From Kouleothrix aurantiaca (GTDB taxonomy: Bacteria > Chloroflexota > Chloroflexia > Chloroflexales > Roseiflexaceae), in NCBI GenBank assembly GCA_001399705.1, contig LJCR01000001.1, positions 1-31,283 of the forward strand: a DNA stretch of 31,283 bases. The letters run 5' to 3'. The notes under the pieces are model-generated. The model saw only the letters and a program-made list of their open reading frames with translations, searched no databases and had not been told where the DNA came from. A program made the position numbers and the translations under genes. Below are positions 1 to 31,283 of the stretch, one piece after another (position 1 is the first letter of the stretch; each line of letters starts with the position of its first letter).

Positions 1-1
1 C

Positions 2-172
2 TACAACCAAACGGCGACAGTCAAATCGGTCGTGGGCGATCAGATCTTCCTGCATTTTGATGGGCATGTGGTGGTGAGCATGCGGCCCTACCAGGAAGGG
101 GATCTGAAGATACTTGATCAGGCAGCGGATGGTCGACGCGGCGGCCGGGCGATTGGGCGTTTGAAACGGTAA
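2..172 (+). CDS. 3' end of an unidentified gene (partial)
   Basis: An open frame runs in from the left edge and stops at TAA 170-172, giving 56 C-terminal residues that begin YNQTATVKSVVGDQIF and end in a basic tail (DGRRGGRAIGRLKR). The frame has sensible amino-acid composition and codon use like its neighbours, so I take it as the end of a real gene whose start lies outside the window. The alternation of short hydrophobic and polar stretches (DQIFLHFDGHVVVSM) suggests beta strands. I cannot assign a family or function. Confidence 0.55.
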   Translation, partial: YNQTATVKSVVGDQIFLHFDGHVVVSMRPYQEGDLKILDQAADGRRGGRAIGRLKR

Positions 173-178
173 ATCGCC

Positions 179-460
179 ATGTTTGTTTCGTGGATCGTTC
201 CTGGCTCAGCCGAATCGCCGGTGCGAATTTACTTTCAACACGCATTGGAATCAGTCGCGGTGTGGACCCCGATGCAGCGGAAGAGCGCCACAGAGCATAT
301 CTGCGCACGCTGCGGGGAACTCATCCCGAAAGGCACGCTGCTCGCCCGGCCCACCGTGCCACCGAACAGCCCCATTCGGCAGCAGCGAATTTGTATTGGA
401 TGCATTGGTATGACAGAGGAGGATGTGTATGGTCGTATCCATCAATCTCGCGGTGGTTGA
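179..460 (+). CDS. small zinc-ribbon-like protein
   Basis: A 93-residue product of unknown role. Two CxxC pairs (ICARCGEL near residues 41-48 and ICIGCIG near 71-77) would form a four-cysteine zinc site, common in small phage proteins that bind nucleic acid or protein. The start at 179 has no convincing ribosome-binding site. The alternative ATG at 272 (residue 32) would still keep both Cys pairs and drops a non-conserved-looking leader. Its 3' end overlaps the next gene by about 30 nt, which fits a compact phage-like operon. Function unknown. Confidence 0.5.
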   Translation: MFVSWIVPGSAESPVRIYFQHALESVAVWTPMQRKSATEHICARCGELIPKGTLLARPTVPPNSPIRQQRICIGCIGMTEEDVYGRIHQSRGG

Positions 461-884
461 ACACGCCATACGGCGGGAGCGTCAGTATCAAGATCAAAAG
501 TGGGGCACGCTTCAGGAGCACCCGCATGCGCTTGGCGCTTGGCTGACGCTCATTCGGCACCGCCTTCGGAAGGCGGAGGATGCATGGTGTGGCGCACAGG
601 GCAATGACGAGGCCCTCCGTCGCATCCTTCAGGTGGCCAGCTTGATCACTGCGTGCTTGGAGCAGCATCTTCCCGCAGTGAAGAGCTTCAGCAGCTGGAT
701 GGCGGAATCCGATGTTGGGTCGTGGCTGACCATTCTGACCCACAAGCTGCGGGTCGCTGAGCGGACCTGGATGAATGGAGATGCGAAAGCCACTCTCTCC
801 CAATTAAGCGTGCTGCGCGCCGCCTGTTGTGCGTGTCTCATGCAGAACGGCGTGCCCGAGCGCCCGGCAGTCCGTACCACGTAA
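429..884 (+). CDS. degenerate, internally repeated MazG-like protein
   Basis: A 151-aa protein. I choose ATG 429 rather than 423 because AGGAGG (417-422) is then 6 nt upstream instead of abutting the start. The N-terminus (EHAIRRERQYQDQKWGT) matches the ERxRQDxKWG signature that opens many phage MazG-like/NTP-pyrophosphohydrolase proteins. It is followed by GAWLTLIRHRLRKAEDAW where active members have an acidic EExGE helix. A second related segment (SWLTILTHKLRVAERTW) lies near residues 98-115, so the protein looks like a tandem duplication. The metal-binding glutamates expected for nucleotide pyrophosphohydrolase activity are replaced by R/H/K in both copies, so it may be catalytically dead or regulatory. 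The family link is by motif only. Confidence 0.55.
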   Translation: MVVSINLAVVEHAIRRERQYQDQKWGTLQEHPHALGAWLTLIRHRLRKAEDAWCGAQGNDEALRRILQVASLITACLEQHLPAVKSFSSWMAESDVGSWLTILTHKLRVAERTWMNGDAKATLSQLSVLRAACCACLMQNGVPERPAVRTT

Positions 885-906
885 ACCGTCACCACACCGA
901 CCCATC

Positions 907-947
907 ACTTTCCGTGGCTATGCCACACATAGCCACGGAAAGTTTTT
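907..947 (+). terminator. perfect 16-bp hairpin terminator overlapping promoter A
   Basis: Arms 907-922 and 928-943 are perfectly complementary (16 bp, loop CCACA) and are followed by a T run (943-947). It ends the small-gene unit that stops at 884. The right arm's last bases and the T run are also the AAGTTTT box of the promoter motif at 940-968. Confidence 0.75.
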
Positions 948-968
948 GTGTAACTGCTGCGTTAGATG
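940..968 (+). promoter_or_regulatory. element promoter motif copy A (for helicase)
   Basis: AAGTTTT (940-946), 13 nt, CGTTAGATG (960-968). It lies 31 nt before the helicase ATG at 1000, in the correct orientation. One of seven copies in the window with an invariant 13-nt spacer. Confidence 0.7.
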
Positions 969-999
969 GATGTATGACACCGAGAGGAGAAGGAGCAAG

Positions 1000-2490
1000 A
1001 TGCAAACGCGAACCCCCATTCTGCCACCATTAGAATATCCCGCCGCTGCGCTCCCGCATATTGCGGAGGAGCAGGCGCTGAGTGCGTGTCTGGGCGACAG
1101 CCATACTATCTATCGCCTTCGCGATGATCCGGCCGTGGGTCTTGACTGGCGCCATTTCGCCGGCGATGCGACGCGCCCAATCGCCGAAGCCATTTGGAAT
1201 CTGGTCGACCCCGCGCTGGCACCAGACGGAAAGCCCCGCACGGTGGAACGCGGCAATGTCATTATTGAACTCCAGCGGCTTGGGTATTGGGAGACGGTGG
1301 TGCGGCCGGATCTGCTCCGCCGCCTTGATAACAACGGCAGCAGTCCCGTCGTGCGCGCAGCCCCGGAGTATGCGCGTTTGGTGCGAGACGCGGCTATCGC
1401 CCGCAACCTGGCAGCGGCCGGCCGGGAGTTTACCGAACGCGTGCTCATGGATCCCAGCGGCGCACGCGGCTATGCGGGATTGCACGTCGACCAGGTGACC
1501 AAAGTGATTACCCACACAGGGCAGGTGGCGGATCACAGCATTCAACGCCACAACAGCGAAGAGTTCGCGGATGTGCCGGGGATCTACACCGGCATTCCGT
1601 TTTTTGATGTGACGGCTGGTGGCTGCGGCGAAGCCGAGATGATCGGCTGGCAGGGGGTCTTCAAAGATGGGAAGACCCGGACCATGTTGATGTCCATTCT
1701 GCGACTGCTGATGGCGGGCGTGCCCACCGTCGTGCTCACCACGGACAATCGGGCGCGCATGCTGCGGAACCGGCTAGCGGTCCTGATTGCGACAGATCAT
1801 ATGATGCGGGATAAGGTCGAGCATCTCGAAATGACCTTAGACCCCAAGCGCTTGTCGCCACGCTATTTGAGCGAAACCCAACAGCGCTATTTGGAGAAGG
1901 CGCGACAGTTCATTGACGATGTGATGAAGCTGTGGGTTTTGGACGCTACGGACGGCATTCAGGACTTCCAGAAGGGCTATGAGTGGCTGCATCGCTACAT
2001 CCGGCCGCCGTTCAATTGTCGCATCTGGGTGTGGGATCATCTCGCCGATCTCAGCTACAAAGGCTCCCAAGACTGGGATGCCTTCAAGCAGATCGTCAAC
2101 ACCTTAAAGACCGCCAATCAGGAGTGGGGCACGACCGGCATCCCAATCAATCAGAAGAAGGAAGGTGGCGACGGGGTGCGCAGCCATATGGGCGGGGCGT
2201 TCCCGCAGGCCCTCGATTACATGTACGAGCCGCGCACCTTCACGGTCTGGGAAAAGGATGCGGATACTGGCGAGGACATTGGAACCAAAGTCGTCGATGT
2301 CAAGCTCAGCGTGAGCCGCTGGAGTGAAGGGTTCACGCATCGGTATATCGTCAACCCGTCATCCGGGTATTTCACCAATCCCTTCACCGTACCATCGGCC
2401 CTGACGGAGGACCGAGAAAAGCTGCCCTACATCATGCTGAAGCGCGGTACCTGGGACGTGGAGCGCGACGGCGATCCGTACAATCATTAG
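1000..2490 (+). CDS. DnaB-like replicative helicase
   Basis: 496-aa putative replicative DNA helicase that would unwind the replication fork. The start at 1000 is supported by GAGAGGAGAAGGAG upstream. The same frame opens earlier, at 829, but that extension crosses the terminator and promoter. An N-terminal helical domain begins AEEQALSACLGD, typical of DnaB (residues 22-33), and is followed by a linker and a RecA-like domain. Walker A is GVFKDGKT (219-226), a divergent but valid GxxxxGKT. Walker B is RIWVWDHL with D346. A C-terminal NQKKEGGDGVRSHMGGA segment corresponds to the H4/arginine-finger region. The motifs deviate from bacterial DnaB, as is usual for phage members. It is co-oriented with and 9 nt ahead of the GNAT-like gene. 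No helicase loader or primase is recognised nearby. Confidence 0.82.
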   Translation: MQTRTPILPPLEYPAAALPHIAEEQALSACLGDSHTIYRLRDDPAVGLDWRHFAGDATRPIAEAIWNLVDPALAPDGKPRTVERGNVIIELQRLGYWETVVRPDLLRRLDNNGSSPVVRAAPEYARLVRDAAIARNLAAAGREFTERVLMDPSGARGYAGLHVDQVTKVITHTGQVADHSIQRHNSEEFADVPGIYTGIPFFDVTAGGCGEAEMIGWQGVFKDGKTRTMLMSILRLLMAGVPTVVLTTDNRARMLRNRLAVLIATDHMMRDKVEHLEMTLDPKRLSPRYLSETQQRYLEKARQFIDDVMKLWVLDATDGIQDFQKGYEWLHRYIRPPFNCRIWVWDHLADLSYKGSQDWDAFKQIVNTLKTANQEWGTTGIPINQKKEGGDGVRSHMGGAFPQALDYMYEPRTFTVWEKDADTGEDIGTKVVDVKLSVSRWSEGFTHRYIVNPSSGYFTNPFTVPSALTEDREKLPYIMLKRGTWDVERDGDPYNH

Positions 2491-2499
2491 CGAGGAAGT

Positions 2500-3150
2500 A
2501 TGAACGTGCGACGTGCCACAGACGCAGAAAAGGGATGGGCGCAAACCCAGGTCACCGCGCACCACTATTTGCATCGCCCGGTCGATAGCCGGTGCTCCAT
2601 CCTCACGTATGTCGTCGTCGCCGAGGAGCAGCTTGTTGGTTGTGTGATGTTTGGCCGGCCGGAGAGCACCCGCTGCTATACCGGCCGGCTTACCTATGGC
2701 AGTGTCGCCGATGTCCGAAGCGGGCGGGCGCAGTATTCGCGCTGGGAAATCATCAATCTGGCGCGCCTCTGGCTGGCGCCGTCGATCCAAACAGGCGGCG
2801 CTCGGTATATCCCGAATGCGGCGACCCACGCGATCGGCCTGGCCCTCAAGCAGCTGGTGGTTGACTATTTGGTGGCGTACCCGCCCGTCACGTTGGCCGA
2901 GCCGTGGCGATTGCAACGGGTGATTAGCTATTGTGACACGCGCATCCATCACGGTGGGGTGTATCGTGCGGCGGGGTTCACGCTGGTGCGCACCAATGCG
3001 GAGGGGATTGAGACGTGGGCGCGACCGCTACGCGGGCTGCAAGGGCATGAACGAAAAGTGATTGAGAAATTGACCGATCAATCAGCCCGTTCCCGAGGCT
3101 ACCGTTCGAAAATCGCGGTTGATCAGCATCAATTCTTTTCTTTACTCTAA
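2500..3150 (+). CDS. GNAT-fold / Mom-like phage protein
   Basis: 216 aa, starting 9 nt after the helicase stop with GAGGAAG upstream. The sequence resembles phage GNAT-superfamily proteins of the Mom type: an early HHYLHRP (21-27), a strand-like YVVVAEEQLVGCVMFGRPES, the central LARLWLAP, and a late HHGGVYRAAGFTLVRT reminiscent of the acetyl-CoA-fold core ending in a GW/GF motif. Mom proteins hypermodify adenine in phage DNA to block restriction. Whether this one does so is inference from motif pattern and from the surrounding DNA-modification genes. It could instead be another acyltransferase. A basic C-terminal tail (ERKVIEKL...RSRGYRSK) may bind nucleic acid. Transcribed with the helicase from promoter A. 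Confidence 0.5.
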   Translation: MNVRRATDAEKGWAQTQVTAHHYLHRPVDSRCSILTYVVVAEEQLVGCVMFGRPESTRCYTGRLTYGSVADVRSGRAQYSRWEIINLARLWLAPSIQTGGARYIPNAATHAIGLALKQLVVDYLVAYPPVTLAEPWRLQRVISYCDTRIHHGGVYRAAGFTLVRTNAEGIETWARPLRGLQGHERKVIEKLTDQSARSRGYRSKIAVDQHQFFSLL

Positions 3151-3164
3151 AACCGTGATACTAT
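3136..3164 (+). promoter_or_regulatory. sigma70-type promoter for the 3201 gene
   Basis: TTTTCT (3136-3141), 17 nt, TACTAT (3159-3164), overlapping the end of the preceding gene and 37 nt before ATG 3201. It is housekeeping in style, unlike the element-specific motif used elsewhere. The -35 box is weak. Confidence 0.4.
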
Positions 3165-3200
3165 ACACCACAATCTATTGGTATCGTCGCTGAGGGTGCT

Positions 3201-4064
3201 ATGAAGCTATCCCCCGAGCAATCATTTCCCCCGTATAAAGCCCTTGTCAATGGCTTTGTTCGCCATGAGTTGTTTATGCTTGAGGAAGGGGCTGCGATGC
3301 ATATGCCGCAACCCGATCTCTTTGCGGATTTGGCATTTGGGCTCTATGCCTTCTTTAAGCGTGATTCGCATATTGGTATGAATCGCTTGGTTCAGGATGC
3401 ACATATCTTTGCCCTGGCTCGCGAGATAACCTATTATTGCGCGAATTCGATCTCGGTAGTGATGAATCATGCATTGAAGGATCAGGTTTCCGCTCATATT
3501 CACCAGATTCAACGAACCTTTGCGGAACAGCGGCCTGCATTGTTATTGCCCGATGCCAGTACTGAGGATGTGCGAGTGTGGCATGAACAGATGCTTGCTG
3601 CGAATGCGTTGGACATCCAGCAACGGGTTGACTTTCAAGCAGTCTTGGTTGAACAGATTGGAAATACTTTCTTAGAGGGTATGGCCCGCTTTGGGGAATT
3701 GTATAACGAGTGCTCCACGCCTGTGGAAGAAGCATTCCTGATTGGGCTGTTTGGACTTCGCGATTCCTGGCCACGCTTGTTAGATTCAGCAGCCTTCACC
3801 AGCCACTACGCCATTGGCTCCTACCGTGTTGCCTTTATCATTGTGGATCATCATCGCCGTATTGCCATTGACATCGAGAGTCACTCGCCGGATGAACGCA
3901 CGACAGAAATGGGTGCGGCGGATCGTGCGCGCAATCGCTATCTCGAAAATGAGGGCTGGAAAATCCTGCATTTTCACCGCCGAGAGATTGAAATGGATCT
4001 CAATCGGTGCATTCAAATCGTAAATCATACGCTCAAAGGACTGCCGCTCGCTGGCGCATTGTAA
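3201..4064 (+). CDS. PD-(D/E)XK / DUF559-like nuclease-fold protein
   Basis: 287 aa, ATG 3201 with GAGGG upstream. Residues 1-170 are helical with no family I recognise. The C-terminal ~110 residues look like the Vsr/DUF559 branch of the PD-(D/E)XK nuclease fold: E177 in a helix (VEEAFL), strand YRVAFIIVDHHRRIAIDIESH with D224 and E226, then the DRARNRYLENEGWKILHFHRREIE helix-strand unit. That D..R..L...GW.h..F order is typical of DUF559. A role in cutting or recognising DNA is inference. The gene has its own promoter, is clearly more AT-rich than the helicase region, and looks like an independently acquired accessory (moron-like) gene, possibly defensive. Confidence 0.55.
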   Translation: MKLSPEQSFPPYKALVNGFVRHELFMLEEGAAMHMPQPDLFADLAFGLYAFFKRDSHIGMNRLVQDAHIFALAREITYYCANSISVVMNHALKDQVSAHIHQIQRTFAEQRPALLLPDASTEDVRVWHEQMLAANALDIQQRVDFQAVLVEQIGNTFLEGMARFGELYNECSTPVEEAFLIGLFGLRDSWPRLLDSAAFTSHYAIGSYRVAFIIVDHHRRIAIDIESHSPDERTTEMGAADRARNRYLENEGWKILHFHRREIEMDLNRCIQIVNHTLKGLPLAGAL

Positions 4065-4093
4065 TCATTGCGCTACCCACCTCAGAGAAAGAC

Positions 4094-4492
4094 ATGCGAA
4101 TGGAATATCTCATCCATACATGTGGCGCATTGCTCGCACGCCACGAGCACGGCGGCATCGCCGGCAGCGTGATCTATGGCGAGCCATCATCCGATGGGCG
4201 TGAGTTGCATGTCTGCACCCAATGCGCACAGCCGCTCGCCGATGCCGATCTCTATCAGATTGCGCATACTGAGACGGCGACCGTTTGTACCGCCGTGGAC
4301 GGCCAGCAGCGCCTCGCGTTTCCATTCCTCTGGAAGGCCGAAGGGCGTGCTTATACCTACGCCAGCGTGGACGCCGACCGCCTGCCGCGCCACGAACACT
4401 TCGACGGCGCAGTCTGGCTGCACGGCGAGCGAATTAGACTTGAGGAGTTTGCGCGCTGGATGCACGCACTGGAGGGATGGCAGACTGAGTAG
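4094..4492 (+). CDS. hypothetical protein with putative zinc site
   Basis: 132 aa from ATG 4094 (GAGAAAG upstream). ATG 4100 is an alternative. The frame also extends back to 4007 inside the preceding gene, but the natural start is after that gene's stop. The N-terminal half has HTCGALLARHEHGG and HVCTQCAQPL, giving three Cys and several His that could bind zinc. The rest is acidic and aromatic (FPFLWKAEGRAYTYASVD). I do not recognise a family. It lies between the nuclease-like gene and the histidine kinase and is not obviously coupled to either. Confidence 0.5.
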   Translation: MRMEYLIHTCGALLARHEHGGIAGSVIYGEPSSDGRELHVCTQCAQPLADADLYQIAHTETATVCTAVDGQQRLAFPFLWKAEGRAYTYASVDADRLPRHEHFDGAVWLHGERIRLEEFARWMHALEGWQTE

Positions 4493-4542
4493 TCGTTGCA
4501 CCCGCTCTCTTCCCAATCACCAGTGCCCATGTTAGAATGTGC

Positions 4543-4575
4543 GGGAATATACCCCAATATTGGGTATTTATACCC
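4543..4575. promoter_or_regulatory. overlapping palindromic operator upstream of histidine kinase
   Basis: Three interleaved half-sites: GGGAATATACCC (4543-4554), the perfect palindrome CCCAATATTGGG (4553-4564), and GGGTAT-TT-ATACCC (4562-4575). They end 13 nt before the kinase ATG, overlapping any leader and abutting the ribosome-binding site. Such spacing suits a repressor or response-regulator binding cluster. Confidence 0.55.
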
Positions 4576-4588
4576 ATGAGGAACCCGC

Positions 4589-6334
4589 ATGCATTACGGA
4601 CCCATCCCACGCCGCCTGTGGATTGGCGGAGCCTTCAGCCTCGTGCTCCTCATCCTCATGGCACTGCTGCTCACCATCACCCGTTATCCCCTGCGTGATT
4701 CCCTGCTCCTGCTCAGCATCACTACGGTGCTCTTTCTGGCGGCTGGCATCCTTACCTGGCGGGATCGGCATTATCAGACCCGCCTGCGCGAAAGTGAAGC
4801 CCGCTACCGGACCCTCGCCCAGCATCTCCCTGAGATTGGGATCATCCAGTTTGATCAGGAGCTGCGCGCCATTCTCGTCGATGGGCCGATCTTCACCACA
4901 GGCGGCTATAATCCCGCCGCGATTGAAGGCGAACTCCTGATCAAAACGCTCCCACCCGAGGCCCACGCGGATTACCTGCCGCTGTATCTGCGCGCGCTCG
5001 AAGGCCAAGCTGGAACGATTGAGCGCATTGGGGTGAACGGCCGGCATTATGTGGTGCATGCGATTCCAATTCCCGCGCTGTTTAGCAGTCGCGCCGGCAT
5101 GGCGGTGATCCAAGATGTGACGGATCGGAAGCGCTTGCAGGCCCAATTCATCCAAGCCCAGAAGATGGAAGGCATCGGCCGGCTCGCCGGTGGCATTGCC
5201 CACGATTTCAACAACTTGCTGACCGCGATTATGGGCATCGCCGAGCTGCTCTTAACCAGCACGCAGCCCGAAACGCAGGAGCACCAAGACGCTGCCGAAA
5301 TTCTGACTGTGAGCCGGCGCGGCGCGGCGCTCACGCACCAGCTCCTGGCCTTCTCGCGCCAGCAAATCATTCAACCCCGCACGCTCAACCTCAATACGCT
5401 CGTCGTCGAAAGTATGACCTTGCTCCGGCGCCTGGTGCCGGAAGCGATTGAGCTGAGCAGTATTCCCGGCGACGATGTCCCCCATATCATTGGCGACCCG
5501 CATCAGCTCGACCAGGTGCTGATCAACCTTGCCGTCAATGCGCGTGATGCCATGCCGCAGGGTGGCACCATCACCGTGACCACGGGCCGCATGACCCTCC
5601 CCGATCCCCCGGATCCGCATTTACCTTCCGGCGATTGGGTGGTGTTGACCGTCACCGATACAGGGTCCGGCATGCGGCCGGAAGTGCTGGAAAAAGCCAT
5701 GGAGCCGTTCTTTACCACGAAGGCGCACGGCAAAGGTACCGGGCTCGGCTTGGCCACCTGCTACGGGATTGTGCAGCAGCACGGCGGGACCATTCGCTTG
5801 CAAAGTGCGGTAGGCCATGGAACCACCGTGGAAATCTTACTGCCACCAGCCATCCGCTCGCCGCTGCCCGATCGCGCCGACGATGCGCTTGGCGTGCCCC
5901 TGAGCCAGGATGACACCATTACCCACGGCCGCGGCCGGGTGCTCCTGGTGGAGGATGACGCCGCCGTGCGAAACTTTGTCTCGCGCACGCTCCGGATGGC
6001 GGGCTACATGGTGGAATCAGCGGTGAATGGCCTCGAAGCCCTGGAACGGCTTGAGGAACTCGCCGCAGCGCATGCCGCCCCGATTGTCGATCTGGTGCTC
6101 TCCGACGTCATCATGCCCCTGCTCAATGGCCCGCAGCTGGCGGCCGAGATTGATCGCCGGTATCCTGGGGTGCGGGTGGCACTGATGAGTGGGTACACCG
6201 ATAACACCATCACCCAGGCTGGCGTGGTCGACGCCGGGATCCTCTTTCTGCAGAAGCCCTTCACGGCCCAGCATCTGACCGCCCAGATTGCCCGCATGCT
6301 CAGCACACCAGTCGCAAAGGAACGAGGATGTTAG
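4589..6334 (+). CDS. membrane hybrid histidine kinase (PAS-HisKA-HATPase-REC)
   Basis: 581-aa sensor kinase that would autophosphorylate on His and pass phosphate to its own receiver domain. Start ATG 4589 with GAGGA 5-9 nt upstream. Two membrane segments lie near residues 10-30 and 37-56 with almost no periplasmic loop, then a PAS-like domain (about 65-180), a HisKA H-box GGIAHDFNNLLT with H205, an N-box LAVNARDAM, G1 DTGSGM (357-362), an F-box MEPFFTT and G2 GTGLGLA (383-389). The C-terminal receiver begins VLLVEDD (451-457), with phosphoacceptor D506 and K556. All catalytic residues are present. No output regulator is encoded next to it, so the partner is elsewhere. The downstream dUTPase-fold gene overlaps its stop and is translationally coupled. 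Confidence 0.9.
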   Translation: MHYGPIPRRLWIGGAFSLVLLILMALLLTITRYPLRDSLLLLSITTVLFLAAGILTWRDRHYQTRLRESEARYRTLAQHLPEIGIIQFDQELRAILVDGPIFTTGGYNPAAIEGELLIKTLPPEAHADYLPLYLRALEGQAGTIERIGVNGRHYVVHAIPIPALFSSRAGMAVIQDVTDRKRLQAQFIQAQKMEGIGRLAGGIAHDFNNLLTAIMGIAELLLTSTQPETQEHQDAAEILTVSRRGAALTHQLLAFSRQQIIQPRTLNLNTLVVESMTLLRRLVPEAIELSSIPGDDVPHIIGDPHQLDQVLINLAVNARDAMPQGGTITVTTGRMTLPDPPDPHLPSGDWVVLTVTDTGSGMRPEVLEKAMEPFFTTKAHGKGTGLGLATCYGIVQQHGGTIRLQSAVGHGTTVEILLPPAIRSPLPDRADDALGVPLSQDDTITHGRGRVLLVEDDAAVRNFVSRTLRMAGYMVESAVNGLEALERLEELAAAHAAPIVDLVLSDVIMPLLNGPQLAAEIDRRYPGVRVALMSGYTDNTITQAGVVDAGILFLQKPFTAQHLTAQIARMLSTPVAKERGC

Positions 6335-6915
6335 GCCAAGCGCAACTGGCTGCCAGTCTCGCGGCTGGCCTCCTGGTCTGTGACCCCGCGCCGTCCGCGA
6401 TCACGGCAGCACACCTCGATCTGCATCTTGGGCGCTACTACTGGAAGCCGCGCTCGATCACCAGTATTGCGCGGGCGCTGAATGGGTTTCACGTAGCTGG
6501 GGAGGCGAGCACCAAAAAGGTGACACCCGTCGTTGATGTGGCAACGGCAGACCCGATCAAGTGCTACACGCTCTACGACAGCCGCGATACCCCGATCACG
6601 ATTGGCCCACGCGCGATGATTTTGGGGCATACCCTGGAGGCAGTGGGGTCGACGGTGCGCTCGCTGCACCCGCAGCTGCGGCCCAATCCCATGATCATCG
6701 CCTGGGGGCTGGTGCTGCACAGTGGCGTACAGCAGCATGGTATCTGGACCCTCGCGCTATACAACCGCAACGATTGGGCGCTCACGATTCCTCCGCATGC
6801 GCGGATTGCGATGATGGAGTTTCTCGCGGTGGATGACGAATCCCAGGAGCGCACCGTCTGGGATGCCACCTTGTGGTCACCCGAAACAATGCTGGATCAT
6901 ATGCATACGTGGTAG
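6328..6915 (+). CDS. dCTP deaminase/dUTPase-fold protein, divergent
   Basis: 195 aa. ATG 6328 lies inside the last codons of the kinase gene, with AAAGGAACGAGG as ribosome-binding site. The fold is suggested by HLDLHLGRYYW (29-39), ITIGPRAMILGHTLEAVGS (90-108, matching the LxPGexxLgxTlE segment), AWGLVLHSGVQQHGIWTLALYNRND (125-149) and IPPHARIAMMEFL (154-166), which together give the strand order of DCD/dUTPase trimers. The GRSSxAR active-site loop of true enzymes is not visible: the equivalent region reads VRSLHPQLRPN. It may therefore be inactive, regulatory or of altered specificity. dUTPase-fold proteins are common in phages. Confidence 0.6.
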   Translation: MLGQAQLAASLAAGLLVCDPAPSAITAAHLDLHLGRYYWKPRSITSIARALNGFHVAGEASTKKVTPVVDVATADPIKCYTLYDSRDTPITIGPRAMILGHTLEAVGSTVRSLHPQLRPNPMIIAWGLVLHSGVQQHGIWTLALYNRNDWALTIPPHARIAMMEFLAVDDESQERTVWDATLWSPETMLDHMHTW

Positions 6916-6928
6916 TGGGGAGGATGGG

Positions 6929-7066
6929 ATGAGAACGCAGAAGCCGACGAAGGATGATCATAGCACCACTTGGTATATCGAGGCGGTGCGCTGGGCACTC
7001 ACGATGGTCATTTTGCTGCTGCTCATTGCTCGGGCACTGATCCGCCGCTGGGTGCGGCTCGCATGA
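6929..7066 (+). CDS. small single-pass membrane protein
   Basis: 45 aa with GGGGAGG 4-10 nt upstream of ATG 6929. A polar N-terminal half (MRTQKPTKDDHSTTWYIE) precedes a hydrophobic helix (ALTMVILLLLIARALI) and a short basic end (RRWVRLA), giving an N-out/C-in type membrane miniprotein. It overlaps the next ORF by an ATGA junction at 7063. Function unknown. Confidence 0.55.
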   Translation: MRTQKPTKDDHSTTWYIEAVRWALTMVILLLLIARALIRRWVRLA

Positions 7067-7296
7067 GGCGGCACGTCCGCCGCGCGCGGGCCGGCGCGTG
7101 CGTCCATACGCAGATTGGGCTATACTACTTAGCCATGCGATGGGCACTCAGCATTCAGATCAATAAACGCCGGCGGCGGCGCACCTGTGGCGTACCGCGC
7201 TATCACCGGCAGAGCGTGCGTATCGAAGCACAACTGACCCGAGCTGCGGCGAAGGTCGGGCGCCGGCAGCGCCAACGCTGGCAAGCGAAGAGTTGA
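7063..7296 (+). CDS. small highly basic hypothetical protein
   Basis: 77 aa if begun at ATG 7063, coupled to the previous stop (ATGA). ATG 7135, just after a TATACT box (about 7119-7124), would give a 53-aa form. The product is very rich in Arg/Lys (KRRRRR, RRQRQRWQAK), suggesting nucleic-acid binding. Low-complexity composition makes the call tentative and no family is recognised. Confidence 0.35.
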   Translation: MRRHVRRARAGACVHTQIGLYYLAMRWALSIQINKRRRRRTCGVPRYHRQSVRIEAQLTRAAAKVGRRQRQRWQAKS

Positions 7297-7350
7297 TACC
7301 GTGCGACGACGTTCGAAACATATTCACGCCATATCAGAACAGGATCAGTA

Positions 7351-7677
7351 ATGGGTGCTGTACCATCACTCCCTGCTCCACGACGTTCACCGCTCTATCG
7401 CGCGCGGGTTATCTCCATGGCGCTTGGCCCAATGCAGTTCACCGGAACTTATGCAGAGCTGGAAGCGTTTTGTCAGGCGCACGGCAGAACCGTGACGTGG
7501 TTCTATACACTAGACGAGCCATTCCCAGTACACGCGATTTTTAACCCGCCGTTCGAGGAGTGTGGGATAAGTGCGACCTGTTCCCGCTGTGGTGATACGT
7601 TGCCAGAAGGCGCACAGTTTTGTATTGAGTGTGGACAGCCAGTCATTGCGACCGGTGGAACTATTCGACTCGGGTGA
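7351..7677 (+). CDS. zinc-ribbon hypothetical protein
   Basis: 108 aa from ATG 7351. The C-terminal third is a textbook zinc ribbon: CSRCGDTLPEGAQFCIECGQPV, with four Cys near residues 77-94. The N-terminal part contains a FTGTYAELEAFCQAHGRTVTW segment that reads as a small alpha/beta unit. Its stop is only 3 nt before the Ntn-hydrolase gene, so the two are probably co-translated and may work together, the ribbon serving as a possible adaptor. That partnership is inference. Confidence 0.6.
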   Translation: MGAVPSLPAPRRSPLYRARVISMALGPMQFTGTYAELEAFCQAHGRTVTWFYTLDEPFPVHAIFNPPFEECGISATCSRCGDTLPEGAQFCIECGQPVIATGGTIRLG

Positions 7678-7680
7678 TCT

Positions 7681-8214
7681 ATGACCTGTATTGTTGGTCT
7701 TGTGCATGAGGGGCGGGTCTGGATGGGGGCCGATAGTGCGGGCGTCTCAGGCTATCAGCTTCAGACCCGTTCCGATGCGAAGGTGTTTGTGCATGACAAC
7801 ATGGTGATCGGCTTCACCTCGTCATTCCGCATGGGACAATTGCTCCACTATGCGTTCACCCCGCCACCTCGAGCATTAGGTGTCGATCTGCATCACTATA
7901 TGGTGGTCGATTTTATTGATGCGGTGCGCGAGTGCCTGCGCGATGGTGGCTATGCGCGGAAAGAGGATGAGCAGGAGCAGGGCGGCAATTTTCTGGTGGG
8001 CTACGCCGGCCAACTCTTCGTGATTGAGCATGATTATCAAGTGGGAATTATGGCGGCTGGCTACGCGGCGGTTGGATCTGGGGAGCAGGTGGCATTGGGC
8101 ACGCTCTATGCGACGCGCGGGCGAGCACCACAGAAGCGCATTCTCCTGGCCTTGGAAGCTGCGGCTCATTTTAACGCTGCCGTGCGCGGTCCGTTTACCG
8201 TGCTGAGTACCTGA
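7681..8214 (+). CDS. proteasome beta/HslV-like Ntn hydrolase
   Basis: 177 aa beginning MTCIVGLVHEGRVWMGADSAG. Removal of Met1 would expose Thr2 as N-terminal nucleophile. Relative to that residue, D18 and K34 fall at positions 17 and 33, exactly the T1/D17/K33 triad of proteasome beta and HslV subunits. A later AVGSGEQVALGTLYAT (about 130-145) matches the conserved GSG-x(3)-A helix start that orients the active site. The length is normal for HslV-type subunits and no propeptide is needed. No ATPase partner (HslU, Mpa/ARC) is encoded nearby. Phage-encoded members of this superfamily are known, and their substrates are generally not. Confidence 0.75.
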   Translation: MTCIVGLVHEGRVWMGADSAGVSGYQLQTRSDAKVFVHDNMVIGFTSSFRMGQLLHYAFTPPPRALGVDLHHYMVVDFIDAVRECLRDGGYARKEDEQEQGGNFLVGYAGQLFVIEHDYQVGIMAAGYAAVGSGEQVALGTLYATRGRAPQKRILLALEAAAHFNAAVRGPFTVLST

Positions 8215-8247
8215 AGGATGGAACTGAGCCTGTAAGAAATCATAAAG

Positions 8248-8390
8248 ATTGAGGCAGAATGAGGCGTAAAGCTCTTCTTATTTCACAAGAATTGAGGCTA
8301 GGCGTAAAGCTCTTCTTATTTCACAAGAATGAGGCAGTTGTTTCACAAGAATTGAGGCTAGGCGTACTTATTATCATAGAGATTGAGGTT
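8248..8390. repeat. iteron-like direct repeat cluster
   Basis: A 31-bp block starting AGGCGTAAAGCTCTTCTTA is repeated exactly at 8262-8292 and 8300-8330 (period 38). The overlapping unit beginning TTTCACAAGAATTGAGG occurs at 8281 and again at 8341 (exact through 8366), with a shorter copy at 8319. The short word ATTGAGG or ATGAGG recurs about six times across the region. Iterons of this type occur at replication origins; the role here is unproven. Confidence 0.6.
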
Positions 8391-8500
8391 GAGCAACAAC
8401 GAATTTACCCGCTCTCCTAAAAACCCACGGATCTGAAAGCAACTTTCCGGCTCTAATGTTGTTTTGAACCACCTGGTTGTAAAGCGTTACGGCCAATACC

Positions 8501-8537
8501 AAACCCTGGAAGATAGAACACACATCTTCCAGGGTTT
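8501..8537. terminator. 14-bp hairpin, probable terminator
   Basis: Perfect arms 8501-8514 and 8524-8537 (AAACCCTGGAAGAT and its complement), 9-nt loop, followed by GTTGTGTG. There is no clean T run on either side, so termination is likely but not certain. Confidence 0.5.
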
Positions 8538-8692
8538 GTTGTGTGTGCAAAAGCGGGATTTTCCCCCACTATTTCTTGGGGTATTTCCCCCATTTTACAC
8601 TGGTCTGTTTGTACTGATCGTAGTGTACACGTTTCAGAGCGAACACTGTGGAATTTGTGATACACTACTGCTGAGAAAGAAAGTGACGCATC

Positions 8693-9547
8693 ATGTCCCT
8701 GATTGTTGTGCTCAGCGTTGTTTTGCTCACACTTGTTGGGGCATTTGTCAGTATTCTCGGGAACCTTGTTTCGAGCTTTTTAGAAACACCTGCCGCGCGC
8801 CATCCGCGCATGATTTCAGCTCTCTTTGGAGTGGGGTTAGTCGCGCTTATCGTCACAACCTTGTTACTGCAAGCGTTAAATACCCAACCGACGCCTGTGC
8901 TGTTTCCGACTGCAATCAGCAGTAATGCCACAGAAGATCCTCCCGCTCCGCCGACTACACAACTCACGGCACCTCCAGCACCAGAAGCTACAGAAGATCC
9001 TCCTGCTCCGCCGACTGAGAGCCCGCCTGCACCTGCGACAGAGGAACCGGTTGCGACCGATGTGCCCCCTACGAATACGCCGGTGCCTCCTACGAATACG
9101 CCAGTGATCCTGGTTGTGACCGTGACGCCCATACCAATCGTGGCTGCGGTCACCGCCACGCTTCCACCGCCTGCACCACCCGCACCGCGCCCTTCCAGCG
9201 GTGATCTCTGGCGTGGCGGCACGAGCCAAGATCTGCCTATTGAATTGCAGATCTCCGGCCAAAATGTAACGCTCACGTCCTTTGAGTATAAGGATGTGCC
9301 CTATATGACGAGTCAAACATGTAGTGGACCGAAAGATGGGCAATTTATTGGAGCCGTACCTGCCGATATGCCGGACGACCAGTTCCGCCTCCATACACAC
9401 GATCGGATTGATGGACAAGAGCGCGACATCGTATTGGATGGCCGCTTTCTTCCCAATGGCTTGATCGGAGGATCGCTCCATGTCATCCTCGAAATTCAAG
9501 GATGCCGCCACGATATGGCGCTGCAATGGTGGGCACAAAAACAATAA
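8693..9547 (+). CDS. membrane-anchored surface protein with Pro/Thr stalk
   Basis: 284 aa. Two hydrophobic helices (about residues 3-28 and 42-61) anchor it in the membrane. Residues ~65-165 form a low-complexity Pro/Thr/Ala/Glu stalk with internal repeats (ATEDPPAPPT twice, PPTNTPV twice), which is typical of Chloroflexota extracellular proteins. The C-terminal ~110 residues form a globular domain (SGDLWRGGTSQDLPIELQISGQNVTL...) with Cys in SQTCSGPKD and IQGCRHDM that may pair in a disulfide. There is a weak AGAAAG upstream. Function unknown; exclusion or surface remodelling of the host is conceivable. It converges on the sliding-clamp gene across a shared terminator. Confidence 0.65.
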   Translation: MSLIVVLSVVLLTLVGAFVSILGNLVSSFLETPAARHPRMISALFGVGLVALIVTTLLLQALNTQPTPVLFPTAISSNATEDPPAPPTTQLTAPPAPEATEDPPAPPTESPPAPATEEPVATDVPPTNTPVPPTNTPVILVVTVTPIPIVAAVTATLPPPAPPAPRPSSGDLWRGGTSQDLPIELQISGQNVTLTSFEYKDVPYMTSQTCSGPKDGQFIGAVPADMPDDQFRLHTHDRIDGQERDIVLDGRFLPNGLIGGSLHVILEIQGCRHDMALQWWAQKQ

Positions 9548-9575
9548 CCAGCCCCAGGGCATCCTGGGGCTGGTT
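9546..9575. terminator. bidirectional terminator between convergent genes
   Basis: Perfect 13-bp arms 9546-9558 and 9563-9575 with a GCAT loop, located between the stops of the surface-protein gene (9547) and the clamp gene (9605). GC-rich stem, pyrimidine-rich flank (CTTCCCTTC). Confidence 0.7.
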
Positions 9576-9604
9576 CTTCCCTTCGTGTGCGATTGTTGTT
9601 TCTG

Positions 9605-10738
9605 TTAGCGCACCGTCATGGGCATGACAATGTGCATATAGCCATCGGCACCAATCGGCTTGAACACGCCCGGGTTCTGCGCCGTTTGCATCTCTATCGC
9701 GATCTGCGGTGTGCCAACGGAGGCAATTGCTTCTGCCAGGAACTTCACGTTCAGCGCAATTTGGCCGCCCTCCCCATCCACCATCCCATCAAGCTCACCT
9801 TTGTTATCGCCGACCTCTGCCGCGTTCGCACTAATCACCACTTTTCCGTTGGTTGGTCCATCGCTGAACTCCACCGCGAGCCGCACGATGTTCGACGAGG
9901 CGTTCGCAAAGTACGAGGCCAGCTTCACCGCCTTCGCCAGATCCTGCGTTTCGAGCACGGTACGGGTGTGGTAGCTAGTAGGAATGATCCGCTCGACCTC
10001 GGGGAAGCGGCCTTCAATCAGACGCGATACAAGCTCGGCCTGCTCGGTGTGGAACAGCACCTGTCCCCCGTTTGGGGTGACGGTGATCTCGACATTGCTT
10101 TCGGTGTCGCCAAGGATGCGGCTCAGCTCGAGCAGCGCGCGCGCCGGAATGATCACCTCCACCGGCTCGGCCACCGGCTCGGGCAACTCCACGGTGCGGA
10201 AGGCCAGCCGAAAGCCATCCGCAGCGGCGAACATCGCGGTTTTGCCACGCAGGCGCATCAGCACGCCCGCCAGCACCGGGCGGGTGTCGTCGGTCGCCGC
10301 GGCAAAGGCCACCTGATCAATGATCTCGCGCAGCAGTGCCGGCGGGAAGGATGTCACCACATCGGTGGTATCAATTTTGGGGATGACCGGGAACTCATCG
10401 GCTTCAATGCCTTTGATACTGGATTCATTGCGCGCGCACGTCAGCCCCATGGTTTGGGTACGCGCATCAAGCTGAAGCGTGATCTTGTCATTCGGCAAGC
10501 CGCCCACCACATCCGAGAGCAGCTTGGCGGGGATGGTCACCGCGCCCTCGTCCTCGATCTTCGCGCCGATCCAGCAGGTAATGCCGATCTCGAGGTTGGT
10601 GGCGGCGAGCTTCAGCCGTCCGTCATCCGTCGCGATCAGAATGTTCGACAGCACGGGCAGGGTGCTCTTGCCAGCGACCGCATGGCTCACGATGCCCAAG
10701 CCGCGCTTGAGGTTCTCCTGAAGGCATGCCAGTTTCAC
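9605..10738 (-). CDS. dnaN: DNA polymerase III sliding clamp (beta subunit)
   Basis: 377 aa, the full length of bacterial beta clamps, which encircle DNA and tether the polymerase. Start GTG 10738 with AAAGGAAG upstream. Diagnostic features are the N-terminal LKRGLGIVSHAVAGKSTLPVLSNILIATDDGRLKLAATNLEIGI, VTIPAKLLSDVV, the central RPVLAGVLMRLRGKTAMFAAADGFRLAFRTV, FPEVERIIPTSY, and the C-terminal GYMHIVMPMTVR, equivalent to the YxxMPM(R/L) end. It stands alone behind promoter B, separate from dnaA or recF, so it is an element-borne copy rather than the chromosomal dnaA-dnaN locus. No polymerase is seen in this window, so it may recruit the host polymerase or one encoded elsewhere. Confidence 0.93.
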   Translation of the reverse strand: MKLACLQENLKRGLGIVSHAVAGKSTLPVLSNILIATDDGRLKLAATNLEIGITCWIGAKIEDEGAVTIPAKLLSDVVGGLPNDKITLQLDARTQTMGLTCARNESSIKGIEADEFPVIPKIDTTDVVTSFPPALLREIIDQVAFAAATDDTRPVLAGVLMRLRGKTAMFAAADGFRLAFRTVELPEPVAEPVEVIIPARALLELSRILGDTESNVEITVTPNGGQVLFHTEQAELVSRLIEGRFPEVERIIPTSYHTRTVLETQDLAKAVKLASYFANASSNIVRLAVEFSDGPTNGKVVISANAAEVGDNKGELDGMVDGEGGQIALNVKFLAEAIASVGTPQIAIEMQTAQNPGVFKPIGADGYMHIVMPMTVR

Positions 10739-10771
10739 AGATCTTCCTTTCTCTAGTGATCACCTATGCTT

Positions 10772-10800
10772 CATCTAACGCGCTGGCATGAGCATTTCTT
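10772..10800 (-). promoter_or_regulatory. element promoter motif copy B (for dnaN)
   Basis: On the minus strand AAGAAAT-N13-CGTTAGATG, ending 34 nt before the GTG start of the clamp gene. Shares the TGTGCAAGAAA...CATGCCAG context with copy C. Confidence 0.7.
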
Positions 10801-10808
10801 GCACACAA

Positions 10809-10839
10809 AAGGGTGATTGTGACAGTCACAATCACCCTT
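10809..10839. repeat. 15-bp palindrome with operator core, possible terminator
   Basis: Arms 10809-10823 and 10825-10839 around the 17-bp core ATTGTGACAGTCACAAT (10816-10832). It lies between the end of the SLOG operon (10868) and promoter B. On the minus strand it is followed by TTTTGTG, so it may also terminate that operon. Confidence 0.6.
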
Positions 10840-10867
10840 CGTTCTTTAGCATCATGCAATCAAGTGG

Positions 10868-11197
10868 CTATGTAGTTTGCTCTTGCGGCTCCTGACGTCG
10901 AAGTCCAATGGTTTGATGACGCTGGATATCAGCCCCTTCACTTTCGAGATCCCAGCCAATATCAGTTCGCCGATAAAAACGAAAGGGAACCGACGGCAGT
11001 GGGAAGAGATGTAGATCTTCCGCCCAAACGGCCCAGCCATTCTCTGGGTCGCGTCGAATGATAACCGGCAGTACATCATTCTCTGGGTCATCATCTTCCC
11101 GAAACAGGAGTGTGACCCCGTCTATATAGTGTGCAACCGCGCCCCAGCCTCCAGAGAATTCCCACTGTTCGCGAGTAAAGGATTCAACGATGCTCAA
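10868..11197 (-). CDS. small hypothetical protein, last gene of SLOG operon
   Basis: 109 aa. The frame is open further upstream, but the best start is TTG 11197, which overlaps the previous stop as TTGA and has GGAGG 4 nt upstream. The product is acidic and aromatic: SIVESFTREQWEFSGGWGAVAHYIDGVTLLFREDDDPENDVLPVI..., with a WAVWAEDLHLFPLPSVPFRFYRR segment. No family recognised. As the terminal gene of the five-gene minus operon it should be expressed with Gp37/Gp68. Confidence 0.5.
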   Translation of the reverse strand: MSIVESFTREQWEFSGGWGAVAHYIDGVTLLFREDDDPENDVLPVIIRRDPENGWAVWAEDLHLFPLPSVPFRFYRRTDIGWDLESEGADIQRHQTIGLRRQEPQEQTT

Positions 11198-12054
11198 GCG
11201 GCCTCCTTCAATATAGGCGTATCTACGGCGGGGAATTCCTCCCGCCATGCAAGTCCCCAGCGTTGCGCCGCACGCCGAAGGTTTCCTTTGAAGAAGACCG
11301 GCACGCCTTGCTGATCCAAGACTTCGAGCAGGTTGCGCACATGCGTTTCCTGTGGATCGTACACGGTCGACCCGTTCGTGCCCGCGCCAATCACCGCCCA
11401 GCGCAGCGCGCCAGGCATCTGCCGCACAAACGCGCTCCAATCATAGCTGACCGGCTCGAAACTCATCCATGTGACGCGCGATGGGTCTTCCAGTGCGAGG
11501 CTCAGCAGGATCCCAAGCGCACGCTCCATGCGATTGGCGCGCTGGAAGGCTCCGACGCGCACGTCATTGAAGAAATCCGGTGGGCTGCTGACCCCTGGCC
11601 AGACATTCAGCGGCAGATCGAACCGAAGCAGGCCTGGCGCCGCTTTCGTGAGGAGCTGAAAGATATGACCGTAGCGCGCGCCAGCCTCGCGGATGACCGC
11701 AAGGACCTGATCCCGTTCCTCCGCTGGCACCCACGCCCCAGCAACATCTGCCATACTGTCCATAAAAATACCAGCGCGCTCATGAACGCTGAGTGGATCC
11801 GCTACGGCATCGGAATCGAAATAGTGCGCGGCAAAACCGCGCGGATAGGCCGCCTGGGCGAGCCGCTCTGCGACGCCCTTCGCGTAACATTCGACGACCG
11901 TGCCATCAGGCATCTGCCACGCACAGCCGTGCCGGCAGCCCTTAATGGCATTCCACGTATAGCCGCGCCGGATAAACCCACTCACTTCGCGGATGCGGGT
12001 CCACTCAATGCCGCCCTGCCAGACGCCGTTGATCAATTTCCCTTGAAGGTTCAA
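11194..12054 (-). CDS. phage Gp37/Gp68 family protein (DUF5131)
   Basis: 286 aa. Start TTG 12054 overlaps the previous stop (TTGA), with AAGGAG about 9 nt upstream. Family signatures: GGIEWTRI, then YTWNAIKGCRHGCAWQMPDGTVVECYAKGVAERLA with Cys40, Cys44 and Cys56, the mid-protein FQLLTKAA...LPLNVWPGVSS, the WMSFEPVSYDW strand, and the late VPVFFKGNLRR. In typical members the cysteines are closely spaced, in a CxxxCxxC-like arrangement seen in radical-SAM-like proteins; here an ~11-residue insertion separates the second and third. The biochemical role of the family is not settled. It is common in phages and prophages. Confidence 0.8.
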   Translation of the reverse strand: MNLQGKLINGVWQGGIEWTRIREVSGFIRRGYTWNAIKGCRHGCAWQMPDGTVVECYAKGVAERLAQAAYPRGFAAHYFDSDAVADPLSVHERAGIFMDSMADVAGAWVPAEERDQVLAVIREAGARYGHIFQLLTKAAPGLLRFDLPLNVWPGVSSPPDFFNDVRVGAFQRANRMERALGILLSLALEDPSRVTWMSFEPVSYDWSAFVRQMPGALRWAVIGAGTNGSTVYDPQETHVRNLLEVLDQQGVPVFFKGNLRRAAQRWGLAWREEFPAVDTPILKEAA

Positions 12055-12392
12055 TTCATCAACTCCTTTCCAAGGAGTGGTTCCGCAGCTCGTGCCTGGA
12101 GGTAGCGCTCGGCTGGTTCACCGACAAGCAGAGCGACCGTCAGTGGGATGGGAAATTCCTCTCCACCCGCATAGGTATGCAGTGCCATGCTCAAGGTATC
12201 GCCAGCGACCAGTGTGTACCGTTTGACCGGGCCATCCACCATGGCAATGGTCAGCGCGCGCCCGGCCGCGAGGTAGAACGTATCGGCTTCCCGAACGACC
12301 ATCCCGACCGCCCAGCGGTCGAGCCAGCGGATCATAATTGTCGCCAGCGCACGCCGGCACTGGATCAGCCATCGTATCAGCCATTGTTTCAT
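12051..12392 (-). CDS. small hypothetical protein
   Basis: 113 aa from ATG 12392, which overlaps the preceding stop as ATGA, with GAAAGGA upstream. The N-terminus is a basic/aromatic amphipathic stretch (KQWLIRWLIQCRRALATIMIRWLDRW) that could associate with membrane. The remainder, YTLVAGDTLSMALHTYAGG and FPIPLTVALLVGEPAERYL, looks like a beta-rich domain. No family recognised. Tight coupling on both sides makes it a genuine operon member. Confidence 0.5.
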   Translation of the reverse strand: MKQWLIRWLIQCRRALATIMIRWLDRWAVGMVVREADTFYLAAGRALTIAMVDGPVKRYTLVAGDTLSMALHTYAGGEEFPIPLTVALLVGEPAERYLQARAAEPLLGKELMN

Positions 12393-13090
12393 GCCCGGTC
12401 CTTTCGTACGGTGATCAGCCACATCCACGCGCCCACAGCAACCCCGCGTGCCGCCCAAGCCGCTGCTAAGACAGCTTGTGGATATTGTGCGAAGCCACTA
12501 CGATCACTTGCATATTCCCACCCATAGGATGAGAGATATTTCCCTGCTTCGTTTTGCGGCCAATCCGATGGAAACGGGACTGGCGGAAGAAACGATTTCA
12601 CTCCAGCCGACTTACACGCCTGATCGCTCAGATCACAGAGCGGTTTCACGCGCACATTGCGAATGGTGAGCCAGATCCGCGCATCTTCTTTGCGGAGCTG
12701 CGTTGCGCTTCGCCACATGCGCGCCTGGGTCCATGCGGTGTGTTCCCCACCCCGATCCGCGCGAAAGTGCATGAGGGGTGGGCTGCCACTGGCGGGAAAG
12801 GTTTCGCACCGCCAGGCCTCCTGCCCATACAGCCGATCGCCGTCCTTGCCCCAGGGGCAGGTAAACCACTTCGCGTCATAGGGATAGTCGGGGTGAAAGC
12901 CGTTCCACACAGGGCGGCCGTGCTCATCGGTCTCCTGATAACCACCCGGTTCCCATGCTGGCTGCATCCGAATCGGCGGCACCTTGGGCGCGGTCATCGT
13001 CGGAACGACCGGGCGCAGGATCAGTGTTTGCTTGCCGGCGAGCACGTCGCGGGCTTCCTGATCGGTTAAGCGTAGTGCGCGTGTTGCCAT
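12389..13090 (-). CDS. ASCH/PUA-like phage protein (paralogue 1)
   Basis: 233 aa from ATG 13090 (GGGAG 9 nt upstream). Its core follows a pattern frequent in phage ASCH-like proteins: an early ILRPVVPT, then FTCPWGKDGDRLYGQEAWRCE (standing for CPYGxPGDxLWVRETW), a MHFRAD segment, and ARIWLTIRNVRVKPLCDLSDQACKSAGV (standing for SRxxLxITxVRxExLxxIxxxDAxxEG). ASCH/PUA-like domains bind RNA or modified bases. The function of this phage group is not established to my knowledge. A second copy of the same family is at 25093-25749, next to DNA-modification genes. Confidence 0.6.
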   Translation of the reverse strand: MATRALRLTDQEARDVLAGKQTLILRPVVPTMTAPKVPPIRMQPAWEPGGYQETDEHGRPVWNGFHPDYPYDAKWFTCPWGKDGDRLYGQEAWRCETFPASGSPPLMHFRADRGGEHTAWTQARMWRSATQLRKEDARIWLTIRNVRVKPLCDLSDQACKSAGVKSFLPPVPFPSDWPQNEAGKYLSSYGWEYASDRSGFAQYPQAVLAAAWAARGVAVGAWMWLITVRKDRA

Positions 13091-13091
13091 G

Positions 13092-13703
13092 CTAGTGCAC
13101 TCCCGCGTGTTCCCACCAGCCGTCGATTCCGGTCGGCTGCCAGTTCCAGCGGCCGCGATTGGGTGGCATGATCGGCAGCGGCAAGTACACCAGGCACGGC
13201 ACCCCGAGCCCCACCGCCACGCCAATGGTCGACCACGTGCCGCTGGTCTCTTTCTGCCGTAGCTGGTTCTTGCCCGCAATCCAGATGCCCGTTGGCTGAA
13301 TACTCCATGGGCAGGTTTTGGCAGGACCCGCAATCAGCAGCGCGGCCGGCTCACGGCTCAGATCCACCGCCAGCTTGATAGAGCGCGCAATCAGGGCCGC
13401 GTGCATTGATCCGCTACCCACATCCCGGTCGTACACCTGAAGATGGGTGGTCTCCTTGCCAAACATCTCGCAGACGCTTCGAATGAGCGCATCAACCCCT
13501 GCCGCATCGCCGACCCGCAGCAGTCGTTCCCGATCAGGAATGTCGGCCAGGAACAGCACCGTTTCCGCAGCCAGGCGCATCGCTTCCCAGGTTTGATCGT
13601 CCGGCTCCCGGCTGCCAGAAAACCCCACGACACAGCGGCCGGGCGGCTGAAGCAAACGCTGGAAGAGCAACGGTGCCGTGTGCGTCGCAACACTCGTGGT
13701 CAT
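13092..13703 (-). CDS. SLOG-fold (YspA/DUF2493-like) protein
   Basis: 203 aa from ATG 13703 with AAGGAAGGACGT upstream; GTG 13724 is an alternative. A Rossmann-like SLOG signature is clear: CVVGFSGSREPDD (25-37) and LLRVGDAAGVDALIRSV (61-77), matching the GSR and G-x-A-x-GVD nucleotide-ligand motifs. A later strand (CLVYLPLP) and the C-terminal Trp-rich tail follow. SLOG domains sense or process nucleotide-derived ligands and occur in DprA, LOG and several anti-phage systems. First gene of the operon driven by promoter C, followed 1 nt later by the ASCH-like gene. Confidence 0.65.
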   Translation of the reverse strand: MTTSVATHTAPLLFQRLLQPPGRCVVGFSGSREPDDQTWEAMRLAAETVLFLADIPDRERLLRVGDAAGVDALIRSVCEMFGKETTHLQVYDRDVGSGSMHAALIARSIKLAVDLSREPAALLIAGPAKTCPWSIQPTGIWIAGKNQLRQKETSGTWSTIGVAVGLGVPCLVYLPLPIMPPNRGRWNWQPTGIDGWWEHAGVH

Positions 13704-13725
13704 ACGTCCTTCCTTTCTCCTCACG

Positions 13726-13742
13726 ATTGTGACAGTTCCAAT
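13726..13742. promoter_or_regulatory. 17-bp operator motif, copy downstream of promoter C
   Basis: ATTGTGACAGTTCCAAT between promoter C and the SLOG start. The gap from the CGTTAGATG box is 11 nt, identical to the promoter G/23322 arrangement. Confidence 0.6.
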
Positions 13743-13753
13743 CGCGATCTGCT

Positions 13754-13782
13754 CATCTAACGCCCTGGCATGACCTTTTCTT
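13754..13782 (-). promoter_or_regulatory. element promoter motif copy C (for SLOG operon)
   Basis: On the minus strand AAGAAAA-N13-CGTTAGATG, 50 nt before the SLOG ATG. Flanked by operator-like semi-palindromes on both sides. Confidence 0.7.
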
Positions 13783-13792
13783 GCACACAGCA

Positions 13793-13833
13793 GCGCCCAT
13801 CGCGATTGGAATTGTCACAATCGCGATGGGCGC
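13793..13833. repeat. 16-bp inverted repeat containing operator core
   Basis: Perfect arms 13793-13808 and 13818-13833. The 17-bp core ATTGGAATTGTCACAAT is at 13805-13821. It sits between the stop of the 1316-aa gene (13853) and promoter C. No T run follows, so an operator role is as likely as termination. Confidence 0.6.
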
Positions 13834-13852
13834 GTGATGCGGATGGACCGTG

Positions 13853-16800
13853 TTACGCGGCGCGTTTGGTCATCATGGCATAGATCGCCCGGCCCAATTC
13901 GAGCGTATCAATCGCTTCCCGCTCACCCGCGCCGGCCGCTTCAAGCGAGGCTTGCACATCCGCCCCATCCACCTGCTCTGAGGCCATAATCTTGCGCGTC
14001 AACAGCTCTTGCGCAAGGGTTTGGGCGGTATCGCCATAGACAGGAACAAAGATGCGCACCGCTTTGGTTTGCCCAATGCGATGCACCCGGCCGTTGGCTT
14101 GCCGGAATACGATGGCATTGCAGTTTGGATTTTCCATCCATAGCACCGTAGCAAAGTGCACCAGATTGTTGAGGCCGGTTTGCACCGTCACGGGATTGGC
14201 GATCATAATCCGCTTGCCCGGTGTGATCACCTTCTGGTTAATCCAGGCTTCCCGCTTCTGCGTAGAGGCGGCGTTGGCGGTCAAGATCACCGCCTCCACG
14301 CCAAGCTGTTCCGCAATCAAGCGGCGCAAGCGCTCCGCAAGATTGGCATGCGTGATATAGATCAGGATATTCCGCCCTTCGTCCAATTCCTGTGTGAGCG
14401 TATCAAGCATCCATTGTTCTTTCGGCAGGATCGTATCAGCCGAAAAGAGATCGGCGCTGGTGACCAGCCCGGCCCCAATGCTCTCAGGGTAGCGCACATC
14501 CCAGCGCTGCGTTGCCTGGGACGCCACGCCATTGCCGGTGTCTTGCGTTGCCCGATCATAGAAGCTCGGTAGTTGCCCCAGCGCGCCAAACAGCTTGCCC
14601 GCCAGTCCACTAAACGAATCTTGCCCGATCTGGCGTGCGGTGGCAGTCAGCAGTGCCCGGCCGCGCGTGCGCAGGACCGTATCGGTAAAGTTGGCGCGGT
14701 CTGCGGGGATGGTGATAATCTCTGGGGTCGCCGGCGGCAGCGCGTCGTCAAGATCGGACTTCTGAATGGTGACCGCGATGGGAAGCAAATGCTGCAAGAG
14801 CAAGAGGGGCAACACGCCGGGCGCTTCCCCAAGGGTCCGGATCACGCGCATATCGGCATCCCGCCGATCCGTGGTTGCCCCATAGGAAGCGACGGCAGCG
14901 GGCTGGTCATCCTCTGCTTCACTCAGCACCTTGCGATACCCGTAGCGCGTCACAAAGTTGGTGACCTCATCGCGCCGAAACTCCGTCCGAAACCGACGCG
15001 AGAGTGCCCACAAATTCCGAAAGAGACCGGACGCATACCCATTCATCAGGGAACCCGTCAGCAACAGTGTGGGCTTCCCAAGCTCTGAAAGCCGGTGCGC
15101 GGCAATCTCTTGCGCCGATCCATCCCCTGCAAACTCATGCCCTTCGTCAAGGACCAAGAGATCAAACCGATTCGGTGCATGGCGCGTGATGTACTTCGCG
15201 ATCGAATACCGGCGTGGCGTCGGCACGGCACTGTACAGCGGCTCGTTGCAGACCGCCCCTGCGTTCCATGTGGCATGCTTACTTAGCAATTCGAGCGCAT
15301 ATTCCACCGCACGCGGCCCGGCGACATGATCACGCCAGCGCAGCGTATTCGTTATCCGAATGGCATAGTCACCCCATTCCAGAGCAACCGGGCCTTCCCC
15401 GCGCAGATCCGCATGCAAGCGGGCAATGGTTTTGGTGAGCTTGTCCCATGGGTTTGATGCCGTGAGCGAGGGATACGTATTCTTGTCGAGATTGAGCGCC
15501 TGCAATTCACGGATCACCGCCTGTTGCATGGGCGCATCCGGCGGCAGCAGCGCTATCACTTCCCGTAAGGCATTGCGCACGCGCGCGGCTTTGCCGTAGG
15601 GGCTGGCATCCGCTGTGGTGAGCAGATACAGGGTGCGAACGTGTGCAACCAGCGCTGCATGGGCCGCATCACCCGCCGAAAACAGCAACATGCCAAGCAT
15701 GAGAATCAGCTCTTCCAACACACTATCGGATGCCTTGCGGTAGGTTTTGGCAATGTAGGCGGTGATTCGCTGTGCAAGCGCGCCAAGTGGACTGGATTCA
15801 AACGATGCGGCGATGCCACGCCAGCGCCGATCCCAGAGGGCCTGATAGGCTGCCAGTTGGTCTTCCTTCGGAAGATCGGCAAGCCGCGCAAACACCCGAT
15901 TCGCAGAGGCACGCAAGAGCCGTTGGGGCGCATAGTGTTGCACCCGCGCGTTCATGGGCGCGGCGGGGGTCAAGAGCACCGCCAGATCGGTGGCAATGCG
16001 CGCCGGGGTATTGGCCGGCTGCATGGGTTGATGGGTGCACCGGCGACGCTCTTTCGCTAACACACTATCGACGGTCACCACGAATGCGCCACAGCGCGGG
16101 CATGTCTGCTGTGCGGTGCGTGCCGCTGCAACGCCATGGCTGAGTTTGGCCGCTTCCCGCGAAAGAATAAAGAAGGTCAACCCCGCGCCGGGTGCATCCG
16201 GATTCGGACTGGGCACATCAGCATGCACATCGCTGATGCTTTGGATGATCACGACACCCGCCCCTGGCACGACGGCACGCATCTGATCCCGCCAGCCTTC
16301 GAGCAAATGCGGTGGGCACAAAACCAGCGCACGCTGTACCGGCCGCACATCTGCGGCATGGCCCTGCTGTGATAAGGCCGATCGCACGGTCGCAACATGG
16401 TGCGATTGTAAGGCGGCAATCACCGCCAACGCAATGGTGCTTTTGCCTGTGCCTACTTCCCCAATCACAAACGGATGGATCCCACGTCCAAGCAGCTTGA
16501 GCGTGGCGCTAATGGCGTCCAATTGCGCGCGGTACGGGGTGCGCGCAAGCGCGGGCAAGGGCAGCCGGGCCGATGGGTCGTTAATCGGATGGATGGCGGG
16601 GCACATCCGCGCCATGACATCCCCCATCGCACCCTGATACCGATCCAACAGATCGGCGACGGTAAACGTATCAAGATCCTCGGCAGCCGTTGGCACCGTG
16701 CCGGGCTTCACATCGTAATAGCGCCCGTTGTCAATATCCAAGACACACAGGCGCAACGACGGCTGCTGCACTTGGACCACGCCAATGGTCTCGCCTTCCT

Positions 16801-17803
16801 TATTGGTCTTTCGCTCTACGGTCACCAGCTCGCGCTCGAACACACCTTTCGCTAACAGATCGGGCAAATAGCCCGCATCCGGCCGGAGAACGGCGCCATT
16901 CATAATGCCCGCCGAAAGCGCCTGCGCAATATGGCCGGGCCGGGGTGGCATGGCGAGTTCATACGGTTGCCCGCCAAGCAGTGCCGCCATCGGCTGATCC
17001 AACCCGTAGCGCTTCATGCCGCCGCTGGCATCCATCCCTACCCGCATCGCCGCTTGATACCCGTGCACATCGATGGGGGTCATGCGCCAGTATTCAAGGG
17101 TGCTCAGATGCCCCGAGAGTTTCAGCACGGGCGCGGGGTCCGCTGCGAGTGTCGGAATCGTGGCCGCATCAGCGGCCCATGTATGGATGCGCGCGAGAAG
17201 CCAATCATCGGGATTCGGCAGTGGTGATTCGCGCCGGCGGGCAACCAACACCACCTGCTTAAATTGCTCGAATGCCTCGGGAAAGAAGCGAAAACACGAC
17301 ACCGAATCATAGTGCGTTGCGAGGTGCGCAGCGGATGCCGCCAGCGCGTAGTGGGGAACCACCAAGAGCAGCGCGCCATGGCCCGGCATAAGCACGTCCG
17401 TAAAGCGCACCAGAAAGCGATGTTCCAGCCGCTTGGTTTGCGCATCGGTATCATACGGCGGGTTCAAGTACAGCACATGCCCGCCGCCCTTCCATGTCAG
17501 TCGAAACGCATCACCCTGTACGGCATACTGTCCCGCATGCCATCCCAATGTGGTGTTGACCGCCTGGCGGAGTGTCTCTGCCCGCTCGGTTTCCAGTTCA
17601 CAGGCAAACAGATTGGGCGTGATTCGCGTTGAATCGCACCACGTATCGAGGATGCCAAGCACCGCCGCGCCATCGGCAGCACACGGATCAATGATCGCGA
17701 GTTTTCCACAGGCCGATGGATCAATCAGCGCGGCAATTGGCCCAATGTGATCGGCTGGGAGTGCGTAATACCCGCCTAATGCCTGCGATTCAATGCGTGC
17801 CAT
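13853..17803 (-). CDS. DNA methyltransferase-helicase fusion (SNF2-like)
   Basis: 1316 aa from ATG 17803. The N-terminal ~200 residues form a DUF6094-like N6-adenine methyltransferase: SAM motif IIDPCAADGAAVLG (37-50), acidic CELE (68-71) and catalytic NPPY (114-117). Next comes a ~200-residue linker, then a superfamily-2 helicase: Walker A GEVGTGKS (448-455), motif Ia-like ALVLCPPHLLEGW, a zinc-like insertion with C568/C571/C589, a long helical insert, Walker B VLDEGHEF (DEGH 886-889), motif III LLTGSLMNGY (about 914-923), a C-terminal lobe ILIYITHANLAERL, and motif VI QANGRVHRIGQ (1234-1244), typical of SNF2 translocases. Phage P1 DarB is a known MTase-helicase anti-restriction protein, and DISARM and BREX use similar parts on separate chains. 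Anti-restriction is my favoured role, by analogy only. Confidence 0.82.
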   Translation of the reverse strand: MARIESQALGGYYALPADHIGPIAALIDPSACGKLAIIDPCAADGAAVLGILDTWCDSTRITPNLFACELETERAETLRQAVNTTLGWHAGQYAVQGDAFRLTWKGGGHVLYLNPPYDTDAQTKRLEHRFLVRFTDVLMPGHGALLLVVPHYALAASAAHLATHYDSVSCFRFFPEAFEQFKQVVLVARRRESPLPNPDDWLLARIHTWAADAATIPTLAADPAPVLKLSGHLSTLEYWRMTPIDVHGYQAAMRVGMDASGGMKRYGLDQPMAALLGGQPYELAMPPRPGHIAQALSAGIMNGAVLRPDAGYLPDLLAKGVFERELVTVERKTNKEGETIGVVQVQQPSLRLCVLDIDNGRYYDVKPGTVPTAAEDLDTFTVADLLDRYQGAMGDVMARMCPAIHPINDPSARLPLPALARTPYRAQLDAISATLKLLGRGIHPFVIGEVGTGKSTIALAVIAALQSHHVATVRSALSQQGHAADVRPVQRALVLCPPHLLEGWRDQMRAVVPGAGVVIIQSISDVHADVPSPNPDAPGAGLTFFILSREAAKLSHGVAAARTAQQTCPRCGAFVVTVDSVLAKERRRCTHQPMQPANTPARIATDLAVLLTPAAPMNARVQHYAPQRLLRASANRVFARLADLPKEDQLAAYQALWDRRWRGIAASFESSPLGALAQRITAYIAKTYRKASDSVLEELILMLGMLLFSAGDAAHAALVAHVRTLYLLTTADASPYGKAARVRNALREVIALLPPDAPMQQAVIRELQALNLDKNTYPSLTASNPWDKLTKTIARLHADLRGEGPVALEWGDYAIRITNTLRWRDHVAGPRAVEYALELLSKHATWNAGAVCNEPLYSAVPTPRRYSIAKYITRHAPNRFDLLVLDEGHEFAGDGSAQEIAAHRLSELGKPTLLLTGSLMNGYASGLFRNLWALSRRFRTEFRRDEVTNFVTRYGYRKVLSEAEDDQPAAVASYGATTDRRDADMRVIRTLGEAPGVLPLLLLQHLLPIAVTIQKSDLDDALPPATPEIITIPADRANFTDTVLRTRGRALLTATARQIGQDSFSGLAGKLFGALGQLPSFYDRATQDTGNGVASQATQRWDVRYPESIGAGLVTSADLFSADTILPKEQWMLDTLTQELDEGRNILIYITHANLAERLRRLIAEQLGVEAVILTANAASTQKREAWINQKVITPGKRIMIANPVTVQTGLNNLVHFATVLWMENPNCNAIVFRQANGRVHRIGQTKAVRIFVPVYGDTAQTLAQELLTRKIMASEQVDGADVQASLEAAGAGEREAIDTLELGRAIYAMMTKRAA

Positions 17804-17833
17804 TTCCTACTCTCTTTCACTCGCTGTTCACTC

Positions 17834-17862
17834 TATCTAACGCATCAGGACGCCAAAATCTT
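17834..17862 (-). promoter_or_regulatory. element promoter motif copy D (for MTase-helicase)
   Basis: On the minus strand AAGATTT-N13-CGTTAGATA, 30 nt before ATG 17803 and just after the stop of the 312-aa gene at 17867. The most diverged second box (A instead of final G). Confidence 0.6.
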
Positions 17863-17866
17863 CGAT

Positions 17867-18805
17867 TTACGCGGCTACGTGTGCCCACTCTTGGACCGCG
17901 ACATAGCGCGCCGCTTCGGTGGCAAGCAGCTGATCCACCGCCGCATGGCTGGCATATCCCGCTATCCCTGGCAGCAGTCCGACCGCCCCGGTCTCTTCTT
18001 CAATGAAGCTCGCAGCCCACTTGTGCCGCGCAAAATGCCAGAGGTCGCTCGGGTTGTCTTTGTAGTTGGCGCGGCTGGCGGATGAGCTTGCCAAACTGAA
18101 CACGCCACTCGCCAAGCCCGCAAAGTAGAGTTGCAGCGCAAAGGCCGGGGTCATGAACATCGGCCGGCGCGTGCGCCGATCCACATACGAGCGCACATAG
18201 ACCGCAATCGGCACCAGCGCAAGCAGCGCATCCGGGGTAAGCAGGCGCGTATCAATCCCGATCGTGTACAAATGGGGTGTCAGGCGGCGCATATGCTGCA
18301 CAATCTCACTGCCCATTGCCCGATCCGTGCGGAGAGTATCGCGTTCCTGGTCAACCCACCAACGCGGTGGCAGCGCGAGAAAGCGGATCCCTTCTGGTGC
18401 GATGAGGCCGGGATCGATCCCCAACAGATCGTCCAAGCTGGCGATCACAATTTCGCCGTTACTGTCATCAGGCAGGACAATGCGGCGCGTGGTATAGGTA
18501 TAGCCCGCGCTGCGCAGCAATTCAAAGCGCGTTGGCTTGCCCCGGCTATAGGAACTGCGGTGTGGATCGTGCAAGATGGCGGGCCGGCCCTTGCGCATGT
18601 TCGCCACGAAGGGCCGCAGCTCAGCTTCCCCACCGGCCAGCGCCATCCATACCGGGCGGATCGGTCCATCCGCCGTGCCGCTGGCACTCCACAGCATCCC
18701 CGCGCAGACATGCGCTAACTTGACCGCGCTAAACTGGCGGGTTTTGGCCGCGATGCGGTGCGTGCTCTCTGGCTCTTTGCCTGGTTCAATCGTCAACATC
18801 TGCAT
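17867..18805 (-). CDS. 312-aa protein of unknown function
   Basis: Begins at ATG 18805 (GGGAGA 8 nt upstream). The open frame continues far upstream but that part is antisense to the 18932 methyltransferase and is not used. No family recognised. Visible traits: an N-terminal helical part (HRIAAKTRQFSAVKLAHVCAGMLW), a central acidic strand-like region (NGEIVIASLDDLLGIDPGLI), LALPPRWWVDQERD, and a C-terminal helix-rich segment (SDLWHFARHKWAASFIEEE). It has its own promoter (E) divergent from the methyltransferase and lies directly upstream of the methyltransferase-helicase on the same strand, so a partnership with either is plausible but unproven. Confidence 0.6.
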   Translation of the reverse strand: MQMLTIEPGKEPESTHRIAAKTRQFSAVKLAHVCAGMLWSASGTADGPIRPVWMALAGGEAELRPFVANMRKGRPAILHDPHRSSYSRGKPTRFELLRSAGYTYTTRRIVLPDDSNGEIVIASLDDLLGIDPGLIAPEGIRFLALPPRWWVDQERDTLRTDRAMGSEIVQHMRRLTPHLYTIGIDTRLLTPDALLALVPIAVYVRSYVDRRTRRPMFMTPAFALQLYFAGLASGVFSLASSSASRANYKDNPSDLWHFARHKWAASFIEEETGAVGLLPGIAGYASHAAVDQLLATEAARYVAVQEWAHVAA

Positions 18806-18837
18806 TCGTTCGTCTCCCTGATTCGTGCTTCTTACTC

Positions 18838-18866
18838 CATCTAACGCATTGGAAAGCCAAAAACTT
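18838..18866 (-). promoter_or_regulatory. element promoter motif copy E (for 312-aa gene)
   Basis: On the minus strand AAGTTTT-N13-CGTTAGATG, 32 nt before ATG 18805. Its first box is 6 bp (GCATGG) from that of copy F, forming a divergent pair. Confidence 0.7.
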
Positions 18867-18872
18867 GCATGG

Positions 18873-18901
18873 AAGTTTTGTGCATGTCGCTGCGTTAGAT
18901 G
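18873..18901 (+). promoter_or_regulatory. element promoter motif copy F (for MTase operon)
   Basis: AAGTTTT (18873-18879), 13 nt, CGTTAGATG (18893-18901), 30 nt before ATG 18932. The ATG inside the box (18899) is in frame with the gene but is part of the promoter. Confidence 0.7.
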
Positions 18902-18931
18902 GGCAAGGACGCTGAAACCGTGGGAGTGAGT

Positions 18932-19690
18932 ATGTTGATCTTGCCAAAACCCTATTACGATGATGGGCAGATCACGATTTTTTGTGGCGATGCCCTCCAG
19001 ATTGCCCCGCTGCTGCACCAGGCTGGCCACCGCCCATCGATGTTCTGCACTGATTGGCCCTATAAGATCACGCCGGGGTCGAACAGCCAGGACCGCATGC
19101 ACGGCGGGATCTGGGATCCCTCGATCTATGACAACAGCGGCGAGATGTTTGCCACCCTGCCGCTCCGCGCGAAAACCCTGCGGCCCCTGATCCGCTGCCT
19201 CGCACCCAATGCCGATCTCTATCTCATGGTGAATGACAAGCATATTCACGCCGGCTTGAATGCGTATCGGGGCTGCCGCGTGGGACTTCACAACATGCTG
19301 ATGTGGCATCGCGGCACGAAGACTCCCAACAAATGGGGAATGAAGGACACCGAATTCATCCTCTACGGATGGCAAGGCCTGGCGCGGCCCTGGAACGACA
19401 AGAGCATGGGCACCCGGTTCGATGATCGGGCACTGCGTGGGGAAGTCAAGATTCACCCTACGCAGAAGCCCACATCCCTGATGCAGGCGTTCATTGAACA
19501 AAGCACGCAACCCGGCGATCTGTGTCTGGATCCGTTCTTTGGGAGTGGCGCGTTTCTCGTCGCAGCCAGACAGAGCGGCCGGCGCGCCATTGGGATTGAA
19601 CTGAGCGAGACGTACTGTGACGCGGCGGTGCGCTGGCTGACCACCGGAACCCCGCGCGCCATTACCGAACAGCACATGATGCTGTTCTAA
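18932..19690 (+). CDS. amino DNA methyltransferase (N6-A or N4-C), DWPY type
   Basis: 252 aa. Start ATG 18932 follows GGGAGTGAG; the in-frame ATG at 18899 lies within the promoter box. Order of motifs: N-terminal ITIFCGDAL, catalytic motif IV TDWPY (DWPY 41-44, a DPPY variant), then HPTQKP before the SAM-binding LDPFFGSGAFLVAA and GIELSETYCDAAVRW. This is the beta-class circular order (IV before I). It transfers methyl from SAM to an exocyclic amino group. It heads an operon with two small zinc proteins. With no cognate restriction gene, it is likely protective or regulatory. Confidence 0.85.
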   Translation: MLILPKPYYDDGQITIFCGDALQIAPLLHQAGHRPSMFCTDWPYKITPGSNSQDRMHGGIWDPSIYDNSGEMFATLPLRAKTLRPLIRCLAPNADLYLMVNDKHIHAGLNAYRGCRVGLHNMLMWHRGTKTPNKWGMKDTEFILYGWQGLARPWNDKSMGTRFDDRALRGEVKIHPTQKPTSLMQAFIEQSTQPGDLCLDPFFGSGAFLVAARQSGRRAIGIELSETYCDAAVRWLTTGTPRAITEQHMMLF

Positions 19691-19700
19691 GGAGGAAGGT

Positions 19701-19925
19701 ATGCAGTGTCCTCACTGTGGCCAACCTGTTGTGGAAACCCGCAGAGTGTTGGTTCCAACCGACCAAATTCGCCAGCTCTACGAAGAAGAAGGCATGAGTT
19801 TGCAGCGAATTGCCGACGAGTTGCACGTCAGCGCGCACACGATCCAGCGCCGCATGGAAGATCTGGGCATTCCCCGGCGTCAGAAGGGATGGCGCGCCGC
19901 CCGGCGAACCAGCAGCCCCGCATGA
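19701..19925 (+). CDS. zinc/HTH small DNA-binding protein
   Basis: 74 aa from ATG 19701 with a strong AAGGAGGAAGG ribosome-binding site. Residues 1-10 (MQCPHCGQPV) hold one CxxC knuckle. Residues ~20-60 form a helix-turn-helix of the resolvase/sigma-region-4 style: IRQLYEEEGMSLQRIADELHVSAHTIQRRMEDLGI. A basic tail follows (RRQKGWRAARR). A plausible local transcription regulator. It overlaps the next gene by ATGA. Confidence 0.65.
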   Translation: MQCPHCGQPVVETRRVLVPTDQIRQLYEEEGMSLQRIADELHVSAHTIQRRMEDLGIPRRQKGWRAARRTSSPA

Positions 19926-20191
19926 TCACCTGCTTGAACTGCGGCCAGGAATGGCCCGTTGACCCCGCCCTGCTGGTGCCGTGCCCCACGTGCCACGCCA
20001 AGATCGGGCAGCGCTGCAAGCGCCCGAGCGGCCACGGTGTCTGGGGCGGGGATATCCATCCGGACCGGGATCGGGCGGCGATGCGTACGGTCCCCGGCTA
20101 TGGGCGCTGCCCAGCGGTGACGCAGGCGAAGCCGGTCCCAGCGCTCCCGGTATTAGTTCAGGCGCAATTGTTTCGTTCAGAGGATGCATAG
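19922..20191 (+). CDS. phage zinc-finger protein
   Basis: 89 aa from ATG 19922, coupled to the previous stop (ATGA). ITCLNCGQEWP and PCPTCHAKIGQRCKRPSGHGV...IHPDRDR give CxxC...CxxC...C plus His, a pattern (C-x2-C, GxxCxxPSGxxxxxxH) seen in many small phage proteins. The C-terminal third is Pro/Val-rich and looks unstructured. Function unknown, probably nucleic-acid or protein binding. Confidence 0.6.
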   Translation: MITCLNCGQEWPVDPALLVPCPTCHAKIGQRCKRPSGHGVWGGDIHPDRDRAAMRTVPGYGRCPAVTQAKPVPALPVLVQAQLFRSEDA

Positions 20192-20199
20192 GAGGGTTT

Positions 20200-20844
20200 G
20201 TGAAAGGATTGTTCAATCGCCTGTTTCCGGTCGGAACCCGCTCGGTTCTGTTCGGCGCCCACTGTTTCGTGATTCATCCGTTCTTCGTTGCGTGGGCGTG
20301 GTGGAAGCTCTATGGGTGGCCAAACATGTGGGAATTGTGGGCGGCGTTCGTTTTGCACGATCTGGGCTACCTTGGCAAGCCGAACCTCGACGGCCCCGAG
20401 GGTGAGACCCATCCGCTGCTCGGCGCGCGAGCCCTGCGGTGGCTGGTGTATGTGTGCGAACTGGTTGGGCCGTATCCGGAAACAGCCGCCGCCACAGCCC
20501 AGGATTGGTATCACTTCAGCTACTACCATAGTCGCTTCCTAGCCAAGCGCGATGGGGTGCCATTCAGCCGCCTGTGCGTGGCCGACAAGCTCGCCTGTGC
20601 GCTGGAGCCGTGGTGGCTGTATCTGCCGCGCGTGTGGGCCTCGGGGGAGCTTTGGGAGTACATGGCGCTCGCCGGCGGGAAGAACGGTAGCAAGTATGCC
20701 GGCGAGCCGAATAGCGCTGCCGTGCAAGCCGCGCTGAATGAAGGCACCATCCGGGGGTGGCATCGGGGAATGACCAGCTACTGCCGCGAGTGGGCACTCG
20801 AACACCAAGACGGTCGCACGGACACATGGACCCCAGGAGGATAG
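20200..20844 (+). CDS. HD-like phosphohydrolase candidate
   Basis: 214 aa. I place the start at GTG 20200, right after AGGAGGG (20190-20196); a TTG at 20209 is possible. Early His in a hydrophobic helix (GAHCFVIHPFFVAWAWW), then LHDLGYLGKPNLDGPEGETHPLLGA with an HD pair and a further His, HFSYYHSRFLAKRDG, and LCVADKLACALEP with the final Asp. The H...HD...H...H...D order fits the HD metal-dependent phosphohydrolase superfamily, which acts on nucleotides in many phages. Aromatic-rich surroundings are unusual. The substrate is unknown, and the assignment is by metal-ligand pattern only. Confidence 0.55.
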   Translation: MKGLFNRLFPVGTRSVLFGAHCFVIHPFFVAWAWWKLYGWPNMWELWAAFVLHDLGYLGKPNLDGPEGETHPLLGARALRWLVYVCELVGPYPETAAATAQDWYHFSYYHSRFLAKRDGVPFSRLCVADKLACALEPWWLYLPRVWASGELWEYMALAGGKNGSKYAGEPNSAAVQAALNEGTIRGWHRGMTSYCREWALEHQDGRTDTWTPGG

Positions 20845-20845
20845 G

Positions 20846-21064
20846 ATGCGCATATCACCGTTTGGCGGGCTGCCGCTTCGCTACCGTGGGCGTCGGCTCT
20901 GGCTCGATCTGATTGTCTGGCGGCAAGGCCCGTGGCGCCTGGGATGGACGATTTTCCTCTGGGGAGGCTCTGTGGGTGGTCACCTCGAGACTGCCGCGCA
21001 GGCACCCTTGCTCCAGCGCATGCTCGCCGACCTGATCTGGAAGTACGCCGGCGCGATGGAATAA
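20846..21064 (+). CDS. small hypothetical protein
   Basis: 72 aa from ATG 20846, with AGGAGG 6 nt upstream and 1 nt after the HD-like gene. Trp/Leu-rich, e.g. RLWLDLIVWRQGPWRLGWTIFLWGG, with a C-terminal helix (APLLQRMLADLIWKYAGAME). It may be a small beta-rich or membrane-associated protein. No family recognised. The good ribosome-binding site and tight spacing support a real gene. Confidence 0.5.
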   Translation: MRISPFGGLPLRYRGRRLWLDLIVWRQGPWRLGWTIFLWGGSVGGHLETAAQAPLLQRMLADLIWKYAGAME

Positions 21065-21075
21065 CCCGGATCGCC

Positions 21076-21092
21076 ATTGTAACAGTCACAAT
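21076..21092. promoter_or_regulatory. 17-bp operator motif, stand-alone copy
   Basis: ATTGTAACAGTCACAAT in the 49-nt gap before ATG 21114. No CGTTAGATG box accompanies this copy. Confidence 0.5.
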
Positions 21093-21113
21093 CACCATGT
21101 ACCAGGAGGTTCT

Positions 21114-21437
21114 ATGCCACGAGTTGAAAACCAAGGCCCGGACGTCGATGCGTGGGTCTCGACCGCGAACCAGAGTCCAACGGCGCATCAGGACCGAACC
21201 ACGCACGATCTCTGCCGCGCGTGCTATGCCCTGCTCATCCCGGATCCCCAGACCCTGAATGCGTTCCTCTCGCCCTTGCAGACCAGTCTTGTGGCCGGGC
21301 CGGAACCGCGCGGCACTGATGGGTGGGGTGGCGATCTGGAGCACCAAACCTACGCGGAACTGCAATCGCCGGTTGGGGGTCCCGTGGAGTGTGCCGCGTG
21401 CGGCGTACCCTTAACCGAAGAGGATGATCGTGCATAA
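21114..21437 (+). CDS. small zinc-binding hypothetical protein
   Basis: 107 aa from ATG 21114 with AGGAGG upstream. Two CxxC pairs, LCRACYALL (about 33-42) and VECAACGVPL (about 91-100), flank a Gly/Pro-rich middle that includes SLVAGPEPRGTDGWGGDLE. Probably a split zinc ribbon. Its stop overlaps the next gene's start by 14 nt. An operator-like palindrome lies just upstream, so this gene may be separately controlled within the operon. Confidence 0.5.
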   Translation: MPRVENQGPDVDAWVSTANQSPTAHQDRTTHDLCRACYALLIPDPQTLNAFLSPLQTSLVAGPEPRGTDGWGGDLEHQTYAELQSPVGGPVECAACGVPLTEEDDRA

Positions 21438-21681
21438 GGCTCCTGCACCCGCGCTCCACCGTGAGGATCCGTATCGGCCGGTCAGCATGACGGACTTGGA
21501 CGGAACGGAATTGCTCATTCCGTTTGGGGTGATTCTCCACGTCTGCGCCCTCAACGCGCTCTATACCGAAGTTACCTATGTGGATCAAGGCCGCGCGCGG
21601 CAGATCCTGGTGCTGACCCCCGCAGAAACGAAAATCCCGAATGACCGCGCGCGCCGGCTGGCCTTGGAGCGCTGGTCATGA
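21424..21681 (+). CDS. small hypothetical protein
   Basis: 85 aa from ATG 21424 (GAAGAGG upstream, inside the previous gene). Contains a compact strand-rich segment (ELLIPFGVILHVCALNALYTEVTYVDQGRARQILVLTPAETKI). No family recognised. Coupled on both sides: it overlaps the preceding stop and its own stop overlaps the methyltransferase start (ATGA), so it should be co-translated with the enzyme. Confidence 0.5.
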   Translation: MIVHKAPAPALHREDPYRPVSMTDLDGTELLIPFGVILHVCALNALYTEVTYVDQGRARQILVLTPAETKIPNDRARRLALERWS

Positions 21682-23063
21682 TCCACATCTATCACAGCGA
21701 TACCATTGATGTGCTGCCCGGCCTGGCACCGCAGACCGTGCAATGTGTATTCACCAGCCCACCCTATTATGGACTGCGGGATTACAACTTGCCGCCGACC
21801 AACTGGCCCAGCCTGGAATATGCACCGATGGCAGTCCCGCCATCGGTGCATATTCCAGGCTGCGATACGGACTGCAACCACGAGTGGGGCAATCCCATTC
21901 GCGCGCCATGGGCCAATGGGGTTGCAGGGCCGAATGGGCGGCAACTCAACGCTCCAGCCGGGCATCAGAAGACCAAGCAGAGTGGCAGGTATTGTCTCCG
22001 CTGTGGTGGGTGGCAGGGCTGCCTTGGGATGGAGCCCGACCCGCTCATGTTCATTGGGTACCTGGTCTCCATTTTTCGCTTGGTCTGGCCGCTCCTGCGC
22101 GATGATGGGTGCGTGTGGCTCAATCTCGGGGATTCGTATGCTGCGGGCGGCAATGGCGGCGGTGGGTCGTTTATGGCGGAACGCGCCCACAAAGCCTGGG
22201 AGCATCGCGCAGATCGGCGCGGCTACCGAAAACCACCGCCCGGCCTGAAGCAGAAAGATCTGCTTGGCATCCCGTGGCGCGCCGCGCTCGCGCTGCAAGC
22301 CGATGGGTGGTATCTGCGCTCGGACGTCATCTGGGCGAAACCGAACGCGATGCCGGAATCGGTGAAGGATCGGCCCACCAAAGCGCACGAATACATCTTC
22401 CTGCTGAGCAAGAATGAAACCTATTCCTACAACGCCGACGCGATTGCCGAGCCGTCCTTCACCACTGATCGACGGCCAGTTGGTGGCTCTACCGGCACAC
22501 TCGGTCCCCTGAACAGTCGACGCCGGCCGCAGCGCCAGCGCGCACTGGAGCTTGCGCAGCAAGCCGGACTGACCCAGCTGCATTTTGATGCCATTCGCGC
22601 GGCCGGCATTACCGACACCGGAAAAGCAGCCATCACCCAAACCGGGGCCGGAAAGAACACCGAGATGGTGCAGCAGCTCGCCGCTGAAGCCAAGGCGGTC
22701 TTGAAGGGCTACTACCGCGAGTTCCTCTCCAAAGAGACGCGCAACCGCCGCAGTATCTGGGAGTATGCCGCGCGCGATCAGGCGGCGCGCCGGAATCGTC
22801 GCACGATCTGGCGGATTGCCGCACGCGGGATTCGCGAGGCCCACTTTGCGACCTTTCCGGAAGAGTTGGTCGAGCTGGGGCTGCTGGCCAGCACACGCCC
22901 AGGCGACACCGTGCTCGATCTGTTTTCGGGTTCGGGAACCACGCTCCGGGTCGCCGAGCGCCTCGGCCGGCACAGCATTGGCATCGACCTCAATCCCGAG
23001 TACATCGACCTGCAATACAAGCGAACTGACGGCATCCAAGTGCATATGGAGGCGCTGTTATGA
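21678..23063 (+). CDS. amino DNA methyltransferase (N4-C/N6-A), SPPY type
   Basis: 461 aa from ATG 21678, overlapping the previous stop (ATGA). Motif IV TSPPYYGLRDY (SPPY 27-30) lies near the N-terminus and SAM motif I VLDLFSGSGTTLRVAERLGRHSIGIDLNPEY at the C-terminus, the beta-class order. Between them are a cysteine-bearing insert (CDTDCNHEWG and YCLRCGGWQGCLGMEPDP, likely zinc), DDGCVWLNLGDSYA, YLRSDVIWAKPNAMPESVKDRPTKAHEYIFLLSK and a target-recognition region with many Arg. SPPY often marks N4-cytosine enzymes, but the base cannot be decided here. A perfect 23-bp inverted repeat lies in the coding sequence at 21809-21862. No restriction endonuclease is adjacent. Confidence 0.85.
   Translation: MIHIYHSDTIDVLPGLAPQTVQCVFTSPPYYGLRDYNLPPTNWPSLEYAPMAVPPSVHIPGCDTDCNHEWGNPIRAPWANGVAGPNGRQLNAPAGHQKTKQSGRYCLRCGGWQGCLGMEPDPLMFIGYLVSIFRLVWPLLRDDGCVWLNLGDSYAAGGNGGGGSFMAERAHKAWEHRADRRGYRKPPPGLKQKDLLGIPWRAALALQADGWYLRSDVIWAKPNAMPESVKDRPTKAHEYIFLLSKNETYSYNADAIAEPSFTTDRRPVGGSTGTLGPLNSRRRPQRQRALELAQQAGLTQLHFDAIRAAGITDTGKAAITQTGAGKNTEMVQQLAAEAKAVLKGYYREFLSKETRNRRSIWEYAARDQAARRNRRTIWRIAARGIREAHFATFPEELVELGLLASTRPGDTVLDLFSGSGTTLRVAERLGRHSIGIDLNPEYIDLQYKRTDGIQVHMEALL
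21809..21862. repeat. perfect 23-bp inverted repeat inside MTase gene
   Basis: Arms 21809-21831 and 21840-21862 are exact reverse complements with an 8-nt loop. The segment encodes the SLEYAPMAVPPSVHIPGC region of the methyltransferase. No T run follows. Confidence 0.8.
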
Positions 23064-23281
23064 AATCTTGCAACCCATTGCTCACGGACCAGGATCTGCG
23101 CGGGCAGCTCGCGATCCGCATTCTGAATGAAACGCAGGGCAATCAGCAGGCGTTTGCGAAACAGCACGACATCTCGCCCGCCTATGTCTCGGATGTGCTG
23201 TGCGGCCGGCGCGCCCCCGGCGCAAAGATCCTCGCCGCGCTGGGGTATGAGCGCGTGGTGGGGTATCGGCAGATCACGTGA
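23060..23281 (+). CDS. XRE/Cro-like small HTH regulator
   Basis: 73 aa from ATG 23060, overlapping the methyltransferase stop (ATGA), GGAGG upstream. NQQAFAKQHDISPAYVSDVLCGRRAPGAKILAALGYERV is a Cro/C1-type helix-turn-helix, truncated to a minimal one-domain protein. It directly precedes promoter G and its operator-like palindrome, making it the best local candidate for the factor that binds the 17-bp motif, though this is a guess. Controller-type HTH proteins often accompany methyltransferases. Confidence 0.7.
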   Translation: MKSCNPLLTDQDLRGQLAIRILNETQGNQQAFAKQHDISPAYVSDVLCGRRAPGAKILAALGYERVVGYRQIT

Positions 23282-23310
23282 AAGTTTTCGCGGGGCTGGG
23301 GCGTTAGATG
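23282..23310 (+). promoter_or_regulatory. element promoter motif copy G (for modification cluster)
   Basis: AAGTTTT (23282-23288), 13 nt, CGTTAGATG (23302-23310), immediately after the HTH stop and 56 nt before ATG 23367. Confidence 0.7.
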
Positions 23311-23315
23311 AGAGA

Positions 23316-23344
23316 AGCGCCATTGTAACTGTTGCAATGGCGCT
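23316..23344. promoter_or_regulatory. operator motif within a 10-bp hairpin, 5' UTR of 23367
   Basis: Core ATTGTAACTGTTGCAAT (23322-23338), starting 11 nt after promoter G. Arms 23316-23325 and 23335-23344. It could be a repressor site at the transcription start or an mRNA leader hairpin. Confidence 0.6.
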
Positions 23345-23366
23345 CTCACCCGAGCGGAGATCCATC

Positions 23367-23603
23367 ATGCGGGTTCGGCCATTAGAGTTTTTGCTACGCA
23401 TCACAATCATTCGATACCTGGTTATGGCTGCGGATGAAGGACCAGCGACGGTTGATGATCTCGTGGCGCGGACGCTTGAGTATTCGGGGCTGACGAATCC
23501 ATCTGATGTGCGCGCAGCACTTATGACGCCGATTGGAACCTACCTTGGCTATCCAATTCAGGAAGAAAGGGGTTTCGATAAGCCAGAAAAAGACCTCGAA
23601 TGA
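23367..23603 (+). CDS. small hypothetical protein, first gene behind promoter G
   Basis: 78 aa from ATG 23367 (GGAGA 6-10 nt upstream). An earlier in-frame ATG (23337) lies inside the leader hairpin and is unlikely. The N-terminus is hydrophobic and basic (MRVRPLEFLLRITIIRYLVMAADEGP), followed by a helical, possibly winged-helix-like part (ATVDDLVARTLEYSGLTNPSDVRAALMTPIGTYLGY). The RBS, promoter and spacing support it. Function unknown. Confidence 0.5.
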   Translation: MRVRPLEFLLRITIIRYLVMAADEGPATVDDLVARTLEYSGLTNPSDVRAALMTPIGTYLGYPIQEERGFDKPEKDLE

Positions 23604-23633
23604 TCTGCTCGTCCAGATAGTAAGGAGATCCCC

Positions 23634-23957
23634 ATGTGTTTCCAATGCCAGACCACACCGGAGGGAGGCCGCTTGCGGCAAGCTCTGGAGCAAGCAAGTA
23701 TTCGCCACGCCGCGCTTCAGGAGCGGGATCGGCAAAATCAGGTCAATGAAAACAACCCGCCGCCGGATACGGCTGCCGTTGCGCACGAGCAGACTCAAGC
23801 GCAAGACGCTTACCAGACCTTTCACAACCAATATATCGGAGGTGCCAGCCTGCGCGCGTGCACGCGACCCAGTCCAGGTCGCATGGTGTCCCCGATGGGC
23901 GCGGTGCAACACTTCCCCGGCGCAGGTGGTTCCCTCAACGAAGATGACGCGCAATAG
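23634..23957 (+). CDS. small hypothetical protein
   Basis: 107 aa from ATG 23634 with TAAGGAGA upstream. Opens MCFQCQTTPEGG with one CxxC pair, then a long Gln-rich, probably coiled-coil helix (LRQALEQASIRHAALQERDRQNQ), and a Gly/Pro-rich tail. I do not recognise a family. It sits directly before the PAPS-reductase-like gene (6 nt apart). Confidence 0.5.
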   Translation: MCFQCQTTPEGGRLRQALEQASIRHAALQERDRQNQVNENNPPPDTAAVAHEQTQAQDAYQTFHNQYIGGASLRACTRPSPGRMVSPMGAVQHFPGAGGSLNEDDAQ

Positions 23958-23963
23958 GAACGC

Positions 23964-25085
23964 ATGATGCGCACAATCAGCACCACACCCCATATTGATG
24001 AACTCATCGCCGCCAATGCACCCATTGCCATTGGCGTATCCGGTGGAAAAGACGGTGATACGGCTGGCTTTGTCGTGACTGAGGAGCTCGATCGGCGTGG
24101 TCACACCGGGCCGCGCATCCTCATTCACGCGGATTTGGGGCGGGTGGAGTGGGACGCCTCGCTGCCCCAGTGCCAGCGTCTTGCGGATCGATTGGGGCTG
24201 GAGTTGGTGGTGGTGCGCCGCACCAAAGGCGACATGATGGATCGGTGGCTTCAACGCTGGCAGGATAACGTGCAGCGCTATATTCACCTCGAATGTGTGA
24301 AAGTCATCCTTCCCTGGTCGACCGCATCCATGCGTTTCTGTACATCCGAGTTGAAAACGTCCGTGATCTGTGCGGAGCTGGTGCGTCGCTTTCCCAATAC
24401 GACCATCCTGAGCGTTGCCGGCATTCGTCGCGAGGAAAGCGCTGCTCGGGCTAAGGCCCAGCCCCAGAAGCTCCAGAAGAAGCTGATCAGCACGACCCAC
24501 AACACTACGGGCTATACGTGGTTGCCCATCCTCGATTGGACGCTAGATGAGGTGCGCGCGCTGCATGGTGAGCGCAATTTCCCGATGCACACCACCTATC
24601 AGACTAATTCTCGGGTCTCGTGCCGCTACTGCATTCTTGCCTCACAAGCCGATCTGCTGGCTTCGACCACGTGGGATGAAACGCATCCCCTGTACCGAGA
24701 AATGGTCGATTTGGAGATCCGCTCAACGTTTGCCTTCCAAGATGCGGGCTGGCTGGGTGACCTCGCGCCGCAGCTGCTCAGCGTGCAGCAGCAGGCCGGT
24801 CTGGCCGATGCCAAGCGCCGCGCTGCCGAGCGGATGCGCCTTGAAGCCGAGATCCCGCAGCATCTGCTCTACGAGAAGCAGTGGCCCCGCTATCTCCCTA
24901 CTCACGCTGAAGCGCAGCAACTCGCTCGCATCCGCCAGCAGATCGGGGCATTGCTTGATCTGCCGGTGCTGTATACCGATGCAGCGAGCGTGCGAGCGCG
25001 CTTTCGTGAACTCATGCAAGCAGCCGGCAGGGCACCGGTGGAATATGAAGGCATGGCCACGCTGCGCCAATTAGCGTTCGTATAG
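23964..25085 (+). CDS. PAPS-reductase/ATP-pyrophosphatase family protein
   Basis: 373 aa (ATG 23964; ATG 23967 equally possible). The PP-loop IGVSGGKDGDT (SGGKD 26-30) binds ATP or PAPS. Further family marks are HADLGRVEW, RFCTSELK with C126, GIRREES (153-159), and SRVSCRYCILAS with C220/C223. COG0175 members reduce PAPS or activate substrates, and the DndC branch works in DNA phosphorothioation. No DndA, B, D or E is present, so the standard dnd pathway is unlikely. Placement in a cluster with DpdA-like and C5-methyltransferase genes suggests a role in nucleic-acid modification or its nucleotide supply. The residues after ~230 are not recognisable. Confidence 0.75.
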   Translation: MMRTISTTPHIDELIAANAPIAIGVSGGKDGDTAGFVVTEELDRRGHTGPRILIHADLGRVEWDASLPQCQRLADRLGLELVVVRRTKGDMMDRWLQRWQDNVQRYIHLECVKVILPWSTASMRFCTSELKTSVICAELVRRFPNTTILSVAGIRREESAARAKAQPQKLQKKLISTTHNTTGYTWLPILDWTLDEVRALHGERNFPMHTTYQTNSRVSCRYCILASQADLLASTTWDETHPLYREMVDLEIRSTFAFQDAGWLGDLAPQLLSVQQQAGLADAKRRAAERMRLEAEIPQHLLYEKQWPRYLPTHAEAQQLARIRQQIGALLDLPVLYTDAASVRARFRELMQAAGRAPVEYEGMATLRQLAFV

Positions 25086-25092
25086 GAGAGTC

Positions 25093-25749
25093 ATGATGAC
25101 TACGGTGCTTCCCACGCCCATTGCGCGCCCCATCATCGCACGTCCCATCGCGTTCCAAGAGAAGATGGTGCAAGCCTATCAAAAGCGCCGCAAAACCCAG
25201 ACGCGCCGCACGCGCGGCCTTACCGACATCAATCGCGACCCGGACGCTTGGTATCCCACCATCATGAGCGTATTCCTCGATCGCTTTGCGGTGACATTCC
25301 AGCACCGGACCCAAGACACCACGCGCATCGTATTTTGCCCCTACGGCAAGCCTGGGGATGCGCTGTGGGTGCGCGAAACCTACCTCGTGAATGCTTTCAA
25401 TGAGCTGCTCTATCGAGCGGATTTCGAGGGGTACGAAACCAGTGGCATGGGCTGGAAAGGGGGCCGGTTTATGCCGCGCACTGCCAGCCGGTACACCCTG
25501 CCGATCACGGATATTCGGTGCGAGCGGGTGCAGGACATCACCGAGGCGGATGCGCAGTGCGAAGGATGGGATTTCTCCAATTTGAACCTCCGTGAGTCAT
25601 ATGATCCCGTCACCATGACCAAGGCGCGCGAGTGGTTCCTCAAGAAATGGGATGAAATCAACGCCAAGCGCGAGCTTGGGTGGAAGCACAACCCCTGGGT
25701 CTGGGCTGTGAGCTTTCCTGCCTATGCTGGAAGCCCATGCGCATCTTAG
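25093..25749 (+). CDS. ASCH/PUA-like phage protein (paralogue 2)
   Basis: 218 aa from ATG 25093 (AGGAGAG upstream; ATG 25096 also possible). It shows the phage ASCH-like pattern in near-consensus form: a QTRRTRGL segment, FCPYGKPGDALWVRETYL, LYRADF, GRFMPRTASRYTLPITDIRCERVQDITEADAQCEGW, and KKWDEINAKRELGWKHNPWVWAVSF. Domains of this fold bind RNA or modified bases. Here it lies between a PAPS-reductase-like and a DpdA-like gene and overlaps the latter by 13 nt, consistent with joint translation. Paralogous to 12389-13090. Confidence 0.7.
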   Translation: MMTTVLPTPIARPIIARPIAFQEKMVQAYQKRRKTQTRRTRGLTDINRDPDAWYPTIMSVFLDRFAVTFQHRTQDTTRIVFCPYGKPGDALWVRETYLVNAFNELLYRADFEGYETSGMGWKGGRFMPRTASRYTLPITDIRCERVQDITEADAQCEGWDFSNLNLRESYDPVTMTKAREWFLKKWDEINAKRELGWKHNPWVWAVSFPAYAGSPCAS

Positions 25750-26390
25750 TGAGCGGTGCAACCACCACGGTGGCGCAGCTCGCTCCGCTTCGTCCGCACA
25801 CGATCGGGCACCTGCTCACCCCGCATAACCGGAATGCACTTGATGCGTTGCTGAGCACCGGTCTCCCGATTGGCGTCGATAACAGTTGCTTTCATGGCTA
25901 TGATGCTCCCGCCTTTGAACGGATGCTGAAGCGCATGTTCGATCTTCCCATTGCGCTCAAGTCGCGCATCCTGTGGTGTGCAGTGCCCGATGTGGTGGCT
26001 AACCATCGCGTCACACTCCGCCAGTTTGGGCAATACGCCTCCCTGATTGGTTGGGCCGGCATCCCCCGGGCGTTCGTGGCGCAGGACGGCTGTGAACCCG
26101 TTGCCGGTATTCCGTGGAGTGAGATCCGCTGCGTATTTATTGGTGGCAGCACCAGGTGGAAGCTCGGGCCGGTCGCAGCGCGCATCATTGATGCGGCCAA
26201 AGCGCGGGGATGCTGGGTGCATATGGGTCGGGTCAATTCAGCGAAACGCATCCGCTATTGTGCTGCGCTTGGAGTGGATTCATTCGATGGCAGCGGGTAC
26301 AGCCAATTCGCACAGACCTATCTTCCGAAGGTTACACGGGCATTGGCAGAGGGAATAGCACAGGAAGTCTTCGAAGGATTCTTGAGATAA
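25737..26390 (+). CDS. dpdA: DpdA-like 7-deazaguanine DNA transglycosylase candidate
   Basis: 217 aa from ATG 25737 (GGAAG upstream). It resembles the small phage DpdA group, relatives of tRNA-guanine transglycosylase that exchange guanine for 7-deazaguanines in DNA. Signature stretches: IGVDNSCF with D48, CAVPDVV (81-87), IPRAFVAQDG (109-118), IRCVFIGGSTRWKLGP, GCWVHMGRVNSAKRIRYC (HMGRVNS 162-168) and GVDSFDGS (179-186). It is much shorter than tRNA TGT (about 370 aa) and lacks the C-terminal zinc site, as expected for phage forms. No folE, queD, queE or queC gene is in the window, so the precursor would come from host queuosine synthesis. Activity is inferred from family resemblance. Confidence 0.65.
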   Translation: MRILVSGATTTVAQLAPLRPHTIGHLLTPHNRNALDALLSTGLPIGVDNSCFHGYDAPAFERMLKRMFDLPIALKSRILWCAVPDVVANHRVTLRQFGQYASLIGWAGIPRAFVAQDGCEPVAGIPWSEIRCVFIGGSTRWKLGPVAARIIDAAKARGCWVHMGRVNSAKRIRYCAALGVDSFDGSGYSQFAQTYLPKVTRALAEGIAQEVFEGFLR

Positions 26391-26405
26391 GGAGCGATAC
26401 AACCA

Positions 26406-28208
26406 ATGACCTCATACTTTTCCGTGACCGATCTCTTCTGCGGGGCCGGTGGGTCATCCTTGGGGGCAACTCAAGCCAGCAAGGGCGATCAGGGTGTGCA
26501 AGTGCGAATCGCCGTCAACCACTGGCGGAAGGCGGTCGAAACGCACGCCAAGAACTTTCAAGAGACCGATCACGATTGTGCTGATATCAGCCAGGTGCAT
26601 CCCTCGCGCTACCCGCGTACCTCGATTTTGATTGCCTCGCCAGAATGTACCAACTACACGCGCGCGAAAGGGAAGAAGCGCAAGGACCTGCACGAAGCGG
26701 ATCTCTGGGGCAACCGCCAGCTTAGTGCGGAGGAAGAGCGCTCGCGCGTGCGCATGTTCGACCCGATCTACTTCGCCGAGCATCACAAATACGACTTCAT
26801 CATTATTGAGAATGTCATCGATGTGCGGCTATGGTCGCTCTATGACACGTGGCTGAAGGCATGGGACGCGCTCGGCTACAACTATAAAGAACTTTTCTGG
26901 AATAGCATGTTCTTCCATCCCACGCCGCAAAGCCGGGATCGACTCTATGTGGTGCTGTGGAAAAAGACGATGCCGGCGCCGAATCTGGACTGGCGGCCAT
27001 GGGCGTGGTGCCAGGCCTGTGCCGAGAATGTGCAAAGCGTCCAAAGCTGGAAGAACCCAACCAAGAAATATGGGAAGTGGGGCAAGCGCAATCAGTATGT
27101 GTATCGATGCCCGCGCTGTGCCAACGAAACCACTCCGTACTACTACTGCGCCTGGAACTGCATTGATTGGTCCATTCCGATCATCCGCATCGGCGATCGC
27201 GAGGCCCACGGCTTGAAACCACTCGTGCCGCGCACGCTAGAACGCATTCAGGTGGGCTTGAATAAGTTCGCCGGCCGACCATCCATTGTCGATTTTGTGC
27301 ATAGTGGCGGCGCAAATTGGATGGTGCGCGATGCGACAAGTCCCATGCCGACCCAGCTCGGGAACCGCACCTTAGGGCTGAGCGTGCCGCCCTTCCTCAT
27401 TAACCAGAGCCGCACCCATGGCCACAACCAGCGCGCCTACTCAGCGGAAGGGCCAACCCCAACCATGACCGGCTCGCGGGAATATGGGGTGGTCGTGCCG
27501 CCGTTTATGGCATCGCTCAATCACTCGGATGATCGGGTGCGTGGGCTTGATCAGCCGCTTCCCACCACCATGCCCTATACCCGCCCCTCCCTGATTGTGC
27601 CACCCTTCATTGCCAATATGCAGGCGAATAATGGCCCGACCGATCTCGCGGATCCCTTGCCCACGGTCTTGACCGGCGATCATCGGTATCTCGTGCAACC
27701 GCCGTTCGCTGTGGAAATGCGGGGCGGTGGCAGCGATGTGCGCTCACTCGACGAGCCACTCGCAACGGTCACGGCTGGTGGCAAGCACCATGGGCTGGCC
27801 GTCCCGTTCATCAGCTCATTCTATGGGAATGGTGGGGAACACAGTTTGGATGAGCCACTGCCCACGCAGCCAGGGAAGGACAAGCACAGCCTGATCGTGC
27901 CGCCCTTCCTGCTCAGCTACTACGGCGGCCGGGACGCCTTGGCAGAGTTCGACCAGCCGCTGCCAACCATTCCAACCGCCAACCGGCATGCAGTCATTCA
28001 GCCTGGTGAGGATATCCGCGTGGAGGATTGTGGCTTTCGCATGTTCAAGGTGCCCGAGATCAAGCGCGCGATGGCGTTCCCCGATGACTATGAATTGCTC
28101 GGCACCCAAGATGACCAGGTGAAAATGCTCGGCAACGCCGTGACCCCACCGCCCATGCAGCAAATGATCGCCGCGTGTCTCGAAGTCTACAGCCGGATGG
28201 GCAGCTAA
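26406..28208 (+). CDS. C5-cytosine DNA methyltransferase with seven-unit repeat
   Basis: 600 aa from ATG 26406 (AAGGAG 11 nt upstream). Motif I DLFCGAGGSSLG (9-20), motif IV ASPECTN with catalytic C81, motif VI IIENV (135-137), motif VIII QSRDRLYVV (175-183), a four-Cys zinc insert (C202/C205, C235/C238), and motif X GNAVTPP (576-582) define a complete m5C enzyme. The region between motifs VIII and X, where target recognition resides, is an array of about seven units centred on a P-L-P-T element with Thr at 316, 353, 387, 420, 454, 487 and 521, i.e. every 33-37 residues. Each unit also carries a (V/A)PPF-like strand. Several units may enlarge or switch sequence specificity. Total length is well above that of simple phage enzymes (300-400 aa). 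Confidence 0.88.
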   Translation: MTSYFSVTDLFCGAGGSSLGATQASKGDQGVQVRIAVNHWRKAVETHAKNFQETDHDCADISQVHPSRYPRTSILIASPECTNYTRAKGKKRKDLHEADLWGNRQLSAEEERSRVRMFDPIYFAEHHKYDFIIIENVIDVRLWSLYDTWLKAWDALGYNYKELFWNSMFFHPTPQSRDRLYVVLWKKTMPAPNLDWRPWAWCQACAENVQSVQSWKNPTKKYGKWGKRNQYVYRCPRCANETTPYYYCAWNCIDWSIPIIRIGDREAHGLKPLVPRTLERIQVGLNKFAGRPSIVDFVHSGGANWMVRDATSPMPTQLGNRTLGLSVPPFLINQSRTHGHNQRAYSAEGPTPTMTGSREYGVVVPPFMASLNHSDDRVRGLDQPLPTTMPYTRPSLIVPPFIANMQANNGPTDLADPLPTVLTGDHRYLVQPPFAVEMRGGGSDVRSLDEPLATVTAGGKHHGLAVPFISSFYGNGGEHSLDEPLPTQPGKDKHSLIVPPFLLSYYGGRDALAEFDQPLPTIPTANRHAVIQPGEDIRVEDCGFRMFKVPEIKRAMAFPDDYELLGTQDDQVKMLGNAVTPPPMQQMIAACLEVYSRMGS

Positions 28209-28225
28209 CGAGGAAAGGAATACAC

Positions 28226-29179
28226 ATGAACCAGCACTGGAAGAACCTCTATTGGCATTGGCACTGGCAAAACCAGGATGATGACAGCAAGCGGGATCGC
28301 GTGTCAGGCGCGTTCCGCGCAGCCTTACGCTCGCTTGGCGTGAACGACCCTGATCGTTGGCGCGAGATTAGTGATGTCCATCAGCAGTTCCGTGCGAGTA
28401 TCCGGGGCAAGCTCGGGGATGGATGGCGGAGGGGTAGCGCATGGCTGCATCTCTACTGGGGCGACCCGGATCATGGTGGCCGCTCACTCACCAGCCTCAG
28501 TGCGCAGTGGCTCCTCCTGCGCCGGCAGCACAGCATTGGCATCGATCTCGACGTGGGAGGTGGGGACACCGATCGCGACATTGACTTCTCGCTCCGCATC
28601 CCTGGCTGTGGAATTTATCTTTCTGCAGAAGGCGTGTTGCCCAAGCCGATCTACAATCCCGGTCAGAAATACCCCAGCGCGCGCGAGTTGAGCCTCAGTT
28701 GGTTTGATCAGGCACTCTGGATTCATCTCTGGCGCGATCCTGATGAATCGTATGGCCGGGGCGGGCCGGGATTCTGGGAGGATGCCCGCAGTCGCCAGCG
28801 CTCGATCACCATCCGCCCGCTGGACATCCTGCTCGGCCGCACACGGTGCCAGACTGACCAGCTCGGCACCGTCATTACTGCGCTGGAGCTGCCTGAGGGC
28901 CGCTATGTGGTTCGGGTGGTGATCGAGCGCCGCACATGGACCCGCCCGCGCTGGCCCCGGCCGGTAAAGGTGCGCATCAGTGCGACGGTGCACAGCGAAA
29001 CGGGCATTCCCATTCCCGGCAAGGGCGAGAATGGTTGGGATATGGATGAGGATGCCTACTACAGCATTGGCACATCCGCAACCACGGTGCTTGAGGCCCT
29101 TGCCGCTGCCAAGGAGAGCGTCCTGAAAACCCGCCGTCGCTATGGCGGGGAGCACTGGCTTCCGGAGCGTGCCCGATGA
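28226..29179 (+). CDS. 317-aa phage protein of unknown function
   Basis: Start ATG 28226 follows GAGGAAAGGA. The product is Trp/Arg-rich. It opens with MNQHWKNLYWHWHWQNQDDD, has a central glycine-rich strand region (HSIGIDLDVGGGDTDRDIDFSLRIPGCGIYLSAEGVLPK), SLSWFDQALWIHLWRDPDESYGRG, a basic WTRPRWPRPVKVRISATVH and a C-terminal DEDAYYSIGTSATTVLEALAAAKESVLKTRRR. I do not recognise a family. It is coupled by ATGA to the kinase-like gene, so the two probably function or are assembled together. Confidence 0.6.
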   Translation: MNQHWKNLYWHWHWQNQDDDSKRDRVSGAFRAALRSLGVNDPDRWREISDVHQQFRASIRGKLGDGWRRGSAWLHLYWGDPDHGGRSLTSLSAQWLLLRRQHSIGIDLDVGGGDTDRDIDFSLRIPGCGIYLSAEGVLPKPIYNPGQKYPSARELSLSWFDQALWIHLWRDPDESYGRGGPGFWEDARSRQRSITIRPLDILLGRTRCQTDQLGTVITALELPEGRYVVRVVIERRTWTRPRWPRPVKVRISATVHSETGIPIPGKGENGWDMDEDAYYSIGTSATTVLEALAAAKESVLKTRRRYGGEHWLPERAR

Positions 29180-29568
29180 TTGGCGTTGGGCGTGGCGTCA
29201 GCCGGACCGCCATCCTGATTGGCCCCTATGCGATCAAGGTACCGAGTTTCCGCCATGGCGCTCGGTACTTTGTGATGGGGATGCTTGGCAACATTCTGGA
29301 GCGCGATCACTGGCGGATGTCCCACCATCCCCAGCTCGCGCCCGTATATGCCTGCGGCCCGCTCGGACTGTGGCTCGTGATGAAGCGGTACACGGTGGTA
29401 CTGGATCGGCTGCTCACCCCCGAGGAGCAAGCCAGCTTTCCGTTCATGAACATTGATAACAACGGCGCGAACGTGGCCAGCGACAATGGCAAGCTGGTGC
29501 TGATAGATTATGGCAACACCGGATGGTATTTGGTGGTGGATCCTTTGCAGGATATGGAGGAGCTGTGA
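29176..29568 (+). CDS. small protein-kinase-fold-like protein
   Basis: 130 aa from ATG 29176 (ATGA overlap). AILIGPYAIKVPSF resembles the kinase strand with an invariant Lys (K21 in AIKVP). GNILERDHW could carry the alpha-C Glu, LGLWLVMKRYTVV is hinge-like, and MNIDNNGANVASDNGKLVLIDYGNTG resembles a catalytic-loop D..N followed by a DYG (DFG-equivalent) metal site. This is a highly reduced kinase pattern, about half the usual 250+ residues, found in several small phage proteins. Activity is uncertain. Confidence 0.5.
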   Translation: MIGVGRGVSRTAILIGPYAIKVPSFRHGARYFVMGMLGNILERDHWRMSHHPQLAPVYACGPLGLWLVMKRYTVVLDRLLTPEEQASFPFMNIDNNGANVASDNGKLVLIDYGNTGWYLVVDPLQDMEEL

Positions 29569-29912
29569 CACATGCAATTGCGAGTCTCGCTTGGCCACAA
29601 ATCACGATATCAGATCGTCGCGTGTGTGTCAGCCATCCGAGTGGCTGGGCTTTTGTGCACACGAAGGACTGGGGATGGGGTCTTCATGGAGGATGGTACT
29701 CGCAACCCATCGAGCCGGTTGTGAGTGTCACTGGTGGTCGCTTGGTTCTTCGCCCGGATCTGGAGTCGAAGATACGCCTTCACCTTTTGCTCAGCCAAAA
29801 CGGTGATGCTATTCGGCCGTTTCCGCTGGTTGATGATTTCACCCTCGCGGTACTAGATATTTATCCTGATGACCGTATTTTGCTGAAAACTGCATCACCA
29901 GAGGAAGCATAG
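29565..29912 (+). CDS. small hypothetical protein (GTG start)
   Basis: 115 aa. The best start is GTG 29565, overlapping the kinase-like stop as GTGA with GGAGG upstream; the frame is open further back inside the kinase gene. Aromatic/Gly-rich middle (HPSGWAFVHTKDWGWGLHGGWYSQPIEPVVSVTGGRLVLRPDLE) and a regular C-terminal part (PFPLVDDFTLAVLDIYPDDRILL). No family recognised. Confidence 0.5.
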   Translation: MTHAIASLAWPQITISDRRVCVSHPSGWAFVHTKDWGWGLHGGWYSQPIEPVVSVTGGRLVLRPDLESKIRLHLLLSQNGDAIRPFPLVDDFTLAVLDIYPDDRILLKTASPEEA

Positions 29913-29914
29913 CC

Positions 29915-30217
29915 ATGCACCCAGACCCAGAGCACGCACGGTCCTACGCAGCAGCTGCGCGCGCGTGGGACGCGTTTGAGCCCACGTTGCGTGAATTCAG
30001 CGCCTGGTATAGGTCACTCTCCCCAGAATTACGCGCGCTGATCGAGAATCGGCCCGTCAGCCGGCGCCGCATCCTCCGACGGCAGAAGATACAGGTCTAT
30101 CAGCGCTCTCTGCGCCCGCGCCGAACCGCTGGGTTGTTTCGGGGTGCATTTCTGGTGCGTGATGACTTCGACGACGAGCTTCCCGCCGACTTCCTTCTGG
30201 ATGATCACAATGAATAG
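29915..30217 (+). CDS. small basic/acidic hypothetical protein
   Basis: 100 aa from ATG 29915 (GAGGAAG upstream), 2 nt after the previous stop. Helical N-terminus (DPEHARSYAAAARAWDAFEPTLREFSAWYRSLSPELRALIE), a very basic middle (RRRILRRQKIQVYQRSLRPRR) and an acidic end (DDFDDELPADFLLDDHNE). Charge segregation suggests a nucleic-acid or scaffold-like binding protein. It is the last gene of the plus-strand unit before a strong terminator. Confidence 0.5.
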   Translation: MHPDPEHARSYAAAARAWDAFEPTLREFSAWYRSLSPELRALIENRPVSRRRILRRQKIQVYQRSLRPRRTAGLFRGAFLVRDDFDDELPADFLLDDHNE

Positions 30218-30219
30218 CA

Positions 30220-30250
30220 CGGCGCATCCTTTATATATAAGGATGCGCCG
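30220..30250. terminator. bidirectional terminator before lysis genes
   Basis: Perfect 12-bp arms 30220-30231 and 30239-30250 with an AT-only loop, followed by TTATTG. It separates the plus-strand unit from the convergent holin-like gene. Confidence 0.75.
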
Positions 30251-30274
30251 TTATTGCGTTTGGGTTATGGAATG

Positions 30275-30673
30275 CTACAAGCCCGTTGGCGTGTCCGCGA
30301 CGGGCGCGGGCTTGCGCCGGCCGGTCTTGATCTCAAGGTAATTTCGCCCAATGGAGGTCAGGATCGGCAGGTAGGAGAAGCCGGCCGCGGCCGTGGTGAG
30401 AATGACCGCAATCCACTGGGCGGCCTCCGCCCCAAGATACTGGGCAAAGAACGGCTGCACGCCGGCGTAGCTGAGCAGGTAAAAGGCGAGGTAGCCCTCG
30501 ACAAAGGGCACGATCTCATCGAACAGCACGTCTTGCACGTGCGCCCACTGAAACACCCCGCGCACCACCGCCGACGCAATGCCCGTCAGCAGATCCACCG
30601 CAATCAGGAGCAGTGCTCCGAGCGTGCGCGGGTCGGTAAAGAATGCCAGGACCAACGCGAACAGAAACTCCAT
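30275..30673 (-). CDS. holin-like membrane protein
   Basis: 132 aa from ATG 30673 with GGAGG upstream. Three to four hydrophobic segments (LFALVLAFF, LGALLLIAVDLLTGIASAVV, GYLAFYLLSYAGVQPF, WIAVILTTAAAGFSYLPILTSI) end in a short basic tail (KTGRRKPAPVAD). The VDLLTGIASAV-type segment is characteristic of phage holins that open the membrane for the endolysin. The position directly downstream of the amidase gene on the same strand supports this. Exact holin family not assigned. Confidence 0.7.
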   Translation of the reverse strand: MEFLFALVLAFFTDPRTLGALLLIAVDLLTGIASAVVRGVFQWAHVQDVLFDEIVPFVEGYLAFYLLSYAGVQPFFAQYLGAEAAQWIAVILTTAAAGFSYLPILTSIGRNYLEIKTGRRKPAPVADTPTGL

Positions 30674-30725
30674 GACGAACCTCCACTACCACATACATCC
30701 ACGTCCACATGTCATGTATAGCCAC

Positions 30726-30747
30726 CTGCTCATATCCCCCTGAGCAG
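30726..30747. repeat. short hairpin between endolysin and holin genes
   Basis: 7-bp arms 30726-30732 and 30741-30747 (CTGCTCA/TGAGCAG) with an 8-nt loop. It could modulate read-through from the endolysin to the holin gene. Weak. Confidence 0.3.
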
Positions 30748-30756
30748 AAGAAGTGC

Positions 30757-31283
30757 CTATGGATATCCCTGGTTCAACAGATTCACCACCTCACTCAGCG
30801 GTGCCATGCGAATCCGCCACCCTTCCGGCATACTTGGCTTGATTTTCAGAAACCCCGTCTCCAGCGGTACATAGGTGCAGACCTCGCCCGCACTGTCGGT
30901 GCTTTGAAAGGCCGGGCCTGTGGGCAACCCGAACGGCAGGATGCCGCCGTGCCCATCGTAGAAGGTCACCACATCCGCCGGCACCTCGTAGGCTTCCCCG
31001 TTCGCGCCCTTCAGCTTCGCCGTTGGTGGCGCGGCTTGCGCACCTGGCGCGAGTTGCTGCTTGAACCACGCCCAATTAATGCCTTTGGGATCGGTTTTGC
31101 GCGGCGGCTCTTTCGGGTAGGCAATATCGGCATGCCGTACCACCTGATCGAGGGTCAGATGGTGCACCGCCATCCGCCACTTGGTGAGCCGGATCAGGGT
31201 GGTAATCTGCGCCGGCGTGAAGGGCTTGCCCGTATTCAAGCCAGACACCTCCACGCCTTCGCTCCAGAGGTTCGCCCAGCCCC
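30757..31283 (-). CDS. N-acetylmuramoyl-L-alanine amidase endolysin (5' truncated by window)
   Basis: Open to the right edge; the C-terminal ~174 residues are visible. The in-frame GTG at 31254 is not the true start because the frame continues with GWANLWSEGVEVSG, typical of the Amidase_2 core. VRHADIAYPKEPPRKTDPKGINWAWFKQQL matches the zinc-site block GHxDIA...RKxDPGxxFxW, where the His and the Asp after KT are metal ligands in AmpD-type enzymes. The C-terminal ~90 residues (VTFYDGHGGILPFGLPTG...YVPLETGFLKI) are a separate, possibly wall-binding domain. It would cleave the peptidoglycan amide bond for lysis, working with the adjacent holin. Confidence 0.78.
   Translation of the reverse strand, partial: GWANLWSEGVEVSGLNTGKPFTPAQITTLIRLTKWRMAVHHLTLDQVVRHADIAYPKEPPRKTDPKGINWAWFKQQLAPGAQAAPPTAKLKGANGEAYEVPADVVTFYDGHGGILPFGLPTGPAFQSTDSAGEVCTYVPLETGFLKIKPSMPEGWRIRMAPLSEVVNLLNQGYP

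Follow-up and report, generated by a model that had tools for sequence, protein, structure and literature searches.

The window analysed here, a stretch of 31,283 nt, carries genes for a sliding clamp, several DNA-modification proteins and a weakly DnaB-like protein, together with copies of a bipartite motif and of a 17-bp palindrome. Its features are as follows.

940..968, + strand: candidate promoter copy 1, AAGTTTT-N13-CGTTAGATG; putative target 1000-2490, weakly DnaB-like (below cut-off); probable further genes Mom-family 2500-3150 and DUF559 3201-4064
10772..10800, - strand: candidate promoter copy 2, AAGAAAT; putative target the sliding clamp DnaN, 9605-10738, whose GTG start codon is separated from box 2 by 33 nt
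10816..10832: 17-bp palindrome ATTGTRACWGTYACAAT, upstream of copy 2
13726..13742: 17-bp palindrome, 1 mismatch, in the leader of copy 3
13754..13782, - strand: candidate promoter copy 3, AAGAAAA; putative target 13092-13703 (203 aa, no family match); probable further genes 12389-13333 (PHROG 874) and 11194-12054 (DUF5131)
13805..13821: 17-bp palindrome, 2 mismatches, upstream of copy 3
17834..17862, - strand: candidate promoter copy 4, AAGATTT, box 2 CGTTAGATA; putative target 13853-17803, a 1316-aa methyltransferase-helicase
18838..18866, - strand: candidate promoter copy 5, AAGTTTT, divergent from copy 6; putative target 17867-18805 (312 aa, no family match)
18873..18901, + strand: candidate promoter copy 6, AAGTTTT; putative target an N6/N4 methyltransferase gene ending at 19690
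19701..19925, + strand: 74-aa protein; N-terminal CPHC motif, single HTH; putative weaker second candidate reader of the motif, or helper
19858..19886, + strand: possible degenerate eighth copy, uncertain (score 22.5), inside ORF 19701-19925
21076..21092: 17-bp palindrome, directly before an ATG
23282..23310, + strand: candidate promoter copy 7, AAGTTTT, beginning directly after a stop codon; putative target a 78-aa ORF from 23367; probable further cluster with a PAPS-reductase domain (23964-25085) and a C5 methyltransferase (26406-28208)
23322..23338: 17-bp palindrome, 1 mismatch, in the leader of copy 7

All seven motif copies of the original prediction were recovered with the same coordinates, strands and boxes, and the spacer was exactly 13 nt in 7/7. 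A search of the window with a close form of the pattern, allowing up to 3 mismatches, gave 8 matches against 0.68 expected, a number reached in none of 100 shuffles. The start codons lay 30, 30, 31, 32, 33, 50 and 56 nt 3' of box 2, in agreement with the distances first reported; for the copy at 18873-18901 we chose the ATG at 30 nt, the GTG at 18 nt having been ranked first by the script. The first boxes of the divergent copies 5 and 6 are 6 bp apart. The SLOG label given earlier to the product of 13092-13703 had to be dropped, as no Pfam, PHROG or NCBIfam family matched it.

The motif across the MAG

The palindrome, of which there are 21 copies, structural genes included, alone picks eight phage contigs among the 3843 contigs of the MAG; the connection between these contigs comes from sequence elements that they share and not from the assembly. 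We scanned the eight contigs for CGTTAGATG with at most 1 mismatch. The results showed 23 rows, 17 of which have CGTTAGAT together with a first box, while the other 6, with an altered core and no first box, were left out. The 17 copies lie on the window contig and four further contigs of the same MAG, that is, on five of the eight contigs. Exact CGTTAGATG occurs 15 times on the eight contigs, always among the 17 copies, against 0.73 occurrences expected under uniform base use. Weight-matrix scores of the 17 copies were 23.2-44.0; one additional place, 19858-19886 of the window, reached 22.5, and 9.8 was the best score in 4 shuffles. With each copy left out of its own matrix the scores of the 17 were 10.5-41.2.

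The overall consensus is roughly TG-x-AAR-W4-N12-R-CGTTAGATG. The spacer is exactly 13 nt and a purine directly precedes box 2 in 17/17 copies; AAR-N17-CGTT, including the CGTT, is likewise present in every copy. The first-box triplet is AAG in 14 copies and AAA in 3, and the W run that follows contains an occasional G or C. The predicted AAG-type boxes were confirmed; TG-x-AAR-WWWW describes the first box better when every copy is considered.

Across the MAG (7.8 Mb) the pattern as first proposed has 11 exact sites, of which 7 belong to the window and the remaining 4 are spread over three further contigs; its reversed-pattern control has none. In a comparison with related genomes, the MAG (G000) contained 14 exact places; among the 13 listed, 12 are on phage contigs and the other, on C2001, is antisense within an ORF. 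The 14th, unlisted place was taken as C3456 7231, a known phage-contig copy, giving 13/14 on phage contigs. The 299 related genomes hold at most 2 exact places each, with 1-2 places in 19 of them. Three of the eight contigs, C113, C779 and C1913 (two structural and one unassigned, 41.6 kb), carry 0 of the 17 copies (P about 6e-5). A promoter class with its own regulon is well supported by these results; the regulon is not strictly element-wide, as had been proposed, because the structural contigs are without the motif.

For 15 of the 17 copies an ORF of at least 45 codons starts 25-56 nt beyond box 2, and under a stricter start criterion 13 of 17 copies qualified, compared with 11.8% of 4000 random window positions. 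No TATAAT-like element was found 0-12 nt after box 2 (mean 2.88/6, control 2.86). Since the start codons are so near and no such element follows directly, box 2 itself must be the -10. Scored as a sigma70 -10, box 2 reached at best 3/6 in every copy, bearing out the earlier statement that the sigma70 consensus does not fit. Sigma28 promoters have TAAA at -35 and GCCGATAA at -10. The likeness of the first box to sigma28 elements, also suggested earlier, fails here: the base before AAR is A in 7, C in 5 and G in 5 copies, the base before that is G in 14/17, and box 2 is CGTTAGATG. The DNA itself shows the motif, with its geometry, its confinement to phage contigs and its absence from the structural contigs, as a putative promoter signal.

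Two exact motif forms were searched in a viral collection and gave 16 and 40 stretches, with one match each. The sequence examined around these matches contained no second full motif and no 17-bp palindrome; a further lone CGTTAGAT was present in four of them. These matches are chance-like. Phage contigs as long as 485 kb carry relatives of the methyltransferase-helicase, and the 29 genome and 12 viral loci with such relatives contained no full motif; lone CGTTAGATG was found in three loci, with 5 expected. The huge phage LR745208, with 37% identity to the methyltransferase-helicase, showed no motif excess (15 places with 2 mismatches vs 21 in the reversed control). A tblastn search of the DnaB-like helicase against phages, with the longer ORF 829-2490 as query, gave no match.

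The candidate reader P0001 and its gene

P0001 is encoded outside the window contig, at 5311-5958 of L011, where the motif occurs twice. It matched PF07638 (Sigma70_ECF) with 23.1 bits (cut-off 21.1), the match being confined to the sigma4 portion. P0002, a relative with 92% identity, scored 23.3 bits. P0001 is an orphan, with one relative, 91-92% identical, on an 883-bp contig. Residues 93-195 matched TIGR02937 with 17 bits, below the cut-off of 42.9, and the HTH fitted other families about as well, among them HTH_38 at E 2.5e-5, also below cut-off. On the P0001 contig there was no match to PF04542 at E 0.001 or to PF08281 at E 1. When P0001 was aligned with five host sigma proteins by hhalign, the HTH alone aligned, with a probability of 1.1. 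No sigma was found by phmmer against PDB, tblastn against 50,697 phage records gave no match at E 0.1, and a pattern search of IMG/VR revealed no relatives.

The predicted model of P0001 is poor (mean pLDDT 51.9) and has helices at 36-111 and 137-199, separated by a gap of ~25 residues, a helical arrangement compatible with an ECF sigma, which consists of sigma2 and sigma4 alone with fewer than 50 linker residues. With this model, the first nine PDB rows from Foldseek were ECF sigma chains aligned over 156-189 columns, including SigL, SigH, AlgU, sigmaE and RpoE-NepR, with the sigma of 9m98_F not named. None was significant (best E 0.12), and the nine superpositions were bad (rmsd 12.6-27.6, TM at most 0.19 by query length). 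VIA-align placed other helical proteins first and sigma chains at 43 and 50. P0001 may be a sigma factor, as the family match and fold search suggest, and could be the protein that reads the motif. Among the readers proposed earlier, a phage-encoded sigma gains most and is favoured, because one contig encodes an ECF-like candidate and also bears the motif twice.

Upstream of the P0001 gene lies a predicted sigma70 promoter, TTGACA-N18-TATAAT, which matches the consensus at 12/12 positions, and the palindrome ATTGGGG-N6-CCCCAAT covers its -10. Both are plain from the nucleotides. The 7.8 Mb of the MAG contain this exact palindrome only twice, each time on the P0001 contig. The next gene, where a co-transcribed anti-sigma might be sought, encodes 113 aa and has its own sigma70-like promoter (10/12). 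No motif copy was found upstream of the P0001 gene, indicating that P0001 does not regulate itself.

Proposed mechanism and alternatives

We propose, with a probability of roughly 0.57, that a tailed phage uses the motif as the core promoter for one class of its transcripts and that P0001 most likely reads it. At least eight contigs of the MAG would each carry a piece of this phage's genome. Host sigma70 would first transcribe the P0001 gene, probably under a repressor for which the palindrome over the -10, at L011 5234-5253, would be the operator; two HTH proteins encoded nearby, at L011 6425-6994 and 4610-5167, are possible candidates for this role. P0001, a divergent ECF-like protein most likely acting on host core RNA polymerase, would then read a -35 of about TG-x-AAR-WWWW and a -10 of R-CGTTAGATG, with transcripts beginning ~6-9 nt past box 2. 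A middle-like class made up of replication, clamp, methyltransferase, modification and ParB-like genes would be expressed in this way, and structural genes would lie outside the P0001 regulon. The repressor, the timing and the assignment of the eight contigs to one phage are what we infer from this arrangement.

The motif could also belong to an alternative (ECF) sigma of the host that the phage exploits, P0001 being an ordinary HTH regulator. The MAG has 16 Sigma70_r2 matches (E 0.001) and 44 Sigma70_r4_2 matches (E 1), and the sigma2 evidence for P0001 is weak, but the sole exact place in the MAG off the phage contigs is the antisense one. Because ECF sigmas are typically autoregulated, according to the available text of PMC8103513, a host reader should moreover leave at least one copy, which could be missed as the MAG is 83.5% complete; we consider this explanation unlikely. 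Redirection of host RNAP by a MotA/AsiA-like activator or appropriator of the phage, or by a minimal sigma with a single HTH, for which the 19701-19925 protein is a candidate, is also quite unlikely. This protein has sigma region-4-like matches below cut-off (TIGR02937 E 0.00034), and single-HTH minimal sigma factors have precedent in group 2 jumbo phages, as described in the accessible part of PMC7824862. However, box 2 scores no better than 3/6 as a sigma70 -10, box 1 has only 3-4/6 identity to TTGACA (a score without control), and a -10 that hardly varies over its 9 nt points to a dedicated sigma2 domain, for which a protein of 74 aa has scarcely any room.

The 7-mer CGTTAGA is shared with SPO1-type late promoters (gp33/gp34), where it is the -35 and is followed by GATATT (PMC3601020, available part). 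Box 2 might accordingly be the -35 of a SPO1-like late promoter (CGTTAGA-N17-19-GATATT) with the true -10 downstream, and a TATAAT search 15-19 nt after CGTTAGA gave 3.0/6 vs 2.28 in the control. Here, however, CGTTAGA is part of box 2, the downstream one, and no GATATT occurs at N17-19 (mean 2.24/6, control 2.15); most copies have their ribosome-binding region there, a -10 in that position would strip most genes of their leader, and the constant first box would be left unexplained, making this reading most improbable. Very unlikely, too, is a role as operator or RNA-level element in place of core promoter: nothing specific points to it beyond the fact that operators also sit just 5' of genes, whereas the motif is bipartite, has a fixed offset and points towards the gene wherever one can be assigned, and 12 of 15 start codons are 25-34 nt away, with no space for another -10 and leader.

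The proposed P0001 system resembles that of phage 7-11 (phiEco32-like), whose sigma gp47 gives host core RNAP the bipartite promoter GTAAtg-(16)-aCTA; a phage-specific bipartite promoter with fixed spacing and a phage sigma on host core RNAP would be common to both, and -35 use accompanies region 4 in sigmas of that type (PMC8948821, accessible text). The two differ in that GTAAtg-(16)-aCTA serves late genes there, and CGTTAGATG replication and modification genes here. Known ECF promoters have AAC/CGT, with AAC/CGTT for EcfG and TGTCACA-N16-CGTC for ECF41 (available parts of PMC8103513 and PMC3426412). The motif, TGxAAG-N17-CGTT, is like those of ECF (group 4) in its CGTT at -10, its AA-containing -35 and the 16-17 nt between them; unlike them, it has AAG or AAA in place of AAC, a -10 nearly invariant over 9 bases, no autoregulation and a phage location. 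The sigma factors, minimal sigmas and gp33 of group 2 jumbo phages are likewise phage factors thought to recruit host RNAP, but the accessible part of PMC7824862 names no ECF type, and the 12 viral loci with relatives of the methyltransferase-helicase are without the full motif.

The analysis yields, on the basis of sequence only, a promoter, a regulon and a candidate reader for an uncultured phage. Few phage-encoded sigma factors are known to have mapped promoters. No ECF-type phage regulon was found in the open-access literature among the matches listed, including the available parts of PMC8948821, PMC4331800 and PMC7824862. One purified protein and a few templates would be enough to test directly whether P0001 reads the motif, and the phage sequence elements provide a fingerprint for finding phage contigs in a MAG.

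The palindromes and inverted repeats

The palindrome was rejected as a general intrinsic terminator, since no consistent T-run was seen by eye, although L100 2892 has one. A search of the structural contigs for a second gapped motif gave, besides the palindrome, mostly G+C-rich pairs (single-base shuffle). More tentatively, and with low probability, the whole may form a complete phage ECF-type regulon, in which an orphan two-domain sigma is repressor-gated on a perfect host-type promoter and serves at least 17 replication, modification and partition promoters. The 21 palindromes would then be a second genome-wide layer, possibly read by the regulon's ParB-like protein in the manner of KorB.

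The 17 copies do not in general have an inverted repeat across the -10 (mean 5.8 vs 5.2 in controls). Repeats of at least 8 bp were observed there in 3 of the 17 copies vs 3.3% of controls, and the copy at L010 2703 has a 15-bp inverted repeat across its -10.

Motif copies and the phage contigs that carry them

The seven window copies of the original prediction were all exact and lay where it had placed them. We scanned the whole MAG (G000; 7.8 Mb, 3843 contigs, 83.5% complete, 7.5% contaminated), in which the window is the entire contig C1. The predicted pattern gave four further exact sites, on C2236, C3057 and C3456, and none in the reversed control. With two mismatches allowed, the MAG scan gave 28 places, further true copies included, against 26 in the reversed control; second-box (box 2) sites with at most one mismatch were therefore inspected singly in the phage contigs. 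Of 23 rows, we retained the 17 that carry CGTTAGAT, each of them having the first box (box 1) as well, and excluded six with an altered core and no box 1 (window 24541 and 28202; C3456 3498 and 6037; C779 2727 and 3068). The 17 copies lie in the window (7), C2236 (4), C3057 (2), C3456 (2) and C913 (2).

The AA that opens box 1 lies an invariant 20 nt upstream of box 2 in 17/17 copies, and a purine directly precedes box 2 in 17/17. At position nine of box 2, 15/17 have G, and TG is preferred just upstream of box 1 (T 12/17, G 14/17). The eight phage contigs contain 15 occurrences of CGTTAGATG, against 0.73 expected under uniform base use. A weight-matrix scan set the 17 copies apart from four shuffles, with one borderline extra (window 19858-19886); the two weakest copies scored 10.5 and 16.3 when left out of their own matrix. 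G000 held 14 motif places, and among the 13 listed one (C2001) was antisense within an ORF. Among 299 other genomes, 19 had one or two matches, and the reversed control was likewise scattered, with up to four in one genome.

Several promoters lie beside a palindrome:

Window 10816-10832, 13726-13742, 13805-13821, 21076-21092 and 23322-23338; also on L009 (C2236), L010 (C3057), L011 (C3456) and L098-L101: 17-bp palindrome ATTGTRACWGTYACAAT

At ≤1 mismatch it has 20 places in the MAG, all on C1, C113, C779, C913, C1913, C2236, C3057 and C3456, so that it selects this contig set by itself. At ≤2 mismatches, 21 places were found in the eight contigs and none in 10 shuffles. Flank pairing over 22 places (≤3 mismatches) extended a mean of 3.5 bp beyond, against 0.37 at random, with no extension at seven. 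It lies near 6/17 motif promoters and also on the structural contigs; candidate roles are operator, hairpin or partition site.

C113, also present in IMG/VR, carries genes for a terminase large subunit, a portal and one piece of a tape-measure protein; on C779 are a tape-measure piece and a gene for a minor tail protein. Judged by these genes and the shared palindrome, the eight contigs (~96 kb in total) are from a tailed phage or close relatives, joined by shared sequence elements and not by assembly. They were binned with this host, which is not proof of infection. The tape-measure protein is apparently split between contig ends (C113 17680-end; C779 13809-16865), so these two contigs are probably adjacent in the phage genome. 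As for the predicted element-wide regulon, copies do extend to four more phage contigs, but none was found in the 41.6 kb read of C113 and C779 (structural) and C1913 (unassigned), chance ~6e-5.

Placement of the boxes relative to start codons

An ORF start (≥45 codons) follows box 2 by 25-56 nt in 15/17 copies, by 27-34 nt in 11 of those 15, and a ribosome-binding site is present at many of them. At window 18893 and C3057 1813, an ATG at 30 and 25 nt was taken over an earlier start ranked by script. The three longest leaders (49, 50 and 56 nt) are the three containing the 17-bp palindrome. The two copies without an assigned start are C2236 58, at the contig edge, and C913 2587, followed by very short ORFs only. 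Under a stricter start-codon criterion, 13/17 copies qualified, compared with 11.8% of random window positions.

Across the 17 copies, neither TATAAT 0-12 nt after box 2 nor GATATT 17-19 nt after CGTTAGA exceeded controls; TATAAT 15-19 nt after CGTTAGA showed a small excess (3.0 vs 2.28) within the ribosome-binding stretch. With start codons 25-34 nt away, a further -10 and a leader could not both fit. Together with the lack of excess TATAAT at 0-12 nt or GATATT at 17-19 nt, this indicates, on sequence grounds, that box 2 is the -10 element and box 1 the -35 element. At C3057 2703-2731 and downstream, a 15-bp inverted repeat spans this promoter's -10, a feature not general among the copies.

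Candidate reader of the motif and control of its gene

Sigma70 does not fit, matching the -10 at best in 3 of 6 positions, and the resemblance of the first box to sigma28 elements did not hold, as TAAA is missing. CGTTAGA is identical to the SPO1-late -35 (PMC3601020), but here it is the downstream box and GATATT is absent. In layout the motif resembles ECF promoters, whose -35 has AAC and whose -10 has CGT or, for EcfG, CGTT (PMC8103513 and PMC3426412).

P0001, an ECF-like candidate encoded on C3456 (5311-5958), exceeded the Pfam ECF cut-off with its C-terminal part (23.1 vs 21.1), as did its 92%-identical relative P0002. TIGR02937 covered residues 93-195 (E 0.0034, below cut-off). The AlphaFold model was poor (pLDDT 51.9; two sequences), with two helical parts ~25 residues apart. 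In Foldseek against 350,542 chains, its first nine rows were ECF sigma chains, the sigma unnamed in one (9m98_F), aligned over 156-189 columns with rmsd 12.6-27.6; the best E was 0.12. Profile searches with PF04542 (E 0.001) and PF08281 (E 1) missed P0001, and VIA-align, hhalign and PDB phmmer gave no sigma2 support. From sequence and model, P0001 is probably a sigma factor; that it reads this motif we put at roughly 57%. The best worked precedent is phage 7-11 (PMC8948821): its gp47 promoter is GTAAtg-(16)-aCTA, and transcription begins 6-9 bp from this element.

A perfect TTGACA-N18-TATAAT promoter precedes the P0001 gene. Sigma70-type sites matching at ≥11/12 number seven in the eight contigs against ~0.2 expected, with none in the window, and a divergent 11/12 promoter serves an HTH gene (C3456 4610-5167; HTH_26, below cut-off). 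Features on C3456 are:

5234-5253: operator-like palindrome ATTGGGGTATAATCCCCAAT (ATTGGGG-N6-CCCCAAT), with the -10 of the P0001 gene inside
7141-7160 and 7205-7224: further sites of this kind, with 0 and 1 mismatch, between HTH and ParB-like genes
7289-8320 (+): ParB-like gene (PHROG 1033, E 6.5e-10), driven by its own motif copy

The HTH gene that flanks the last two sites is another one (6425-6994; HTH_31, below cut-off). The exact palindrome occurs at only two MAG places, both on C3456; at two mismatches there were 14, several on other contigs, against one in the reversed control. The perfect promoter with its -10 in a palindrome suggests an early, repressible sigma gene that would feed a middle-like class, timing and repressor being what we infer. 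The ParB-like protein is a possible reader of the 17-bp palindrome. By eye, the P0001 gene leader contains a 9-bp inverted repeat (5254-5285).

Genes served and their neighbours

In the window, the motif serves helicase-like and clamp genes, unknown-protein genes with DUF5131, the methyltransferase-helicase, a 312-aa unknown, an N6/N4 methyltransferase, and a cluster that includes PAPS-reductase-like and C5 methyltransferase genes. Copies 5 (18838-18866, -) and 6 (18873-18901, +) are divergent; their -35 boxes stand 6 bp apart, so two polymerases probably cannot occupy both at once.

The 1316-aa methyltransferase-helicase (window 13853-17803, -) has full-length relatives at 36-38% identity in jumbo-phage contigs of 41-485 kb, and weaker relatives in bacterial genomes. 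On the sizes of these contigs, the phage genome could far exceed 96 kb. The full motif was found at none of the relatives' loci examined. Among the papers listed for CGTTAGATG as a word, six contain it once each and their titles are not on phage promoters, which is weak evidence for novelty.

A Mom-family protein (window 2500-3150; PF25680) shares its contig with three further methyltransferase genes, the methyltransferase-helicase and a PAPS-reductase-like gene; this gene content makes heavy modification of the phage DNA likely. Window 4589-6334 (+) encodes a histidine kinase with a receiver domain, which is unusual for a phage.
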